Shown here: one piece after another, positions 1 to 50,887 of the stretch
How positions within the stretch are numbered: position 1 is the first letter of the stretch
How the letters are laid out: every line of letters begins with the position of its first letter
Virus record (IMG/VR): IMGVR_UViG_3300023180_000086
Span: 1-50,887 of that record
Strand: one strand, 5' to 3'
DNA from: a virus
Length of the DNA: 50,887 bases
Made by a program: the position numbers and the translations under genes
Notes under the pieces: generated by a model
Databases searched by the model: none
The model's input: only the letters and a program-made list of their open reading frames with translations
Told to the model about the DNA's origin: nothing

Positions 1-14
1 GTATTACTTAAAGA

Positions 15-296
15 TTATTCTTCAGTCTCTTCATGTTTTCTGCTCTCCTGAGATTGAGGAGCTGCAGAAGATACTGGAAGAGCGAATGCCTTCCTAACAA
101 ACGCATCAAGGGCAGCTTGCCCGCCAATGTATGTGATCTGTGTGGCTCCGGCTACCCATACCATAGAGAGTAGTACGGAGTCAGACTCATCATATACAAT
201 ACCTAGACTAAGAAGGAATAACCATCCCGCATTCCATATCATAGCGGCGATAAACTTTTTGGACTTAAAAGGCGTAGAGTGCGTTACTTCTTTCAT
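15..296 (-). CDS. small membrane protein, possibly holin-like
   Basis: A 93-residue protein with two hydrophobic segments (about residues 14-34 and 41-61) and a hydrophilic C-terminal tail rich in S, Q and E. Two short TM helices with a charged tail are a common holin layout, but no holin motif decides this and the function is inference. The ATG follows a GGGG stretch six bases upstream. It is divergent from the next gene, whose ribosome binding site lies just inside the shared 18-base gap. No lysis gene is adjacent; the endolysin is 34 kb away. Confidence 0.6.
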   Translation of the reverse strand: MKEVTHSTPFKSKKFIAAMIWNAGWLFLLSLGIVYDESDSVLLSMVWVAGATQITYIGGQAALDAFVRKAFALPVSSAAPQSQESRKHEETEE

Positions 297-314
297 ATTT
301 ACCCCGGAGGTTTA

Positions 315-548
315 ATGATACAACAGATAGAAACAAATAGATTTTTGTTTCTCTTAGAGAGTTTAGCAGACGAAATGAAACTTTGTCTAGATAATGAGGA
401 GTTTGTATCCTTTAAAACTCTCTGCAATCGCCTTAACAGAATCAATCAGCTTGTGCTAGCAGATAAGACGCAAGCTTGGGCATTGCGCCTCAAGGTAGAC
501 TTCTACTTTGATAAACTAATCAATTCAAATAGGCTGGTTATGGACTAG
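315..548 (+). CDS. small helical protein of unknown function
   Basis: A 77-residue, mostly helical protein that I do not recognise. The start is the ATG at 315, preceded by GGAGG six bases upstream; an earlier in-frame ATG at 279 lacks such a site and lies in the divergent gene. It is followed by a promoter-like element (546-580) that begins over its last codon. Confidence 0.6.
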   Translation: MIQQIETNRFLFLLESLADEMKLCLDNEEFVSFKTLCNRLNRINQLVLADKTQAWALRLKVDFYFDKLINSNRLVMD

Positions 549-580
549 CAAATAGTCAGCCAAATGTGGAATAAGAATTA
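546..580 (+). promoter_or_regulatory. promoter-like element, copy E (weakest)
   Basis: TAGCAAATAGTC at 546-557, a 12-base spacer, then AATAAGAATTA at 570-580. Spacing is identical to the four stronger copies at 1694, 29978, 32802 and 38347, and the core GCAAATA and AATAAG are kept. A hairpin starts immediately after it, as in the other copies. It lies 63 bases before the ATG at 643. Confidence 0.5.
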
Positions 581-616
581 CGTCTAGAAGATGAGGACTT
601 CTAGGCGTTTTTCTTT
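581..616 (+). terminator. hairpin with T-run: leader hairpin or terminator
   Basis: A 10-bp stem (581-590 with 598-607, one G-T pair) with a 7-base loop, followed by TTTTTC. On its own this looks like a Rho-independent terminator for the gene ending at 548. It starts directly after promoter-like element E, at the place where the other copies also have a hairpin, so it may instead be a 5' leader element acting by attenuation. Confidence 0.5.
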
Positions 617-642
617 ACCACCTTTCCTCGGAGATCTCCCTC

Positions 643-1044
643 ATGCATTATTATGATGAAATTTTGATTGGGCACCACATCGAGCTCGGCGTGCCTGAGC
701 TAAACTTACACGGACTTACGGTTAAGTCCAAATATCAATTCATTATCTGCCAAGAGTTTGATTGCACTGCAATCATCGAACTTATAGAAGAACTCGATGG
801 TACTCTACGATCGGTAGAGTTTCTTGCCTTGCCAAGGCAAGAAAGCCCTAGGGGCTACGCCAACAAGTTGGTGGAGCTATTGGGGCTGGATACAGTCACG
901 ATGAGACACGATTACTTCGTTGAAAAATACGGAATGGACGATGAAGACGCGTCCAAGCTGGCTCTTATGCTCGGGGTAGAACCAGCTCAACCAATCGCCT
1001 TCAATGCAACTAATGCAACATCGGAGGAAAACCATGTTCAATAA
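643..1044 (+). CDS. hypothetical protein
   Basis: A 133-residue protein, acidic, mixed alpha/beta in appearance, with no recognised motif. GGAG lies about 12 bases before the ATG. First gene of a compact plus-strand cluster of four overlapping small genes (643-1562). The overlaps imply translational coupling and a shared role, probably early or regulatory, but nothing in the sequence names it. Confidence 0.7.
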   Translation: MHYYDEILIGHHIELGVPELNLHGLTVKSKYQFIICQEFDCTAIIELIEELDGTLRSVEFLALPRQESPRGYANKLVELLGLDTVTMRHDYFVEKYGMDDEDASKLALMLGVEPAQPIAFNATNATSEENHVQ

Positions 1045-1264
1045 TTCGTACACCGTTGAAAAGTGGTGTAAAGAGCACCCTGACCGGGCGAAAGCCTTGG
1101 GTAAGGTGCTGTTTAAGAACCAATTCGCGTCATCAAAAAAAATACGCGAAGCAGTCTTCCAAATGGGCGTGGGCCCTGAGGAAGAAAGTATCGCAAAGTG
1201 GGCGACAGAGAACAAATCTATCGCCAAACAGTTATTCATCAAACTGTATAAGGAGTTAAAATGA
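1034..1264 (+). CDS. small hypothetical protein
   Basis: A 76-residue basic helical protein. The start is the ATG at 1034, nine bases after GGAGG; it overlaps the end of the preceding gene by 11 bases. An upstream in-frame ATG at 1004 has no such site. The end overlaps the next gene by ATGA. Function unknown. Confidence 0.7.
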   Translation: MFNNSYTVEKWCKEHPDRAKALGKVLFKNQFASSKKIREAVFQMGVGPEEESIAKWATENKSIAKQLFIKLYKELK

Positions 1265-1416
1265 CAATAGAAAAACAAACCCGTGCATTAATAAAAGAGC
1301 ACGGTCGTGTAGAAACAAAGAAATTGATGTGGATGATTATTAACAATCCACATGCCCGACTGGAGGATGTGGAGGAGGCCAAACGAATCCTCCGTCACAT
1401 GGGGGTGGAGGTATGA
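1261..1416 (+). CDS. very small hypothetical protein (51 aa)
   Basis: A 51-residue basic helical protein beginning MTIEKQTRALIKEHG and ending RHMGVEV. It starts inside an ATGA overlap with the previous gene and ends in an ATGA overlap with the next, which is strong evidence that it is translated. Function unknown. Confidence 0.6.
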   Translation: MTIEKQTRALIKEHGRVETKKLMWMIINNPHARLEDVEEAKRILRHMGVEV

Positions 1417-1562
1417 AGCATTTTGGAAAAAAAATCCGTGGTGCTTGGTGGGTGTGTTATGGTACACCCACCGCCTATCAAAACCTTTACAGAATCTTTG
1501 ATGGTTCTGTTAGAAAGGAATACGTTGATAGAGCAATTAAGCGTCGTCACGGTTCTCAATAG
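1413..1562 (+). CDS. very small hypothetical protein (49 aa)
   Basis: A 49-residue basic protein with two adjacent tryptophans, ending KRRHGSQ. It starts in an ATGA overlap with the preceding gene. A longer open frame over the same bases (1423-1629) has no ribosome binding site and was not chosen. Last gene of the 643-1562 cluster. Function unknown. Confidence 0.55.
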   Translation: MKHFGKKIRGAWWVCYGTPTAYQNLYRIFDGSVRKEYVDRAIKRRHGSQ

Positions 1563-1693
1563 TCCTGCAGGACTTTATGCAGTCTTAGCTACCTCTGGTA
1601 GTGCTTTCCCATCTAGGGGGCTCCTATAAACCTAGAACGTGTTCGAGTGAAGTGTATTCTGCCACCTCTCCTCGTTCTTTTTTTTAGCCCATT

Positions 1694-1768
1694 CTGCAAA
1701 TATAGGTTCGTTTATAGCATAAGTATTTTGAACGCAACCAACCTTCTTTTTCAAATCCTCCATGCGTT
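1694..1768 (+). promoter_or_regulatory. phage promoter element with leader hairpin, copy A
   Basis: CTGCAAATATAG at 1694-1705, 12-base spacer, CATAAGTATTTTG at 1718-1730. A stem AACGCA (1731-1736) pairs with TGCGTT (1763-1768). It lies in the 230-base gene-free stretch 1563-1792, which otherwise shows only a weak palindrome at 1561-1574. The ATG at 1793 follows the hairpin by 24 bases. Confidence 0.65.
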
Positions 1769-1792
1769 TTAAGAGGTAAATCGGAGCAAGTC

Positions 1793-2956
1793 ATGGCTAA
1801 TAAGCTATTTACAATTGATGAGATTGTTAACCTTCACAACACCCTCATTGGTGTTTCACACACATACAGCAGATACTATGGATCTAGAGAAAACCCCTTC
1901 CTAGAAGTTTGCCAAAAGTTGCAACAGAAAGTAGAGTTCTACGAAAACAACGAGATTCCATTCGAGCCGACCTACATCGGTAGTAGAGTCGAAATGAAAA
2001 GATCTCTCTTCTCAGAGGTATGGAACTGGATTGAATCTCACACCGACTGGGATTTAGATAAAAATAGAAGAAATCCTTTCATCACTCAAACAAACCTGAC
2101 AGAAGTCCAAACCTTTGGTCCTCTATTGAGATTCTTTGGCCTACAACTCTATGAAAACCCTCTTGGGGGGTACATAGGCACATATAACGCAAGGGTTCCT
2201 GTCGATGCACTGCCGACCTGGCTTGACCCTCGTGCCGTGCACCGGTACAAGGTGCTTGAAGCGGGTAGTCCATCGGGTTATCCTAAGTGGTCTATAATAA
2301 AGACCATGGAAAAAACCTCCCTACACCGTGGAATGCTCATCAGAGATGATACATTCCAGTTGTCGCGGCAATGCGACAATCTACTGGGCATCTTGGGCCC
2401 AGATTCAGAATACGAGGAATACATTGATATTTCTCATACTAAGAGGGTAGGTAATTGGAAAAAACCGCCTACCAAGTTCGTTCCGATTGAGGAACTGAGT
2501 AGGTACAAATGCGTGTCGTCAGGTGTAACGGTCGGATCGGACAGATACATAGATGGTGATAGGGTCATCGCCATCTATGGCTGGGGAGCAGGTCAGGTGG
2601 GTGGCGAAGGCTGGGTTAATAACACCCGGCTAATGCGGAAGGAGCGATCTTCAACAGCTCCTGTTATCCCAACATACCCGGAAGACCGGATGTTGCAAAT
2701 CCATAAGGATTTGCAACAGCAATTCTACCTCGGATACCCAGTCCGGACTGAGATTAAACTAGATGGGTTAGACTTCTCGGTTAAGAAGTCTAATCTTAGC
2801 CGGGAAGCTTGGGAAGGAGAAAAAAAGATGGTGGGTCATAGGCTTGCCGTCTATGTAACGGATGGGCAGACTGCGATTACGGTCTCTACACCAAAGACCG
2901 TGATCAACTATGTGGTTGAGAATGATGTTTACAGCGTAGAAGAGTTCTTGATGTAA
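1793..2956 (+). CDS. hypothetical protein (387 aa)
   Basis: A soluble-looking 387-residue protein without recognised domains, rich in aromatic residues and tryptophan, with no signal peptide or TM segment. GGAG lies nine bases before the ATG. It is a single-gene unit with its own promoter element (copy A), and converges on the minus-strand tail operon whose last gene ends at 3013. Function unknown. Confidence 0.75.
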   Translation: MANKLFTIDEIVNLHNTLIGVSHTYSRYYGSRENPFLEVCQKLQQKVEFYENNEIPFEPTYIGSRVEMKRSLFSEVWNWIESHTDWDLDKNRRNPFITQTNLTEVQTFGPLLRFFGLQLYENPLGGYIGTYNARVPVDALPTWLDPRAVHRYKVLEAGSPSGYPKWSIIKTMEKTSLHRGMLIRDDTFQLSRQCDNLLGILGPDSEYEEYIDISHTKRVGNWKKPPTKFVPIEELSRYKCVSSGVTVGSDRYIDGDRVIAIYGWGAGQVGGEGWVNNTRLMRKERSSTAPVIPTYPEDRMLQIHKDLQQQFYLGYPVRTEIKLDGLDFSVKKSNLSREAWEGEKKMVGHRLAVYVTDGQTAITVSTPKTVINYVVENDVYSVEEFLM

Positions 2957-2969
2957 ACATCAAGCGCCG

Positions 2970-3020
2970 AGGGAGAGGGCGCGTTATAAATGCTCTCCCT
3001 GGCCGGCAGTGGTTATTTTT
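2970..3020 (+). terminator. possible terminator hairpin
   Basis: AGGGAGAG (2970-2977) pairs with CTCTCCCT (2993-3000) across a 15-base loop; a six-T run follows only after about 13 more bases. It is in the right place to end the convergent transcripts, but the distance to the T-run makes it a weak candidate. Confidence 0.3.
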
Positions 3021-3579
3021 TCGCTTCCTCTTTACGTTCTGTAGCTTGGGCATGTTTAACACCCATGATGGTACCAATAATAGAGAAGCTGTTTGTTAAA
3101 AGGATACCAAAAAGGTTACTCCAGGTGTTTCCAATCAAAGTAGTCTCACCACTCTGTATCATCATAGAGTAGACATACATTGCAGTAACGATTACACCTA
3201 CGGCTACAATTACAAGAAGCGCAATGTTTACGATATTACCAATCAGCTCAAACTGGCTCTTTTGTTGAGCCACCGATAGATCTTTAAGCGCATTCTCAGT
3301 AGCTGCTTCTGCTGCATCTAGAGCTACCTGCAAGTCAGCCATTAGAGTATTGTTCTCTTCTGCCTTGGCTGTAAGCTCTTTGTTTTGATCTTGAACCTGC
3401 CTAGTGACCTCTAGTCTTTTTTTCCGTCTCTCTGCATCCTTCTCCTGGCATACTTTAAGATACTCACCAAACTCTTCACTGGCGGGTTCTAACACCTTAA
3501 GGATGCTGCCTTCGAGATAAACACCCCTTGTGTTACCCATTGCAATAAGATCAACCTCTTGTTGTACAGTAAGTTTCAT
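3013..3579 (-). CDS. coiled-coil membrane protein coupled to the two-component genes
   Basis: A 188-residue protein: soluble N-terminus (1-45), charged coiled coil (about 46-110), TM helix (about 112-132) and a second hydrophobic segment (about 148-165), then a charged tail. Its ATG overlaps the stop of the response regulator gene (ATGA), so the two are translationally coupled. It could be the membrane output or anchor of the kinase/receiver pair. Not recognised as a known family; that role is inferred from position only. Last gene of the minus-strand operon starting near 11.93 kb. Confidence 0.75.
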   Translation of the reverse strand: MKLTVQQEVDLIAMGNTRGVYLEGSILKVLEPASEEFGEYLKVCQEKDAERRKKRLEVTRQVQDQNKELTAKAEENNTLMADLQVALDAAEAATENALKDLSVAQQKSQFELIGNIVNIALLVIVAVGVIVTAMYVYSMMIQSGETTLIGNTWSNLFGILLTNSFSIIGTIMGVKHAQATERKEEAKK

Positions 3580-4007
3580 TGATACACCTTAAATGGAAGT
3601 GTCCCATCCTTATAACCCTGAAAATCTTCTTTAAACTCTTCTAACCTTGGTTCAATATCATCTGACTTGACAATCCAGAACTGTGCCCCAACGTGTATTG
3701 CCTTTTCAATCTCACGTTCATCTGCGCTACTAGAAATAATACCAATAACAACACCATTACCGTAGTCGTGATTGATCTTATCTATCAGCTCTATACCATC
3801 AAAAGAAGATCCGATAATATTTAGGTCAGCAAAAACTACATCAGGCTTCTCGTTTGGTGAGTTCTGAATATCTTCAAATAGACTTGCAGCTTCCTCTGAA
3901 CTATACATGGCTTCTAAGTTAAAGGTAATGTCAAGAAGGCTACAAGCATCCTCAAACACAAGGTGAAACAAATCTTCATCGTCTACTAATAAAATACTTC
4001 TAATCAT
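3576..4007 (-). CDS. single-domain response regulator (receiver)
   Basis: A 143-residue CheY-like receiver with no output domain. Acidic pocket D9-D10-E11 (LLVDDED), phospho-acceptor D61 (VVFADLNI), Ser92 (IISSS) and Lys114 (WIVKSDD) are all in place, so it should accept phosphate. Only about 20 residues follow the receiver. The ATG lies behind GGAG and overlaps the kinase stop by ATGA; the next gene overlaps in the same way. In the receiver family the partner would be the histidine kinase just upstream. With no DNA-binding domain, the output must be protein-protein, perhaps to the membrane protein downstream. Confidence 0.88.
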   Translation of the reverse strand: MIRSILLVDDEDLFHLVFEDACSLLDITFNLEAMYSSEEAASLFEDIQNSPNEKPDVVFADLNIIGSSFDGIELIDKINHDYGNGVVIGIISSSADEREIEKAIHVGAQFWIVKSDDIEPRLEEFKEDFQGYKDGTLPFKVYQ

Positions 4008-5023
4008 TGAGTCTCCAAAATACGTCGTAAATCTATCGCTAGAGAAGTACCTGGCTCATCCGTACTTTTCACCTTGATATCACAATCGTGCTCTTTAAGT
4101 ATTGCTAAAGCAATATTAAGACCCAACCCTGAACCGCCATCAAAGTTTTCTTCTTTTCGCTTGAATGGGAGACTCAGCTCTTCAAACTCTTCCTGAGTCA
4201 TCCCGATCCCATTGTCTTTTACTATAAGGTACTCACCATCTACTGTAACCCAAACCTTAACTTTTTGCTTAGATTCGTTGTACTTTATTCCATTTCTAAT
4301 AAAGTTATCAATCGCAGTGCAGAAAAGGGATTTATTTGCATTTAGGTTCGGAAGATTACCCACCTCAACACTAGCATAGTAGGCTGTGTGTTTTAAGTAA
4401 AAGTCCAAGGCTTCCTTAAGATTGAATACCTCTTTATCTAGCTGAGAGCGCTCTTTCACTAAGTTTGTAAAAGCATAGACACCTTGATACACCGTTCTTG
4501 TGTGTATGAGTCCCCGCTCGAGCATCTTAATTGCGGCGCCTAACTTAAGCTCGTTAATTAAGTCAGGAGTCAGCTTTGCTTGTAGCATAGAAAGACCCCT
4601 AGGAAGATAAGTATTAATACCAGAGTGCATATCATGTCTAATAATACGATTAGAGTACTCAAGAAATACCTTCTTTTGGTATAGCTCCTCTCTAATTTTT
4701 ACTTTTTCCAAGATGGCTGAGTTGATCTTAAAAGAGCTCTTTAACCACTTATCATAGGCAAGATTTTGCCCTGGCACAAAAATGCCATGACGATAATGCG
4801 TAGGCATCTCCTTTCCCTCTTCGTCAGTAACGAAAATCTCTGTCCGAAAGATCTCTTTTATAATTAGGTTCTGGTAAGTATTCTCTAGTTCGCTCTTAAG
4901 ACCCGAAAGTACGCCACTCTCCGAGAAATGGAAACGAGGACACCCATCTAACTCTATAAAAGAGTTTGGATTATTGTAATCTCTTGGAGACCAGCAAATG
5001 CTATACCATACACCTGTAGTCAC
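4004..5023 (-). CDS. soluble sensor histidine kinase
   Basis: A 339-residue kinase. Residues 1-110 form an unrecognised, probably sensory, region with no TM helix or signal peptide. An H-box has His130 in IIRHDMHSG. The C-terminal HATPase_c domain shows the N-box (DNFIRNGIKYN, 239-249), G1 (DNGIGM, 270-275) and G2 (GGSGLGLNIA, about 296-305). All catalytic elements appear intact. The GTG start has GGAGAAG upstream and overlaps the stop of the hydrolase gene (GTGA); the receiver gene follows with an ATGA overlap. A complete kinase/receiver pair inside a phage late operon is unusual. Its target could be host physiology or a late lysis or assembly decision; the sequence does not say. Confidence 0.88.
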   Translation of the reverse strand: MTTGVWYSICWSPRDYNNPNSFIELDGCPRFHFSESGVLSGLKSELENTYQNLIIKEIFRTEIFVTDEEGKEMPTHYRHGIFVPGQNLAYDKWLKSSFKINSAILEKVKIREELYQKKVFLEYSNRIIRHDMHSGINTYLPRGLSMLQAKLTPDLINELKLGAAIKMLERGLIHTRTVYQGVYAFTNLVKERSQLDKEVFNLKEALDFYLKHTAYYASVEVGNLPNLNANKSLFCTAIDNFIRNGIKYNESKQKVKVWVTVDGEYLIVKDNGIGMTQEEFEELSLPFKRKEENFDGGSGLGLNIALAILKEHDCDIKVKSTDEPGTSLAIDLRRILETQ

Positions 5024-5799
5024 TTTCTTCTCCTATATTCGTAAGTGCCTTGTGCAATAGCTGGGATTGTAAATCCAGCCCCCTGGAATCTAGATGTCTT
5101 AAATGCAGCCTCTCCCTTTGGCTTAAACTGAACAACAGGAGGATTACTTAGAGATCTAAAATCAATTGAAGTCATCATTCTTGGAGACTTTGTATGGACT
5201 ACTCCTACTTTCTTTTGAATATCAGCAACAAAAGATGAACATAGAACTTTGCCATCAATAGGATCTCTGCCAAATATCTTATCTAATGCAATCCTTTCTA
5301 GATTTGTATCCCCAAAGATAGCCATTCCTCCTAGCCCAGCATCGTACTTGTAGTTATTCAGTTTAACAGCTTGCTCGGCGTGTGTAACCATTCTCTGACG
5401 CATTGCGTCTGAAACATTAGGTCTTATCGCTAGCACTCCTTTATCACCTTTTTTTAAGTAATCAGAAAGCGTTCTTGTATGAACATCTCGACCTGGACCA
5501 ATATGAGCTAGACGCCCATCTCCTAAGTAAATAGCACTATGAAGATACTTACCCTCGGATAGCCGGAATAAATTGGTTTTCATTTTAGGAAAGAATCCCT
5601 TATTTTCTTTCCCTACTAATAAAACATCTCCTGGCTTTAGATTTTTTTGAAATGTTGGGATACTCTCAGTAGTTACCTTAGGGACAAGTCGCTGTAAGTT
5701 GCGTAAACGTGACCCTCTTCTTGCCAGTTTTAATCCTAGGGCTAAACTTGGTAAACTGATGCTGGCAAAGCCAATACTAACTTTATCTTCTCTTTTCAT
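5020..5799 (-). CDS. permuted NlpC/P60-like (YiiX-type) cysteine hydrolase
   Basis: A 259-residue protein. Residues 1-45 include a short hydrophobic stretch (8-25) and basic residues. Then LKPGDVLLVG (55-64) is followed by YLHSAIYLGDG with His87, and by VLCSSFV with Cys187. This His-before-Cys order and the PGDVLL opening are typical of circularly permuted papain-like (YiiX/YebB, LRAT-like) enzymes, which act on peptides, amides or lipids. The catalytic reading is inferred from these motifs. The start overlaps the glycosyltransferase gene by 17 bases; the stop overlaps the kinase GTG start. It may act on the cell envelope during entry or lysis. Confidence 0.65.
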   Translation of the reverse strand: MKREDKVSIGFASISLPSLALGLKLARRGSRLRNLQRLVPKVTTESIPTFQKNLKPGDVLLVGKENKGFFPKMKTNLFRLSEGKYLHSAIYLGDGRLAHIGPGRDVHTRTLSDYLKKGDKGVLAIRPNVSDAMRQRMVTHAEQAVKLNNYKYDAGLGGMAIFGDTNLERIALDKIFGRDPIDGKVLCSSFVADIQKKVGVVHTKSPRMMTSIDFRSLSNPPVVQFKPKGEAAFKTSRFQGAGFTIPAIAQGTYEYRRRK

Positions 5800-7348
5800 A
5801 GTACTCTCTAAGTTTGTTGCGATTCTTATAAGCTAATAGCCCTGCTCCACCCAATGCAACTCTTGCAGCATTTAACCTTAATAGCCTTCTATGCAGAGGA
5901 GCAAGTGGATTATTCTCAGCAATCCTTTTTGAAGTGACTAGATTTGCGATCTCAGTAGCCCCTCCATCAGCTGCAACACTAAGTCTAGAGTATCCCTTTT
6001 TCTGGCTAGAGGGGTTGGCAAAGAAATCATCAAGGGGCTGTACTCGATCCTGCTGAATATATACGGAACTTCTAATGTTTGGCTTGTACATCTTTTCAAT
6101 AGCAAAAGTATTTCTATAGCTTGGGCCGGCTTTAGAAACTGTGTTGTCCAAGAAAATCTTAAACGGTTTCCCAGCTGCACGAGCTTCTGTAATTGTAGTC
6201 CCGCCAGGTCTAATGATGTTTAGATCTGCCTCTTGCATCATCTTTGATAGGTTAGCAAAGCCTTCAATATTCAATGTAACACCAAGAGCCGCAGCTTTTC
6301 CTTTCATACTGTTGAGTCTTCTAATAAGTTTTGGATCATAAAGTTTGTGGCCTTTCTTACCTGCATAGCCTGTTACCACATGAATCGTTGCACCCTGCGG
6401 TAAGTTCTTAGACTTTAAGACAGTGTTAAGACCATCCTCAACGCCCATTCCCAAGGCTCCGCCAGAAATCGTAATGTTATACCCCTTGGGTAATATTTTA
6501 GTAAAGCTTTTCTTAGGAGGAGAGATGGGTAATGCAGATACTGTGTGAATTCTTCCTTTAAGAGTTGGGTGCTCTTTTTGTAGAATGGGCGCTGCGCTAG
6601 GTGTAGCAATATGCTGAGAGAAGCTGCCCATCGTGTTTTGAAAGAATGGATTGGGCATCTTAAATGGGGCCTGATCGGTATGCACAGTGTATATTGGGCT
6701 ATCAACATGCTTTTGCAAGAACATATCCATTCCAGAGTGCATATTAACGATCTGCTTGCCCGCTGTATCTTTACTAAACTTTTCCCAGTCGATCCCATTT
6801 GTATAGTAGTCATACGCCTTTACAGCATTTCCTGCGAGGTCTTTTGTCCCTTTGATAGTATCACGAGGCGTAAAAATCTTATTGAACTCTTGCATTCTAC
6901 CAGGAAACGCATAATCATCAAGATTCACTAACTGTACTTCAACCCCCTTTTTCTTTAATGCTTCAGCAACTGCCTTACCTTGATTTCTGTGGCCCGCCCC
7001 ACGGCTGTCATCAGTGTGTAGAACTACAAATGGAGCATCTGGCCTAAGGGCTCTCTTCTCTGTAGGAAGTAATCCCATTCCGACATACATTCCACTGCCG
7101 CCTGCTAATCCTGTAGCCGCAATAGTATTTTCTGTTTTATCCGACAGACCGGTTAGGGAAGCTATCTTTTCAAGCTCTAAGTAATAATACTTACCAGCTG
7201 TCTTTGTAAACTTATGGTCGGGTTTCATCTTTTTATAGATGCCCATAATGTATGCATAGTTATCTTTCTGGCCAGACTTTCTAGCAATCTCTGTTGCTCT
7301 TTGCCATTTCTCTTCATCACGTTTAGACTTAACTACACTATTAGGCAT
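5783..7348 (-). CDS. GT28-like glycosyltransferase (MGDG synthase/MurG type) with capsid-type tag
   Basis: A 521-residue protein. Residues 1-45 form a basic helical region ending in YIMGIYKKM. LELEKIASL (57-65) is the KxA motif shared with many virion proteins. A GT-B fold covers about 105-440: TDDSRGAGH (112-120) in the N-domain, HTDQAP (223-228), SGGALGMG (295-302) opening the C-domain, and the nucleotide-sugar loop PGGTTITEARAAGKP (381-395) with Glu388. These are the hallmarks of GT28 enzymes that glycosylate membrane lipids. The C-terminus is basic. It sits among tail and virion genes and just before a hydrolase gene. The KxA motif suggests packaging and proteolytic release, so it may be an ejected enzyme that modifies host lipid or envelope. 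Enzyme class is fairly sure; substrate is unknown. Confidence 0.78.
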   Translation of the reverse strand: MPNSVVKSKRDEEKWQRATEIARKSGQKDNYAYIMGIYKKMKPDHKFTKTAGKYYYLELEKIASLTGLSDKTENTIAATGLAGGSGMYVGMGLLPTEKRALRPDAPFVVLHTDDSRGAGHRNQGKAVAEALKKKGVEVQLVNLDDYAFPGRMQEFNKIFTPRDTIKGTKDLAGNAVKAYDYYTNGIDWEKFSKDTAGKQIVNMHSGMDMFLQKHVDSPIYTVHTDQAPFKMPNPFFQNTMGSFSQHIATPSAAPILQKEHPTLKGRIHTVSALPISPPKKSFTKILPKGYNITISGGALGMGVEDGLNTVLKSKNLPQGATIHVVTGYAGKKGHKLYDPKLIRRLNSMKGKAAALGVTLNIEGFANLSKMMQEADLNIIRPGGTTITEARAAGKPFKIFLDNTVSKAGPSYRNTFAIEKMYKPNIRSSVYIQQDRVQPLDDFFANPSSQKKGYSRLSVAADGGATEIANLVTSKRIAENNPLAPLHRRLLRLNAARVALGGAGLLAYKNRNKLREYYEKRR

Positions 7349-7355
7349 GACTGGC

Positions 7356-8111
7356 TCACTGAATCTTTTTTATCTGAGCAAATTGTGTCTTGCGCAGTCT
7401 GTTCTCTACTTTGTACAGCTCTTTAGTAATACTTTTCTTACGAATGGAAGGCGCTGTAGTAGCCCCTGCGACTGCTCCTACAATAGCAGCAGGGATCACA
7501 GTTTTCTTCAGAAACTTTTGAGCACCAGGATCCTTAACCATCGAAGCAGCAGCCATAAGAGGTGCGGCAACAAAAGAACCGATAACTCCACCTTGGGCTC
7601 TAGTTTTTCCAGTAGGCTCATAGTATTGAGACACAAGTTTCTTTTTTCTATCCTGCAGCTCAGGACGAGTCATCCAAGAGATTGGTTTGAAGGAAGCAGA
7701 TTTCTTCATGGGCTTTTCCCAGCCCTTTCTAATTCGTTTCTTTTTATGAAACTTTTTAAGACGATGAATCATGTACAGCTTTGCAGCCATAGCCGTAGGC
7801 ACACTAACTTTAAGGGCTGTTTTAAGGGGAGATATTTTCCCAACCCTTTCTACCTCTTTTAGATATTCAGGCTGTGCTAACAACATAGGATTCTTATTAA
7901 AATCAGTCCGCAATTTTTCCAACCTTCCGGCCTTCCACCCAACCATAGGAGATACTGTAAGGCCAAAAGAAGCGGCACCTGCACCTACAGCAGCTCCAGT
8001 ACTAGCATTAGATATATGCTTATCAGACCCGACGTACTCTTCAATCCTTTGCTTTCTTCTAAGATATGCCGCCTGTCTGGTCTTCTTTTTTTCTGCTTCT
8101 GATTTACGCAT
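7356..8111 (-). CDS. basic, glycine-rich membrane-active virion-type protein
   Basis: A 251-residue very basic protein with glycine/alanine-rich hydrophobic stretches near residues 40-60, 105-117 and in the C-terminal third (GAVAGATTAP region), of the kind that can insert into membranes. It contains MKKSASF, a KxA-like site. The start is the ATG at 8111, eight bases after GGGAG and sharing TAATG with the previous stop; an ATG two codons earlier is too close to the site. I do not recognise the family; ejection or pore function is inference. Confidence 0.65.
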   Translation of the reverse strand: MRKSEAEKKKTRQAAYLRRKQRIEEYVGSDKHISNASTGAAVGAGAASFGLTVSPMVGWKAGRLEKLRTDFNKNPMLLAQPEYLKEVERVGKISPLKTALKVSVPTAMAAKLYMIHRLKKFHKKKRIRKGWEKPMKKSASFKPISWMTRPELQDRKKKLVSQYYEPTGKTRAQGGVIGSFVAAPLMAAASMVKDPGAQKFLKKTVIPAAIVGAVAGATTAPSIRKKSITKELYKVENRLRKTQFAQIKKIQ

Positions 8112-9457
8112 TACCATAGCTCCCGTCTAGCCCAGTAGTTAGGGCTAAATGGATCATTCTTAGTTAGTTGACCACTTTTGTTCTTAATGCCCGCACTTCT
8201 AGTTAAATAGTTCTTTCTACGCTTCTTATCTTTATGCTGGGTAAAGTCTTCATACCCCTTCTGCCCAAAATGCACCAACTTAACTTTATCGCCTCGCTTT
8301 ACTAGAACCATCTTCTTTTTGTTTTTCCTATCAGAAGCAATTGGTTTATTATACCCAGGGAAGGTCCTACCTCGATATTCTATGGAGGCCTTCTTTATCA
8401 TTTTCTTCTTCACTTTCTTTAATACTTTCTTATGAGAAGTATTACAGTTTGAGGCTTTCTTTTGTAAAGAGGTTCCTGCGGCAAGTCCATGAGAGCTGTA
8501 CTGCTCTCCAGCTTTAGTCGCTTTTGCTTTCTTGCGTTCAGCAGCTCTTAACTTTTTCTTACCTTCCTCAGTGGCCTTTAGACGTTCAATCTTTTTTTCT
8601 GGAAGGTACACTCCTTTATTTTCGGAGGAGGTTTTTGTCATTCTTCCTCTAGCTTCTTGCATTTGTTGATTGATTTGTGCCATCCGTTCGTTGTATCTTT
8701 TTAACGCCTGCTGGTAAGCCTCTGAGTTTGTGTTTGTTTGGCCTTTTCTGCCTAGGATATTCTGAGGTGTTTGTACCTGTGGTGGAACTGGTTTCTTGAT
8801 CGGTGATTCAGGGTACTGAGATCTTGGAGTTAGTTCAGTTTTGTAAGGATTATTGCTTTGAGTACCTTTAATTGGTGGAGCATCAACAAAAGTCGACTTA
8901 AAGTTACTGGGGACTTTCGGAGTGGGAACCGGAGCCCCTTTAGCAAATCTTTGTGTAGACTTTAGCAATGTATTCTTAAAAGCAGCGTTAGATTGCTTAC
9001 GCATAGGCGTGTATAGATCCCCATGAGGATGTACCTCAACTGCTCCACTAGCTTTAAGATGCTCCAGCGCGGCCTTAATCACTTGCTTAGGAGCTTTTAC
9101 ATGCTTATGTAAGGCTTTCATACTTAAAGCCCCGCCTTCTTTCTTAAACGCAGACAGAATATCTTTAATAACCTTCTGATTGTTCTGCTGTGCAATCTTC
9201 GCAACCTCCCCAAAGAAGTTATCGAAAGTTCTTTCATTGATAGAAGATTGTTTCACCAGAATATTTGGATTTTGCCCTAAGGCATCATTTGTACGTTTCA
9301 TGCTTAGGGCTCCCTGTGTTTGACCGTACCCTTTCATATGAATTGCGTTCATAGTTCTAATTTTATTAGGGTTGGTTATTTTTTTATTACCTATCTGCAA
9401 AGGCTGAGTGTACTGCTGAGTCCTTGCAATGCTTCCAGTATCAAAAGAGCGACTCAC
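8111..9457 (-). CDS. winged-helix protein with DUF5754-like C-terminus
   Basis: A 448-residue basic protein. Residues about 96-151 read as a small winged-helix domain (ALEHLKASGAVEVHPHGDLY). The middle is proline- and glutamine-rich. The last about 90 residues (YRGRTFPGY ... HFGQKGYEDFTQHKD ... PNYWARRELW) match what I remember of DUF5754, a small domain of large viruses and phages. It starts at GTG (9457) behind AAGGAA, in a GTGA overlap. KxA-like sites (VAKIAQ, IKKASI) suggest it is a virion protein. Function unknown. Confidence 0.65.
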   Translation of the reverse strand: MSRSFDTGSIARTQQYTQPLQIGNKKITNPNKIRTMNAIHMKGYGQTQGALSMKRTNDALGQNPNILVKQSSINERTFDNFFGEVAKIAQQNNQKVIKDILSAFKKEGGALSMKALHKHVKAPKQVIKAALEHLKASGAVEVHPHGDLYTPMRKQSNAAFKNTLLKSTQRFAKGAPVPTPKVPSNFKSTFVDAPPIKGTQSNNPYKTELTPRSQYPESPIKKPVPPQVQTPQNILGRKGQTNTNSEAYQQALKRYNERMAQINQQMQEARGRMTKTSSENKGVYLPEKKIERLKATEEGKKKLRAAERKKAKATKAGEQYSSHGLAAGTSLQKKASNCNTSHKKVLKKVKKKMIKKASIEYRGRTFPGYNKPIASDRKNKKKMVLVKRGDKVKLVHFGQKGYEDFTQHKDKKRRKNYLTRSAGIKNKSGQLTKNDPFSPNYWARRELW

Positions 9458-10299
9458 TTTGTTTTCCTTAGAATGCTCTTAGCAACTCTTCTAGCCTGTT
9501 TCTTCTTGGTCAATGGAATAATGGCCTCATCTCCATCCTCTGCTACGCGGATGATTCTGCCCTTACCTTTGGGGTCTTTCTTAACAATCCCACCGTTTTT
9601 ATAACCAGGCATTTGTGGTTGTGCTAAGCCTTGAGGATAAGCTGCTTGCATGGCTTGCGTAGGGTTCATTCCCTGTGCTTGCATAGCCTGTACATTCATC
9701 ATGTTAGCCTTCTTCTCAAATAGTTTTCTCATAGGCTTACCCGTAACTACTGAAAATCCTTCCTCTTTTCTCTTTTTATACTCTGCTAATAGTTTTTGCC
9801 TTGCTTCCTTACCCTTTGCTTTTATATTATCACTAGCGTCACGGTATATTTTTTTCATTTTCTTATTGTGTGCTCTTCTTACAGTCTGACCAACATAATT
9901 GGGGTCAAACCTTTCTAACTCAGGATAGAAAGTATTCTCTACAATTTTATCTTTTACAGCTTTACGCCCAGGTCTTCCGTATTTTTGATACAATCCTTGA
10001 ATATTCTTGCTAGCTTTCTTTTCTTTAGACCACTTCCATTTTTGCTTTCCCCACTTCTTCAGTGAGTTATTCTTAGCAGTAGGTTTTGCTCCAGAGTAGC
10101 CACCACCTTTCTTTTTATAGATCTGAGTAGCTAGCTGCATCGCTCGCGCACTATGCTTACCACCCATCTTTGCCTTTGCTTCCGCTTTTGCCTGTTCCCA
10201 CAACTCTGGATTAGTCTTTGTAGCCGTCTGCGCAGCTTCTTTTATAATAAAGTCCATCTCAGAACGAAAGTATCCAATCATAGTTCCTGTAAGTTCCAT
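9454..10299 (-). CDS. DUF5872-like protein with a tape-measure-like C-terminal end
   Basis: A 281-residue basic protein. Near the N-terminus is IIKEAAQ (KxA-like). Next comes a region with NPELWEQAKAEAK and KKKGGGYSG that resembles DUF5872 (from memory). A Q/M-rich linker leads to an end reading YKNGGIV ... EDGDEAIIPLTKK. This last motif is typical of the C-termini of phage tape measure proteins (GGIV ... GEAGPEAIIPL). Its place straight after the tail chaperones is where a tape measure gene belongs, but 281 residues is far too short for a contractile tail, so it could only be part of one. Start at 10299 chosen for GGAGG nine bases upstream. Confidence 0.6.
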   Translation of the reverse strand: MELTGTMIGYFRSEMDFIIKEAAQTATKTNPELWEQAKAEAKAKMGGKHSARAMQLATQIYKKKGGGYSGAKPTAKNNSLKKWGKQKWKWSKEKKASKNIQGLYQKYGRPGRKAVKDKIVENTFYPELERFDPNYVGQTVRRAHNKKMKKIYRDASDNIKAKGKEARQKLLAEYKKRKEEGFSVVTGKPMRKLFEKKANMMNVQAMQAQGMNPTQAMQAAYPQGLAQPQMPGYKNGGIVKKDPKGKGRIIRVAEDGDEAIIPLTKKKQARRVAKSILRKTK

Positions 10300-10360
10300 G
10301 TTAACCTCCATAGCGTTATCACTAGATTAACATATAACGAACCGTTAGACTATGCTATTT

Positions 10361-11616
10361 TTATTGGCCACGTCTCATTGCTTTTTTATGATCAAATATC
10401 TTTTTATTCTTCATGTAGTGTTGAGACAGGGATATAGATCTTGGATCTTTTGACATTTGCTTGATTGCTTTTGTCGGATCAAGTGCAGGTCGTACAGCGA
10501 AGATCTTCTTTGTCTCTTGCGCAAGTAATTCTTTTGCATCCTTTTCGGCATTAGACTCTTGCGTTTCAGTTCCTGGAATCTGTAACTTATAGTAAGCCTC
10601 TAGCAGGTCTAACATACCAGTTTTGTTTGCTTCTGAAAGCCCTGCCAGTGCTGTTATCTCAATCTCTTTTAACCTTATCCTCTTCTTCCTAAGATGTACT
10701 AGAATCATTAAGTATTCTTGGACTGTAGAAAGATCATCAGAGTGTAGAAGTTTTTCGTATAATAGTTCAGCCTGCGCCCAGCTGATAGGACGCTCTAGTA
10801 GTTTCCCAACTTTTCAACCACATCACCTGACATGAGTTTTCGAACTCTGGCAGAAAACCACGCATATTGAATAATAAGATCGTCAGTCAATACTTGAGGA
10901 AGTTGTCCTACAAACTCCATACGAGCTTCAAGGGCTTTCTTGAAGTCTGCTTCATGGGACTGCTTAGTAAACTTTGAGATGTTGGGAGAGATATCTTTAC
11001 CATTCATCTTGTCTAAGCATACTGCAAGCTGTACTAATGACATCCAGTGACGACCATACTGTACAGACTTTTCTTGCAGATCCAATGTCATCGATTCAAT
11101 CCATAAACTCTGATTGGTATTGAGAGTTCGGAAAGTAATGCTAAAGTTTGGTCTAAGATAAATATCTTGCGAGCAGTACCCTTTAAAGATCATACTTTCA
11201 AAGTCCAGTGGTACTAAGTCTTTTTCAATACGTTTGCGACGTGCTGTATCTCGAATAGGGTCATACAAAGGATCTTCTGGTGGAATATTATACTCAAACT
11301 CTACCTCTTCATCAATCTTTGATTTCTGCCAAGCTTCAAACTCCCCAAATACTTTTACTAAAAGATCACTGTTTGCCTTTAAGTCTTCAACAGTAAAGGT
11401 AGATTCAAACCCCTCCTGAAAAGCTTCTTGAAGAATATCGAGCTTTCTATCAAGATCTTCTTGTTCCTTTTCCTGCAGCTCTAACTCTGATGCAGAGTTC
11501 GGATTAGACGCAATCGCAGCTGCCCTTTGTGGGTCTTGAGCTCCTGCTATCCTTTGATTCGCTGGAATACCTGATCCCATACCACGTACAACTTTTTCAC
11601 CTAATGTTTTTCTCAT
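10361..11616 (-). CDS. tail assembly chaperone, long -1 frameshift product (G-T type)
   Basis: Fusion made by a -1 slip at G GGA AAC (complement of 10801-10807): about 272 residues of the zero frame joined to 146 residues encoded by 10801 down to 10361, about 418 in total. The downstream frame is open without a stop from the slip site to 10361 and has no good start of its own; the only internal ATG, at 10708, lacks a ribosome binding site. The zero-frame stop lies two codons after the slip. This is the layout of lambda gpG/gpGT, whose products load the tape measure during tail assembly. Confidence 0.75.
10795..11616 (-). CDS. tail assembly chaperone, short (zero-frame) product (G type)
   Basis: A 273-residue acidic, helical protein. 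The start is the ATG at 11616 sharing TAATG with the previous stop and preceded by GGGGGA; an upstream TTG is less likely. Residues about 40-115 are highly charged helical sequence. It ends VEKLGNY directly over a slippery heptamer, so most ribosomes make this form and a minority the long form. Position between tube/sheath genes and a tape-measure-like gene agrees with a chaperone role. Confidence 0.72.
   Translation of the reverse strand: MRKTLGEKVVRGMGSGIPANQRIAGAQDPQRAAAIASNPNSASELELQEKEQEDLDRKLDILQEAFQEGFESTFTVEDLKANSDLLVKVFGEFEAWQKSKIDEEVEFEYNIPPEDPLYDPIRDTARRKRIEKDLVPLDFESMIFKGYCSQDIYLRPNFSITFRTLNTNQSLWIESMTLDLQEKSVQYGRHWMSLVQLAVCLDKMNGKDISPNISKFTKQSHEADFKKALEARMEFVGQLPQVLTDDLIIQYAWFSARVRKLMSGDVVEKLGNY
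10801..10807 (-). promoter_or_regulatory. programmed -1 frameshift slippery site
   Basis: Read on the minus strand the heptamer is G GGA AAC, a canonical X XXY YYZ signal (lambda uses GGGAAAG). The zero frame then reads TAC TAG and stops; the -1 frame reads GGG AAA CTA CTA and stays open to 10361. No strong stimulatory hairpin was evident by eye just downstream. Confidence 0.75.
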
Positions 11617-11930
11617 TACATCCCCCAAGGATTTTCGTCTTCAAAGTTAATACCAGACTCTTTTGTAGTTTGCTGGTCATCTTGCCACTGTGCAAAGTCT
11701 GGATGTTTTAATGTTTTCTCATAGTCTTCTTCAATGCTTTGACTTAATTGTCTTAGCAGTTCCCAAGACTTTTCCGACAGGGCCGTAAACGAGGTATCCG
11801 CAACTGTCATGTTCTCTTCAGTGCTTAATACAATTCTTGTCCATACCTGGGGCGCTCCACCGATCAGCCTTGCTTTCAGCTCGGCAACTTGCAATCTAAA
11901 AATAGGCAATGGACTTTCTAACTGTTTCAT
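11616..11930 (-). CDS. small acidic protein upstream of tail chaperone
   Basis: A 104-residue protein with an N-terminal beta-like half and an acidic helical C-terminal half ending NPWGM. The start at 11930 is chosen for GGAG eight bases upstream, over an ATG four codons earlier. First gene of the minus-strand tail/enzyme operon. Function unknown; a tail assembly role is only positional inference. Confidence 0.65.
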   Translation of the reverse strand: MKQLESPLPIFRLQVAELKARLIGGAPQVWTRIVLSTEENMTVADTSFTALSEKSWELLRQLSQSIEEDYEKTLKHPDFAQWQDDQQTTKESGINFEDENPWGM

Positions 11931-11962
11931 ATTACTCTCCATTATGTACTGTAACTGTAACC

Positions 11963-11998
11963 ATAAAAGTTATAATGTACTATAACATAAAGCGCAAA
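11963..11998 (-). promoter_or_regulatory. possible sigma70-type promoter of the tail/enzyme operon
   Basis: On the minus strand TTGCGC (11993-11998) and TATAAC (near 11970-11975) lie 17 bases apart, about 35 bases before the gene start at 11930. The boxes overlap the palindrome at 11969-11986. Read by eye only. Confidence 0.35.
11969..11986. promoter_or_regulatory. palindromic operator candidate
   Basis: GTTATA (11969-11974), six bases, TATAAC (11981-11986): a perfect inverted repeat between divergent genes, overlapping the -10 region of the leftward operon. It lies 30 bases before a small RHH-like regulator gene, so it could be that protein's own operator. Confidence 0.45.
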
Positions 11999-12016
11999 GT
12001 ATTAACAGGTATAGAA

Positions 12017-12196
12017 ATGAAAAAGAAAGACAAGGTACTCCAGATCACCGTTCGTATTCGAGATGTAGAAACACAAAGATTCATCCAGGATAAGATAGAG
12101 CTCCTAAAGAATAGAGGAGCTAAAAACGCATCTGCTCAATCTATTATAGAGGGCTTAATAGATCGATGGATGAAAGAAGAGGAGCGTCGACGCTAA
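12017..12196 (+). CDS. small ribbon-helix-helix-like regulator
   Basis: A 59-residue protein: a basic start, an alternating strand (VLQITVRI), then two helices (about 17-33 and 39-56) and a charged end. This is the size and order of an Arc/MetJ-type ribbon-helix-helix dimer. Start at 12017 chosen because AGG lies eight bases upstream; an in-frame ATG at 11975 would begin inside the palindrome. It is divergent from the tail/enzyme operon and alone on the plus strand here, so it may control that operon. Family assignment rests on secondary-structure pattern only. Confidence 0.5.
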   Translation: MKKKDKVLQITVRIRDVETQRFIQDKIELLKNRGAKNASAQSIIEGLIDRWMKEEERRR

Positions 12197-12231
12197 AAAG
12201 AAAAGAGTCCGGTGGAGAATGGCCGGACTCT
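12193..12231 (-). terminator. Rho-independent terminator of the head-tail operon
   Basis: AGAGTCCGG (12204-12212) pairs with CCGGACTCT (12223-12231), a perfect 9-bp stem; on the minus strand it is followed by TTTTCTTTTT. It ends the transcript 27 bases after the tail tube stop, and separates the head-tail operon from the chaperone/enzyme operon. Confidence 0.82.
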
Positions 12232-12257
12232 TCGGTGTGTGGATTTAGTGGCGGGGA

Positions 12258-13043
12258 TTAAGTTGCCGAACCTACTTCGTCAACTCCACTAAAGATATCG
12301 CTATCGTAGATAGTGTCAAGGGAAGCAGTATCCAAGGGAATCATTCGTTCAAATGTAATGGACGCATTTTCTGTGATGATTGTACCACCAGCATCTGTAC
12401 CAAATCCGTGATTGGTTACCATACATTGCTCGAAGTAGAACGCACCTACAACATCAGCATTGCTATCTTTCATAAACAATGCTAAGCCAATAGGTTGAGA
12501 AAATACATCCGATGCCAAGTCAAGCCATAGATTACCATTAGGCTCTCCAGGTGCTTTGAGGTATCGATCTTTCTTACCACCGTCTGCAGAACCTGTGTAG
12601 GCATTCAAACCTGCAAACCCTGTCTGGTCGCCATTTACAAGGTTATTAAAAGATGTGCCTGCAAAGAAGTCAGCATCGCTTTTAATATCACCTGAAGCTG
12701 TAGCATAAAGAACTCTAAGAAGAGAAGGACCGTGGTACATAATTCTACCAAGTCCTAGGTTTCCTACTGTTCTACCACGGATCATGTAAGAACGTTCAGA
12801 GCCGATCTCAAAGAGTCTCATTACAGAAGACTGTTGACCTAAGTTAAATTGTTGAATAACGCCAATAGGAAAGATGAAATCTGCGTCATTACCTGCAAGC
12901 TGAGCGTCTGCACCAGCTGCTGCAGCCAACCGAGCTGGACCTGCGGCCAACATAGTGAAAGCAGCATTTACATAACGACCTTCTGTCATTCCTTGTTGTA
13001 CGTTTCTATTAAAGTAATTCCATTCGGAAAATGTTCTAGCCAT
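12258..13043 (-). CDS. tail tube protein
   Basis: A 261-residue protein with the core FPIGVIQQFNLGQQSS ... LFEIGSERSYMIRGRTVGN ... YHGPSLLRVLY (about residues 56-112), a pattern I associate with inner tube proteins of large contractile-tail phages (gp19/Hcp-like fold). The C-terminal half contains FEQCMVTNHGF and ENASITFERM, typical tube strands. It lies two genes after the sheath and just before a terminator. GAGG lies eight bases before the ATG. Assigned from motif memory plus context. Confidence 0.75.
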   Translation of the reverse strand: MARTFSEWNYFNRNVQQGMTEGRYVNAAFTMLAAGPARLAAAAGADAQLAGNDADFIFPIGVIQQFNLGQQSSVMRLFEIGSERSYMIRGRTVGNLGLGRIMYHGPSLLRVLYATASGDIKSDADFFAGTSFNNLVNGDQTGFAGLNAYTGSADGGKKDRYLKAPGEPNGNLWLDLASDVFSQPIGLALFMKDSNADVVGAFYFEQCMVTNHGFGTDAGGTIITENASITFERMIPLDTASLDTIYDSDIFSGVDEVGSAT

Positions 13044-13046
13044 TTT

Positions 13047-13571
13047 TTACCTCTGTTGTTGTTGTGCCTGTGGTTGAGCCTGTTGTGGTTGCTGTTGCTG
13101 CGCTTGTTGAGGCGGCTGCGGTGCTGGTGCTGGAGCCGGCTGGCCACTAGACATTTCTGGTTGTGTATTTTGTTTATTAATGAATTCTGTTGCTTGCTCT
13201 TTCATCTTTGATAGAGCTTCTTCTTTCTTAGCTTGAATGTATCCTTCACGCTTTGCTCTGGCGATCATCTCTTCACCACCAGTGATCCAACCCGGTTCCT
13301 GCATATTTGGAACAAACTTTTGTAGTTTTGGATTGAATGTGTACCCAGGTACAGGTAGAATCATCGGGTTCATTTTGGCTGTTCCATCCTTCATCTTAGA
13401 AAACTGGACCCCAAACATCTGCCCTGGGGATGTCACCTTCGGATCTTTAATTCTTTTAATCTCTGTAACTTCATCTATAGTCTCTTCTTTTACTAGAGAA
13501 GCAGAGGAGTCAGCGTCCTGCGGCTGGTTCGCAATCTTTTCCAACTCTTGAAGAAAGTAGCTTGTGATCAT
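13047..13571 (-). CDS. KxA-tagged virion protein with P/Q-rich tail
   Basis: A 174-residue protein. LQELEKIANQ sits at residues 7-16 if the start is the ATG at 13571 (AGGA seven bases upstream), a better choice than the ATG six codons earlier. The middle holds a conserved-looking PVPGYTFNPKLQKFVP stretch, then a coiled helix, then about 40 residues of almost only P, Q and A. The N-terminal motif suggests capsid targeting or maturation cleavage. Function unknown. Confidence 0.65.
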   Translation of the reverse strand: MITSYFLQELEKIANQPQDADSSASLVKEETIDEVTEIKRIKDPKVTSPGQMFGVQFSKMKDGTAKMNPMILPVPGYTFNPKLQKFVPNMQEPGWITGGEEMIARAKREGYIQAKKEEALSKMKEQATEFINKQNTQPEMSSGQPAPAPAPQPPQQAQQQQPQQAQPQAQQQQR

Positions 13572-13578
13572 TAAAGTC

Positions 13579-14532
13579 CTATCGTGCATTTCTTTTTTCT
13601 ACCTCTTTCAATAGATTCTTATATCTGCTTTGCTTTTTACGATTATTCATCACTGCTGAGATACCACCAAGAACACCAAGAGCCAGAGGAGCCTTCGATC
13701 TACTCAGTATAAACTTCTTTAAAAAGTCTCTTTCAAGCTTCTTCTGAGAAGGTGCAATTAATCCTAATCGCTTAGCACGGTCTGTGCCAACGTCATACAG
13801 TTTGGTGAACTGTTTAGTGTCTAGTAGCGACCCTGATCGACCTACACTGGCATAATCTTTTGCAATGATAGTTTGCGCAGTAGGCTCTTTAAACATCGTA
13901 TTAAAACGATTCTTTGCCTCAGCAGCATCCACTCCATGTATTTGTTGGATGTCTGAAAGTATAGCATTCACACCATTCCTATCAATTGACTTTCCTTGTG
14001 CAATGCTTTGATTAACTCTATCCACTGTCGTGTTACCAGTTACTATCGGAGTCCATGAATGATTTTTTGTTAAATTTTGAGGGATTGATCCATCAAGCTC
14101 TTTCTTAATTGCATTTTCAAAACTATTTTTGATCTCATAATCCGGAATAACCACAGACCCCGGGACACTAATAGTCTGATTGCTTCTAACAATCATCGGG
14201 GCCAAGTCGTCTGCATTCTTAGCACCACCTTCTAACAAACCTTGCTTGATGTAGAAGGTATCAATCTGACGATTTGTATTTGCCTCTACCTGCTTCATTA
14301 AAGTCTTAGTATCTACTGACCCAAGACCCAATGCCAAAGGCACAGCAAAGGACACACCCATACCCTTAGCAAAAGCCTTTGCCGAAGAGTATGGATCTGT
14401 TGAAGCACGTAAGTTCTCAAGAGCACCCTGCGATTGCTCTTCTCGCAAGATGTCTTGAGGCGTTACCTTAGCAACTTTTTCCAGTGCTGAAGCGAAACTT
14501 ACAGCTGTAATGTGATGTCGATGTAGTTGCAT
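13579..14532 (-). CDS. KxA-tagged virion protein (317 aa)
   Basis: A 317-residue protein with FASALEKVAKV at residues 13-23, then helical regions and a hydrophobic segment near 52-68, and a basic end. It overlaps the sheath gene by 34 bases out of frame; no other start codon is available before the motif and no ribosome binding site is visible, so translation is probably coupled to the sheath. Function unknown; the motif suggests an internal or cleaved virion protein. Confidence 0.62.
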   Translation of the reverse strand: MQLHRHHITAVSFASALEKVAKVTPQDILREEQSQGALENLRASTDPYSSAKAFAKGMGVSFAVPLALGLGSVDTKTLMKQVEANTNRQIDTFYIKQGLLEGGAKNADDLAPMIVRSNQTISVPGSVVIPDYEIKNSFENAIKKELDGSIPQNLTKNHSWTPIVTGNTTVDRVNQSIAQGKSIDRNGVNAILSDIQQIHGVDAAEAKNRFNTMFKEPTAQTIIAKDYASVGRSGSLLDTKQFTKLYDVGTDRAKRLGLIAPSQKKLERDFLKKFILSRSKAPLALGVLGGISAVMNNRKKQSRYKNLLKEVEKRNAR

Positions 14533-17500
14533 GGATAGAGGGGGGAAACTTGGATTTGAACATTGATGGTATCTGGGTTTGTATCGTCTTGTGTAATACT
14601 GGTTAAGTTTGCGCTTGTGATAATACTACGCTGCACCATTGAAGATACGATGGCTTGGACATTCATTCCTAAGCCTTCAATAAACTCAGTAGTGATGTTA
14701 GATCCACCGATACGGTCAGCCAAGCTATCTCGAAGTGTTTTAGCGAAGTAATCAATTGCTTTAGTGATCGACAACTCACGCCTCTGCACTGTAGAGACGT
14801 CTGTAGCAAGCTGATGACGAATCTTCAATGGACCTGACTCATTGTCTTGTACGATAATCAAAGTACCACCGCCTGCAATGTCATTCAACTGAGACTTGCT
14901 GAAGTAGCGATTTGAGTATCTAAGACCTGTAAAGCCAGAGATTGATAGATTTGTAAAGCCTTTACCAACTGCCTGGAAGCCAACGCAAGATGCGACGACA
15001 CTAGCAAGGTAATGCCCATCCAAGAACTCCGAGTTAGACCCAACGGTAGCAACAGCACGAGGAGGCCATACCATGAAGGTTCTACGGCTTGCATACTCAG
15101 AACCATAGGAGGCAACTCTAGAAGCCTGGTCTACAGTAGATGTGATGCTCTTACCTTGGATGTACAAGTACCAAGACTGAGAAGACAGATCATTAGTGTC
15201 TGTTCCAGCAACATCCGCTGTATTTACAAGCAACTTAAAGGTATTAGAAGTACTTACTGAGGATACACGGAAACCGTATTGCTCTGAAGCAGCTCCCAAC
15301 AACAATCTACTTGCATGAGTATCAGTCTTGTATGAGTTCAATACAAGAATAACTTCATCACCTGCGGCTAGAGCAGTCTTCAAAGAATCGAAGTTTGCAC
15401 CCGCAGTTCCAAAATCTACCTCTGCAGTAAACTCACCATCAGAGTTGAAAGATGATGAAGTCAAACCATTTGAACCACTTACTACCAAACTAGCTTGAGA
15501 ATAAGAAGGGAATGCACGGCTGATAAAGGCAATTCTTTCCCCTTTGTTGGTTGCAGAAGACATTGTAGTAGCGTGGTTGCTGAATAATGTCACTACATCA
15601 CGGTCACTGGACAAAGGTGCCAACGCATATACATCCTCAGACTCAAGCATAGTTAAGGCTTCAGAATACGCTGTGGTAGACCCATTCGGACTGGAAGTCA
15701 ACTCAGCTGAGTTAGCAGCACTCAACCCCAATACTTTAATGCTAGTGTTGCCTACAGTATTTGTAAGTGCAAGTTTAGCGGCAAGTCCAAGTGGGTTTTG
15801 TGTAGTATCAGTACGGCCAATCTTACCTTCAATATCAGAAATAGAGTTAAGTGTAGTTAAAGAGGGATCAGAGGCTGCAGCACTCAAGTCTACACGCAAG
15901 GCTCTGTATCCAACGTAAACTTTAACAGCTGTACCTTGAGTTAAGTTTCCATCAAGAACAACTTGATTTGCGTCTGCGCCACCTTCAAAGTAGTAAGTAC
16001 GCTGACCCAATGTTCCAGAAATCTCTGTAACACTGTCTTCATCCAAGTCAGTAGTATTGCTACCAGCAATGCCTGCTACTTGAACCAAGGCTGTTACGGT
16101 AGAATCAAACTCAAGAGCATCGTCAGCGGTCAAAGCGGATTCTAATTGAGAGAAAGAAGGCAATGTACCGTTATCTCTTTCCAGCGTAATTGTTACTGTC
16201 TTAGCTGTAGCGCTGTACACTGCACTACCAATACTAGAGCTGTGACCTGCTCCAGCAGGGACAGATACCCAGGATACTCCTTGTTTATCTGTGATACCAG
16301 TTACAGTGATCATATTATCTGCAACAGCACTTGAACTAAGAGAGTATGACCCTGCGATGTGGATATAGTTCCCACTTACAGTTCCTGTGCTTAGCGTAGC
16401 TGCTGCAAAGGTATCAGTACCATCAGATCCGTCACCACTACCAGTATCTTCTTCAATAATGATGAACTCTAAAGTTTTTGCGCCATTTAAACTACCAGAG
16501 GTCAGCGTACCGGACCCGTCCAAGGCTCCTGTTACTAGGGTTGCATCTCCGCTGAACTTGATAACAACATTTCCGTTATGGGTAGCAAGAACACCAGTAC
16601 TAAGTGTTGCGCTAAAAGTACCTGCGGTAAATGTACCTGCAGTAGAGTCTACTACCTTCTCTCCAGCAATCCAGCCTTTACTGGAGCCAGATATGGTACT
16701 AGAAAGACCAAGAGCCTTAGTACCAATCAATGCTTCAATCTCAGCAACAACGATTGTACCCGCAGTGTCAAAAGCAAGGAAATCTCCTACAACAATATTG
16801 CTAATAGAAGAGCCAGACTTAAACAAGTTTCCAGCTGCATAACCGTTATCCGTTCCACTCTCATTTTGAGATGCACGCAAGATAAGTTTGAAGTCATTGC
16901 TTTCAGCAGCAGAGCCAGCCATTGCACCAACAGCTTCAAAATGGAAGTAGTTAGCGCTATCGTCGCCCAGTTGGTGAGTCGTTGCATTTACAGCTGATGT
17001 ACGAACTACATAATCTGCAGGCTTATCGATAACATTATAACTGAGAGATGTTTTACCTACATTGTAGAGAGGTGAATCCAATACAGAGGAAGTACCATCA
17101 ATTGAGTAAGCGCTTACATCAAGTTTCAACTTAGTAGCTGCAGTGGTAGTACCAACCACAGATGTGTTTGAACTATCTACAAGATCAATGATTTCCAAGT
17201 CATAGGAACGACCCAAGTGCGTCAAGCGGACAACGTCACCTTTTGCAGTGGCTGATCTTGCAGTGATACCGTAAGCCTGGAAGTCAGCAATGCCAGAGTC
17301 TGTAAGATAAGGGTTTGCATTGTTTGCATTCAGAGTTCCCGTGGATGTAGCAGAGATCAATACTGTCTCATCAGAAACAGATCTCAAAGCAGCTTGCGGA
17401 GTACCATTAAGTTTATCTAAGTAAACTTTAATACTTGCTGTATCTAGTACTGCGCCAGTATAGCTTGAAAGACCTGGCATACTGAATGCTTGAGTACCAA

Positions 17501-17681
17501 CATTTGCTTTATAGTTTCCGGCAAGGGCATCTGAATTAAAGGTGTTTGTAGCGCTAACAGCGTCTACAACGTGATAACATGGCCCAACAATAACTGGGAC
17601 AAGTGATGGTGTGGCTACAGTGGCCGCAGGAGCTGTATACTCTTGATTAACTGTAATACCAGGTTGCGATATGGCAGGCAT
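14499..17681 (-). CDS. tail sheath protein
   Basis: A 1060-residue contractile sheath protein. It opens MPAISQPGITVNQEYTAP followed by LVPVIVGP, the usual N-terminal arm and first strand of sheath proteins. The C-terminal about 250 residues carry the conserved core (VASCVGFQAVGKGFTNLS, LNDIAGGGTLIIVQ, RRELSITKAIDYFAKTLRD, VQIQVSPLYPCNYIDITL). The middle about 600 residues are Ser/Thr/Gly-rich insertions, making it much longer than T4 gp18 (659). Start at 17681 has GGAG nine bases upstream; a start 12 codons earlier does not. The insertions may decorate the tail surface. Confidence 0.88.
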   Translation of the reverse strand: MPAISQPGITVNQEYTAPAATVATPSLVPVIVGPCYHVVDAVSATNTFNSDALAGNYKANVGTQAFSMPGLSSYTGAVLDTASIKVYLDKLNGTPQAALRSVSDETVLISATSTGTLNANNANPYLTDSGIADFQAYGITARSATAKGDVVRLTHLGRSYDLEIIDLVDSSNTSVVGTTTAATKLKLDVSAYSIDGTSSVLDSPLYNVGKTSLSYNVIDKPADYVVRTSAVNATTHQLGDDSANYFHFEAVGAMAGSAAESNDFKLILRASQNESGTDNGYAAGNLFKSGSSISNIVVGDFLAFDTAGTIVVAEIEALIGTKALGLSSTISGSSKGWIAGEKVVDSTAGTFTAGTFSATLSTGVLATHNGNVVIKFSGDATLVTGALDGSGTLTSGSLNGAKTLEFIIIEEDTGSGDGSDGTDTFAAATLSTGTVSGNYIHIAGSYSLSSSAVADNMITVTGITDKQGVSWVSVPAGAGHSSSIGSAVYSATAKTVTITLERDNGTLPSFSQLESALTADDALEFDSTVTALVQVAGIAGSNTTDLDEDSVTEISGTLGQRTYYFEGGADANQVVLDGNLTQGTAVKVYVGYRALRVDLSAAASDPSLTTLNSISDIEGKIGRTDTTQNPLGLAAKLALTNTVGNTSIKVLGLSAANSAELTSSPNGSTTAYSEALTMLESEDVYALAPLSSDRDVVTLFSNHATTMSSATNKGERIAFISRAFPSYSQASLVVSGSNGLTSSSFNSDGEFTAEVDFGTAGANFDSLKTALAAGDEVILVLNSYKTDTHASRLLLGAASEQYGFRVSSVSTSNTFKLLVNTADVAGTDTNDLSSQSWYLYIQGKSITSTVDQASRVASYGSEYASRRTFMVWPPRAVATVGSNSEFLDGHYLASVVASCVGFQAVGKGFTNLSISGFTGLRYSNRYFSKSQLNDIAGGGTLIIVQDNESGPLKIRHQLATDVSTVQRRELSITKAIDYFAKTLRDSLADRIGGSNITTEFIEGLGMNVQAIVSSMVQRSIITSANLTSITQDDTNPDTINVQIQVSPLYPCNYIDITLQL

Positions 17682-17692
17682 AGTTATTTCTC

Positions 17693-18472
17693 CTAAGATG
17701 ATGATGTACTGACCCAACGAAGTATCTCGACGCCGTCTGAGTCACTATTGACCTCTCCGTCACTATCTATAGCATCTGGAAACAATAGAGATCCGTTAAG
17801 TTTTCTAGCGATTGTGTTAACTGTAACACTAATTTCTGAAAGTGTCTGTGCTGTTGGTGTGATTGACCACGTTTCTTGGTAGTAAACAGGAAATGAAACT
17901 GGGACATTAATAAAGTCCTCATCGCTGTCTCCACCTAAAAAAGAGTTGGCTGGCGATTCAGAACCAACGGTAACCCTCTGGCCAATCTGAAAGAATCCAT
18001 ACTTCTGTAACTCTCTACGATAAAACTTAAGCGCTTTAGCAACTGACATTGCTAAAGTTTCCGCCTCCAGACCAATCCTGGAGATACAGTTTATTACGTA
18101 TTGTCCTGTTAACATATCTGTATGCGTTCTCTTTCCGGTTGATATTTTATGATTTCTTAGATTGTCTAACCCAAGGTTTGCGTAATTAAAAGGGGTCCTT
18201 GAAACGATAATTGCGGGTCTTTTTTCGATTGTATCTGTACCGATCGTCCCCGAGTCCGTTATTATTATCTCCGTCACCGTCTCGCTCGTTCCCCCTGAAA
18301 ATGGGTCCTCGTCCGGTGTGTAAAGGAACTCCCCCGTCTCCTGTTGGCTGAAATAGTGGCGAAGAAACTTGAGGATTATGTCCTTGGTGTCGCTGAGAAT
18401 GTTGTTGCTTAGAGGATAATACGTTCTTATTACGGTTTCTCTTGCTGCTATTGCGTCGCTTCTTGTTCCCAT
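17693..18472 (-). CDS. probable tail terminator or neck protein
   Basis: A 259-residue protein just upstream of the sheath. It has RPAIIVSRTPFNYANLGLDN and, later, VPVSFPVYYQETWSITP, a beta-rich pattern seen in proteins of the neck/tail-terminator class in large myophages. AGGA lies about ten bases before the ATG. Its first 287 bases overlap the preceding gene out of frame. Assigned mainly by position between the neck protein and the sheath. Confidence 0.6.
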   Translation of the reverse strand: MGTRSDAIAARETVIRTYYPLSNNILSDTKDIILKFLRHYFSQQETGEFLYTPDEDPFSGGTSETVTEIIITDSGTIGTDTIEKRPAIIVSRTPFNYANLGLDNLRNHKISTGKRTHTDMLTGQYVINCISRIGLEAETLAMSVAKALKFYRRELQKYGFFQIGQRVTVGSESPANSFLGGDSDEDFINVPVSFPVYYQETWSITPTAQTLSEISVTVNTIARKLNGSLLFPDAIDSDGEVNSDSDGVEILRWVSTSSS

Positions 18473-18716
18473 CTAAATAATCCTTTATCGCTTTGTTAGT
18501 CATTATAGCAGAACTACCAGCCAGTAGCCCACTTATTACTGCACGAGCTCTGCTTGAGGGTGCCTTCTTTAAAGCTGATAAACCCCTTTCAGATACGTAC
18601 GCAGTTCCAGCTCCAGTACCCACGGCGAGAGCTGCCCTAACAGCATCTAAAGCTTGCTGCTTTCTTTCATTGATCTCTGCTATCTTTTCAAGCTCTCTAT
18701 AAAAACTATTTTTCAT
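18186..18716 (-). CDS. KxA-tagged glycine-zipper protein overlapping the next gene
   Basis: A 176-residue protein. RELEKIAEI at residues 7-15 is followed by a helical region with small-residue repeats (AALAVGTGAGTAYV, ISGLLAGSSAIM) that could insert in a membrane, then a basic hinge. The last 95 residues are read out of frame over the start of the next gene and are low-complexity (N, R, G, D). Start at 18716 chosen for GGGA seven bases upstream. The functional part is probably the first 85 residues; the tail may be passenger sequence. Confidence 0.55.
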   Translation of the reverse strand: MKNSFYRELEKIAEINERKQQALDAVRAALAVGTGAGTAYVSERGLSALKKAPSSRARAVISGLLAGSSAIMTNKAIKDYLDGNKKRRNSSKRNRNKNVLSSKQQHSQRHQGHNPQVSSPLFQPTGDGGVPLHTGRGPIFRGNERDGDGDNNNGLGDDRYRYNRKKTRNYRFKDPF

Positions 18717-18741
18717 ACTCATATCCCAATCTTATCAAAGC

Positions 18742-19653
18742 CTATTCTTCAATGCCAAGTTTTTGTACCTTCTGAGCATAACTTTCTATATCTGTAGCAT
18801 TGATGTGCTGACGTTTCGGTGAGGCAGTGAAGGTATTCTTACCCCAAGCAGTGACATCCAACTTATACTCTACTTGATCTTTTGATAACTCCCTAACCTG
18901 TACTGTCTGATGTGTCACAGACCAAAGCTTCTCCGCTTTCCGTACACCTAGAACCCTATAGCGTTTATCGTCTGCAATAACTAGATCCCGAGGAAAAACT
19001 CTAGGGAAAGAAGAAAAAGTTAGTACTAAGTCCCCTGGCTGAAGCTCAAAGATGGGAGTTAGTGCTGAAGTATTAGATTCTGGAGACTTGGCGCAGTACG
19101 TTTCTTGCGCACTGTAGTACCCACCTGTCACACCAGTATCGTAGCAACTTAAGCAGTTTGATTGGGTGCGTCTTCGTTTTACAGCATCCCAACACTTAGT
19201 ACAGCGAGTACCTGTATCTTTTCTTTTTAAGAACAAAACTTTACGGCCAATGTACTCTCTTAACAGTAGATCATTACGTCTGATGGCTTCTATCGCTTGT
19301 ATGTCTGGAGGAGATTCTAAGTATGCTCCTCTAGGGTTCTCGCCTTTTAAAACCTCAACTGGATCCGTGCTACCGTAGAACAGGCTTTCACTTGTAGTCG
19401 TATTAAGAGCGCGGATTCGGTAATAGTATTCTCGGTTCTTAGAGAACAGGTTAACCGAAGTATCAACAAACTGATACGCACTAGAAGCTAAAAACTCTTT
19501 TGTAATCGGCTGATATGGACCGGATTGCCCCATAGACCTATGTATTGATAGCGTGTAGTTGTCTAAGTTCTCAGTCGTATTAACGATTGTCCATGTGATC
19601 GTTAGAGATTCCCTTGATAGGGTACTGACGTTGATATTCGCAACTTGGATCAT
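18742..19653 (-). CDS. neck protein with FN3-like and zinc-binding parts
   Basis: A 303-residue protein. Residues 1-95 look like one fibronectin type III domain (LTITWTIVNTTENLDNYTL ... REYYYRIRALN). Residues about 145-185 hold a zinc site, CTKCWD ... CLSCYDTGVTGGYY, then a beta-rich region (LQPGDLVLTF). This Cys pattern with GGYY is one I associate with neck/head-completion proteins of large myophages. It overlaps its upstream gene by ATGA. Role from motif memory plus position. Confidence 0.6.
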   Translation of the reverse strand: MIQVANINVSTLSRESLTITWTIVNTTENLDNYTLSIHRSMGQSGPYQPITKEFLASSAYQFVDTSVNLFSKNREYYYRIRALNTTTSESLFYGSTDPVEVLKGENPRGAYLESPPDIQAIEAIRRNDLLLREYIGRKVLFLKRKDTGTRCTKCWDAVKRRRTQSNCLSCYDTGVTGGYYSAQETYCAKSPESNTSALTPIFELQPGDLVLTFSSFPRVFPRDLVIADDKRYRVLGVRKAEKLWSVTHQTVQVRELSKDQVEYKLDVTAWGKNTFTASPKRQHINATDIESYAQKVQKLGIEE

Positions 19654-20024
19654 TTGTAGCCTACAACTTGTTTGTCTGCCTTAAATATACCAAACTTTCC
19701 TTCCTTTTCACCCCTTTTCATCACTTCTCTTACTTTTTCATCATTTGTCCAGTTCTTTGCCTCAGCTACTGCTTTACCAAAGTCTGGTAAAATGCTGATA
19801 TGGACAGCGAAAAAGAAGTTACCACCAGGAACGGCCAGTACAACAAAGCCGGACTCTTCATCTTTTTTTACAACTACGGGAATAGGGACTTTACCAGATT
19901 CTCTTGCCTTCTGTGCTTGGGGACTGTCTTTCGTATCAACCCAAGTCTTACCGGGCGTATCTTCTCCATACCTTCCCTCTCCAGTTTGTCCTGGCTTTAA
20001 TCTTCTCCAATGTCCTTGTGACAT
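19650..20024 (-). CDS. hypothetical virion-operon protein
   Basis: A 124-residue basic protein with a central hydrophobic strand pair (SGFVVLAVPGGNFFFAVHI). No KxA motif and no recognised family. GGAG precedes the ATG; the stop overlaps the neck protein gene. Function unknown. Confidence 0.62.
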   Translation of the reverse strand: MSQGHWRRLKPGQTGEGRYGEDTPGKTWVDTKDSPQAQKARESGKVPIPVVVKKDEESGFVVLAVPGGNFFFAVHISILPDFGKAVAEAKNWTNDEKVREVMKRGEKEGKFGIFKADKQVVGYK

Positions 20025-20089
20025 AACTCCTCCAACAAAAAAGGGGCGGACAAACCACCCCTCCTATAGACTGCAAATAACCTTACTCT

Positions 20090-20446
20090 TTATGAATGAC
20101 GGCGTTGAAGTTCAGCAATGATTGCAGAGCGCAGCTCGTCAGTATCAACTTCTTCTTCAAATTCATCTTCGTCAGCAAAGAAAGCCTCGATAGCAGAAGG
20201 ATCACCAGCCATAGCTGCTTTTTCCATATCTGCAAACTCTTGTTGAGCAATAGCACGACCTGCTTGATCGTAAGCTACAAGAGTTTCAAGGATTTCATTT
20301 GTAGCAGAGGCTACTTTTTGAAGATCACCATCAGAATCTTGTTGAGCGATTAACTCAGCCAGTTCGGTCAAGGTGCTAGGCATATCTGCACTTGCAACTT
20401 TTTCCATGCCGCCTGTTCCATAGATGTTAGCAAAAATCTCATTCAT
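20090..20446 (-). CDS. acidic protein with three KxA motifs
   Basis: A 118-residue acidic helical protein with MEKVASA, LQKVASA and MEKAAMA spaced through its length, and an acidic end (DEDEFEEEVDTDEL). Three repeats of the presumed protease site in a small acidic protein fit a prohead core or scaffold component that is cut up during maturation. AAGGAG precedes the ATG. Role is inference. Confidence 0.65.
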   Translation of the reverse strand: MNEIFANIYGTGGMEKVASADMPSTLTELAELIAQQDSDGDLQKVASATNEILETLVAYDQAGRAIAQQEFADMEKAAMAGDPSAIEAFFADEDEFEEEVDTDELRSAIIAELQRRHS

Positions 20447-20457
20447 GTCTAGACTCC

Positions 20458-21255
20458 TTATCTTCTTGACTTCTTCTTCTTACGACGATTGTAAACGTAA
20501 GCAGCAGTTGCCGTCGTAGGCACACCATAGAACGCTCCGGTCTTACCAGCACCAGCTGCCATACCTTTTAGATCGCGCTTACGTGCATCTTCTGTTTGTG
20601 ACCTAGCTGCTCCGCGCAACTCCTTAGGATTTCTACGGCCTCTATAGTTTTTGAAACTTTGTATTGCCTGCTTTCCGCTAGCAACATCCATTATTCCTCT
20701 TCCACCCTTACGAAGCATTTCCATTATAGCTTCTCGGCTCATGGCTTCTTTGTCCATCTCTTCCTCGAGATCAGCTGCGAAATGCAAGAACTCATCTACA
20801 GACAACTCATTAATGTCAAAAGCGCCTGCTTCCTTGTCCATGCCTTCTTCTAACTCTGCTGCAAAAGCGATAAACTCTTCAGGAGTCAGCTCGTTAAGGT
20901 CAAAAGCACCAGCTTCTTTGTCCATTTCCATATCGCCTGCAATCTCATAACCCAATGCTACAATCTCTTCTGGCGAGAGGTCATTAAGGTCAAAGTCAGC
21001 GCCTGCTTCCTTTTCCATATCATCTGCCAAGTAGTAACCCAACTCTACAATCTCTTCTGGTGAAAGATCGTTGAGGTCAAGATCAGCACCGGCCTCTTTT
21101 TCCATGTCACCTGCAATCTCATAGCCCAACGCTACAATCTCTTCAGGAGTCAACTCATTAAGGTCAAAGTCAGCACCAGCTTCTTTTTCCATTCCGTCTT
21201 GAAGTTCGTAAGCTAATGCTACAATCTCTTCTGCTGACAAATTATTCAAATCCAT
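20458..21255 (-). CDS. repeat protein with six MEKEAGA units, candidate scaffold/core protein
   Basis: A 265-residue protein. Residues 2-170 are six tandem units of 27-31 residues, each DLN(D/E)LSPEEIVALGYE followed by an acidic helix and ending (M)(E/D)KEAGA. The last about 90 residues are strongly basic. Start at 21255 chosen for GGAG; it begins exactly at the first repeat. Each unit ends in the presumed maturation-protease site, so cleavage would release many small acidic helices and a basic tail. An internal core protein that is digested, or a multi-site protease substrate, is the simplest reading. Related to the next gene upstream, 21284-21961. Confidence 0.7.
   Translation of the reverse strand: MDLNNLSAEEIVALAYELQDGMEKEAGADFDLNELTPEEIVALGYEIAGDMEKEAGADLDLNDLSPEEIVELGYYLADDMEKEAGADFDLNDLSPEEIVALGYEIAGDMEMDKEAGAFDLNELTPEEFIAFAAELEEGMDKEAGAFDINELSVDEFLHFAADLEEEMDKEAMSREAIMEMLRKGGRGIMDVASGKQAIQSFKNYRGRRNPKELRGAARSQTEDARKRDLKGMAAGAGKTGAFYGVPTTATAAYVYNRRKKKKSRR
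20745..21252 (-). repeat. six-unit coding repeat, about 81-93 bp per unit
   Basis: Tandem coding repeat inside the gene at 20458-21255. Unit lengths vary slightly and bases differ between units while the protein pattern L-S-P-E-E-I ... M-E-K-E-A-G-A is kept, indicating selection on the protein rather than recent slippage. Confidence 0.8.
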
Positions 21256-21283
21256 TTTATACTCCATTGTATTATTTAAAAGT

Positions 21284-21961
21284 TTAGCCTCTTACAGCTC
21301 TATTAATTCCATACGCGGTTCCTACAACACCTGCACCAGTTCCTACGGTTTTAGCGCCACCTCTAATCATCTCTCCGTATGCATCATCCATCATACTCTC
21401 AAGTTGATCTTGTCTAGATGCATCTTGACCTCGTTTCTTTCTAAAAGCTTTAGAGGCAGTTCCTTTATCAGTAAGAGACTGACCATCTTTGAGTCTCTTA
21501 GCAGCGTCTTCACTTAAAGTGACGACATTCTTTGCATGCCGGCGCCCTCTACTATACTGTGCAACACCGGGGATATATTTTTTAGCCATACTTTTTACGT
21601 TAAAAGCTTCTTTTTCCATCTCTTCTTCAAGATCTGCAGCAAAGTGTAAAAACTCATCTACCGAAAGTTCATTCAGGTCAAAGGCACCCGCTTCTTTATC
21701 CATGCCCATCTCTTCTTCAAGATGTGCAGCGAACTCAATAAACTCTCCAACAGAGAGGTCATTCAAATCAAAAGCGCCAGCTTCTTTTTCAAAAGAGTCA
21801 TCTTCAAGGCCTTCTAAGATTCCAAGAAGTTCCTCGTCGCTCAACTCAGACAATGAAGAAGCAATCTTCTCCTGAGGCCCTAGGTAGTCGCTTAAGTCAA
21901 CATCACCGTTCTCTACAAGCTGTAGGAAGTCGGCTGCTGAAATGTCATTTAATGTAGTCAT
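21284..21961 (-). CDS. second repeat protein with EKxA units
   Basis: A 225-residue paralogue of the preceding repeat protein. About four units lie in residues 4-120, ending QEKIASS, FEKEAGA, MDKEAGA and MEKEAFN; the unit FDLNELSVDEFLHFAADLEE also occurs almost unchanged in the gene downstream. Residues 120-225 are basic and end with a glycine-rich hydrophobic segment (GGAKTVGTGAGVVGTAYG). Probably a cleaved core or internal protein. Confidence 0.7.
   Translation of the reverse strand: MTTLNDISAADFLQLVENGDVDLSDYLGPQEKIASSLSELSDEELLGILEGLEDDSFEKEAGAFDLNDLSVGEFIEFAAHLEEEMGMDKEAGAFDLNELSVDEFLHFAADLEEEMEKEAFNVKSMAKKYIPGVAQYSRGRRHAKNVVTLSEDAAKRLKDGQSLTDKGTASKAFRKKRGQDASRQDQLESMMDDAYGEMIRGGAKTVGTGAGVVGTAYGINRAVRG
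21598..21950 (-). repeat. four-unit coding repeat related to 20745-21252
   Basis: Degenerate coding repeat with the same L-S-x-x-E-F ... E-K-x-A pattern. The last two units are nearly the same in protein sequence as units in the neighbouring gene, which points to duplication or exchange between the two genes. Confidence 0.65.
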
Positions 21962-21999
21962 ATAAACTCCGTTATTTATTTATAGTAGTAACACACATT

Positions 22000-22464
22000 T
22001 TATGCAACTGCATACCAACCGTGTATCCAGCCGTATTCAGAGCCAAGAGAAGCCCCGTACCCTTCACTAATGTTGATTGCAATCTTTAATCTCATAATCA
22101 TGGGATCAACTTGCGATCTTATTAGTGATATCCACCTAACATATCTATCATCTTGCGCTTCACTTTGCACAGAAAATCCTGAGTCAGAATACGTAAAACG
22201 ATTACGACTCTTGAGAATCCCTACAGAAGTTAGCAGGTGACAGATGGTCAGCTGAAGTAAGATACTACGAGAAGGAAAGTTAGAAATAGTGTTTGATGAA
22301 AGAGGGGGTTTTACATTATACTCGTCCAGAGCTAGTCCAATGCAGTACTGAATCATACGATCAGAGCTCTCTTCACCAGAGATCAAGCGATTAAGCTCTT
22401 CAAAGTCTCTGATGTAGCCTCTGACTTCAGATGTGAACTGGTCCATGCTTAGTGGAGTTGTCAT
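22000..22464 (-). CDS. probable head-tail connector protein
   Basis: A 154-residue mixed helical protein (MDQFTSEVRGYIRDFEELN ... LTICHLLTSVGILKSRN) lying between capsid and neck genes. No motif fixes the family; the place after the major capsid gene suggests an adaptor or head-completion protein. It overlaps the upstream gene by ATGA. Confidence 0.5.
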   Translation of the reverse strand: MTTPLSMDQFTSEVRGYIRDFEELNRLISGEESSDRMIQYCIGLALDEYNVKPPLSSNTISNFPSRSILLQLTICHLLTSVGILKSRNRFTYSDSGFSVQSEAQDDRYVRWISLIRSQVDPMIMRLKIAINISEGYGASLGSEYGWIHGWYAVA

Positions 22465-22649
22465 AGTTTAACCAACATTGCTTTTTTCCCTCTAACAACA
22501 ATACGAATCTCGCCGGCTTTTTCCATGGCGCGAAGCTCGTCCGTTACTCTTGATAAGGGAATGTGAACTGGAATTCCTTTAGAAAGGGTCAGGTTATCTA
22601 CACTGATTGCCTGTGGCCTTACATAAGTCAGTGGATGATTAATCTTCAT
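22461..22649 (-). CDS. small hypothetical protein (62 aa)
   Basis: A 62-residue beta/helix protein with PVHIPLSRVTDELRAMEKAG and a basic end. It overlaps the gene before it by 11 bases and the gene after it by 4, so it is almost certainly translated. Function unknown. Confidence 0.6.
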   Translation of the reverse strand: MKINHPLTYVRPQAISVDNLTLSKGIPVHIPLSRVTDELRAMEKAGEIRIVVRGKKAMLVKL

Positions 22650-23085
22650 TGTGCTCCTCCAAGATTGCTAACATATCAGACTTCTTTTTTCTTGAAGGGT
22701 CATACAGACCTTTTTCTTTAAGAATGTTTCTTAATTCAGATGTTTTCAAGGAAGAGTAATCAATAACTTCTGCCTCAGTCTCTTCGGCATCCTGAACCTC
22801 TAAGACTTCAACGACTTCTTCGGTCTGCTCTTCCTCGATAACAATCTCTTCGATAGGTTGAGGAACATCCAGTACTTCTGATTCTACTTCAGCCACAATA
22901 GGGGGATCCACTTTAACCAAGATCATTACTCCTGAGTTTAAGCGAGCTTGAACCTGGGGAGTGTTGTACTGATCATCATAAAGCCAAATAGAGCCGCCAG
23001 GACGTCCACCGCGCACTCTACCAAGAGAGTGACCATGGAACTGTTGCATTTCGTTTGAAACATTTTGTACTAGATATTTCCTCAT
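22639..23085 (-). CDS. capsid-adjacent protein with SAP/HeH-like C-terminus
   Basis: A 148-residue protein. The N-terminal 58 residues form a compact beta-rich domain (YLVQNVSNEMQQFHGHSLG). Residues about 60-107 are an extremely acidic E/V-rich linker. The last about 38 residues (YSSLKTSELRNILKEKGLY ... KSDMLAILEEHN) read as a helix-extended-loop-helix (SAP/HeH) domain, which often binds DNA. It follows the major capsid gene directly, so it may be a capsid-attached or head-completion protein. Confidence 0.6.
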   Translation of the reverse strand: MRKYLVQNVSNEMQQFHGHSLGRVRGGRPGGSIWLYDDQYNTPQVQARLNSGVMILVKVDPPIVAEVESEVLDVPQPIEEIVIEEEQTEEVVEVLEVQDAEETEAEVIDYSSLKTSELRNILKEKGLYDPSRKKKSDMLAILEEHNED

Positions 23086-23104
23086 AATACTACCTTAGTT
23101 AGGA

Positions 23105-24169
23105 TTAGTAGGTGCTAACACTTGGGAAGACGATACCACCGTCCTCAGCAGAAGCCAAGTTGAATACACCATTACCATCGGCATCACCTGTACCAACAGC
23201 TGACTCAGAAGGCATTGCGTCTGGAGTAGTAGCCTTGTTGTACAAGATCAAGCGATTGATAGAGCTGACGTTACCAATACCCATACCAATGTCTTCATAG
23301 CATTGGAAAGTAATCAAGTTAGCGACCTTGTCAATGTAGAACTTAGTGTTGTTCAGTACAAGGAACTTACCCAAGAACTCCGGAGAAGTAAATCCATAGA
23401 TGTTACCAGTAGGCAAGATGTCAGTTTTGATAGTACGAACGATCTTACGACCCATAATAGTGTCAAAGTTGAAGCCGTCGATAACAACTTTACCTTGTAC
23501 AGTATCACCGAAGTCTTCAATAGTCCAAGCCAAACACTCGTCCCAGTTAACTTCGTTCATCAATACTTTGTCCAAACGACGACGCTTACCGTCCATGTTC
23601 TTGAACATTTTGATCAAGTCACCGCGCTGGAGAGTACCTTCAAATCCAGTACCAGTACCATTAGCAGCGATATCGTCAGTAGCTTGCTCACCCATAACCT
23701 GTTGGTTAGCAATGTCATTTCCAACACAGCTGTGGCAGTAAGTCAAAAAGCGATGGTCTTCTACTTCTTGAATGTCTTTAACAGCATTGTCTTCAATGAT
23801 CTTGGTGATTGGCATACGATATGCCATCAACTCTTGCTCAGTCTTTTCAAACTTTTCAGAGCTGATAGTGAAGAATGGAATCTCGTAGCGAGCACCTTGA
23901 ATGTAACGAACACGAGGTTGGCCACGGAAAGTCAAAGATACTGCTTGTGAGTTTGGCTCAATCTCATCTACGTATACCAGAGTGTCGTGGTTAACAGAGA
24001 CTTGCAAGTCTGCTTTAGAAACCATTTGTGGTGGCAAGATTTTACGAGCAAAAGAATTCTCACGCAGCTTGTCTCTAATGTAAGCATTGGCAGCTGCAGC
24101 GAGCTTTTCTTTGCCTTCAGGAGAGTCCAAGTGTGCGGAGAAAATACTATTTAATGATGTACCGTTCAT
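23105..24169 (-). CDS. major capsid protein (HK97 fold)
   Basis: A 354-residue protein. The N-terminal helix (LNSIFSAHLDSPEGKEKLA ... AYIRDKLRENSFARKILP), the strand RVRYIQGARYEIPFFTI and the E-loop/P-domain region around QELMAYRMPITKIIEDN fit major capsid proteins of large myophages. EGKEKLAAAA at residues 18-27 resembles the presumed protease site, so a short N-terminal cut is possible. GAGGAG lies before the ATG. It follows a decoration-type gene and precedes connector genes, the usual capsid position. Confidence 0.85.
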   Translation of the reverse strand: MNGTSLNSIFSAHLDSPEGKEKLAAAANAYIRDKLRENSFARKILPPQMVSKADLQVSVNHDTLVYVDEIEPNSQAVSLTFRGQPRVRYIQGARYEIPFFTISSEKFEKTEQELMAYRMPITKIIEDNAVKDIQEVEDHRFLTYCHSCVGNDIANQQVMGEQATDDIAANGTGTGFEGTLQRGDLIKMFKNMDGKRRRLDKVLMNEVNWDECLAWTIEDFGDTVQGKVVIDGFNFDTIMGRKIVRTIKTDILPTGNIYGFTSPEFLGKFLVLNNTKFYIDKVANLITFQCYEDIGMGIGNVSSINRLILYNKATTPDAMPSESAVGTGDADGNGVFNLASAEDGGIVFPSVSTY

Positions 24170-24186
24170 TGTTTTATCTCCTCAGA

Positions 24187-24717
24187 TTATTGAAGTGGGT
24201 AAGGTGAGGCAAATCGAACAAAGTTGATTGTACCTGCAGTTGAATCAAGTTTAGTGCATTGGCCTACGATCATTTCACCAGCGGTATCAGCAACAACAAG
24301 CTTGCCTTGTTCATCGACAGTTAGCAAAGCACCAATAGCCATGGCTTTACTACCACCGGCTGATGTTGCTACGTACATGTCAGTAGTGGCTTCATAAGAT
24401 CCTAAGAACAATGTAGTGGCTTTTCCAAGAGCTTGTACTCCATAATCGCCTTTGTCATTCCAAAGCTGCACTACTACTTCTGAAGTAGATCCGTCACCTG
24501 TAGATGTAGAAACTCCGCCTACACCAGCGGTACCAGCATTTGCAGCTTGATTACCAATGTGAGTAATTTTACCACTGGTGGTAAGCTGTACCCAACGACC
24601 GGCTTCAATGATCATCTTAGTAGCGTCAGAAGAAGTAGGGTTAGTAGTTAAATAGGTTGTATCAATCTCGTAGTCCTTTCGGTAGACATCCGAGAGTGGA
24701 GAAATAAGTTTTAGCAT
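24187..24717 (-). CDS. capsid decoration protein
   Basis: A 176-residue beta-rich, Gly/Thr/Ala-rich protein ending AIGALLTVDEQGKLVVAD ... IVGQCTKLDSTAGTINF, the pattern of trimeric decoration proteins (lambda gpD-like/HDPD): an exposed strand, G-x-L, then a return strand. It lies immediately before the major capsid gene. GGAGG precedes the ATG. Assigned by pattern and position. Confidence 0.65.
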   Translation of the reverse strand: MLKLISPLSDVYRKDYEIDTTYLTTNPTSSDATKMIIEAGRWVQLTTSGKITHIGNQAANAGTAGVGGVSTSTGDGSTSEVVVQLWNDKGDYGVQALGKATTLFLGSYEATTDMYVATSAGGSKAMAIGALLTVDEQGKLVVADTAGEMIVGQCTKLDSTAGTINFVRFASPYPLQ

Positions 24718-24737
24718 GGGGAATCCTCCGCTAAGGT

Positions 24738-25100
24738 TTAATAATCAGATGAAAGTAAAAATGTAGTTAACGGATCTGAGTCACCAGAGCCACTGTATTC
24801 TGCTGCGGTCTTGGCTAGACCGGTTCCCAAAGGAATGCCTGCTGTAGTCTGTGATACAAAATCTTCAACCATAGCGAGGTCTTTATCCCCTTCGGCTAAT
24901 GATTTTGCATAATCTCTTGCATCCATGGGATCCATAATCCCACGCTCAACAGCTGCAGAAGCAATCTTTTCAGCGTAGTTATGGCGGTTAAGAACCGCAA
25001 TCTCATGGCGAAGACGAGAAATCTCTTCATTTTGCGAACGAAGGGCATGGGCAGCTTTGATTAAAGTTGCGTTTACCTCTTCACTACTAATTTTAATCAT
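24738..25100 (-). CDS. KxA-containing helical protein, candidate scaffold
   Basis: A 120-residue protein with a coiled coil (about residues 10-40), YAEKIASA (43-50) and LAKTAAE near residue 97. Placed between protease and capsid genes, where scaffold genes usually lie. The two presumed protease sites fit a core protein removed at maturation. Inference from position and motif. Confidence 0.6.
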   Translation of the reverse strand: MIKISSEEVNATLIKAAHALRSQNEEISRLRHEIAVLNRHNYAEKIASAAVERGIMDPMDARDYAKSLAEGDKDLAMVEDFVSQTTAGIPLGTGLAKTAAEYSGSGDSDPLTTFLLSSDY

Positions 25101-25112
25101 AAGTTCTCCTAT

Positions 25113-25598
25113 CTATTTTTGTGCTAACTTAGCAGCAATAGCTTGACGTAATAACTCTTTAGTATCAGACGCAACTTTTTGCTTACCAGGAGCAACAATC
25201 TTTGCTGTATGAATACTATCTTTATTAGCGTTCGACAACAAACTTTTAAGTGTTGGGTCGATCATCTTGTTTCTTTCTTCTGGTGAATAAGCCATAGCGG
25301 CTTCATTTGAAGCAAGCGCTGGATGGTGTGATTTATTTTCAGAAGAGCCGAAGCCAGACTTCTCAGCTGGATTATCACCATGATTTCCGCTAGCGGTGAT
25401 GTCAGCCTGCATAGCTTCTTTGGTAAAGGTTTCTACGCCTTGACGAGCTACCCATTCCAAAGCTGAAGCAATTTTTTCAATATCGTTTTCTGCATAGTCA
25501 GATACTTCTTGAGCAGAAGCAATCTTTTCTACCTCTGCATCAACTTCAGTATCGACACCAGAGATTGCAGACATAATCAAATCATTCAAACTAGACAT
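25113..25598 (-). CDS. KxA-repeat protein, candidate scaffold/core
   Basis: A 161-residue acidic-to-neutral protein with VEKIASA, IEKIASA, FTKEAMQ and KQKVASD. It starts in a TAATG overlap with the previous gene, behind GGAGG. Three small genes in a row next to the protease (24738-25981) share this design and probably form the prohead core together. Function is inference. Confidence 0.62.
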   Translation of the reverse strand: MSSLNDLIMSAISGVDTEVDAEVEKIASAQEVSDYAENDIEKIASALEWVARQGVETFTKEAMQADITASGNHGDNPAEKSGFGSSENKSHHPALASNEAAMAYSPEERNKMIDPTLKSLLSNANKDSIHTAKIVAPGKQKVASDTKELLRQAIAAKLAQK

Positions 25599-25981
25599 TA
25601 GTCCTCCAAGCAGCCAGAGCAGATTGATGATCCTTCTAAGTCAAAAGGATTGGTTTTACAAACACGGCAAAGACCTTGTTGCATCGCTTCTTTAATCAAA
25701 GTCAGCTCATGTACACAGGCGTGGGCCATTTGCTCACCAGCTGTCTTGTCCATAGCTTCGTCTTCAAAGTATTCTTGTGCTTGAGTTTCCTCATGCTGAT
25801 CTACCTCGGTCAGCTCTGAGGCAAGCTTCTGCAGGGTGTCCAGGTCATAGTCCATAAAAGGATTTTCAGTATTACCTGAGTTAGACAAAGCATTCATCAG
25901 TGTAGCTTCGGCAGTTTTTTCTAAAGTAGTCCCCGCATTTTCTGACTTGTAAAGGGACTCAAGCAGTTGATTCATATCCAT
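25598..25981 (-). CDS. KxA-repeat protein with zinc-ribbon end
   Basis: A 127-residue protein. LEKTAEA, LQKLASE and MDKTAGE occur in the first two thirds; the end carries CRVC ... CSGC, a four-cysteine zinc site. Start at 25981 chosen because AGGAG lies seven bases upstream; the codons before it overlap the protease gene. The gene is next to the protease and probably encodes a core protein. The zinc ribbon could hold it to the protease, which also has a cysteine cluster; that is speculation. Confidence 0.62.
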   Translation of the reverse strand: MDMNQLLESLYKSENAGTTLEKTAEATLMNALSNSGNTENPFMDYDLDTLQKLASELTEVDQHEETQAQEYFEDEAMDKTAGEQMAHACVHELTLIKEAMQQGLCRVCKTNPFDLEGSSICSGCLED

Positions 25982-25994
25982 TTGGATTCTCCTT

Positions 25995-27527
25995 CTAGAG
26001 AGACCCGAGTAATATACGGGCACTTGAAAAGTTATTAAAGTTAAGATCCCATTCCGGAACTACATCTGTATTATAATATACATTATGTAGATATGGGACT
26101 GTTAAAGAAAGATTATTTTGTGAAGAAACTTTTGTCAAAGAGTCAGTTAGCATATCGTTAAAGAAGTTTTTATAGTAAAAGTCCATATCATCTTCTACAA
26201 CACTATCCAAATCAGCGCCAATTGTTCTTAAACTTTTTCTGTATCCTGCATACGCTGACGCCACTTTATTAAGTATGTCTCCGCTGCCTTCTGTCATCCG
26301 TTGTACTGGTTTAATAACAGTAATACGCACAATCCGATTAGGCAAGTGCGGAGCAAAAGCAGACCTCCCTGGAATTAAGGAGGACAAAAGTCTTGCTATA
26401 CCACCGTCGTACATTGACCGTTCTATCCGTGGAGCCGGACCTATATGAGTTCTTCCCATTGGGAAAATAGTATTGGATGCCCTAAAAGAACTAGCCAAGT
26501 CTGGCCGTCCCATTCTTCTTAGCATTCCATACTGGAACTCATGAGGTTTTGCTACCATACCAAGCATAGCCATTGTTGATAGCAACTTCTCAAAAGGCAT
26601 TTTATCCATAAAAGCTCTTGGAATGTTTGGCTCACAAGACTGCGCTTTTATTAAAGATTCGCTTACAGCATTCGGTAGAATTTTTTTCTTAACTTCTGCA
26701 AGTTTTTTATAGGAAGCAACTTTTTCTCTTAAGCTGTGTTGCGCAGAAGCAACTTTCATTAGAACACCAGCCTCTTTTGCAGCTGGTACAAATACATCAG
26801 ACAAGTCGAAAAATCTAGGGAAAAAGTTAATGGCACCAACTACAGTTCCATCATCACGCACTCTTCCCATTTCGTTTGCAAGATGGCTGCAGTAATCCCT
26901 TGTAGTCTTAGAAACGTTACCGCATACGGAGCATACATCAAAAGGAACCTTACATCCCATAGAGATTTGACGAGGCTTACCGTTATCAATATCAACAATA
27001 ATCTGCTCGGCACCAACCTCTCTGGCTTTTTGCCTATCGTGACGAACAATCAATTCTACACGGTGCATAGGCCTGTTGTAGGTAACAAAAACAATGTCAC
27101 CAAAAGCGATTTCCGGATTTTTGTTGACGTGATGCTTATACCGAAGTGCATTCATGAAGGTTCGAAAGCCAAACTCCTTGATAGGAACTGGTGGCAAACT
27201 TTTGCCGTGAGGCTTAAGATAACGTCGTTCTAACTCGTCAATTACCTTCTGGGGATTATCAGTAAGATAGTCATGACCTAAAGAGATCTCGGGGAAGATG
27301 TCCCCGTTTACATTCATACCCCAAAACTCATGAGCTCCCATAGGGGTCATAAGAACGTATTGATACTTAGGGTCAGGTTTAATGCTACGAATAAATGCTT
27401 GCAGCTTAGGGTCTAAGTTACCAGCTACTTTTGTCATTCCCGACTTACTGGGGTTTACATCAATAGCTTCAGCGAAACATCTACCTAAAGTATCATGAGT
27501 ATGAAAGTGTATAACTTTTTCTAACAT
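25995..27527 (-). CDS. probable prohead (head maturation) protease
   Basis: A 510-residue protein. Residues 55-200 look like the herpesvirus-assemblin/HK97-type protease fold: a strand followed by YKHHVNKNPEIAFGDIVFV (His132/133 as catalytic candidate) and RQISMGCKVP (Ser189). A cysteine cluster follows at once: CSVCGNVSKT ... DYCSHL (199-215), as I remember from proteases of some large phages. The remaining about 300 residues contain KxA sites of its own (LMKVASA, REKVASY, LNKVASA), which fits self-cleavage. It stands before scaffold-like, decoration and capsid genes. The KxA motif in many virion proteins is its likely target. Confidence 0.65.
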   Translation of the reverse strand: MLEKVIHFHTHDTLGRCFAEAIDVNPSKSGMTKVAGNLDPKLQAFIRSIKPDPKYQYVLMTPMGAHEFWGMNVNGDIFPEISLGHDYLTDNPQKVIDELERRYLKPHGKSLPPVPIKEFGFRTFMNALRYKHHVNKNPEIAFGDIVFVTYNRPMHRVELIVRHDRQKAREVGAEQIIVDIDNGKPRQISMGCKVPFDVCSVCGNVSKTTRDYCSHLANEMGRVRDDGTVVGAINFFPRFFDLSDVFVPAAKEAGVLMKVASAQHSLREKVASYKKLAEVKKKILPNAVSESLIKAQSCEPNIPRAFMDKMPFEKLLSTMAMLGMVAKPHEFQYGMLRRMGRPDLASSFRASNTIFPMGRTHIGPAPRIERSMYDGGIARLLSSLIPGRSAFAPHLPNRIVRITVIKPVQRMTEGSGDILNKVASAYAGYRKSLRTIGADLDSVVEDDMDFYYKNFFNDMLTDSLTKVSSQNNLSLTVPYLHNVYYNTDVVPEWDLNFNNFSSARILLGSL

Positions 27528-27536
27528 TGGAATCTC

Positions 27537-28391
27537 TTAAGTAATGTCGCCAGGCTTCATTTGGTGTTTAGGACCAAAGAATGGCATCTCAGTTTCTTGG
27601 TAAAGTTTTTCTAATCTTAACACGTCTGCAAAAGTTTGCGGAGTGATTTGTGGGATTTCCATCATATTAGCCAAAACTTTTGAAGCCATTACTGGTTCTC
27701 TTGCCACTGTAGGAGCTGTTCTATGCAAAACTTTATAAAGTTTTTTTGCTTTGTCGTTCTTCAAAGAGGGATCTTCCTTAACTACGGCATTGTAATCACG
27801 GTTAACACTTCCTCTATTTAAGTACTTAAGACCTTTACCAATACCGTAAGTGGCCAAAGGAGCTCCAGCTCCGATGCCAATACCGGCAAGACCATACATC
27901 AAAGCGTCTCTAGCAACACCTTTAGCGCTCGCTTGTTTTATAATTTGTTTATGCTTATACATATTAGCTCCACCAGTTTTTGCCATAGGCACATAAGATT
28001 GGTACGGGCCTAGGTTTGTTTTTTGTACTAAGTTTCTTGCGGATTTAAAATCGATCTTTTTTTCTGCGACCATAGACTTTGGGTTCAAAAACATATTTGC
28101 AATGCTATCTTTACCACCCAATGCTGGTGCTAGGTTAACCCCGGGAAGCCCACCAACCACTGCCACACCTGATCCACCTAAGAACACCTTTCCCATAGTT
28201 CCTTCAGTTTTTCCTAGTGCTTGCATGTAGTTAGATCCACCTCGCTTTAATGCAGGAAGAACCTTGCCGGCTGTAGCCTTTGGTAGATTTCTTAGGCTTT
28301 TAAATAAGTTGTATCCCTTGTTTGCGACGGCCATACCTGCCCGTGCAAATGCTTCTTTTTCTAAGCCATATACCTGGGATACAGATTTCAT
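27537..28391 (-). CDS. KxA-tagged glycine-rich internal virion protein
   Basis: A 284-residue basic protein starting MKSVSQVYGLEKEAFA (motif at 9-16), then glycine-rich hydrophobic stretches (VFLGGSGVAVVGGLPGV, YGLAGIGIGAGAPLATYGIG) and IIKQASA mid-way. N-terminal tag plus membrane-prone segments fit an internal protein that may be ejected with DNA. It overlaps the preceding gene by ATGA. Function not known. Confidence 0.65.
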   Translation of the reverse strand: MKSVSQVYGLEKEAFARAGMAVANKGYNLFKSLRNLPKATAGKVLPALKRGGSNYMQALGKTEGTMGKVFLGGSGVAVVGGLPGVNLAPALGGKDSIANMFLNPKSMVAEKKIDFKSARNLVQKTNLGPYQSYVPMAKTGGANMYKHKQIIKQASAKGVARDALMYGLAGIGIGAGAPLATYGIGKGLKYLNRGSVNRDYNAVVKEDPSLKNDKAKKLYKVLHRTAPTVAREPVMASKVLANMMEIPQITPQTFADVLRLEKLYQETEMPFFGPKHQMKPGDIT

Positions 28392-29257
28392 CGACGAGTA
28401 GTCCTAATCATTCGAGATAGTTCTTTATGCTTTGCTTCAGCACCTTCAAGCATAACATAAGCTTCTTTGTAAGACATTGCTAACTTTTCAAGCCTAGTGG
28501 CCGCAAAGAGCAATGGGTGCTCTGAGTTGATAACAACAGGCTCTCTTAGCAGAGCAGCCTCCTTAGCCGTATTGATCCGTACACCTTCGCCTTGCAATCG
28601 CTCAGAAGCTGTCTTCATAATTGATGAGGCAAAGTTTTCTGACTCGGTTACTTCTGAAATAGCTCTAGCGATCTGAAGAATCCCGATGTCATCTCTCATG
28701 TGTGCTTGCTTTACATGCCCATAGAACTCTTCAGAGGTATCTTCCATGGATCTCATAATAGTATTTAGACTATACTCAGCCATGTTCTTTACCGAAGCAA
28801 CTTTTTGCTGTTCAGCAACCATCTCAGAGGACTCATCCAATCTAGGAATATCAGCGTTGTCTTCTACTTTAAAGATTTGCTCCAGGTCGAAGTCACTTTG
28901 TTTCTTCTCTCCAGGATCAGTCGCATAATCTAATGTCTGATCTGGAACGGACACTGGACGCTCTCCCAACTCTTCAATCAAAGCAGATGCGTCAGCTGGT
29001 GCAAAGTGATCACGGTTACCACCTTCATGAAACTGAGCTTTCCATACCGCTTGGTTGGTCATCTCAGAAACTCTTTGAATTTGGTTTTTGTTTAAGTTCT
29101 CATTTTCGATTACACTTCTAATAGCATCGTTTAATGATTCAGACTCTTTTCCTACAAAGCTAGACGCTGCCCTCTTTGCTAGGACTTGAAGTTTTTCAGA
29201 CGAAGCAGTCTTAACAAGGCTACCAGCTAACTTTTCTAATTCATAGTTCATAGACAT
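28388..29257 (-). CDS. multi-KxA acidic virion protein
   Basis: A 289-residue helical protein with ELEKLAGS (6-13), LVKTASS, QQKVASV, IMKTASE and RLEKLAMS near the C-terminus. First gene of the head-tail operon. The sites divide it into several fragments, as expected for a core or internal protein processed by the prohead protease. ATG at 29257 or two codons later (29251). Function is inference. Confidence 0.65.
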   Translation of the reverse strand: MSMNYELEKLAGSLVKTASSEKLQVLAKRAASSFVGKESESLNDAIRSVIENENLNKNQIQRVSEMTNQAVWKAQFHEGGNRDHFAPADASALIEELGERPVSVPDQTLDYATDPGEKKQSDFDLEQIFKVEDNADIPRLDESSEMVAEQQKVASVKNMAEYSLNTIMRSMEDTSEEFYGHVKQAHMRDDIGILQIARAISEVTESENFASSIMKTASERLQGEGVRINTAKEAALLREPVVINSEHPLLFAATRLEKLAMSYKEAYVMLEGAEAKHKELSRMIRTTRR

Positions 29258-29274
29258 ACCACAGGAAAAAGATT

Positions 29275-29973
29275 ATGATGAGTTTCTATTCTCGCAGAGA
29301 GGCAGCTGTAATATTACAGTGCTCTCCTACTACTATATCTAAATATATCCGTAACGGCACCTTAAAAAATTATGGGACGCCCAAAAAGATAAAAGTTTCT
29401 ACAGAAGAAGTACACTCTTTTTATGAAACTGTCAAATACCAAAGTGATAAAGTAACCCGTACCGAGGTCCTAAGACTGCAAACTAGAGTAAATACTTTAG
29501 AGGCAGAGATGGAAACTTTAAAGATGATGATTGGGGTTGGAAATCTTAAGCCCCCAAGAACGGATGAACAGCTGCAGTCTCTGCACGAAGAGATAATGAT
29601 AATGCTTACGCAGGTTAGTTGGGATGTACGTACTATTATGTCTATCTCAGATACTATGATTAGTCTTAAAGATAGAGAGGTATTGCGCCTTGTTCAAATG
29701 AAAGGTACTAGGTCTTGGACTGGCCTCTTTGATCTATCTGAAAGAATGCTCCACTATATCGGAAGTATGGCCTTGCCTAAAACTACTTCTGATATTCTGA
29801 TTAGCCGTTTAGAGTCTGGAAGGAATAGACTATATGGATTGCTTTATGTATCCCTTTCAGAGCACATTGCGATGGATAAGTTCTGGGCTAAAAAAATTGT
29901 CAGCTCTAGAGTAGTAGAGCAAACTACTGATGAGTTCTTACTAAACTTTCTAGCAAAACGTGCTCAACAGTAA
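29275..29973 (+). CDS. HTH_17/MerR-like DNA-binding regulator
   Basis: A 232-residue protein. Residues 2-50 (YSRREAAVILQCSPTTISKYIRNGTL ... VSTEEVHSFYE) are a winged-helix excisionase/MerR-type domain, where the two prolyl/Ser-Thr helices and the arm that follows are clear. A coiled coil follows (about 60-86), then a helical domain. AGGA precedes the ATG. The gene lies divergent from the head operon with 17 bases between, so it may control it. Not an integrase partner: no integrase is near. Confidence 0.72.
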   Translation: MMSFYSRREAAVILQCSPTTISKYIRNGTLKNYGTPKKIKVSTEEVHSFYETVKYQSDKVTRTEVLRLQTRVNTLEAEMETLKMMIGVGNLKPPRTDEQLQSLHEEIMIMLTQVSWDVRTIMSISDTMISLKDREVLRLVQMKGTRSWTGLFDLSERMLHYIGSMALPKTTSDILISRLESGRNRLYGLLYVSLSEHIAMDKFWAKKIVSSRVVEQTTDEFLLNFLAKRAQQ

Positions 29974-29977
29974 AAAA

Positions 29978-30048
29978 CTGCAAATTTAGAATCTTTTGTG
30001 TCATAAGAGTTTTGTCACACAATCTACGTCTATACACTCCCGTGTGAC
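29978..30048 (+). promoter_or_regulatory. phage promoter element with leader hairpin, copy D
   Basis: CTGCAAATTTAG (29978-29989), 12 bases, CATAAGAGTTTTG (30002-30014). GTCACAC (30014-30020) pairs with GTGTGAC (30042-30048), then TTTGGG. It lies between the regulator gene and the membrane coiled-coil gene at 30101. Confidence 0.65.
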
Positions 30049-30100
30049 TTTGGGAGATGACATTAACTTTTGTACAAAAAACCTCTTAGGAGAAAAAGTC

Positions 30101-30706
30101 ATGGCTAAAGGCAATGCAAAATCGGGCAACAAACCAGCCCAAACTACCCCCGCAACCCCATCATCAACCCCATCATCTTCACAAGCTCTGCAAGAGGCAC
30201 ATGAAAAGATTGTTAATCTTGAAGAAAATGTGAATACTCTCACTCAAGAGAAGGATACTCTCACTCAAGAGAAGGATACTCTCACTCAAGAGAAGGATAC
30301 TCTCACTCAAGAGAAGGATACTCTCACTCAACAAAAGAGCAGCTTGTCTGGACAAGTGATTATGCTTACAAATGAGAAGAGCTCTCTGGTGACGCAAATC
30401 GAGGAAAAAGAACAGGCTATTGAGGACTTACGTTCTGCAATGGATAAAGCCGCTTCGGATGCTGCCAAAGAACTAGACTCAGCGATGAAAGCCAAGGATG
30501 AGGAATTAGCCTCTCTGCTATCATGGAAATCATCACACAGTCTCAAAATCATGGGAGCTACTGTAGGATCAATCATCATCGTCGCAGGTGTAGCATACGT
30601 AGTCAAGCGCTTCTTGCTGAGTGGCTCCGCTGAAGATGTCGAAGATGCTTTGGTAGCAGAGACACCAGACGGTGCAGTCGAGCTAGAGTTGGTAAGTAAC
30701 TACTAA
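30101..30706 (+). CDS. coiled-coil protein with C-terminal membrane anchor
   Basis: A 201-residue protein. A short basic, P/T/S-rich N-terminus (1-30) leads to a long coiled coil (about 34-140) that includes tandem heptads TLTQEKD, and a TM helix (KIMGATVGSIIIVAGVAYVV, about 153-173), then an acidic tail. Start at 30101 with AGGAG upstream. The shape suggests a tail-anchored tether in the inner membrane; function unknown. It has its own promoter element and terminator. Confidence 0.72.
   Translation: MAKGNAKSGNKPAQTTPATPSSTPSSSQALQEAHEKIVNLEENVNTLTQEKDTLTQEKDTLTQEKDTLTQEKDTLTQQKSSLSGQVIMLTNEKSSLVTQIEEKEQAIEDLRSAMDKAASDAAKELDSAMKAKDEELASLLSWKSSHSLKIMGATVGSIIIVAGVAYVVKRFLLSGSAEDVEDALVAETPDGAVELELVSNY
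30236..30337 (+). repeat. 21-bp tandem repeat encoding TLTQEKD
   Basis: Four perfect copies of a 21-base unit (first base 30236, unit starts ACTCTCACTCAAGAGAAGG) plus a partial fifth. Perfect identity between copies implies recent expansion, and heptad length keeps the coiled coil in register. Confidence 0.85.
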
Positions 30707-30738
30707 TGTAACTCAAGCTCAAAGTTGGATTGATTGGT

Positions 30739-30770
30739 AGGTCGGCTCCTTCGGGAGTCGGCCTTTTGCT
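30739..30770 (+). terminator. strong Rho-independent terminator
   Basis: AGGTCGGCTCC (30739-30749), TTCG loop, GGAGTCGGCCTT (30754-30765) then a T-run. Ends the 30101 transcript before the convergent terminase gene. Confidence 0.9.
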
Positions 30771-30788
30771 TTATAGTATTTTTTTCGT

Positions 30789-32453
30789 TTAGTTTCCTAG
30801 TTGGTAAAACTCTGGACGTTTAACATCCCACTGTGATGCTAAGAAAGCATATACCACTGTATGCATAAAGTCATCCGGTGTACCCCTTGGATGATTAAAT
30901 ACAATGCGTCGTCTAGTTTCAGAATACTCTGAGTACACTGAGAGAATATCTGCAGCAAAGGGTTCCATAATACCCCAGTTAGGAAACGCAATACCCTTAC
31001 TTACTGGCCCGGTCTTAATCAGAGTAAAGACATCTTGCATCACACGGGATCTATCTGTAGTGAACTTCTTTGCCTGGGCATCCCATTTAACTTTGTCTTT
31101 TTGGTTACCTGTATGCTGGTATAGGAGAACTCTAGCCTCTCCAAATGCTTTGCGCAGCTGTGCATTCGTATAGAAACCAAAGCCCCAGTCCGATCCAATC
31201 TTATTTACACCGTAGTGCTTACAGAGTTCAATAATGTTTCTCCAGCTATACTCTGGATCCGATTCTCTCCCTGTATATTTTTTCGCATACATTAAAGAAA
31301 AGCGGCCATTTGCATCGTACGCCCAGATAGACAAAACAGTATAAGAACCGTCCCCAGTTCCCCAGTCAACACCAGCCCATTTCTTCTTCGCCTGGTGTTC
31401 TCTAGATACGTTGTCAGGCTCTACCCAGAGTGTTCCTACACAGCACTTACGTACATCCTCTAGTGTTACTGGCTTTGTCCCAGAGTCGTACGATTCAGCC
31501 ATTACCTCATTTAAGAATCTTTGTCTAGGATAACGCTTCTGCTTTGCAAGTAAGTTGGTCCAGTGTCTTTCAAAGTGTTCTGCGTCGTGTCTATACGCAT
31601 AGGGAACTACAGGCTGAGGCAGCCTAAATCCATTCCACTCCCTATCCTTATTCGATGTACACACCCATTGCGCTTTGCCAGATACAGGGTTTAACTCCTT
31701 ACTGCACTTTGTACACTGCAATCCCTCTTTGCCAATATGCTTCTCAGTAATGCTTTGCCACTTATTACAGCCTTCACATTTAATCATCCACTCATTCATC
31801 GTAGAAAAGCGTTCCCAATAATACTGCAAGGGGTTATCCAGTGTCTTTGGCGTTCCTGCATAGATGCTCATTGGCCCGTCATCCAGTTCAGAGTGGAAAA
31901 GAACCTCCTCTACAACAGGAAAAGCATCGGTGTAGATGTCCTGGATCTCATCCATAGCTAGCACATCAGAGGAAATACCACGCACACGGTCTGCTGATCT
32001 ATACACAGATCTAAGCACAATCTTACTTTGGTTCATCCACCTTTTCGTTTGAACGTTTTGCGTTTCTCTAGCTCCGCGAATGTTATGCCCCGTAAGAGTT
32101 GTGAGAACAGGACTATTAGAAATAACAGAACGTAAACGCTCATCAGAAAATTCTCGCATCTGAGCATCAGAAGCCGAAACATACAACAACCTCAAGTATG
32201 GGATAAGATTAGAAAGAGAGATAAGAGTGTTACCTATAGTTGTACTCTTTTCGCACTGTCTGCCAAAGATTAAAAGCATCTTTCGACGCATAATCCCATC
32301 GCTTGTTCGAGTTACTGGACTGTTGTATATTTGTTCTAGCCAAGGTCTCCTGTCAAGTGATATAGGTTTCCCACGGTGCATCACAGAAAACTTAGTAAAT
32401 TGAAATGGAGTAAAGTTTATGGAATCAGTAGAACCTGGCATCAACGCTGACAC
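30789..32453 (-). CDS. terL: terminase large subunit
   Basis: A 554-residue DNA-packaging ATPase/nuclease. Walker A-like GRQCEKST (64-71) has Glu where Gly is usual; Walker B VLAMDE (164-169); the motif after it, AGTPKT (199-204). A zinc ribbon with C226, C229, C247, C250 interrupts the ATPase. The RNase H-like nuclease shows AGVDWGTGDGS (Asp363), GSDWGFG (Asp422) and GTPDDF (Asp527/528). GTG start at 32453 with GAGAGG upstream; its first 35 bases lie antisense to the start of a plus-strand gene. No small terminase or portal is adjacent, unusual for phages. Confidence 0.92.
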   Translation of the reverse strand: MSALMPGSTDSINFTPFQFTKFSVMHRGKPISLDRRPWLEQIYNSPVTRTSDGIMRRKMLLIFGRQCEKSTTIGNTLISLSNLIPYLRLLYVSASDAQMREFSDERLRSVISNSPVLTTLTGHNIRGARETQNVQTKRWMNQSKIVLRSVYRSADRVRGISSDVLAMDEIQDIYTDAFPVVEEVLFHSELDDGPMSIYAGTPKTLDNPLQYYWERFSTMNEWMIKCEGCNKWQSITEKHIGKEGLQCTKCSKELNPVSGKAQWVCTSNKDREWNGFRLPQPVVPYAYRHDAEHFERHWTNLLAKQKRYPRQRFLNEVMAESYDSGTKPVTLEDVRKCCVGTLWVEPDNVSREHQAKKKWAGVDWGTGDGSYTVLSIWAYDANGRFSLMYAKKYTGRESDPEYSWRNIIELCKHYGVNKIGSDWGFGFYTNAQLRKAFGEARVLLYQHTGNQKDKVKWDAQAKKFTTDRSRVMQDVFTLIKTGPVSKGIAFPNWGIMEPFAADILSVYSEYSETRRRIVFNHPRGTPDDFMHTVVYAFLASQWDVKRPEFYQLGN

Positions 32454-32814
32454 AAATGACCTCTCAGTGGCTGTAGAAACTATATCTAAACTATCGTCTG
32501 GTAGAATCTTGCCGTACTTTGAGCAAGAGATTCATGGCGATATCAATAAGATTACCATACCAGTAAAGGATTATAACCCTTCTGATAGAAAAGATACAGC
32601 AATGCGACGATATATGCAAGACTGGCTTAAACTAAGGTTTAAAAGTATATCTGTCGACACTCGCTTTGAGCAGCTGCCCGCAGGCACATCGTACTACACT
32701 GAAGATCAAGAGTTTCCCGTATTAGGCTCTATTGTAATTACTTGGTGGCCTAAGAAAGAGGAAGGCGATTACGAAGAGTGGAAGCGTAAAAGAGAAGAGG
32801 CCCGCAAAAAATAA
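32419..32814 (+). CDS. hypothetical protein antisense to terminase start
   Basis: A 131-residue protein with a beta-rich C-terminal half and an extremely charged end (KKEEGDYEEWKRKREEARKK). GGAG is eight bases before the ATG. The first 35 bases overlap the terminase gene on the other strand. Family unknown. Confidence 0.65.
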   Translation: MESVEPGINADTNDLSVAVETISKLSSGRILPYFEQEIHGDINKITIPVKDYNPSDRKDTAMRRYMQDWLKLRFKSISVDTRFEQLPAGTSYYTEDQEFPVLGSIVITWWPKKEEGDYEEWKRKREEARKK

Positions 32815-32867
32815 ACCTTTTAAAGAATAAGTATCCTGTCACACATTATGCATGTCCCAGGTGTGAT
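32802..32867 (+). promoter_or_regulatory. phage promoter element with leader hairpin, copy C
   Basis: CCGCAAAAAATA (32802-32813), 12 bases, AATAAGTATCCTG (32826-32838). TCACAC (32839-32844) pairs with GTGTGA (32861-32866), followed by TCTTTGGGG; the TTTGGG tail matches copy D. The upstream box is the weakest of the four and covers the preceding stop codon. Confidence 0.6.
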
Positions 32868-32900
32868 CTTTGGGGATAATCCATTTTAGAGGTAAAAATT

Positions 32901-33305
32901 ATGGATACTTTGTTTGTGTTAGATAAGATTATGGCAAGTAAGTTGCCATTGTCTTATGTATTAGGAGAGTGTAAAGAGTTGTTTGATGAACTCCTTAAGC
33001 GTGACTGGGAAGAAGCCAAGAAAGAGTGGGAAGATGTATGCGGAACGTTCTTAGTATGGTTGACTGGAGTTCTTGGTATAGGCTTCAAGCTTAAAAAAGG
33101 ATTTGGGTTGGGTGCAGCTCAAAGATGGAAATCCAGATTGGATGTCTGGGAAAGAATATTTGAGCTGCATGGCGTAACTTTTGATAAAAGTTACCTGAAT
33201 AAAGGGGGTAACTACAGAAAAAGAGCAAAGGTGCAGTTTGCTCTGAATAATGTAAATGTAAAAATCGACGAAACTGTATTGGGTTTCATTGATTTTGAGG
33301 AATAA
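32901..33305 (+). CDS. helical protein, weak resemblance to MazG-like NTP hydrolases
   Basis: A 134-residue mostly helical protein. WEEAKKEWEDVCGTFLVW (about 36-53) and a later basic stretch ending GGNYRKRAKV loosely recall the all-alpha NTP-pyrophosphohydrolase pattern (acidic helix, then a Lys/Arg-rich helix). The catalytic ExxE...ExxD set is not convincing, so I leave the call open. AGAGG lies before the ATG. Own promoter element upstream. Confidence 0.6.
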   Translation: MDTLFVLDKIMASKLPLSYVLGECKELFDELLKRDWEEAKKEWEDVCGTFLVWLTGVLGIGFKLKKGFGLGAAQRWKSRLDVWERIFELHGVTFDKSYLNKGGNYRKRAKVQFALNNVNVKIDETVLGFIDFEE

Positions 33306-33328
33306 AAAGATGGGCTCTACGGAGCCCA
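33302..33328. terminator. hairpin terminator between convergent genes
   Basis: TGGGCTC (33311-33317), TACG, GAGCCCA (33322-33328). On the minus strand TCTTTTT follows at once, so it ends the leftward endolysin cluster; on the plus strand the T-run is more distant (from about 33343). Confidence 0.65.
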
Positions 33329-33351
33329 CTTCTGATTTCATATTTTTTTAG

Positions 33352-33735
33352 CTAGTCTATAGGTTCCCAAGAATCGCAAACCCAGTCTGCTTTACACTTA
33401 AAGTTAAATGCTCTGCACAATCCAGATTCATCTCTGTATTCACAGTTGCCGCAGTTTTTATCACCATCTGCTGGTCGGTATCCAGGAGCATCCTTCTCAC
33501 CTGCAATCTTATGCATTGCAATACGCATAGGCATACCAGCGCTCATGTGATCTTCTAATCTGTAAGTAGATCCAAGAGCAGACTGGATAGCATCTTTGGC
33601 CTTGTATACTTTGTACTCTGCCCAAGACGGAAGTTGCTTACCGCTGTTTACTTTTTGTTTTAGCTCTAAAGCTTGTAAAGCAATCATTTCAAGAACTTTA
33701 CAAAGCATGTAACTATCATCATATTCACTGTTCAT
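33352..33735 (-). CDS. cysteine-rich HiPIP-like protein with helical domain
   Basis: A 127-residue protein. LPSWAEYKVYKAKDAIQSAL (about 35-54) is a helical motif seen in other phage virion proteins. MHKIAGE is a KxA-like site (about 74-80). The end has CGNC ... C ... C ... VCDSW, with five cysteines placed as in small HiPIP-like iron-sulfur or metal-binding modules. Role unknown; last gene of the endolysin cluster. Confidence 0.6.
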   Translation of the reverse strand: MNSEYDDSYMLCKVLEMIALQALELKQKVNSGKQLPSWAEYKVYKAKDAIQSALGSTYRLEDHMSAGMPMRIAMHKIAGEKDAPGYRPADGDKNCGNCEYRDESGLCRAFNFKCKADWVCDSWEPID

Positions 33736-33736
33736 T

Positions 33737-34498
33737 TTATTTTCCTTGTTTTGCTTCTTGAAGTCTTTGTTTTAATGCTTGAGTTCTCTTTTTATCTTGA
33801 ACTTTTTTATACTTAGCGGATCCAAGCCCTCTTAAGCCATAACTACCAAGGATACCTGTTACCCCTCCAAGAGCAGTGTAGCCGGCAGCCTTTCTTCCAA
33901 AGTCTGTCTTAGATAACATAGACATAGGAATAGAAGCCAACATAGCTACGTTCCCAGCACTCCCTGCAACATTACCAGCTGTGTACAGCTTGCGAGCAGT
34001 ATCAAGCTTTTGCTGCTCTTTCTTGGTAAGGGGTTGCCCATACATCATTGAAGATGCTTTCTTTTCTAAGTACTCGAGCACTGTTAAATCAGAAGCCTTT
34101 TTAATCATCTTCTTATCTTTTTTCTTTTTATACATAGCCACTCCACTAGCCGTAATCCCACCACCATATACAGCAGGACCAATTAGTTTTAACTTTTGAT
34201 CGGAAAGGTCTTGACTAAAGGCTTCAGCGAGATCTTTTGGAGGTTTCCCTTTATATGCATCCATAAGCTCGTCCATACCAATCCTTCTATTTTTATATAT
34301 CTTTTCCGTGGAAACATCAAGATCAGGTTTATCTGGTTCAATATGATAGGTATCTTTTATTTTTGCTTCCCGAACGTAGAACTTACCGTCTTTCTTAGAT
34401 TTAAGGTATTCCTTAATAGACTTAATAGGTTTCTCAAAACTTCTTCGTATATTACTAGGAATATCTCTAGTATAAGTGCTTGTTCTTCTAACACCCAT
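33737..34498 (-). CDS. KxA-tagged glycine-zipper virion protein
   Basis: A 253-residue basic protein. MIKKASD and LEYLEKKASS occur near residues 130-150, followed by GNVAGSAGNVAMLASIPM and YTALGGVTGILGSYGLRGLG, glycine-zipper segments able to enter a membrane, and a basic tail. Sites are mid-protein, so cleavage would remove the first about 145 residues and leave a membrane-active C-terminal part. Inference. Confidence 0.62.
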   Translation of the reverse strand: MGVRRTSTYTRDIPSNIRRSFEKPIKSIKEYLKSKKDGKFYVREAKIKDTYHIEPDKPDLDVSTEKIYKNRRIGMDELMDAYKGKPPKDLAEAFSQDLSDQKLKLIGPAVYGGGITASGVAMYKKKKDKKMIKKASDLTVLEYLEKKASSMMYGQPLTKKEQQKLDTARKLYTAGNVAGSAGNVAMLASIPMSMLSKTDFGRKAAGYTALGGVTGILGSYGLRGLGSAKYKKVQDKKRTQALKQRLQEAKQGK

Positions 34499-34499
34499 A

Positions 34500-35372
34500 T
34501 TAATCCTCTATGTATTTGGTAAGGTCAAAACCTGCGCAATCCATTTTACGTTCAGTGAGGTTATAGTGGTGTACGATCCCTCGATACGCACCTTTTGAAG
34601 CATTATAGTGTACGCCTGCCAACTCAGAGCCATCATCTTTAGTTGGAGTTTGTAAAGGAATCTTATACACAGCTGCAATCGCTTCCCATAAAGCCTTAGC
34701 AGCTTGCATCTGAACTGGGTAGAACCCAAGATGCGTTTCTACGGACTTACCGTTAAGCTTTACGCCCTCTTTTACAGGTCTAGGACCAAAACGCTTTGTA
34801 TACCATCCTTGATACTTAGGATAAAAAGCATTTGTAATCTCAACGCCTACTGTGCAGTTATTTAAAGTACGACCTCCAGCATGCCACCCAATGTCATTAG
34901 CGTCCATAGTTTGGTAGATGGTTCCGTCGTTATCAATTAGAAAATGAACGGAGATACCTCGGTTCATCAAAACTTTATGGCAAGACTTAGAGGTTAAGCA
35001 AACATCCCAGTGGTTTACAAACATCTTTACATCGCGCATACCATTGTGCTTTCGATATGTACCTTCCGGGGCAATCATCGCTCCAGGTTCATTAGGAGTA
35101 ACTACTCTATCCCATGCAATCGGACATCGTTTACCATTTACGATAATGTAGTCTTTTCCTTCAGGAGATGGTGGAACATCTTCATCAGCTTCCAACTCTC
35201 TAACTGTTTGAAGTCGCCTAACAGTACCTGGCCCACATAAACCATCGTCATCCAGTCCATACTCTTTTTGGAATGCCTGAATAGCTTTAGTCAGCTCCGG
35301 ACCAAAGTCTGTGCAACCAAACCAAGAGGGTTCCCATCCGTATTTTTTTGCAGAGTTTTCATTGTAGCTCAT
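34500..35372 (-). CDS. endolysin: N-acetylmuramoyl-L-alanine amidase with PG-binding domain
   Basis: A 290-residue lysis enzyme that cuts the bond between muramic acid and the peptide stem. Residues about 18-58 (ELTKAIQAFQKEYGLDDDGLCGPGTVRRLQ) are a peptidoglycan-binding domain. An Amidase_2 (PGRP-like) domain follows: VNHWDV with His121, IGWHAGG, VGVEI, VHHYNL with His268/269 and MDCAGFD (Cys279), the usual Zn ligand set of His, His, Cys. No signal peptide, so a holin or other release is needed. AGGAG precedes the ATG. Confidence 0.88.
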   Translation of the reverse strand: MSYNENSAKKYGWEPSWFGCTDFGPELTKAIQAFQKEYGLDDDGLCGPGTVRRLQTVRELEADEDVPPSPEGKDYIIVNGKRCPIAWDRVVTPNEPGAMIAPEGTYRKHNGMRDVKMFVNHWDVCLTSKSCHKVLMNRGISVHFLIDNDGTIYQTMDANDIGWHAGGRTLNNCTVGVEITNAFYPKYQGWYTKRFGPRPVKEGVKLNGKSVETHLGFYPVQMQAAKALWEAIAAVYKIPLQTPTKDDGSELAGVHYNASKGAYRGIVHHYNLTERKMDCAGFDLTKYIED

Positions 35373-35374
35373 AG

Positions 35375-36235
35375 TTATCTCCTACCCTTTTGGATATAAT
35401 CATTGATTTGTTTAAGACCCATACTATTGCGGTGATCTCCGGTAGCCTTTTCATATCGTATGTAGGCATCAGACATCTCTTTATCAGTAGGGTTTAACTG
35501 CTGTAATCTCGTGAGCTGCTTTAGATTACCGCCCTTCTTATCAGCAGCGCCCATTCCAGTTGCGTAAGATGTTACAAGAGCACCAAGACCTAGCCCAGCT
35601 CCGATTACAGGTCTATTGTAATTGAACTTCTTCATAAAGTCAGCAATTGCTTTTTTCCTATCACCAGCTTTTCTCATTTTATCTATAAGCGGCTGCACTT
35701 TTTTACCAAACTCTTTAAGGTTTTGTCCCTCAGGGTTTACCACGACTCCACTTTTTGGTTTCGTGTCATAGACACTTGGACCTTTAGGAGCTGCATCACT
35801 CTTCCTAGACTTCTTTGTAGACTCTTCAAAGTTAATCGTTCCATCTTTGTTTTTAACAACCCTAGAAACATAACGATCTCTTCCAAAGGCACCTCTTGGT
35901 GGTTCCGAAGATTTTGGGTTAAGCTTTCTGTATTGCTTATCTAGCTTTTCGATTCTGCTTTTCAACCCCTTTGATACTTTTCCGCCTACATAGGGAATAC
36001 CGTGCTTCATCCCTTCATACGCTGCCAGTGTTCCTAAACCAATCTTAGCCCCTCTACGGAATGCTTCTTGCTCATCTTTAGTACTTGCTCCATGTCCATA
36101 AATGCCTCTATGTCCAGTATCTAGTCCGGCTTGACCATAAGATCCAGCTATGAAGGGCAGTGAGATCTTACCCATTGTAGATAGCTTCATTGCTTGCTTT
36201 TCTAGCAAGTATTCATGTACGTTTCGATTTTTCAT
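35375..36235 (-). CDS. KxA-tagged basic virion protein (MKNRNVHEYLLEKQA)
   Basis: A 286-residue basic protein whose start at 36235 (GGGAG upstream) gives MKNRNVHEYLLEKQA. This is nearly the N-terminal tag of two distant genes (MNVHEYIEKRA, MNIHEYIEKLA). Two glycine-rich segments (IGLGTLAAYEGMKHG, PVIGAGLGLGALVTSYATG) lie further on. It lies next to the endolysin gene. Probably an internal, cleaved virion protein; role unknown. Confidence 0.65.
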   Translation of the reverse strand: MKNRNVHEYLLEKQAMKLSTMGKISLPFIAGSYGQAGLDTGHRGIYGHGASTKDEQEAFRRGAKIGLGTLAAYEGMKHGIPYVGGKVSKGLKSRIEKLDKQYRKLNPKSSEPPRGAFGRDRYVSRVVKNKDGTINFEESTKKSRKSDAAPKGPSVYDTKPKSGVVVNPEGQNLKEFGKKVQPLIDKMRKAGDRKKAIADFMKKFNYNRPVIGAGLGLGALVTSYATGMGAADKKGGNLKQLTRLQQLNPTDKEMSDAYIRYEKATGDHRNSMGLKQINDYIQKGRR

Positions 36236-36716
36236 TTTTTGCTCCCTGTAATCCTCGATAGAATCCGAGTCCAAGTGTACCAAGTAGAGTCGCTACCGGA
36301 ACAGCTCTTTGTATTTGTTTATTTTTCTTAAAAAACTTAGCCTTAGCTTTTTTATATTTTTGTATACTTTGGTTTTGTTTTTCCTTTCTAGCATAAAGAT
36401 TACGAGTAGCCCGCTCCTTAGTAGACTCCGGCCATTTTGCTCTTTGTATTCTCTTTAACTCTTTTTTAAAGTTTCTGACCAAACGCTCTGGCCTCTCTGG
36501 CAGAAAATCTTCTAGCCGCCGACTTTGAAGTATTCTCTGCATAGCAACATCAGCTCCTACACCAGTGAGATACCCTATCCCGGTTGATCCAAGGCCTTGT
36601 TTAGATTGTCTTTGGCTAGGAGTTTGACCCACTGTGCTTATAAGATGGCCGTATCCCCCACCTAAAATACCTGCCATAGCGGGAATAGATCCTAATGATG
36701 AGCGGAGCTTAGGCAT
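36213..36716 (-). CDS. basic glycine-rich protein
   Basis: A 167-residue very basic protein with an N-terminal Gly-rich segment (SIPAMAGILGGGYG), a lysine/arginine-rich helix (about 70-135) and a C-terminal hydrophobic segment (VPVATLLGTLGLGFYRGL). AGGA precedes the ATG. The layout is like that of the other membrane-active small virion proteins, without a clear KxA tag. Function unknown. Confidence 0.55.
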   Translation of the reverse strand: MPKLRSSLGSIPAMAGILGGGYGHLISTVGQTPSQRQSKQGLGSTGIGYLTGVGADVAMQRILQSRRLEDFLPERPERLVRNFKKELKRIQRAKWPESTKERATRNLYARKEKQNQSIQKYKKAKAKFFKKNKQIQRAVPVATLLGTLGLGFYRGLQGAKNEKSKRT

Positions 36717-36993
36717 TACGCTTCCTATAATTTAATCTTGCTTGTTTTTTTCTGCAATCGTCACCGCAGTATTTGCTCTTAGGCCTTTGATTGCCTTTAC
36801 TTCCGTATAGAGTATTGCATTTTTCATGAGAACACAGCTTAACTGCTAGTACCCTTCTTGGTCTAGTGGCGTAGCATCCAGAGAAAGCGCACACACCATC
36901 CGTAGATTTATTTACTAAGGATGGGAGATGACGAGGGCATACCCACTCGTATTCATTTTTCCAGTACGGTTTTTGTAAGTATTCTCTTGGCAC
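36709..36993 (-). CDS. small zinc-binding protein
   Basis: A 94-residue basic protein with cysteine pairs (VCPRH, VCAFSGC, LCSHEKC, KYCGDDCRKKQ). The last, SKYCGDDCRKKQARLNYRKR, is a treble-clef-type knuckle found in HNH- and transposon-related proteins; no catalytic motif is seen. GTG start behind GGAG, overlapping the previous TAG. Likely nucleic-acid binding. Confidence 0.6.
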   Translation of the reverse strand: MPREYLQKPYWKNEYEWVCPRHLPSLVNKSTDGVCAFSGCYATRPRRVLAVKLCSHEKCNTLYGSKGNQRPKSKYCGDDCRKKQARLNYRKRNA

Positions 36994-37475
36994 TAGATTC
37001 TCCGATCAAAGAATTCTACACAAGATTTAAAGTTAGCATCATCAACAACCTTTACACTGGTTAAGACAGACATCTCAACACCTTCAACATCAACTGAAGA
37101 TGGTTCTTCTACAGTCTTTGTTGCCATTTCAGTGCAGAAGCTGTGTATGGTTATCTTATTTTTTACATTTGAGATGGCTTCACATTCAGAGGCACCAGTC
37201 TTTGCATCAACACCCCTTTGTTGCATTCTACAGAACAGCTCACGACAAAGGACATCACCTTGGGACTTACCCACAATAAACTCAGAAGAACAAGCCTCTT
37301 TTACCAAGTCTAAATCGGTAAGCTGCAGTACTACATCCTGCTGCTTTTCTGACGTGTTATCTTGAATCACTACAGGAGCTTGGGGTTCTTGTGACTTGCC
37401 GATTCGGGTTATACCAAAGCCAGCTCCACCACCAACGAGTAAGGCAATAATAATAAGTGTTGTTTGCATTTTCAT
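36993..37475 (-). CDS. small exported/anchored protein
   Basis: A 160-residue protein with an N-terminal TM or signal segment (TTLIIIALLVGGGAGFGI, about 4-22) and a soluble part with six cysteines (KEACSSE, VLCRELFCRM, ECEA, SFCTEM, KSCVEF), likely disulfide-bonded in the periplasm. Start at 37475, or two codons later at 37469 where GG is better spaced. Envelope role in lysis or exclusion is inference. Confidence 0.6.
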   Translation of the reverse strand: MKMQTTLIIIALLVGGGAGFGITRIGKSQEPQAPVVIQDNTSEKQQDVVLQLTDLDLVKEACSSEFIVGKSQGDVLCRELFCRMQQRGVDAKTGASECEAISNVKNKITIHSFCTEMATKTVEEPSSVDVEGVEMSVLTSVKVVDDANFKSCVEFFDRRI

Positions 37476-37524
37476 AACCTTTGTAACCTTTTATCTGATT
37501 GTATCATAACGAGATCTAACTGGT

Positions 37525-37567
37525 AAGGAAAAAATGCGCCACCCTAAGTAACAAAAGGCGACGCATT
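37525..37567 (-). terminator. probable leftward terminator
   Basis: AATGCG (37533-37538) pairs with CGCATT (37562-37567), extended by GCC/GGC with a bulge; on the minus strand TTTTTT follows. It ends the 38312-37637 cluster. The gap 37476-37636 also holds an 8-codon plus-strand ORF (37593-37619) with a good ribosome binding site. Confidence 0.5.
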
Positions 37568-37636
37568 CCAACTATTCTACAGGAGTGTCATCATGTCAAA
37601 CAACACTTCTACTATATGAAACTTATAAAAGTTAGT

Positions 37637-37891
37637 CTAGTTTGCCAAAACTTCGGTAGGAACTTTTTCTTTTGGCTCCCCTACTGGTTCTTTAACTTGC
37701 TCTTCAGAAGACTCCTCAACTTTAGGCTCTTCAGCAGGAACCTCCTCTTTTGGTTCCACCTTCTCTTCCACAGCTTGTTGAATTGCTTCTTCATTAGGAT
37801 CGATGGTGCAAGTACCATAAGCCGTAGCGATAATGAAAACACCACTTACTACACTAACTTTTACTTTATTATTCTTAATCGATTCAATCAT
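37637..37891 (-). CDS. small membrane/exported acidic protein
   Basis: An 84-residue protein: a hydrophobic N-terminal segment (VKVSVVSGVFIIATAYG, about 10-26) and a long E/P/V-rich acidic tail that is probably periplasmic. GGAG before the ATG. It follows a lipoprotein gene; the pair resembles, but does not prove, a two-component spanin. Function unknown. Confidence 0.55.
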   Translation of the reverse strand: MIESIKNNKVKVSVVSGVFIIATAYGTCTIDPNEEAIQQAVEEKVEPKEEVPAEEPKVEESSEEQVKEPVGEPKEKVPTEVLAN

Positions 37892-37892
37892 C

Positions 37893-38090
37893 TTATTCTC
37901 CTGTGTCGGTGCCAGTGTCTTCCGTAGATTCTGAGGTATCTACTGGTTCTTCTACTGAGGTATCAGACTCCTCAACAGAGGTATCAGCAGGTTCAACAGC
38001 TGTATCCTCAGAAGACGTGTCTACTGTTTCTACTTTTTTGCCGCAGTTGCAGGCAACTAAAAAGGCAATCATGCCCGGTTTTAAATACAT
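37893..38090 (-). CDS. small lipoprotein with acidic DTS repeats
   Basis: A 65-residue lipoprotein: MYLKPGMIAFLVACNCGKK has a lipobox LVAC with Cys14. The mature part is an acidic repeat (EDTAVEPADTSVEESDTSVEE). GGAG lies before the ATG. Such acidic threonine repeats are common in secreted proteins of some Gram-negative groups. A surface or periplasmic decoy or an o-spanin is possible. Confidence 0.6.
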   Translation of the reverse strand: MYLKPGMIAFLVACNCGKKVETVDTSSEDTAVEPADTSVEESDTSVEEPVDTSESTEDTGTDTGE

Positions 38091-38102
38091 ATTGTCTCCT
38101 CG

Positions 38103-38312
38103 CTAGAAAGCAAAGCCTAGCATAGTCATAAACACTGAGATGCTCACTACTGCCATCATTATGTCCAATCTATGGGACATCTGTCTCAACTCATCTCTTT
38201 GTGATCTTATTATTTTGTACAGCCCGATTAGGGCTTCGTCATCATACCTTATTTCGTTAGATTTCGCAACTGGGCCACTTTTCTCTACTACTTCTAAGTG
38301 ATTCTTACGCAT
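38103..38312 (-). CDS. small C-tail-anchored membrane protein
   Basis: A 69-residue protein, helical and charged, with a C-terminal TM helix (IMMAVVSISVFMTMLGFAF). Start at 38312 (GGAG five bases upstream) rather than a GTG two codons earlier. First gene of the leftward envelope-protein cluster 38312-37637. Function unknown. Confidence 0.6.
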   Translation of the reverse strand: MRKNHLEVVEKSGPVAKSNEIRYDDEALIGLYKIIRSQRDELRQMSHRLDIMMAVVSISVFMTMLGFAF

Positions 38313-38346
38313 ATACACTCCATTCTTACGACTATTCTATCAATAT

Positions 38347-38416
38347 CTGCAAATATAGCCCAGTTTATAGAATAAGTATTTTGTCACCAAATATGCCTAG
38401 TATTCCTTATGGTGGC
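38347..38416 (+). promoter_or_regulatory. phage promoter element with leader hairpin, copy B
   Basis: CTGCAAATATAG (38347-38358), 12 bases, AATAAGTATTTTG (38371-38383). GTCACCA (38383-38389) pairs with TGGTGGC (38410-38416), then TTGG. The gap 38313-38464 holds this and nothing else visible. Confidence 0.65.
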
Positions 38417-38464
38417 TTGGAATACTAATAACTCTCCCTCTAATACGTAAACAAAGGAAATAAC

Positions 38465-38998
38465 ATGCCTTACGTACCTACTAGCGAATACAATTCGCTT
38501 CTACTCATTCATGCAAAACATCAAGAACTTCTTCAAGAAGTTCAGCTTCTTAAAGGATGTGATCAGCACTTCTCTGATATTCACCAACTACTATCCAAAT
38601 TGAATAGTACTAATACCGACAGCTTTTCTTGTTATTCCGAGATTGGAAAAACGAAACAGTTGCGTGTAATTGAGACTTTGGTTGAGACTCACTCAAAACA
38701 TAAATCACACGTCGAAGATCTTCAAAGTCTAATCCAAGATCTTCGAGCGGAGCTCAAAGAGACTCACAATCTGCGACGAGAAGCTGACGAGGCTAAGTTC
38801 GCCGCACAGGATGAAGTTCAGCTGCTAAGACAACAACTTTGTAGTGCTCAAGATCAGTTACATGATCAAGATCAAAGATTGCGTTCGGAGTGCTGGACAA
38901 AAGACGAACTTGAAGAAGAGAATGCGCATCTTAAAAGTGCTCTTAACTCTGCCCTCAAACTTCTTGGATCAATGCCTTCTATCTATGGAGGTGAGTGA
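38465..38998 (+). CDS. coiled-coil protein MPYVP type
   Basis: A 177-residue protein beginning MPYVPTSEYNSLLL, then almost fully helical with a long coiled coil (about 70-165). No TM helix. The start MPYVP matches the MPFVP start of the gene at 39419, so the two are likely paralogues. First gene of a plus-strand unit promoted by copy B. Function unknown. Confidence 0.68.
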   Translation: MPYVPTSEYNSLLLIHAKHQELLQEVQLLKGCDQHFSDIHQLLSKLNSTNTDSFSCYSEIGKTKQLRVIETLVETHSKHKSHVEDLQSLIQDLRAELKETHNLRREADEAKFAAQDEVQLLRQQLCSAQDQLHDQDQRLRSECWTKDELEEENAHLKSALNSALKLLGSMPSIYGGE

Positions 38999-39306
38999 TG
39001 GGAATGTATATTGCGGTGTTCGCCCTTTACTTAGTATACTCTATTCTTGCAATGGAGTTTCTGGTATGTATACCAGCGATCCTAGATCGCGCGATCCACA
39101 CAGGAAAAAAGGTGTATATGATCGGGATGGTAGGATCATCCGTTATTATATCAGTGATGTCCTTTATCGTTCCAATGGCAATCCCAATGCACTTAGGATG
39201 TGATTTCTGGTACGGTGCAGTGATGTATCTATGCCAAGTGTGTGCCTCGATGCTGGTATGCCGCATCTGGGGAATCCACAGAGGATACACCCCCGAAGTC
39301 GAATAA
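38998..39306 (+). CDS. polytopic small membrane protein
   Basis: A 102-residue protein with three hydrophobic segments (about 5-25, 39-60 and 67-88). Start at 38998 with GGAGG six bases upstream, overlapping the previous stop; a GTG just before it is less likely. Coupled to a coiled-coil gene. Could be a holin-type or ion-channel-type protein, but nothing specific supports it. Confidence 0.62.
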   Translation: MGMYIAVFALYLVYSILAMEFLVCIPAILDRAIHTGKKVYMIGMVGSSVIISVMSFIVPMAIPMHLGCDFWYGAVMYLCQVCASMLVCRIWGIHRGYTPEVE

Positions 39307-39315
39307 AGAAGCGTA

Positions 39316-39375
39316 AATAGGGATGAGCCGGAAAGGTGGGGTACGCTCCCACCTCCCCCGGCCGCTTTCCCTATT
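39316..39375 (+). ncRNA. nested three-part hairpin in an intergenic leader
   Basis: AATAGGGA (39316-39323) pairs with TCCCTATT (39368-39375); inside, GCCGG (39327-39331) with CCGGC (39358-39362); inside again, AGGTGGG (39334-39340) with CCCACCT (39348-39354). No T-run follows, so a simple terminator is unlikely. It lies 44 bases before the gene at 39419 and could be a stability element, processing site or regulatory RNA. Confidence 0.55.
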
Positions 39376-39418
39376 GTGAAAATTAACCTTTTAACCTAAC
39401 CCATAAACGGAGGCTATA

Positions 39419-39754
39419 ATGCCATTTGTACCCATAGCACGACTGCGACTCTTAGAGAAACTTGAAGCAGAATCCGAAGCAGCTCTTACGAGAGCTGAAC
39501 CGCATGAGCTTAAAGAAGAACTAGAGAATGAAGTCTTTTTACGAAAAACCGCTGAAAAACAACTGTTTGATGCGAAAGCAACTATCGATGAACTTTCAGA
39601 GATTGTCTCTAACCTAGATATCCAGGTTGGAGGGTTGAGAGATCTGATGGATGAGAAAGTTCTCCAAGAAAAGTATCTGGAGCGAGTCATTCAGGATCAA
39701 AAAGTATCTATTGAGACTTTGACAAATACACTTTTACGAGCAATTAAGTCGTAA
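39419..39754 (+). CDS. coiled-coil protein MPFVP type
   Basis: A 111-residue acidic, nearly all-helical protein beginning MPFVPIARLRLLEKLE, with a coiled coil from about residue 25 to 105. GGAGG precedes the ATG. Probably a shorter paralogue of the 38465 product. It ends at a C(TTCG)G terminator. Function unknown. Confidence 0.65.
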   Translation: MPFVPIARLRLLEKLEAESEAALTRAEPHELKEELENEVFLRKTAEKQLFDAKATIDELSEIVSNLDIQVGGLRDLMDEKVLQEKYLERVIQDQKVSIETLTNTLLRAIKS

Positions 39755-39775
39755 GTATTTGTTAAAGTGTAGAGC

Positions 39776-39817
39776 AAGGGCAGTCTTCGGATTGCCCTTC
39801 ATCTTTATGGATTTTTT
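39776..39817 (+). terminator. terminator with TTCG loop
   Basis: AAGGGCAGTC (39776-39785), TTCG, GATTGCCCTT (39790-39799), then a T-rich stretch ending in a seven-T run. It lies between convergent genes and may serve both strands. Confidence 0.6.
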
Positions 39818-40104
39818 TCGCCCTGGCAGTGCTGCAGTTCATAGTCTTCAAAACTTATTTGAGAGCCATCTTCCCTACACTGTAAAAAGGTCTTAATGCA
39901 GCTGAGGTCATCTTTGGCCTCACCCATATCCGATTTCATCTCTACCATACGCTCTTGTGCAGTGGGCGCTTTTTTTTCGCTCTTAGTTTGCTTAGCCTTT
40001 GTAGGTGCTGTCATAGTTTTTATTCGAGTGTTAGATACACTGACATGGTGATGTTCAGTTTTTGCAGGTGCTTCACCGCATGACATAAGTAAAACAAACC
40101 ACAT
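39805..40104 (-). CDS. small lipoprotein, candidate o-spanin
   Basis: A 99-residue protein beginning MWFVLLMSCGEAP, a lipobox LMSC with Cys9. The mature part is basic then acidic with two more cysteines (DDLSCIKTFLQCRE). AGGAG precedes the ATG. It follows a TM/coiled-coil gene, the layout of Rz/Rz1-like spanin pairs that fuse the two membranes at lysis. The role is inferred from architecture only. Confidence 0.58.
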   Translation of the reverse strand: MWFVLLMSCGEAPAKTEHHHVSVSNTRIKTMTAPTKAKQTKSEKKAPTAQERMVEMKSDMGEAKDDLSCIKTFLQCREDGSQISFEDYELQHCQGEKNP

Positions 40105-40112
40105 AGTGACTC

Positions 40113-40364
40113 CTACTTGGACATCTTCATTAAGATTGTTTTGATCTCAGATATATCTTGTTTCATCACTTCAATATCTTTTTTTACCAGCTCTAGATGT
40201 AAAGTATTTGGTTCCATCTCCTTTACGTCTTCCTGTACAGCTTTCAGTTCTAGTGTTAGCCGCTCAACTTTAGTGTTGGTATGCCATACCCAGCCAAAGG
40301 TGGGAAGGATTACAATAGAGCTAACAAGTGCTCCAATCTTTACAGCAGTGTCAAGTGTACTCAC
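40113..40364 (-). CDS. TM plus coiled-coil protein, candidate i-spanin
   Basis: An 83-residue protein: N-terminal TM (VKIGALVSSIVILPTFGWVW, about 8-27), then a coiled coil to the end (about 30-82). GTG start with GAGG upstream. N-in, coiled coil in the periplasm is the i-spanin design, with a lipoprotein gene eight bases downstream. Other TM/coiled-coil genes exist here, so this is one candidate only. Confidence 0.55.
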   Translation of the reverse strand: MSTLDTAVKIGALVSSIVILPTFGWVWHTNTKVERLTLELKAVQEDVKEMEPNTLHLELVKKDIEVMKQDISEIKTILMKMSK

Positions 40365-40372
40365 AGATCACC

Positions 40373-40813
40373 TCAACTAAAGTATACAGGAGCTGCGTTC
40401 TTCCATACCAATAGAAAACCACTGTCTACTTGTGATAAAATTTCAATTGATCCTGCAGAAGGGAATGTTCCAGCCACATCATAGATCCGATAAGCTACAG
40501 GGCTGCCAGAAGACCCTATATTGGTCATACCAGTAAGATTAATAGTGCTAGCAGTAGCAACGTCGGAAGTGGCAAAAGATGTAAACTGCTCTCCAGCTAC
40601 TTGTCCAGATAGGATTAAAACGCCAGATAGTGATGTACCCCCACCATCAATATCAGTCCAGTCATTGTATGTATTTTGCGTTACTGCTGTGAAGAGATTG
40701 GTACCGCTAATAAAACCAGTTCCTGATTCCTTAAGGGTACCTGCTCCAAAGTTAAGGAACTCTGCGATCTCTGATGTACTTGCAAACTTCTTTGCATAAT
40801 AGTTAGTGGCCAT
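40373..40813 (-). CDS. hypothetical structural-type protein
   Basis: A 146-residue Gly/Ser/Thr-rich protein, beta-rich, beginning MATNYYAKKFASTSEIAEFLN. Composition fits a virion or fibre-type protein. GAGG precedes the ATG. No family recognised. Confidence 0.6.
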   Translation of the reverse strand: MATNYYAKKFASTSEIAEFLNFGAGTLKESGTGFISGTNLFTAVTQNTYNDWTDIDGGGTSLSGVLILSGQVAGEQFTSFATSDVATASTINLTGMTNIGSSGSPVAYRIYDVAGTFPSAGSIEILSQVDSGFLLVWKNAAPVYFS

Positions 40814-40815
40814 GA

Positions 40816-41199
40816 TTACCTCGTCAATTCTTTTAAGTTGTTAAATAGACGCTCTTTTAAGAAGAGATCCGCCATTGGATTTGCAGCTAACTCTTTTACT
40901 CTAACCCAAAAAGAACTGTGTGGCCGATCCTCAGGGCGCAAACTTCTTTCAAAGTTCACCATTTCATAGTTTTCTATAAACTGCGCTCTAACGTCTGTGT
41001 TCTCTGGTAACGTACTAACAAATGCTTCTTCAAGTAGCAAATGAAAGTTGTCCATAAAGGGAAGCTCTATAGGATTAGGATAGAAATGATATACCAGATC
41101 ATCTCCATCATGAAAGTAGTCGACAATAAACTTATCGGAGACAAGTGTCTCTACTTCATTTTGAATTGACAATGGAGAGCTTTCTGACATTGCTTTCAT
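40816..41199 (-). CDS. hypothetical protein (127 aa)
   Basis: A 127-residue acidic protein with no recognised motif. It overlaps its upstream neighbour by 44 bases. Start may be at 41199 or at the ATG three codons later (41190); neither has ideal spacing to GAGG. Confidence 0.6.
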   Translation of the reverse strand: MKAMSESSPLSIQNEVETLVSDKFIVDYFHDGDDLVYHFYPNPIELPFMDNFHLLLEEAFVSTLPENTDVRAQFIENYEMVNFERSLRPEDRPHSSFWVRVKELAANPMADLFLKERLFNNLKELTR

Positions 41200-42037
41200 C
41201 TTCCTCTAGCTCATCTTGCAGAACTTCGTCTATTGTTATTATATCATTGCCTTCAATGGTGCGCATTTGAAAAGTAAGTGCTTGTTGCCTAATTGTATCA
41301 AGAACCTCAACTCTACCAGCTTCTTTAATCTCTTTTCTAGACATAATGGCTTCCTGAGCTTGTCTCCCAAGTGCCGCCAATCCCATCATCAAGTTACCGG
41401 GCATAGGGTCTGATATAAACGATCTCTTCGCAATAACGACCTGCCTATTTACCATAGAAATAAAGTTATCATAAAATGCTTCATCACTAACAGTTTCTGG
41501 TATCTCTGCGTGCGCATACGAAGTTGTTAAGTCGCCTACTACAGCTGCGAGATTGGCATCCCGGTTGTGGTACTGGGATAAGAAAGCTACCAGCCCTTCT
41601 CTTGTAACCTTTGTAAGATCCCAGTAGTATGTGCAGTAGGCTTCTAGCTCGTTCTCCTCTGGCACCAACTTTGGATCATACTTAAGAAGAAGTATTTGCC
41701 TAACGTCTGTAATACTAGAGTGTGACAAGCTAAGGGTTTCAAAATCTTTGCGGATGTTTGATCTATATAGAAAGTTTGTAGCCTCTAAGAAGTCTGCGTC
41801 ACGTCTCCAGTACTGGATAACACCTTGCTTGCGCAACCACTTACAAAAATACTCGTTCTCTTTATTAAAACGTGGCTCCCAACTTGAAGGGAATCTTCCA
41901 ATCTCTTGTTTTAGGGCAAGAAGATCCTCTGAAGTGGGTATTACAAAGTTTAAGCGCATACAATCTTCTAAGATTGCTGAGCTGTCTTTCTTCTGTGTTA
42001 ATAGATACTTTAAATACTGTTTATATGGATAGTCCAT
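41156..42037 (-). CDS. hypothetical protein (293 aa)
   Basis: A 293-residue mainly helical, soluble protein, without KxA tag. It sits between large virion proteins and smaller genes, 1 base from the next gene upstream. Not recognised; a baseplate or neck role is possible by position only. Confidence 0.62.
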   Translation of the reverse strand: MDYPYKQYLKYLLTQKKDSSAILEDCMRLNFVIPTSEDLLALKQEIGRFPSSWEPRFNKENEYFCKWLRKQGVIQYWRRDADFLEATNFLYRSNIRKDFETLSLSHSSITDVRQILLLKYDPKLVPEENELEAYCTYYWDLTKVTREGLVAFLSQYHNRDANLAAVVGDLTTSYAHAEIPETVSDEAFYDNFISMVNRQVVIAKRSFISDPMPGNLMMGLAALGRQAQEAIMSRKEIKEAGRVEVLDTIRQQALTFQMRTIEGNDIITIDEVLQDELEEDESNVRKLSIVNSK

Positions 42038-42994
42038 TTACTTTAGGCCCTTCCTCTGTAGATACTTTGTTAACTTTGTCTTTGGTGGTGGTACTAATTC
42101 TGGTTTCTTAAATGAGAAAGGTATAGAACGGATATAGTTCTCAGTAGGCTTCTTTACTCGCCTCTTAGACGCACTTGAAAGTAACCTAACACCAGGTAGT
42201 TTTTCAGAAGCAATTTTACCCAACTTTTCTGGGTCTGACATACCAGCATTCTGTAGGTTGCCTAGAGATTTCTTGGCAGTGGATATCAAGGTCTTGTTAA
42301 GTTTTTTTGTAACAATCGGAGCACTGGCGTTTTGTACTGACATTTGAGGCTTTGGTACAGCAAGCCCGCTTTTATTACGTCCTTTAGATCCAGTTACGGG
42401 TATAAGGTTCTTCTGAGCATGCTTTGCAAAAGGACGTACAATTCTAGGGTTGGCTTCAATGTGATCGGGCCGTACTGAGGACTGTAAAATTCTTTCTTTT
42501 AAGAACTTAGGAAGATTGTCATTGTAAGAAAGTCCTAGGTGTTTTTCTAGGTTCTCTACGTAATCTTTATTCAAACCTTCTGGAACAGACTCTCTTACTT
42601 TAGCCTTCATTGCAATCTGCGCATCCTGGCGACTCATTTTACCAGACATTACAGTCTGATTAACACGAGCTTCAATTGGTCCAGTTACTTCTTTTAACTT
42701 TTCTAAGAAGCCTTTTTCCATGTGCTCCTTTGGCTTTCTTGATCTACCAAACTTCTTGTAAGAGTCTTTGTATGCTCTTACTAAATATTCTGTTCTATTC
42801 AAGTCAGCGATACGAGACATAATGGCACTCTTTACAGCAGGCTCTAAACCTTCCTTATTTAGATAGCCCTGCAACAAGCCAAACTCTCTATGCACAGCAC
42901 TAAGCGCTGCATCCGGACGGTACGAATGCAGATACTTAAGAATATTTGGGTTTGCCACTTTTTCAAGCTCTAAACAGAAAGATTCATACATCAT
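42038..42994 (-). CDS. KxA-tagged basic virion protein (318 aa)
   Basis: A 318-residue basic protein beginning MMYESFCLELEKVANP (tag at about 9-16) with LGKIASE near the C-terminus. It overlaps the stop of the 643-residue gene (TAATG). Two N-terminal methionines are possible starts. The tag and basic composition fit an internal DNA-associated protein. Function unknown. Confidence 0.65.
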   Translation of the reverse strand: MMYESFCLELEKVANPNILKYLHSYRPDAALSAVHREFGLLQGYLNKEGLEPAVKSAIMSRIADLNRTEYLVRAYKDSYKKFGRSRKPKEHMEKGFLEKLKEVTGPIEARVNQTVMSGKMSRQDAQIAMKAKVRESVPEGLNKDYVENLEKHLGLSYNDNLPKFLKERILQSSVRPDHIEANPRIVRPFAKHAQKNLIPVTGSKGRNKSGLAVPKPQMSVQNASAPIVTKKLNKTLISTAKKSLGNLQNAGMSDPEKLGKIASEKLPGVRLLSSASKRRVKKPTENYIRSIPFSFKKPELVPPPKTKLTKYLQRKGLK

Positions 42995-44925
42995 TACATC
43001 ACCTTACTACGTAATCCCGATAGACCATCAATAACAGTTGTCATCTGGCTAAGAGCATTCTTAGCTGCTACTTCTTTGATATCATCCATACCAAGACGGC
43101 TCGCTACCAAGATCTCTGCCAACTTCTGCGCGGTTTTTTCGAACTCAGGAATGTAGTTAATATACATGCCAACGTTCTCTGGTGTCAAGAACTTAAGAGA
43201 TAGAATAGAATCTACAGTTTCTTTATCCACGATGACAGAAGCTTCTTTTACAAGATCTACTTGGAGAGAGCTAACATCTACTCTTGACTTTGCGATCTTA
43301 GACATGATTGCATCTTTAAGGTCAGTCGCTTTGTTGATTGTTCTGTGCTGATAGATGTTTGCATACCCATTTGCAGAAGCCTTCTTCATCAAAGAGCTGG
43401 ACTGTGTATCGGTCAAACCATAAGCGGCAAGTGCAAAGTGTGTATCTCTTGCATTCATAATGTCATCAAATGACGAACCCTTTAACTGCCAAGACATCCC
43501 ATCAGAGATAAGTTGCATTGAAGATGCCTTTTTCAACATTTCTCTTTCTCTGTGATCAACAGTTCCAGAAGCCACTTTGATACGACCTTCAGGGAGGGCA
43601 ATAAAAGACATAGAAGAGGGGATGGCATAGTGGCCAGATCCCATTGAGGCAATCTTACGGATACCATCAATCTTAGAAATCTTAACAGTTTCACCAGTAG
43701 AAAGTCTTTTACCGACATAGTACGCGATCTTCTCTTTGCCAAAGGGTGCTTCTACCATGTTTTGAATATCAAGTACTTCTGTAGCAAGAGCTCTGTTGCC
43801 ATCTTGTAGAGCAAAGACTCCCTTTCCTCGTATATTGGTATCAGGGAGTGTAGCTTTTGATACAAACCTACCAACCATGTCTTCTTGCATAGCAGACGCA
43901 GTTTTAGTAATGAGTAGCTTTGTGTACATCTGGTTGCCATCGAGATCAACCATCTTTGGAATAACCATACCAGTTACTTCGTCTTGGCCTGACTTAACCT
44001 CATAGTATCCCAGGTGATTAATGTCAGATGCTTCTTTAATAATCTCAGACTTTTTTTGAACAGGGTCTACTGTATAGGTAACAAAACTTTCTGAACACAA
44101 CTTCTCAAAGCCTTCTTTGTTTAAGTATGCCTGTGCTTCAAAGCGAGTAACCTCTTTTTCTACTGGGTCGTAGGCATGATGACTAGCAGTCTTTAAGAAG
44201 TATCTCGATCCTTCTTTACGAAACTGTACTACCGATGGCTTTACGGATTCTTGTCTAAGCGACGCAATGCTAGAAGCAGTTTTTTCTTTTGTAGTAATAA
44301 TGCGCTCTACAGCTTGTCCAAATGCGGGGTTTGATACAGCTGCATATCGAAGACCTGCACTCTTTGTCAGTTCGTTCTTAAAACTATTGATCTGAGATGC
44401 ACTTGCGTTCAACAAGGCAGCATCCAAAGCCTTTACACTGCTATGCTTGTGGATACCAACAGACTGCCGTAAGCGCTGTGCAGGAGGATCGATCTGAGCA
44501 CCCAACCCTGTTGCACTAAACTGTCCTGGTCTAGCCGAGCGATCAAACATCTCTGGCTTAAACAGCGTTTCAGAGATAAAACTTTCACTAGCTGGTCTAA
44601 TCTCATCTTTGTGAGATATTACATCCAAGGGTGCTACCTCATGATTACGGATTATAATCGGGAATGAAACGATCCTGTCAGACTCAGCTGCAGCTTGCTT
44701 TTCCATCTTGTGAGGGTATACCATCATCTTACCTACACCAAAACCTCTAGACTCATCAGTACGATCAATGGATACATCTACTTCATAGTTTCGAAGGTAA
44801 GGAACTTGCTTGTAAGCCTCCTGAAGAATGGTGATAGGCCACTCCTTTGAGTCTTTACCAAGTTGTGTTGAGTATGCAAGTTTTTCAAGACTGATCTTGT
44901 TTGCACGTTCTAATAAAGGTTTCAT
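42994..44925 (-). CDS. large virion protein with more than ten KxA sites
   Basis: A 643-residue protein with SLEKLAYS (12-19), MEKQAAA, LTKSAG, KEKTASS, FLKTASH, IIKEASD, ITKTASA, IRKIASM, LKKASS, LMKKASA, LVKEASV and FEKTAQK spread along its length. No TM helix. The spacing suggests that it is cut into many pieces, or that the motif marks domain borders. GGAG precedes the ATG. I do not recognise a family; by size and site number it may be the main internal or core protein. Confidence 0.68.
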   Translation of the reverse strand: MKPLLERANKISLEKLAYSTQLGKDSKEWPITILQEAYKQVPYLRNYEVDVSIDRTDESRGFGVGKMMVYPHKMEKQAAAESDRIVSFPIIIRNHEVAPLDVISHKDEIRPASESFISETLFKPEMFDRSARPGQFSATGLGAQIDPPAQRLRQSVGIHKHSSVKALDAALLNASASQINSFKNELTKSAGLRYAAVSNPAFGQAVERIITTKEKTASSIASLRQESVKPSVVQFRKEGSRYFLKTASHHAYDPVEKEVTRFEAQAYLNKEGFEKLCSESFVTYTVDPVQKKSEIIKEASDINHLGYYEVKSGQDEVTGMVIPKMVDLDGNQMYTKLLITKTASAMQEDMVGRFVSKATLPDTNIRGKGVFALQDGNRALATEVLDIQNMVEAPFGKEKIAYYVGKRLSTGETVKISKIDGIRKIASMGSGHYAIPSSMSFIALPEGRIKVASGTVDHREREMLKKASSMQLISDGMSWQLKGSSFDDIMNARDTHFALAAYGLTDTQSSSLMKKASANGYANIYQHRTINKATDLKDAIMSKIAKSRVDVSSLQVDLVKEASVIVDKETVDSILSLKFLTPENVGMYINYIPEFEKTAQKLAEILVASRLGMDDIKEVAAKNALSQMTTVIDGLSGLRSKVM

Positions 44926-44973
44926 AATATCTCCTAGTATATGCTACTATCGTAATTTTTTTATTCTAACAAA

Positions 44974-46635
44974 CTATGAAGCTGTGACAGTGACCTCTAC
45001 CAGACAGGCTGTGCCTTCTATTGGATCACTTGCTGTTACTTCTATAGTATATACGTTTCCAGCCGTTGACGCAGTAGGTTGTGTGTAATCGGGGGCTTCT
45101 ACAAACGTAAGCACTCCAGTAGAGGCGTTGATACTAAATATCGATCCGCCATTCTCATAGGATCTACTAACAACACCTAGACTACCATCCGCATGGTATT
45201 GATCCTGCCCACCAGTGATACTGTATGTGATTGGGCTTGGGCTACTGTTTAAACTCTGAGCCGTTATTGTACCAATAGCAGTATTGCCAGTAACAACGCT
45301 GAATCGATAGATCGGCACGCTGCCTGTAAAGGCTGTTGGTGTTACCCACTCTGGCGCCTTGTTAACAAGCGCTGTACTAGACCAAGCATCAGTAATCTCC
45401 GATGTCATATCTCCCCAAGCCGTTGTGTATTGTGAGAGATAGTTCGACAGCTCAGTTTCAAAGTCAAACCCAAGAAACTTAAATAAACCTTCTACCGCGC
45501 TAAAGCCACTGTAGTCTGCACCTTGAAAGGAAATCATCATACCAAAAACAACCCCATTATTACCGTAGTCTGGAACATCTTCAGCAGTTAGTATTCTGGA
45601 AACCAGTCCTGGCATCCCTGTGCTCTCAGCAGGATCTATTGGAACAATGCAAAAGTCTAAGGATGCAAGCGTATTAATGAAGTCGTCTAGGAGAGCAATG
45701 AAATCAGACAGACGCCCAAGAGCCGCTGCAATAGTATCTAAGTATCTAGTGATTGCATATATCAAATCGACAAAAGCGCTGGTACCCTTTGTTTCAAACT
45801 GATCTACCATCTTTTGCAGCTGCCGTAAGGCGTCACCAATAGGATCACCCAATAAGTCTGATAGCTTTGCAGAAAACCAAGCAGGTTGTCCTAAAGTCAT
45901 TCTAGGGAATGGAGCGTCTGCACCAAACTTACCGGATATGGCACTACCACGAGATTCGAGATAACCACCAATACTTTGACTAACTTTTGTACTATCCTCA
46001 CTAGTATCAAGCTCTGCACTACCCATTCTAAACAGAGACCTTCCTTCTTCTTGTTTAAGTCTTTCTTTCCAAATTGCTCCGTACCCTTCAGCACTATCTG
46101 CAAGAACATTTAGGGGACTTGTAGGGGAGATCATGTTGGTAAGTGCTCTGCAGGACTTGACTAGCCCAGACAGAGAGTCTACTGCCTCGATATTAACACC
46201 TTTTGTAATTAGAACAGCGCCCATAGGCTGATCGTTGTCAGGTCTGGGTGCAAAAGGGTTGTCTACACTTTGAGAAGACAAGGCAACTTCGTACAACCAT
46301 CCAGGCAAACCATTTGCAGTAAAGGGGGACTTCCCCTCGCTGAACCACTGGCTAATAACAAAGTCCTGATCGTACTTAAGATTAGAATGAACACAAGCAG
46401 ATACACCAGTGTTCATCGTATCCTCAACAACATTAATAATATAGGACAGCAACGTCTTTACGATATTGTCTATAAAGTCAACACTGAACTCAAGCAGGGA
46501 TGCAATCTTTTGTAGTAGCTTAGAAATAGAACCAACAGTCGTCTCTAAAGCTGTAACAACAGCAGCTGTATCGTCTGCTATTGCTTCAAGCTTCTCAGAG
46601 CTAAGACTTAAACTGGTCCATGTTGCTTCTGCCAC
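44974..46635 (-). CDS. large structural protein with C-terminal cadherin-like domain
   Basis: A 553-residue protein. It starts with a helical region (about 1-80, SKLLQKIASLLEF), a long central part of unknown fold, then a last about 110 residues that look like one cadherin-type beta domain (IGTITAQSL ... SITGG ... FSINASTGVLTFVEAPDY ... YTIEVTASD). GTG start overlaps the previous TAG by one base. Cadherin/Ig-like modules on tail proteins usually bind surfaces; here a tail or baseplate-associated role is likely. Confidence 0.68.
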   Translation of the reverse strand: MAEATWTSLSLSSEKLEAIADDTAAVVTALETTVGSISKLLQKIASLLEFSVDFIDNIVKTLLSYIINVVEDTMNTGVSACVHSNLKYDQDFVISQWFSEGKSPFTANGLPGWLYEVALSSQSVDNPFAPRPDNDQPMGAVLITKGVNIEAVDSLSGLVKSCRALTNMISPTSPLNVLADSAEGYGAIWKERLKQEEGRSLFRMGSAELDTSEDSTKVSQSIGGYLESRGSAISGKFGADAPFPRMTLGQPAWFSAKLSDLLGDPIGDALRQLQKMVDQFETKGTSAFVDLIYAITRYLDTIAAALGRLSDFIALLDDFINTLASLDFCIVPIDPAESTGMPGLVSRILTAEDVPDYGNNGVVFGMMISFQGADYSGFSAVEGLFKFLGFDFETELSNYLSQYTTAWGDMTSEITDAWSSTALVNKAPEWVTPTAFTGSVPIYRFSVVTGNTAIGTITAQSLNSSPSPITYSITGGQDQYHADGSLGVVSRSYENGGSIFSINASTGVLTFVEAPDYTQPTASTAGNVYTIEVTASDPIEGTACLVEVTVTAS

Positions 46636-46814
46636 TATTTCTTATCCGTATCTGGGACGTCTTTTTTGATATCTGCAAGAACTTTCTTAATATCATTCGC
46701 ATGCATCTGCAGTAAGTTTTCAAACTTCTCTAAGTGATGCTTAAGTTTGATCAAGTCTTCCTTGCTATTAGTATTTTTGTACTTCTTCCAGTTTACTTTA
46801 CTCTTATCTGACAT
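46635..46814 (-). CDS. small charged helical protein (59 aa)
   Basis: A 59-residue protein, MSDKSKVNWKKY ... EDLIKLKHHLEKFENLL, fully helical and lysine-rich. Its stop TAG shares a base with the GTG of the next gene, and GGAGG lies before the ATG in the gap after the 444-residue gene. Function unknown. Confidence 0.6.
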   Translation of the reverse strand: MSDKSKVNWKKYKNTNSKEDLIKLKHHLEKFENLLQMHANDIKKVLADIKKDVPDTDKK

Positions 46815-48149
46815 CTATCCTCCAAGGCCTAAGAAGGAACTCTTAATGGCCTGCTCTTTTTGGTTTATAAAGTTATTTAGGTATTCTTGTTGGTTCTTTC
46901 TGAGATCGCTTAGCTGGTTCTTTAACTCACCGGGCTCTCTGCGCAACGCTTGTACGTTTTGATTTACGCTTTTAACAAGGTTCTGTCTAGTATTAATCTG
47001 TCTTTTAAGATTTCCGATTGCCCTATCTGCGGATCGGACTCGGTCTTCAAGACGCTCAACTTGATACCCCAGTCCCTGCTTTTCTTGTAAGCGCTTGATC
47101 ATATTTAAGTCAGATACGTCGTAAGTATTTTGAGATATATTTGGGCCAAATGCGTTTGTTGTACGTCCTTGGTGGATCGGATTAAGGGTTTTGTAGTGCG
47201 GCATAAATCCAAACTTTACTCCGGATCGAGACTTCCCAATGATTCTGTTTGCTCCTGTACCACCACGGGCTCGCACGATAGCTGCCTTCGCAGACGCAGG
47301 CAGTACTGCATTTGCACCATAAATAGAAGCCACTGCATCTGCCATTGTTAAACTTTGCGGAACTCGGAGGTTTCTGATGACCTCCTCCAACCCTCTGCTC
47401 GGTAAGGTATGCAAGTAAGTCCTAGGAACTGTCTTAATACCAGTTGCAGGAGAGATTTGCCGTCCTGCAGGCTCTGGTATTGGGAGATCCCTCTTTGGCT
47501 TGCCCAGGACCGTGTTTCGAATCTGGTCAAACTCTAATTTAGCTATAGATCTAGCATTTTTTAGAGATTCACCTTGGTCAATCAGATCATCTACGTAATT
47601 TTTTTGTTCCGTACGAAGGCGCTTTTCGATATTTCTCATCTTATTTTGCAGCTTACGTTGTTCCCCCTTCTTACCCACAATAGAGGACTTTTCACTCGTC
47701 TTTAAGTTCAAACGTTTTCGCAGCTGAGGTATACTTTGCTCCACGTCTTGAAAGTTGATAGGCATCTGTGGATTTGACATCGCACTACGCAGTGCCTGGA
47801 ACTCCTGCTCCTTCAAACCATCATAACTTGTGCCCTGTAAGCGCTCGTTAAGGTGCTCTAGCCTAGACTCTTTATTTGTAATGTCATCTACGTATTGAGT
47901 AAACCTAGGATCACTCTTCTTAAAACCTGTTAAAGCCTTGTTCATACGATGTCTAGCAATACCACCACGTAGTCCAAGTATGGCTCCTGCACCAATCGTC
48001 GCTCCCAAAAGGCTTTCAGAGGTAATACTATCTGCATCCTCTCCACCCTTATAGGCCAATCCGCCAAGCACAGCGCCACCGGATAAGGCACCGAAAGTAC
48101 CCTCCCCTATCATCATTCCATATCGTTTTAAAAAGTTTTGTACTGACAT
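46815..48149 (-). CDS. glycine-zipper coiled-coil virion protein
   Basis: A 444-residue protein. Residues 10-65 hold glycine-rich hydrophobic segments (GTFGALSGGAVLGGLAYKGG, LLGATIGAGAILGLRGGIA) that can cross a membrane, followed by two coiled coils (about 90-205 and 360-435) and a basic middle. GAGG before the ATG. Membrane-prone head plus coiled coils resembles ejection-type proteins; the exact role is unknown. Confidence 0.65.
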   Translation of the reverse strand: MSVQNFLKRYGMMIGEGTFGALSGGAVLGGLAYKGGEDADSITSESLLGATIGAGAILGLRGGIARHRMNKALTGFKKSDPRFTQYVDDITNKESRLEHLNERLQGTSYDGLKEQEFQALRSAMSNPQMPINFQDVEQSIPQLRKRLNLKTSEKSSIVGKKGEQRKLQNKMRNIEKRLRTEQKNYVDDLIDQGESLKNARSIAKLEFDQIRNTVLGKPKRDLPIPEPAGRQISPATGIKTVPRTYLHTLPSRGLEEVIRNLRVPQSLTMADAVASIYGANAVLPASAKAAIVRARGGTGANRIIGKSRSGVKFGFMPHYKTLNPIHQGRTTNAFGPNISQNTYDVSDLNMIKRLQEKQGLGYQVERLEDRVRSADRAIGNLKRQINTRQNLVKSVNQNVQALRREPGELKNQLSDLRKNQQEYLNNFINQKEQAIKSSFLGLGG

Positions 48150-48156
48150 AGTATCC

Positions 48157-48807
48157 TCATAAAATCTTACCCGGACTTATTGGTATCACTAATGGTGTTG
48201 GTGATGTAGGTCCAGTATATACAATTGGTGCCGTAGTTGTCATTGATGAGTACATTGTAGCATACACACCGCTTAATGCGCTCATTAGATTTACTATCTG
48301 TACTGTAAAGCCACCGTTAACATTGAATAACCCCTCTGAGTTAAATTGGGTAGCCAGTTCTATTAAAAACAGTCCTGCGGTGGCTGTAAGGGGTGCTTGG
48401 TTGTTTGGCAGTATCAAACCAGTGCCTAGCCCTCCTCCCGGAGGAGGCGAAGGCTGGTATATCGCTTGAGTTGCAGTCGCCCTTGCTATATCTGTAGTTA
48501 AAGCGTTTGCTATAGTTGGACCATACTGACCGGTCCAGCCTAGTGTAGTTATTAACTGCGCACCGCCAGTAGCAGCTGCAGGGAAAAAAATAGGAGTGCC
48601 AACTGGGACGGCTGTACCGCCTGCAACACCAGTATAGGTGTTTGTTACTGGTGTATTACGTAAAACATTAACCCAAGCATTACAGCAATACTTAAGCATC
48701 TTTTCTGTAGGATTAAACGAATCCTTCTTGGCAGACACAACAGAAGGTAGCCTAGCAACTAGGCCTGCCCAAACTACCCCATATACACCAGAACCTGTTA
48801 CTGGCAT
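48157..48807 (-). CDS. hypothetical Ala/Pro/Gly-rich protein
   Basis: A 216-residue protein, hydrophobic-rich with AGLVARLP and PPPGGGLG, ending in P/S/T-rich sequence. Start at 48807 shares TAATG with the previous stop and has GGGGGA upstream; a GTG four codons earlier is less likely. Composition fits a tail or baseplate component. No family recognised. Confidence 0.62.
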   Translation of the reverse strand: MPVTGSGVYGVVWAGLVARLPSVVSAKKDSFNPTEKMLKYCCNAWVNVLRNTPVTNTYTGVAGGTAVPVGTPIFFPAAATGGAQLITTLGWTGQYGPTIANALTTDIARATATQAIYQPSPPPGGGLGTGLILPNNQAPLTATAGLFLIELATQFNSEGLFNVNGGFTVQIVNLMSALSGVYATMYSSMTTTAPIVYTGPTSPTPLVIPISPGKIL

Positions 48808-49607
48808 TAAGTCCCCCACCCTAACTCTTTTAGAGTAGCCGCTCTTACCTGAGACACATCTGGAAATGAGTTTATACCACCAGTCATAGTATTCATTAAC
48901 TCTTGTTCTTTTTTTCCAATCTCAAACAGCTCTTCTAATGAAAACTTCTTCCCTCTTTTTTCTTTTTGTAGTTTTCGATACTCTTGTCGTGCTGCAGCTT
49001 GCCTCTCTGCCCGCAATCTTGACTGCATTTTTCTTTCAGTATTCACATAAGTATTCCAGTCTTTATCAATCTTTCGCATTTTATTCTTACTCATTCTTCT
49101 ACCCTGTAGCGCACCCTGCAAGGTTTGGGCATGCTGCGGCATTAGACTGGAATAGGTATCTACCTCTTTTTGCCTCATCAATCTAATTCCTTCTTTAACT
49201 TCTCTTTCTACTACTGGGTTGGGATCTGTAAAAGTCGCCATGATATTTAAATCGGGTAACCAAGCTCTTTGATTGTTGTGATTTCCACCTCTATCAGCTT
49301 TAGAGATTCTTCTTGCAGCATTTGGTCTTCGATGTTTTAAAAATTGTCTTAGCTCTCTACCCTCATGTAGCACCACCATGGCGTTCATAGCACGCTGCGT
49401 TCTTGGATGTAAAGGCTTATCAGACTGCTTAGGCAATAAGCGCGTTATGTTTCCCTTTACTTTTATAATCGGTACTTTAGGGTCACTAAGATCCATATAC
49501 CCAGTAGGAAATTTTTGCTTAGCCCTAAAGAAGTAGGGCTTAGATCGTAACTTCATAGCAGCTGTTTCTAACTGTTGTAAGGTAACTGCTATTTTTCTTA
49601 GACTCAT
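48807..49607 (-). CDS. basic virion-type protein (266 aa)
   Basis: A 266-residue strongly basic protein. VVLHEGRELRQF (about 78-89) contains an HE-x-x-E stretch of the zincin kind but lacks the second His, so no enzyme is called. A helical basic C-terminal half follows. MSLRKIAVT at the start is a degenerate KxA tag. It overlaps its neighbours by TAATG at both ends. Confidence 0.6.
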   Translation of the reverse strand: MSLRKIAVTLQQLETAAMKLRSKPYFFRAKQKFPTGYMDLSDPKVPIIKVKGNITRLLPKQSDKPLHPRTQRAMNAMVVLHEGRELRQFLKHRRPNAARRISKADRGGNHNNQRAWLPDLNIMATFTDPNPVVEREVKEGIRLMRQKEVDTYSSLMPQHAQTLQGALQGRRMSKNKMRKIDKDWNTYVNTERKMQSRLRAERQAAARQEYRKLQKEKRGKKFSLEELFEIGKKEQELMNTMTGGINSFPDVSQVRAATLKELGWGT

Positions 49608-50116
49608 TACTGTCCCCTCTTTTTATCTTGAAGATACTTTTTGACCTTTTGTCCACCCTTGTAAGTACCGTATGCTAATGTTCCATACCCTATGCCTGTA
49701 CCGATGTTTTGGTTTCTCTTTAAAACTTTCATATCAGTTTTCATGTCTTTAAGTTCTGACAAATATTGTGAGGTTTCATCTTTTACCCTTTTTAGGTCGT
49801 CAGGAGTAAGATTTAAAAAATCTAGGTCGTCAGGAGTAAGAGGGTCATTAAGAGATCTTTGGAAAGCAGTCTCCTTAGAGATTTCCTTATCTATGTCACG
49901 AAGCATATTTTTCGCGTTTCTACTAAATTCAATTCTATGTTTTGCAGTTCCTATCGGCGCGGCCACTGCTTCAAAGGCCTTGGCGGGAATAATTTTAAGA
50001 CTTCTGGGGTTAAAATTGGGGCCATTGCCAGATATTGCATCCGATATCCTTTCTACTCCTTTAAGATATTTTTGTCTTAAACTTGCACGTTTTTCTATAT
50101 ATTCATGTACGTTCAT
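49607..50116 (-). CDS. KxA-tagged virion protein, MNVHEYIEKRA
   Basis: A 169-residue basic protein whose N-terminus is the clearest form of the tag, MNVHEYIEKRASLRQKYL. A Gly-rich segment lies near the C-terminus (NIGTGIGYGTLAYGTYKGGQ), and the middle is coiled. An internal repeat LTPDDLDFL/LTPDDLKRV corresponds to a duplicated stretch at about 49794-49840. Probably targeted to the prohead and cut after the tag. Function unknown. Confidence 0.68.
   Translation of the reverse strand: MNVHEYIEKRASLRQKYLKGVERISDAISGNGPNFNPRSLKIIPAKAFEAVAAPIGTAKHRIEFSRNAKNMLRDIDKEISKETAFQRSLNDPLTPDDLDFLNLTPDDLKRVKDETSQYLSELKDMKTDMKVLKRNQNIGTGIGYGTLAYGTYKGGQKVKKYLQDKKRGQ
49794..49840. repeat. short direct repeat inside a gene
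   Basis: AGGTCGTCAGGAGTAAGA occurs twice, 29 bases apart, encoding repeated LTPDD motifs of the overlapping minus-strand gene. A recent small duplication. Confidence 0.65.
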
Positions 50117-50144
50117 TGTTATCCCTTTTTTATTAGTTGCGTTT

Positions 50145-50873
50145 CTATTTCTTTAATGGCATCGGTTTCTGGAAACTAGGAGGCCTCGCCGTCTGTCCCC
50201 AACGGATGCTATTCATCAGATTCTTTACAGAGTCTCGACCAATTTTACGGTCAATGGGTCTACCCCATTCCTTATTTGCCTTAAGTACGCCTTTTGCGTA
50301 ATTCCAAACATTAGGGTGTATTTGTCTGGCCCTAGTCTTCTTGTACCCTTCAATGCCAACTGTTTTAGGTCGAGCTACAACGGTCATCCCTCTTTTAATA
50401 GGAACATTTCCTGATCTGATGTGATGTCCCCTGTGAGCTTTGTAGCTGGCGGGCCTCATTAAGATGCTGCCGTCAGCCTGATCTACAGCGGATCCAGTAT
50501 CCCCATCATACCCCCTTTTCCCTAGTCTTCGTTCTTTATAGACTCGAGCCTCAGACGCTGGTATGGTATGAGGTTGTCCCATTACATGACCACGATCACC
50601 TATGATCAACCCATAGTCTTTTTTTCCGCTCTTGTAATATGGATTACCCACTTTACCCTTTTGGTGATCAATCCAGTAGCTGCCGTAACCTGTTTTGGTT
50701 CTGTGTGGATCTCTTGTTATCCTAACAACGCCTTCATCCATTAATGAGCGAATAGATTTAGAGGCGTGGGAAGCAGAATCCTCTCTTGTCATTAAAGCTA
50801 ACGCCCTGCGGTATTGTTTCTGAACAGATTTATTTGAAACTGCTAGTTTTTCTATATATTCATGAATATTCAT
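50145..50873 (-). CDS. KxA-tagged virion protein, MNIHEYIEKLA
   Basis: A 242-residue basic protein opening MNIHEYIEKLAVSNKSVQK, the same tag as the next gene. The rest has no recognised domain; it is rich in Lys, Arg, His and Gly, with repeated G-Y/G-R motifs (GYGSYWIDHQKGK, KRGYDGDTG). AGGA lies before the ATG. Only the first 14 bases of the window's right end lie beyond it. Probably internal; function unknown. Confidence 0.62.
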   Translation of the reverse strand: MNIHEYIEKLAVSNKSVQKQYRRALALMTREDSASHASKSIRSLMDEGVVRITRDPHRTKTGYGSYWIDHQKGKVGNPYYKSGKKDYGLIIGDRGHVMGQPHTIPASEARVYKERRLGKRGYDGDTGSAVDQADGSILMRPASYKAHRGHHIRSGNVPIKRGMTVVARPKTVGIEGYKKTRARQIHPNVWNYAKGVLKANKEWGRPIDRKIGRDSVKNLMNSIRWGQTARPPSFQKPMPLKK

Positions 50874-50887
50874 ATTTTTCCTAAGTT

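Follow-up and report, generated by a model that had tools for sequence, protein, structure and literature searches.

A recurrent K-x-A motif in head proteins of an environmental phage as the probable cleavage site of its predicted prohead protease

Herpesvirus assemblin (S21; pUL26) cuts at sites with an A↓S scissile pair (the arrow marks the cleaved bond) and consists of an N-terminal protease that a release site separates from a fused scaffold-like domain. Phage T4 gp21 recognizes targeting sequences of the form L/I-x-E (Phi-x-E↓, Phi being hydrophobic), and its system comprises short N-terminal tags on internal proteins, core proteins with multiple sites and a site in the N-terminus of the capsid protein. 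The proteases of T4, phiKZ, 201phi2-1 and SPN3US all cut after Glu; for phiKZ gp175 and SPN3US gp245 the P3 residue is Ala or Ser (A-x-E or S-x-E). Cleavage of head proteins and of the capsid protein is established in SPN3US (PMC5694885, PMC7411985, PMC10052503), and is analogous to what we propose here.

We studied a 50,887-nucleotide stretch of viral DNA (IMG/VR record IMGVR_UViG_3300023180_000086; hereafter the window) whose proteins share the motif Phi-x-K-x-A-(S/G/A), with a strict variant Phi-E-K-x-A. Very probably the phage's own prohead protease, the product of 25995-27527 and a divergent member of the herpesvirus/T4 gp21 superfamily, recognizes and cuts this motif. The arrangement of tags, multi-site core proteins and capsid site resembles that of T4, whereas the putative site has K at P3 and A at P1. 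With phiKZ and SPN3US the phage shares a large myophage particle, a packaged internal proteome, the P3-x-P1 spacing and proposed self-cleavage, and with SPN3US a preference for Ser at P1'; a K-x-A specificity would have no direct precedent among the Glu-specific enzymes. The enrichment of K-x-A in the window speaks indirectly against cutting after x-x-E here. The layout of the predicted protease resembles that of assemblin, except that its sites have Lys at P3 and that a scaffold role of the phage C-terminal domain is putative. The open-access papers searched do not describe K-x-A as a prohead cleavage motif.

Composition-preserving shuffles of the 66 window proteins showed that the motif is statistically real. 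We counted 45 copies of Phi-x-K-x-A-(S/G/A) where 6.8 were expected (at most 16 in any of 500 shuffles) and 26 of Phi-E-K-x-A where 2.1 were expected (at most 6); the preliminary description had named this comparison as one that could refute it. It had also counted at least 18 carriers; one or more copies of the first pattern are present in 21 proteins (6.1 expected, maximum 16 in 1000 shuffles) and of the strict one in 18 (1.9 expected, shuffle maximum 7; 15 against 1.6 after dropping the four richest). The broad pattern lacking S/G/A or E was only moderately enriched per protein (32 against 21.3), so that a lone broad match in a non-head gene may be due to chance. Within the first 30 residues Phi-E-K-x-A was present in 12 proteins against 0.24 expected (maximum 3 in 1000 shuffles), the pattern of a predicted N-terminal propeptide of 10-20 residues common to internal proteins, as in the T4 targeting type.

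It is scarcely conceivable that K/E/A-rich amphipathic or coiled-coil scaffold segments yield this pattern by chance. Head-core proteins do abound in A, E and K, and ExxA is likewise raised in the window, but shuffles keeping composition failed to reproduce the motif, only the K-x-A spacing was enriched while the helical spacings were not (KxxA 82 against 98.9, KxxxA 101 against 97.6), and K33 of the predicted protease is invariant in 76 homologues. A compositional or coiled-coil origin was rejected on the shuffles and spacing controls. In the same 66 proteins the control patterns Phi-x-A-x-K, Phi-x-R-x-A, Phi-x-K-x-S, Phi-x-K-x-G and Phi-K-x-x-A showed no enrichment; A-x-K-x-Phi was slightly up (44 against 28.8).

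About two dozen window proteins (Table 1) probably bear the signature where the phage's own head-maturation protease cuts. All motif strings quoted beforehand were recovered from minus-strand translations at their places: MNIHEYIEKLA (50145-50873), MNVHEYIEKRA (49607-50116), VHEYLLEKQA (35375-36283), LQELEKIA (13047-13589), ALEKVA (13579-14532), ELEKLA (28388-29257) and GLEKEA (27537-28391). Among the window proteins scanned, the motif was absent from the terminase, tube (12258-13043), endolysin, histidine kinase and response regulator; the sheath has to be taken off the original list of proteins without it, its 1072 residues having one match (IDKPADY) at chance level (0.98 expected). Copies are not restricted to the N-terminus, with 3-12 spread lengthwise in 20458-21267, 21284-21961 and 42994-44925. 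In the N-terminal tags about two acidic-leaning residues precede the motif, and HEY(I/L) is confined to a few window genes. A longer conserved tag upstream was rejected, there being no strong general consensus.

Table 1. Predicted features of the window; arrows mark putative scissile bonds.
Feature	Coordinates	Strand	Basis
Putative prohead protease, 510 aa	25995-27527	minus	predicted fold; BFVD matches to named prohead proteases
Invariant His133, proposed catalytic His	27129-27131	minus	78/78 homologues
Invariant Ser189, proposed catalytic Ser, SMG motif	26961-26963	minus	79/79 homologues
Protease N-terminal site MTKVA↓G	27420-27437	minus	conserved in homologues; phage G gp19 aligned
Protease core-boundary site LMKVA↓S	26745-26762	minus	conserved in homologues; phage G gp19 aligned
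Protease C-terminal-domain site LNKVA↓S	26256-26273	minus	motif scan
Major capsid protein	23105-24169	minus	PHROG major head protein, E 2.4e-17
Capsid N-terminal site KEKLA↓A, residues 20-25	24095-24112	minus	conserved place in relatives
Head-core protein, N-terminal LEKLA↓G and further sites	28388-29257	minus	family enrichment
Head-core protein, LEKEA↓F at residue 14, IIKQA↓S at 154	27537-28391	minus	family and motif scan
Head-core protein, 4 sites	25598-26023	minus	motif scan
Head-core protein, VEKIA↓S, IEKIA↓S and others	25113-25598	minus	motif scan
Head-core protein, AEKIA↓S and LAKTA↓A	24738-25100	minus	family, 20 motifs vs 0.7 expected
Tandem-repeat protein with 6 sites, MEKEA↓G or MDKEA↓G closing each 29-30 aa unit	20458-21267	minus	repeat and motif scan
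Repeat protein related to 20458-21267, 4 sites	21284-21961	minus	repeat and motif scan
Small protein, 3 sites: MEKVA↓S, LQKVA↓S, MEKAA↓M	20090-20446	minus	motif scan
Head-core protein, 643 aa, 12 sites	42994-44925	minus	family, 114 motifs vs 7.6 expected
N-terminal tag LELEKVA↓N	42038-42994	minus	translation, motif scan
N-terminal tag MNIHEYIEKLA↓V (site 50838-50855)	50145-50873	minus	translation, motif scan
N-terminal tag MNVHEYIEKRA↓S (site 50081-50098)	49607-50116	minus	translation, motif scan
N-terminal tag MSLRKIA↓V, single weak site	48807-49607	minus	motif scan
LQKIA↓S at residue 45	44974-46635	minus	motif scan
Tagged protein, likely true start MKNRNVHEYLLEKQA↓M	35375-36283	minus	translation, motif scan
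Internal MIKKA↓S and VLEYLEKKA↓S	33737-34498	minus	motif scan
N-terminal tag NSFYRELEKIA↓E	18186-18722	minus	motif scan
N-terminal tag SFASALEKVA↓K	13579-14532	minus	motif scan
N-terminal tag SYFLQELEKIA↓N	13047-13589	minus	motif scan
IIKEA↓A at residue 26, FEKKA↓N at 202	9454-10311	minus	motif scan
VAKIA↓Q, LQKKA↓S, MIKKA↓S	8111-9457	minus	motif scan
Predicted packaged enzyme with FTKTA↓G and LEKIA↓S (7157-7210)	5783-7348	minus	domain comparison, motif scan

The product of 25995-27527 had been taken for a probable, motif-bearing prohead protease, and modelling agrees. It comprises an N-terminal propeptide (residues 1-35), a catalytic core (~36-260), a disordered linker and a mostly helical C-terminal domain (~285-506). 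The core model (pLDDT 94, pTM 0.89) was compared with the PDB using Foldseek: the best match was T4 gp21 (5jbl, prob 0.99, E 0.014), followed by the HSV-1 protease (8bq1, prob 0.69), the E-values being modest; in BFVD named prohead proteases were matched with E about 1e-6. The full-length model gave no useful PDB match, Pfam no family and PHROGs no function. Neither T4 gp21, which the window protein exceeds by the C-terminal helical domain of ~220 residues, nor SPN3US gp245 showed significant sequence similarity (hhalign prob 0.2 and 0.8 percent, respectively, both of low power with a single sequence on the T4 and SPN3US sides). In the low-scoring alignment T4 H85 lay beside H132/H133 and T4 S140 at S189; H85 and S140 are the residues that we take to be catalytic in gp21. 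Sequence homologues of the core were Gordonia phage Pupper gp94 ('capsid maturation protease'), Bacillus phage G gp19 and proteins of Bixzunavirus. The best reading is an unclassified prohead protease of herpesvirus/T4 type.

Its gene is placed between the terminase and major capsid genes amid head-core genes, in the window as in relatives. A host or second phage protease might instead use the motif, 25995-27527 being structural only, as the annotation of Arash gp222 ('structural protein' and nothing more), the missing Pfam family and the predicted nature of the assignment would allow. We regard this as very improbable in view of the predicted gp21/herpesvirus fold with its invariant His and Ser, the position of the gene amid those of its proposed substrates and directly upstream of the one for the capsid protein, and the motifs that the protein itself carries at its domain edges.

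These motifs hold fixed positions in homologues. At the N-terminal site K33 was found in 76/76 sequences, A35 in 71/76 (S in the other 5/76) and S/G/A as the next residue in 72/76; at the core edge K258 was present in 66/80 and A260 in 64/80. Phage G gp19 (29% identity) has both sites aligned, LVKTA↓A at the N-terminus and LEKVA↓S at the core edge, unlike Pupper and Tonenili, which have neither site and no K-x-A enrichment. Disorder was predicted at residues 20-31 and 263-284, adjoining the two sites, and a strand just before the core-edge site, which counts against a cut there. The capsid site is likewise fixed (K22 in 49 and A24 in 47 of 54-55 alignment rows), with LVKEA↓G at the corresponding place in Arash gp226.

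Such placement bears on whether the motif merely docks, i.e., attaches to a partner (scaffold, portal or capsid) and imports proteins into the prohead uncut. Very short N-terminal versions (MSLEKIA, MEKQAS, MPKSAS) resemble handles, and motif-bearing proteins are over-represented in Arash virions (see below); even so, docking alone seems unlikely, for the motif flanks the protease core on both sides, is present in the capsid N-terminus, prefers small residues at P1 and P1', and recurs once per 29-30 aa unit in the repeat arrays.

A search in relatives, suggested at the outset, found the motif in Salmonella phage Arash, Vibrio phage D69, more than 100 IMG/VR loci and the head genes of Bacillus phage G; by sequence, the code appears common to a large family of phages, 185-200 kb in size and uncharacterised. 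It is concentrated in head-core families and not in tail or terminase families. The family of 28388-29257 (34 members) had 123 motifs against 6.0 expected, while there was no enrichment in the terminase (5 against 4.8) or sheath (9 against 5.1) of relatives, and no motif at all in families 22000 (0.8 expected), 18742 (1.3) and 17693 (1.6). In two near-195-kb genomes motif-rich genes were grouped in the head block and recognised tail proteins lacked the motif. The protein of 42994-44925 matched Arash gp218 distantly (E 7e-4), and a pattern scan for its wider relatives gave none. An unsupervised residue-pair scan of many relatives ranked KxA top or near-top, and a profile of 2469 sites carried information over about eight residues, as protease subsites would. 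Replacement by R-x-A in high-GC relatives was rejected, there being no enrichment in the family; in GC-rich relatives simple ORF calling takes antisense ORFs, which dilutes motif counts. Phi-x-R-x-A was raised in Mycobacterium phage Tonenili (56 against 34.2).

For Arash a published LC-MS table defined the virion set (PMC10585845). MS-structural proteins had 32 motifs against 8.4 expected and the others 13 against 11.3 (Fisher p 7e-6), and 16/24 strict-motif genes were in the virion at five or more unique peptides compared with 53/225 genes without the motif (p 3e-5). The motif therefore predicts the internal proteome as had been hoped, though statistically and not gene by gene. Motif-rich gp223 and gp242 are listed at 100% coverage, which at face value speaks against tag loss; coverage was abandoned as a test of it because the table is internally implausible, a 965-aa primase reaching 90% from 2 unique peptides. 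The virion RNA polymerase starts with MPKSAS/MPKKAS in Arash/D69; universal tagging of this enzyme was rejected, since only these two have the tag and no N-terminal site turned up in the intact ends of 12 IMG/VR relatives screened (the L178 start and L179 N-terminus being ambiguous).

The proposed mechanism is as follows. Core and internal proteins, capsid protein and protease would all assemble as precursors. The protease would liberate its own core through cuts close to A35 and A260 and at other sites up to A277, cleave the capsid protein after A24, trim N-terminal tags off internal proteins and chop the multi-site scaffold-like proteins (20458-21961, 42994-44925 and 28388-29257). The deduced site would read acidic (P7-P6), L/M/F/I (P5), E/V/T (P4), K (P3), T/I/V/L (P2), A (P1) ↓ S/A/G/E (P1'). 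Of the cleavage and targeting roles first suggested, cleavage is the best reading of the data; the cut itself and its bond, after the A of K-x-A, we infer from these patterns, and the N-terminal copies probably serve as packaging tags as well. It counts against cleavage that some tags are 5-7 residues long, with little to take off. The K-x-A motif alone may also suffice as a portable packaging ticket, minimal at 5-12 residues, with the protease or its scaffold-like domain binding it, keeping the protein in the prohead and then cutting it, so that unrelated enzymes would be recruited by gaining it, an idea that we rate somewhat below even. Recruits of this kind would be the Arash/D69 virion RNA polymerase and the GT28-like 5783-7348, in which a phage-shared 45-aa module is followed by two motif sites and then a weakly matched GT28/MurG-like domain.

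A K-x-A↓S/A/G code in a large family of environmental myophages of 185-200 kb would add a new specificity to the measured prohead codes of T4 and the giant phages, which end in Glu. The A↓S scissile pair and the layout of protease and C-terminal domain recall herpesvirus assemblin and bear on the common origin of such proteases. A direct test bed would be at hand in a cultured member, either Salmonella phage Arash, for which MS data exist, or Vibrio phage D69. If the N-terminal copies also target, they would serve as short tags by which foreign proteins can be loaded into a large capsid. The code would name core, scaffold and internal proteins in phages in which almost all genes are of unknown function.

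The proposal, made in the preliminary description, that a K-x-A motif (Phi-x-K-x-A, Phi being hydrophobic, with a putative cut after A) marks proteins of this phage was upheld: all the strings quoted there are encoded where it placed them, and comparison with shuffled proteins, the test set beforehand, gave 45 strict motifs (Phi-x-K-x-A[SGA]) in 66 window proteins versus 6.8 expected. The null model consisted of composition-preserving shuffles, whose highest strict-motif count in 500 was 16. In the same 66 proteins Phi-E-K-x-A occurred 26 times (2.1 expected), and 12 proteins presented it within their first 30 residues (0.24 expected). Shuffle controls on window proteins showed no enrichment of shifted spacings, K-to-R variants or A-to-S/G variants and only a mild excess of the reversed motif. 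The enrichment survived per-protein instead of per-site counting, as well as removal of the four richest proteins.

The source of the window is a myophage, and the 50,887-base record is a virus fragment, in which no portal gene was identified. The closest cultured phages were Salmonella phage Arash and Vibrio phages D69, D148 and D181, followed by Bacillus phage G and I3/Bxz1-like mycobacteriophages. Homologues were found in more than 100 IMG/VR loci; the 12 long IMG/VR records examined measured 185-199 kb, every one coding for an RNA polymerase subunit akin to Arash gp206. The sole match among assembled bacterial genomes was a MAG contig of a deltaproteobacterium.

Window features and motif counts in their homologues
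Feature	Position	PHROG E	Motifs in homologues (expected)
Terminase	30789-32453	4.9e-54	
Major capsid protein	23105-24169	2.4e-17	
Sheath	14499-17717	6.5e-15	
Tail terminator-like	17693-18472		
Endolysin	34500-35372		
Head-core protein	28388-29257		123 (6.0)
Head-core protein	42994-44925		114 (7.6)
Head-core protein	24738-25100		20 (0.7)

Unusual phage cargo, as read from the sequence, lies at 3013-5023: histidine-kinase-like and response-regulator-like genes, not among the tagged set, beside a predicted membrane protein. The untagged 5020-5799 product resembles permuted papain-fold proteins of the YaeF/YiiX type (NCBIfam E 9.9e-5, short of the curated cut-off); its gene adjoins the tagged GT28-like gene 5783-7348. 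The N-terminal ~45 residues of the latter (VVKSKRDEEKWQRATEIARKSGQKDNYAYIMGIYKKMKPD) form a module that recurs, at 45-64% identity, in proteins of different overall make-up encoded on several phage contigs, several of them 312-536 kb long; two K-x-A sites and then a weak GT28/MurG-like match follow it.

The motif was enriched in the head-region loci of nearly all relatives, and KxA ranked top in many relatives' loci in an unsupervised residue-pair scan. The families of terminase, sheath, the decoration-like 24187 and four tail/unknown proteins had little or no excess. In two near-195-kb genomes motif-rich genes were concentrated in the block that surrounds the portal, polymerase, terminase, protease and capsid genes. 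The phage G head block contained 12 motifs versus 1.9 expected, and a 20-kb control stretch of that genome was not enriched (2 versus 1.5); the phage G portal carries MAKQAAS (motif start at residue 16, putative cut after MAKQA), its protease has the motif, and none was found in its capsid protein. Nor was the motif found in Tonenili and Pupper. In Tonenili, a Mycobacterium phage, the Phi-x-R-x-A count was raised (56 versus 34.2), possibly an R-for-K variant of the code.

In Arash, whose structural set was taken from a GenBank annotation incorporating MS results, structural proteins had 32 strict motifs versus 8.4 expected and the remainder 13 versus 11.3 (Fisher p 7e-6). By the published table (PMC10585845), whose sequence-coverage figures are not usable as evidence, 16 of the 69 proteins identified by 5 or more unique peptides had the strict motif, versus 8 of the 180 others (p 3e-5). 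Tail genes gp228-gp239 had next to no motifs beyond chance. The virion RNA polymerase subunits of Arash (L002:93-4670) and D69 (L003:6580-11163) start with MPKSAS and MPKKAS, a minimal motif form that was absent from IMG/VR homologues where the N-terminus was clear.

The reading of 25995-27527 as a motif-carrying prohead protease was supported by its predicted fold, invariant His133 and Ser189 among homologues, and sites at residues 35 and 260. A Pfam search gave no family. The two best solved-structure matches of the modelled core (residues 42-262; pLDDT 94, pTM 0.89) were 5jbl (T4 gp21; prob 0.99, E 0.014) and 8bq1 (HSV-1 protease; prob 0.69), and the full-length model matched named prohead proteases in BFVD (E about 1e-6). 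In a non-significant hhalign alignment, T4 gp21 H85 and S140 fell at or beside His133 and Ser189. Homologues conserved site 35 (K 76/76, A 71/76, then S/G/A 72/76) and site 260 (K 66/80, A 64/80), both retained at aligned positions in phage G gp19 (29% identical). Since these sites and low-confidence segments (20-31 and 263-284) flank the core, the modelled protein looks like a propeptide, protease, release site and C-terminal helical domain, a layout resembling that of herpesvirus pUL26 (PMC4498786). Core residues 199-215 hold a conserved CxxC...YCxH pattern, possibly a metal site, which is not expected in T4 gp21.

Site information spanned only about eight residues (2469 sites, 320 motif-rich proteins): P7-P6 acidic, P5 L/M/F/I, P4 E/V/T, P3 K, P2 T/I/V/L (G, P and D disfavoured), P1 A, P1' S/A/E/G and P2' A/V/D/E. 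Sites were chosen by K-x-A in Phi-x-K-x-A-rich proteins, which partly imposes P5, P3 and P1 and leaves P4, P2 and P1' free. This profile looks like a pattern of endoprotease subsites; the A-x-E of SPN3US has the same P3-x-P1 spacing but different residues.

The T4 and SPN3US proteases assemble inside the prohead, where they cut core/internal proteins and the N-terminus of the capsid protein; the SPN3US enzyme also cuts itself (PMC7411985, PMC5694885). All substrate classes have putative counterparts in the window: a capsid site (residue 24), protease self-sites, single-tag proteins (e.g. the N-terminally tagged 50145, 49607 and 42038) and multi-site proteins, the last including 29-30 residue tandem repeats with every unit ending MEKEAGA. 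These repeats, at 20925-21233 and 21616-21787, are encoded by 87-90 bp tandem units, and the protein units are acidic, each with the ending M(E/D)KEAGA. We infer that the window phage would follow a T4/SPN3US-type maturation pathway with a protease cutting K-x-A before S, A or G. By analogy with T4, the tag would also target proteins into the head; the shortest tags have 5-7 residues, which makes a direct recognition role plausible.

Follow-up and report, generated by a model that had tools for sequence, protein, structure and literature searches.

In bacteriophage T4, the internal proteins and Alt carry N-terminal propeptides, which are cut by gp21 at the motif L/I-x-E. The protease gp245 of phage SPN3US, as described in sections of PMC10052503, cuts head proteins after A-x-E, at N-terminal propeptides in eight of nine substrates, and these sections name no glycosyltransferase (GT) cargo. 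Polyvalent phage proteins, in passages of PMC5512222, are mosaic enzymes, with an InPase module among their parts, that are predicted to be packaged and ejected; these passages describe no tag or cut site between domains, and the main text contains no glycosyltransferase, NlpC, papain, lipid, or YiiX. In passages of the jumbo-phage survey PMC7824862, glycosyltransferases occur in capsular polysaccharide clusters and NlpC/P60 proteins are sometimes tail-associated peptidoglycan peptidases, with no mention there of a GT28–NlpC/P60 pair. Among permuted NlpC/P60 proteins, YiiX holds a fatty acid (part of PMC3142127) and the effector Tox-Act1 is a phospholipase (part of PMC12994826). Ejected head proteins are a known class; GT28 virion proteins or cargo and a K-x-A head-protease site were not found in a literature search that covered mainly titles and the beginnings of abstracts.

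The locus analysed here lies in a virus record of 50,887 bases (the window, i.e., the whole stretch of DNA that was analysed), whose terminase, capsid, sheath, and protease genes are those of a contractile-tailed phage. Head-packaged and ejected proteins with an N-terminal propeptide cut at a short motif, as in T4 and SPN3US/PhiKZ, are predicted here, but the putative motif is K-x-A followed by S, A, or G, unlike A-x-E in SPN3US and L/I-x-E in T4. The propeptide of the SPN3US protease is C-terminal, whereas the candidate site in the protease of the window is N-terminal. Similarly to polyvalent proteins (PMC5512222), the enzyme fusions seem to be reshuffled between phages, as in two relatives designated L102 and L103. 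Several enzymatic domains, a criterion for polyvalent proteins, are present in both of these relatives, but the window protein has one enzymatic domain and an N-terminal module.

Glycosyltransferase gene and its locus

The ORF at 5783..7348, proposed in the initial annotation as coding for a tagged GT28-type enzyme, is genuine and lies on the minus strand; the plus strand is interrupted here by many stops. Residues 57-65 of its 521 aa product read exactly LELEKIASL, and the C-terminus is basic as had been described, with a net charge of +5 over the last 20 residues. A second site, KTAG at residues 49-52, was absent from that annotation. The features of the gene are as follows:

5783..7348, minus strand: GT28-type glycosyltransferase ORF, 521 aa (from the ORF list and a 3-sequence profile against PDB)
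7208..7348, minus strand: N-terminal module, residues 1-47, common to N-termini of unrelated large-phage proteins
7193..7204, minus strand: KTAG, residues 49-52, the first KxA[SAG] site
7154..7180, minus strand: LELEKIASL tag, residues 57-65, with predicted cut after Ala63
6029..7036, minus strand: GT domain, about residues 105-440
5786..5899, minus strand: C-terminal hydrophobic stretch (about residues 489-506) and basic tail

The start of the GT gene is 7 bases from the end of the preceding gene and the GT gene overlaps the next one, so it is probably read together with the structural operon, in which it had rightly been placed before. It stands at the end of this operon, beside a histidine kinase and a response regulator. 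The fragment of a relative (G009) reaches the same operon end, where a homologue of 10361-10708 is followed by a tagged ORF of 77 aa; beyond it, the ORFs are mostly on the opposite strand and include neither GT nor hydrolase. The GT cassette is therefore accessory. The N-terminal module was compared in seven other loci. It is closely followed by K-x-A in four of them, as FKTAS (L006), FKTAK (L002), KKGAS (L001), and KKAS (L004), and no close K-x-A follows it in L005, L007, and L009.

Relationship of the glycosyltransferase

The clear GT-B motifs claimed initially are overstated for the window protein alone, which scores under every curated cut-off of Pfam and NCBIfam (Glyco_tran_28_C with E 0.026 and 15 bits at a cut-off of 22; murG with E 0.0035), but the family is clear once two relatives join the profile. 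When a profile of three phage GT domains (A4; window, L102, and L103) was compared with PDB, a UgtP-like processive diacylglycerol glucosyltransferase (9wde, 1.6e-7) was recognized as the best match, followed by MGD1 (4wyi, 4.7e-6) and MurG (7d1i, 3.6e-4), and all remaining matches were at 0.29 or worse. GT28 membership holds at this profile level, and by sequence the window enzyme is a divergent GT28. It shares with UgtP-like, MGD1, and MurG enzymes the profile homology, a GGGH-type N-terminal loop, and a TxxE...AAGKP donor-site motif, but differs in its divergence (sequences of the phage group are about one-third identical) and in the attached phage module and putative protease site. The window domain is 32% identical to that of L102, while L102 and L103 are 65% identical. 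His120 (GAGH) and Glu388 (TTITEARAAGKP), residues with a role in catalysis in GT28 enzymes, are invariant in all three sequences and align with the MGD1 and MurG loops.

The model of the window protein (pLDDT 41) was unusable. The model of the L102 GT domain has pLDDT 51, with a good C-terminal and a poor N-terminal half; at this confidence, GT-B enzymes and UDP-GlcNAc 2-epimerases make up the Foldseek matches shown, and the rows shown for VIA are also of GT-B type and include MGD1 with Z 15.1 (252 aligned, rmsd 5.2). Absence of a family from the VIA list was not counted as exclusion. The GT also has a weak match in sequence to the UDP-sugar hydrolase PseG. The gene is rare, as it was found in 1 of 50 records and in 1 of 31 in another set, where the single record (G051) had been included because the GT was already found there. 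No match for the window GT or for a relative's GT was found in INPHARED phages. Exact peptides of the window GT domain had no match in viral_contigs, where few short peptides make the absence weak, and the equally weak absence in GTDB genome contigs concerns two degenerate GT peptides.

Partner hydrolase

The neighbouring gene of the GT codes for the following product:

5020..5799, minus strand: putative permuted NlpC/P60 hydrolase (peptidase C92, YaeF/YiiX-like), 259 aa

Its His87 precedes Cys187, which is the permuted order, and both residues are invariant in three of three sequences. The match to Pfam C92 (E 8.7e-4, 19.8 bits) is under the 27-bit cut-off. In PDB, all nine profile matches at E up to 10 are HRASLS/PLA2G16/LRAT (PLAAT) lipid enzymes, although weak (the best at 0.018). 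With permuted NlpC/P60 proteins (YaeF/YiiX C92, LRAT/PLAAT, and Tox-Act1), the partner shares the order of His before Cys, and its weak profile matches are all there; unlike them, it is set in a phage structural operon and paired with a GT28. Neither KxA[SAG] nor a [DE]KxA tag is present in the window partner.

In both distant relatives, the GT is fused, in opposite orders, to the same putative permuted NlpC/P60 (YiiX/PLAAT-like) domain as the window partner, while the two are separate adjacent genes in the window. In L103 (G022; 1,080 aa), the GT is preceded by LigD_N, ATP-dependent ligase, and OB domains and followed by the hydrolase; in L102 (G051; 1,240 aa), it stands between the hydrolase on its N-terminal side and, on its C-terminal side, an InPase-like domain, so called from its resemblance to a family in PMC5512222. 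These fusions bear out a functional link between the GT and the neighbouring hydrolase. The hydrolase profile also recognized two further mosaic proteins, in G039 and G017, without a GT. Altogether, the hydrolase was found in 4 of 45 records, two of which are rows of the profile itself, and no match for it was found in INPHARED. Regarding the earlier suggestion that both enzymes act on the same envelope, a membrane lipid is likelier than the cell wall because the neighbour probably belongs to the circularly permuted, lipid-acting branch of NlpC/P60.

It is rather unlikely that the acceptor of the predicted GT-B domain is not a lipid but a nucleotide-sugar, a nucleotide signal, a protein, or DNA. 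Natural-product GTs and UDP-GlcNAc 2-epimerases at the top of the Foldseek matches, the weak match of PseG, and the ligase and InPase fusion partners, which act on nucleic acid or nucleotides, would agree with such an acceptor; however, lipid GTs rank first in the sequence profile, MGD1 is found at Z 15.1, and the constant partner comes from a lipid-acting branch.

Distribution of the motif

Counts in the window were made on 61 ORFs of 90 listed, with overlapping ones dropped by eye. [DE]KxA occurs 46 times (shuffled mean 10.9, maximum 23 of 500), LEKxA 12 times (mean 0.5, maximum 3 of 500), and KxA[SAG] 62 times (mean 22.2, maximum 39). The excess is carried by genes of the minus strand (53 ORFs; [DE]KxA 45 vs. 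10.6), and there is no excess of [DE]KxA in the eight ORFs of the plus strand (1 vs. 0.8). After shuffling the GT protein 20,000 times, LEKxA was present in 335 and ELEK[ILV]A in 3 of the products. Besides the GT, the motifs are found in these products of the window:

20458-21267 and 21284-21961 (20458..21961), minus strand: two acidic repeat proteins with many [ED]KEAG sites, scaffold-like
27537..29257, minus strand: two tagged proteins beside the protease, with YGLEKEAF and with YELEKLAGSL and further sites
42994..44925, minus strand: protein of 643 aa with 11 KxA[SAG] sites
13047..14532, minus strand: two ORFs with N-terminal LEK[IV]A tags
18186..18722, minus strand: ORF with N-terminal RELEKIAE tag
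42038..42994, minus strand: ORF with N-terminal LELEKVAN tag
49607..50873, minus strand: two ORFs with N-terminal HEYIEK[RL]A tags
23105..24169, minus strand: major capsid protein (PHROG 2522), in which EKLA lies close to the N-terminal end

Some matches of [DE]KxA in the window look like chance, e.g., DKPA in the sheath.

Among 1,037 ORFs of relatives, a set which leaves out the window lineage and contains ORFs related to each other as well as some that are not genes, EKxA leads all 8,000 a-b-x-c patterns (586 vs. 119.5), and KxAS leads all 8,000 a-x-b-c patterns (551 vs. 104). With one representative per cluster (271), the excess is smaller than in the full set, yet persists: LEKxA occurs 12 times vs. 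1.1 (maximum 4 of 200 shuffles) in 10 of the 271 representatives, and KxA[SAG] 103 times vs. 62.9 (maximum 83) in 50 of them. The tag is genuine and lineage-wide.

When the 195 kb genome of G025 was divided into ten bins, clear enrichment was present only at 120-140 kb, the bin with the capsid gene (KxA[SAG] 47 vs. 11.1, maximum 19 of 100 shuffles; [DE]KxA 20 vs. 4.7, maximum 11). At 20-40 kb, [DE]KxA is slightly above its maximum (9 vs. 8), and KxA[SAG] equals but does not exceed the shuffle maxima at 20-40 and 100-120 kb. On G022, the bin of 80-100 kb with the capsid gene is enriched, and the bin with the GT (1-20 kb), taken whole, is not. G051 as a whole is not above the shuffle maximum for either [DE]KxA or KxA[SAG]; its motifs cluster at 35.7-40.2 kb, where the GT polyprotein is located, and are scarce in the long genes that precede it. 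Enrichment is present in Vibrio phage D181 (140-187 kb) and, for KxA[SAG] only, in Bacillus phage G (1-50 kb), and no enrichment was seen in the regions of mycobacteriophage I3 and T4 (T4 at 95-110 kb: [DE]KxA 7 vs. 3.8, inside the shuffle maximum of 10).

In phage Arash, LEKxA has five matches, where 0.6 are expected, in the 59 ORFs with a structural, head, or tail annotation, and none in the remaining 155 ORFs with 80 aa or more; KxA[SAG] occurs 54 times vs. 32.5 in the structural ORFs and 19 times vs. 27.5 in the others, a class that is impure, as 116 proteins were detected in particles and only part of them are annotated as structural (PMC10585845). Each of the motif-bearing proteins of the Arash head cluster (gp218, 220-224, 226, and 242) was detected in purified particles (PMC10585845, Table 2). 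On the other hand, 45 of the 59 annotated structural ORFs of Arash have no [DE]KxA; most virion proteins are without the motif, and this counts against the cargo reading. Cut motifs ending in E, as in T4 and SPN3US, are near shuffled values in the Arash structural ORFs ([ILV]xE 259 vs. 244; [SAG]xE 270 vs. 276) and were set aside.

Two further candidates were rejected. The pattern VAxR[YWF], considered as a second tag in large phages, has one match in L005, two in L006, and none in L001, L002, and L004, and is not above shuffle maxima. The tag was also considered as a marker of a C-terminal membrane anchor; it is not associated with C-terminal hydrophobicity (p 0.68) and only weakly with a basic C-terminal tail (p 0.047).

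Prohead protease and predicted cleavage site

The protease gene of the window and its site are located as follows:

25995..27527, minus strand: putative prohead protease; its homologues include Arash gp222 and a protein of Gordonia phage Pupper, the latter annotated as capsid maturation protease
27420..27431, minus strand: KVAG, protease residues 33-36, conserved KxA[SAG] site before the core

Homologues of this protease are present in Arash, Vibrio phages, and Bacillus phage G. Those printed have a conserved His region (HHVN or similar) and a conserved Ser region (SM[GA]C), which presumably hold the catalytic residues, as in serine prohead proteases. KxA[SAG] occurs within the first 60 residues in 41 of 47 homologues (three of the 47, L029, L043, and L049, are without that N-terminal end), against 3.1 in shuffled sequences (maximum 9 of 500). 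The site separates an N-terminus variable in sequence and length from the conserved core; it is present in 16 of 17 clusters at 60% identity, the exception reading EKLSQ, and it spans Bacillus phage G, Arash, and the window. The arrangement resembles what would be expected of an autocleavage propeptide site. A short motif is common to the head proteins and to the protease's own N-terminus.

In four multidomain relatives (L103, L102, L194, and L195), nine of ten motifs are in linkers, which amount to 466 of 2,789 residues (p about 9e-7); the linker boundaries were set by homology anchors after the sequences had been viewed, and sites outside the named-domain spans, e.g., L102 residue 136 and the far C-terminus, are omitted from the count. 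Individually, the excess is significant only in L103 and L102. The propeptide site of the protease and the linker positions make the tag look like a protease site, and it is fairly likely that the tag is a maturation-protease site (ELEKIA/S) rather than a bare targeting peptide. The internal-protein tag of the initial annotation is genuine and common to head proteins, as supported by the enrichment in the window, the counts in relatives including G025, and the protease site. Such a protease site would agree with the cleavage after residue 63 considered there, the exact bond between Ala and Ser being inferred from the small residue that follows. The capsid N-terminus is at most a candidate cut site, as KxA[SAG] is within the first 60 residues of just 6 of 48 capsid proteins; EK[ILVM]A or near is kept in them, but E rather than S, A, or G follows in most.

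In Arash, gp220, 221, 223, 224, and 242 have 95-100% coverage in mass spectrometry (PMC10585845, Table 2), so that, if these proteins are cleaved, the cut pieces stay in the particle, or else cleavage is partial or absent. The words 'protease' and 'cleav' do not occur in that paper. The near-complete coverage of several motif-bearing proteins would suit a motif that is an uncut docking peptide for scaffold, portal, or capsid, with the GT packaged whole, and ELEK[IV]A, which many ORFs of the window have close to the N-terminus, could form an amphipathic docking helix. Nevertheless, a docking peptide has no need to sit in interdomain linkers (nine of ten sites), nor to keep a fixed place with variable flanks in the N-terminus of the protease, nor to occur in up to 11 copies in some proteins, and we consider docking unlikely.

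Proposed role and alternatives

From the enrichment and location of the tag, the propeptide site of the protease, the linker positions, the GT28 homology, and the GT–hydrolase fusions, the GT is predicted, with about even chances of being right, to be a head-packaged and cleaved cargo, which is ejected into the host and there, together with its partner, remodels membrane lipid. It would be produced with the structural genes and taken into the prohead, where the head maturation protease would cut it after Ala63, between K-x-A and the following [SAG] of ELEKIASL, and so remove the N-terminal 63 residues, i.e., the shared N-terminal module and the linker. The mature GT28 enzyme would then be ejected along with the DNA. 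Inside the host, the sugar donor may be a nucleotide-sugar and the acceptor a membrane lipid, most likely of diacylglycerol type, while the permuted NlpC/P60 partner may act on lipid acyl linkages alongside it. Together, the two enzymes would remodel the inner membrane of the host at an early stage of infection, e.g., for membrane repair or shielding after DNA entry, or for blocking a competing phage or membrane-linked defence. Virion presence is known solely for the distant Arash head proteins; the window GT is a predicted cargo. The window hydrolase without a tag and the near-complete coverage in Arash count against this model, as do the chance-like [DE]KxA matches in the window, the sub-threshold scores and poor model of the window GT taken alone, the share of relatives in its profile (two of three sequences), and the rarity of the GT. 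Extended to the phage group, it may tentatively be proposed that a GT28 glycolipid synthase and a PLAAT/YiiX-type acyl enzyme are packed in the head, as single proteins or polyproteins, cut inside the prohead between K-x-A and S, and used to rebuild lipid on entry.

The place at the operon end beside the histidine kinase and response regulator, and the partner without a tag, would also fit a GT that is made late and acts unpackaged in the producing cell (envelope change, superinfection exclusion, or lysis). This is quite improbable, as the tag is concentrated in head-cluster proteins and the GTs of the two relatives form part of mosaic proteins that also contain ligase or InPase-like domains; packaging of such proteins is predicted in passages of PMC5512222. 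Finally, a chance or compositional effect of Lys/Glu/Ala-rich helices has a very small probability, as composition-preserving shuffles never match the counts in the window, the G025 head bin, or D181 and the position is conserved in the protease, even if head proteins are K/E/A-rich by eye and a mild excess of [DE]KxA is seen elsewhere (T4, 95-110 kb).

If the packaged and cleaved GT cargo is real, enzymes for lipid glycosylation and lipid hydrolysis would be ejected together, a kind not found in the phage-virion literature as far as it was covered, and membrane remodelling, with glycolipid synthesis delivered by the virion, would be an early infection step. The motif claim is directly testable on the isolated phage Arash. 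The phage group concerned is large and mostly uncultured; should K-x-A before [SAG] be its head-protease site, the motif would reveal packaged cargo from sequence, and the cargo of hundreds of metagenomic phages could be predicted.

Genes of the window

The following genes of the window lie on the minus strand:
within 3576-5023 (-), protein with a histidine-kinase ATPase domain (match to HATPase_c at E 1.1e-14)
within 3576-5023 (-), response-regulator domain protein (E 2e-10)
8111-9457 (-), protein matching DUF5754 (E 1.1e-14) and the PHROG 220 profile (minor head protein and DNA pilot), both at its C-terminus
14499-17717 (-), unusually long tail sheath protein of 1,072 aa (sheath profile)
17693-18472 and 18186-18722 (-), two long overlapping ORFs called in different frames

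The two-component pair at 3576-5023 is located within the phage structural operon, directly after the genes of the predicted GT28-type glycosyltransferase (GT) and its partner hydrolase. The product of 9454-10311, a neighbour of 8111-9457, has by eye a short W..A..IYKK module with a layout resembling that of the N-terminal module of GT. In the sheath protein, the profile covers residues 878-1068 only, and a large region is without match.

Proteins from related records

Three proteins were listed from related loci:
L103 4654-5874, tagged 406-aa protein just upstream of the GT polyprotein of record G022
L194 982-2562, mosaic in which a DUF5661-like module is combined with two domains, one permuted NlpC/P60 and one InPase-like
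L195 847-2664, mosaic of the same three parts

The permuted NlpC/P60 domain of both mosaics is the same domain as the partner hydrolase of GT, and EKQAG stands immediately behind their first module. A cupin-like stretch was seen by eye in the 406-aa protein.

Tagged ORFs of the window

The second ORF of the overlapping pair (18186-18722) carries at its N-terminus a clear ELEKIA tag, one of the K-x-A motifs predicted as head maturation-protease sites. The 643-aa protein encoded at 42994-44925 (-) has 11 KxA[SAG] sites distributed over its whole length, and this spread looks as if made for fragmentation in the prohead.

Follow-up and report, generated by a model that had tools for sequence, protein, structure and literature searches.

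Gene arrangement at the head locus

The DNA analyzed here (the window) is a genome fragment, 50,887 bases long, from a large phage that has not been cultured. Its head genes lie on the minus strand in the order terminase, protease, small proteins at 24738-26023, major capsid protein and tail sheath, and two adjacent genes encoding repeat proteins are flanked by a gene for a head-completion-like protein of 154 residues and a gene for a protein of 118 residues. In the list below and throughout the text, an arrow marks a predicted cut.

14499-17717, minus strand: tail sheath.
20090-20446, minus strand: acidic protein of 118 residues with three sites; its leader, MNxxxAxxYGTGxxEKxAS, is also found on the single-copy repeat-protein homologue of relatives.
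20458-21267, minus strand: repeat protein 1, 269 residues; six acidic units, each closing with (E/D)KEA, then a basic Gly/Ala-rich tail of 94 residues.
21284-21961, minus strand: repeat protein 2, 225 residues, a paralogue of repeat protein 1; four sites (QEKIA, FEKEA, MDKEA and MEKEA), then a basic tail of 106 residues.
23105-24169, minus strand: major capsid protein (phrog_2522), with a candidate maturation site, EGKEKLA24↓AAAN, in the N-arm.
24738-25100, minus strand: candidate scaffold of 120 residues, heptad-like; site AEKIA↓S in 44 of 47 orthologues; C-terminal end conserved.
25113-25598, minus strand: core protein of 161 residues; conserved sites at K42 (38 of 43) and K60 (45 of 48).
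25598-25981, minus strand: multi-site core protein of about 127 residues from the likely ATG (longest open reading frame to 26023); MAHA module and four-Cys ribbon.
25995-27527, minus strand: head-maturation (prohead) protease, 510 residues; invariant H132/H133 and S189; extra helical domain at about residues 290-460.
27537-28391, minus strand: basic protein with a 14-residue, capsid-targeting-like leader ending LEKEA↓F.
28388-29257, minus strand: multi-site protein of 289 residues; 7 relaxed sites versus 0.5 expected.
30789-32453, minus strand: terminase (phrog_675).
42994-44925, minus strand: protein of 643 residues outside the head cluster; 11 relaxed K-x-A-(S/G/A) sites versus 1.1 expected; N-terminal SLEKLA leader.

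The repeat proteins consist of acidic units and a basic tail

A sequence-only reading of this DNA had described two adjacent open reading frames with six and about four acidic units that close with (E/D)KEA and with basic tails, a description confirmed by the coordinates, the unit cuts and the charges. Unit boundaries were set by an in silico cut after (E/D/Q)K-x-A. By this procedure repeat protein 1 fell into pieces of 30, 29, 29, 31, 28 and 28 residues with charges of -6, -8, -9, -9, -8 and -9, followed by the 94-residue tail (+18), and repeat protein 2 into pieces of 34, 27, 30 and 28 residues with charges of -6, -9, -8 and -9, followed by the 106-residue tail (+11). The net charges of units and tail are thus -49 and +18 in repeat protein 1 and -32 and +11 in repeat protein 2, and neither tail contains an (E/D/Q)K-x-A site. 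At the DNA level, Tandem Repeats Finder reported an 87-bp period at 20925-21233 (score of 317) and a 90-bp period at 21616-21787 (score of 225).

The same reading had every unit ending in MEKEAGA, which proved too literal: this string closes 3 of the 10 units, MDKEAGA closes another 3, and FEKEAGA, MDKEAMS, MEKEAFN and QEKIASS close one each. The relaxed motif was nevertheless present 6 and 4 times in repeat proteins 1 and 2, respectively, compared with the 0.55 and 0.39 occurrences expected from per-protein shuffles, an excess too large to be due to chance. When the motif codons were compared between units, pS was 0.74 and pN was 0.056, with a pN of 0.44 for the whole unit. The motif codons have therefore diverged synonymously while the residues stayed nearly fixed, indicating that the motif is under selection and that the DNA repeat arose long ago. 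The acidic helix that had been proposed for each unit was recovered by AF2 modelling of the repeat protein from a 7-sequence alignment, in which one helix per unit was predicted to end at the motif site, with low confidence (mean pLDDT of 45).

No usable family was found in Pfam or PHROGs for the repeat proteins or the small core proteins. Known scaffold profiles gave no scaffold family match in PHROGs up to an E value of 0.1 or in Pfam, neither database yielded a match to gp22, to the T4 internal proteins or to a fibre family, and tblastn of the repeat protein against the phage collection returned no match.

Both tails, together with several of the leader-bearing proteins described below, carry a short hydrophobic stretch rich in Gly and Ala, in many cases close to the C terminus, followed by Lys/Arg (for example, AGAGKTGAFYGVPTTATAAYVYNRRKKKK). 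This stretch could serve in membrane insertion after ejection.

The head-maturation protease

Homologues of the 25995-27527 product include a protein of Gordonia phage Pupper annotated as a capsid maturation protease, Arash gp222 and phage G gp19. Its AF2 model had a mean pLDDT of 76. In a second structure aligner the best match was T4 gp21 (5jbl; Z score of 9.6, 2.8 A over 131 residues), followed by herpesvirus assemblins with Z scores up to 7.9. Foldseek alone gave no match to the model in the PDB at an E value of ≤0.001; many viral prohead proteases were matched to the model by Foldseek.

After the catalytic Ser, at about residues 199 to 215, the protease has a CxxC...CxxH zinc-ribbon-like insert, CSVCGNVSKTTRDYCSH, which is kept in most relatives and lost in some (CSITLDVSITRADYSKY), as if the zinc site had been dispensed with. 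The helical domain at residues ~290 to 460 is conserved, confidently modelled and fused behind a linker with several K-x-A sites, a layout that recalls the protease-scaffold fusions of herpesviruses.

K-x-A is enriched in the head cluster

Over-representation of approximately 1,200 gapped residue pairs was scanned in the head cluster proteins. K.A was the top gapped pair in the window (48 versus 19.2 expected), and it kept first place with both repeat genes excluded (37 versus 14.7 expected), a count reached in 0 of 500 shuffles. As a positive control, the same scan of T4 gp67, gp68, gp21 and gp22 returned I.E and L.E as the top two pairs. Since the measured motif of T4 gp21 is L/I-x-E (PMC9026906), the control recovered the known motif, which validates the scan and offers a simple route to head-protease motifs from raw genomes.

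K.A ranked first in 17 of 28 relatives, was among the top three in 22 and fell outside the top three in 6. It also ranked first in Salmonella phage Arash and Vibrio phage D69. On the tail side its rank was never better than 39, and [EDQ]K.A was in excess mainly within the structural module (80 to 130 kb) of a 186-kb relative. In Arash, the strict form [ED]K.A occurred 25 times in all proteins labelled structural versus 18 times in the rest (P = 0.012), a modest enrichment because tail proteins are included under this label; it became strong once the comparison was limited to the head cluster. The "coverage" values of Table 2 for Arash were set aside as evidence of cleavage, as several are 100% with two unique peptides and therefore should not be taken as residue coverage.

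Conserved motif sites in the capsid N-arm, beside the protease domain and in core proteins

The consensus of the motif is (L/M/F/I)-(E)-K-x-A↓(S/G/A). At residues 22 to 24 of the capsid N-arm, K-x-A is present in 40 of 44 relatives, typically as EGKEKIA↓EYGGSYIRDRLRE, and the capsid proteins of Arash and D69 have GL(V/T)KEA↓GAAMS(A/T)FVRQKLRE at the equivalent place. The capsid protein of phage G, which is remotely homologous, lacks K-x-A in its N-arm. In the protease, the motif is found just before the catalytic domain (K33-V-A35, with K33 conserved in 39 of 43) and just after it (K258-V-A-S, 36 of 46), and both flanking sites lie in low-confidence linkers of the AF2 model. The core proteins show the same pattern, with K45 of the 24738 product conserved in 44 of 47 and K16 of the 20090 product in 28 of 32. 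The folded domain of the capsid protein also holds a conserved K-x-A (K281, 44 of 45), and the tripeptide alone is therefore insufficient to define a cleavage site.

Enrichment and conservation together reveal one short motif common to the capsid N-arm, the protease flanks and the core proteins. The proposal that the motif is a protease site agrees with this distribution, and (hydrophobic)-E-K-x-A↓(S/G/A) is likely, as judged from sequence, to be the recognition site of the 25995-27527 protease. The genes at 20090 and 24738-25981 had been placed in the same set as the repeat genes, and rightly so, as those at 20090, 24738, 25113 and 25598 each carry the motif two to four times.

Homologues of the repeat proteins in relatives

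Relatives of the capsid protein are encoded in 236 viral contigs. In the five nearest useful relatives (L005-L009; capsid 60 to 68% identical), a single gene replaces the two repeat genes at the syntenic position. Its product, of 236 to 289 residues, has two to five acidic units, a GRVMAHA unit and a basic Gly/Ala-rich tail, and most of these products begin with the leader MNxxLAxxYGTGxxEKxAS, which is common to the 20090 family and the homologues of L005-L008. The window has two paralogues of this gene that match each other; their units are more regular, the leader is absent and the start is a unit. The number of units differs among relatives.

The gene for the homologue immediately follows the protease gene in far relatives. 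One clearly basic segment amid acidic units was found in the homologues of L013, L032, L043, L045, L050, L059, L063 and L070, whereas those of L033, L038, L069 and other far relatives are without a clearly basic segment, which counts against the precursor reading proposed below.

In the product of the window's 25598-26023 reading frame (minus strand), a MAHAxxxE(L)xxIKEA module occurs together with a four-cysteine ribbon, CRVCKTNPFDLEGSSICSGC. The MAHA module is also found in the repeat-protein homologues of relatives.

Proposed role of the repeat proteins

We consider it probable that the repeat proteins are precursors of internal head proteins, each composed of a cleavable acidic poly-unit propeptide and a basic cargo. 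From the units and their charges, the conservation of the motif, the homology and fold of the protease and the synteny of the single-copy homologue, all of which rest on sequence, we infer three things: cleavage at K-x-A, binding of the core by the units and retention of the tail in the virion. The acidic N-terminal halves would be propeptides of helical units of 27 to 34 residues ending in (hydrophobic)-E-K-x-A↓(G/S/A). Before maturation, many weak contacts made by the units would draw the protein into the prohead core, and the units would also balance the charge of the basic tail. Once the shell is complete, the 25995-27527 protease would cut after each K-x-A, the acidic helices, at about 30 residues small enough to escape, would exit or disperse, and the head would retain the basic tail with the DNA, along with which the tail might be ejected. 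The tail, basic and without a further (E/D/Q)K-x-A site over its 94 to 106 residues, looks like a mature product. The suggestion in the sequence-only reading that these proteins are shredded into small acidic helices is supported to the extent that the repeat regions would give pieces of 27 to 34 residues. Its term "scaffold" suits the N-terminal part, which is scaffold-like, but not the basic, site-free segment.

A scaffold that is wholly removed would differ from such a precursor in the fate of the tail, which would merely anchor the protein to the shell, the portal or the DNA and would also be lost from the prohead core. The repeat proteins resemble T4 gp22 in being multi-site, acidic and helical, their genes lie in the head cluster among those of other multi-site proteins, and no other gene here is a proven scaffold. 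However, the tails are basic and site-free, and in several far relatives (L013 and L050) a basic stretch lies between units, as expected of a product that is kept. In addition, a more plausible main scaffold is the 24738-25100 product, which is encoded between the protease and capsid genes and has conserved counterparts in 47 relatives. On balance, we regard complete removal as unlikely. Still less probable, in our judgement, is that E-K-x-A is an uncut docking motif or helix cap which binds the core, the shell or the protease, the repeats adding avidity only. The position of the motif at a predicted helix end in every unit and the conserved K281 site inside the folded capsid domain would suit such a role, and conservation of K and A alone cannot separate binding from cutting. 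Its conservation on either flank of the catalytic domain of the protease, and again in the N-arm of the capsid protein, speaks against such a role, these being the positions at which enzymes of T4 type and of herpesviruses cleave; in addition, enzymes of this class usually recognize a P3-x-P1 tripeptide (L/I-x-E in T4 and S/A-x-E in phiKZ; PMC9026906).

The repeat genes follow the capsid gene and lie between head-completion-like and tail genes, an arrangement that would also suit a fibre, a decoration protein or a tail-side protein unrelated to head maturation, and acidic repeats occur in surface proteins too. Against such an exposed repeat protein, the motif and, in relatives, the leader are shared with core proteins encoded before the capsid gene, the homologue of far relatives is encoded directly behind the protease gene, and no fibre family was matched in PHROGs or Pfam. 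We consider this reading very improbable.

The precursor with cleavable units is best read, on the sequence, as a regular-repeat form of T4/phiKZ-type maturation with a putative new specificity of Lys at P3 and Ala at P1. Proteins of this kind, substrates of prohead proteases, are known; what is unusual is the combination of acidic core-like units and basic cargo in one chain of near-identical helical units. This form is new as far as the literature searched shows, in which nothing relevant on repeat propeptides tied to prohead maturation was found. The propeptide as a clean array of near-identical units, varying in number among relatives, makes its role directly testable. K-x-A specificity of the head protease is predicted for a large uncultured phage lineage and also for two phages in culture, Arash and D69.

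A bolder extension, which we offer tentatively as a possibility and do not presume, is scaffolding by propeptide. The core would be spread over many chains, with tandem acidic core-forming units joined to basic cargo, such that loading and scaffold building become one step and one cut per helix both loosens the core and frees the cargo. The enzyme would then represent a third specificity class (P3 Lys, P1 Ala) in the gp21/assemblin fold, nearer to the Ala↓Ser/Thr cut of herpesviruses than to cleavage after Glu, as in T4 and phiKZ.

Comparison with known head maturation systems

The head core of T4 (gp22, gp67 and gp68; IPI-III and Alt; gp21) shares with the window multi-site core proteins, short cleavable N-terminal leaders, a capsid N-arm site, protease self-sites and the use of one P3-x-P1 tripeptide, cleavage in the window being predicted from sequence. 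T4 gp22 is cut into multiple fragments, and the internal basic proteins of T4 bear short cleavable targeting leaders (PMC9026906). The differences are that the motif in the window is K-x-A instead of L/I-x-E, that the sites lie in regular tandem helical units and that acidic units and basic cargo are joined in one chain.

In SPN3US, head and ejection proteins have long N-terminal propeptides with several protease motifs which are cut more than once to release inner head proteins (PMC5694885, PMC10052503). The SPN3US/phiKZ set compared here comprised gp50, gp53, gp54 and gp81 and the protease gp245. The propeptides of the window (175 residues with 6 motifs and 119 residues with 4) are comparable in length to the 111 to 254 residues given for SPN3US (PMC10052503). 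The SPN3US motif is A-x-E rather than K-x-A, the parts of the SPN3US reports consulted do not describe a tandem-repeat or charge-alternating propeptide, and no sequence match was found between the SPN3US/phiKZ proteins and the repeat proteins. The view that the window's design is distinct from that of classical single-scaffold phages stands for the regular tandem units and for the unusual presence of cargo in the same chain, but as worded it was too strong, given the 16 L/I-x-E motif matches in T4 gp22 (269 residues) and the multiply cut propeptides of SPN3US; core proteins with many sites are in fact the classical design of T4.

The herpesvirus assemblin/scaffold system (UL26/UL26.5) has a protease of the same fold class which cuts after Ala and is freed from a longer precursor via a site beside the protease domain; the predicted sites of pseudorabies virus are YLQA-T (R-site) and VQA-S (M-site) (PMC4498786). 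The herpesvirus scaffold has one maturation site near its C terminus, in contrast to one per helix in the window, and the likeness to assemblins in the predicted P1 Ala is one of specificity only. Arash gp220-gp226 and D69 0268-0275 have the same capsid and protease families as the window, K-x-A at rank 1 and a KEA↓GAA site in the capsid N-arm; unlike in the window, the multi-site proteins of these two phages are without regular tandem units.

Other multi-site and leader-bearing proteins

The 643-residue product of 42994-44925 had no match in the phage collection and no family match. A protein of 734 residues in a 186-kb relative (G007:98584-100788) carries 12 K-x-A-(S/G/A) sites. The 42994-44925 product is possibly the largest multi-site core or ejected protein.

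A leader of 11 to 21 residues ending (L/I)EK-x-A was observed on seven minus-strand proteins (27537-28391, 18186-18722, 42038-42994, 49607-50116, 50145-50873, 13579-14532 and 13047-13589). These leaders resemble the capsid-targeting sequences of T4, and a leader of this type, shared by otherwise different proteins and ending at a candidate protease site, is found here at the level of sequence. The seven proteins may mark the internal or ejected proteins of the phage. The idea that all leader proteins are basic was rejected, as window proteins with a short leader were overall no more basic than the rest (P = 0.41).

A perfect 21-bp tandem repeat encoding TLTQEKD (4.7 copies) was observed on the plus strand at 30234-30331, within a small opposite-strand open reading frame (29996-30706) whose product resembles a coiled coil and has a single hydrophobic stretch.
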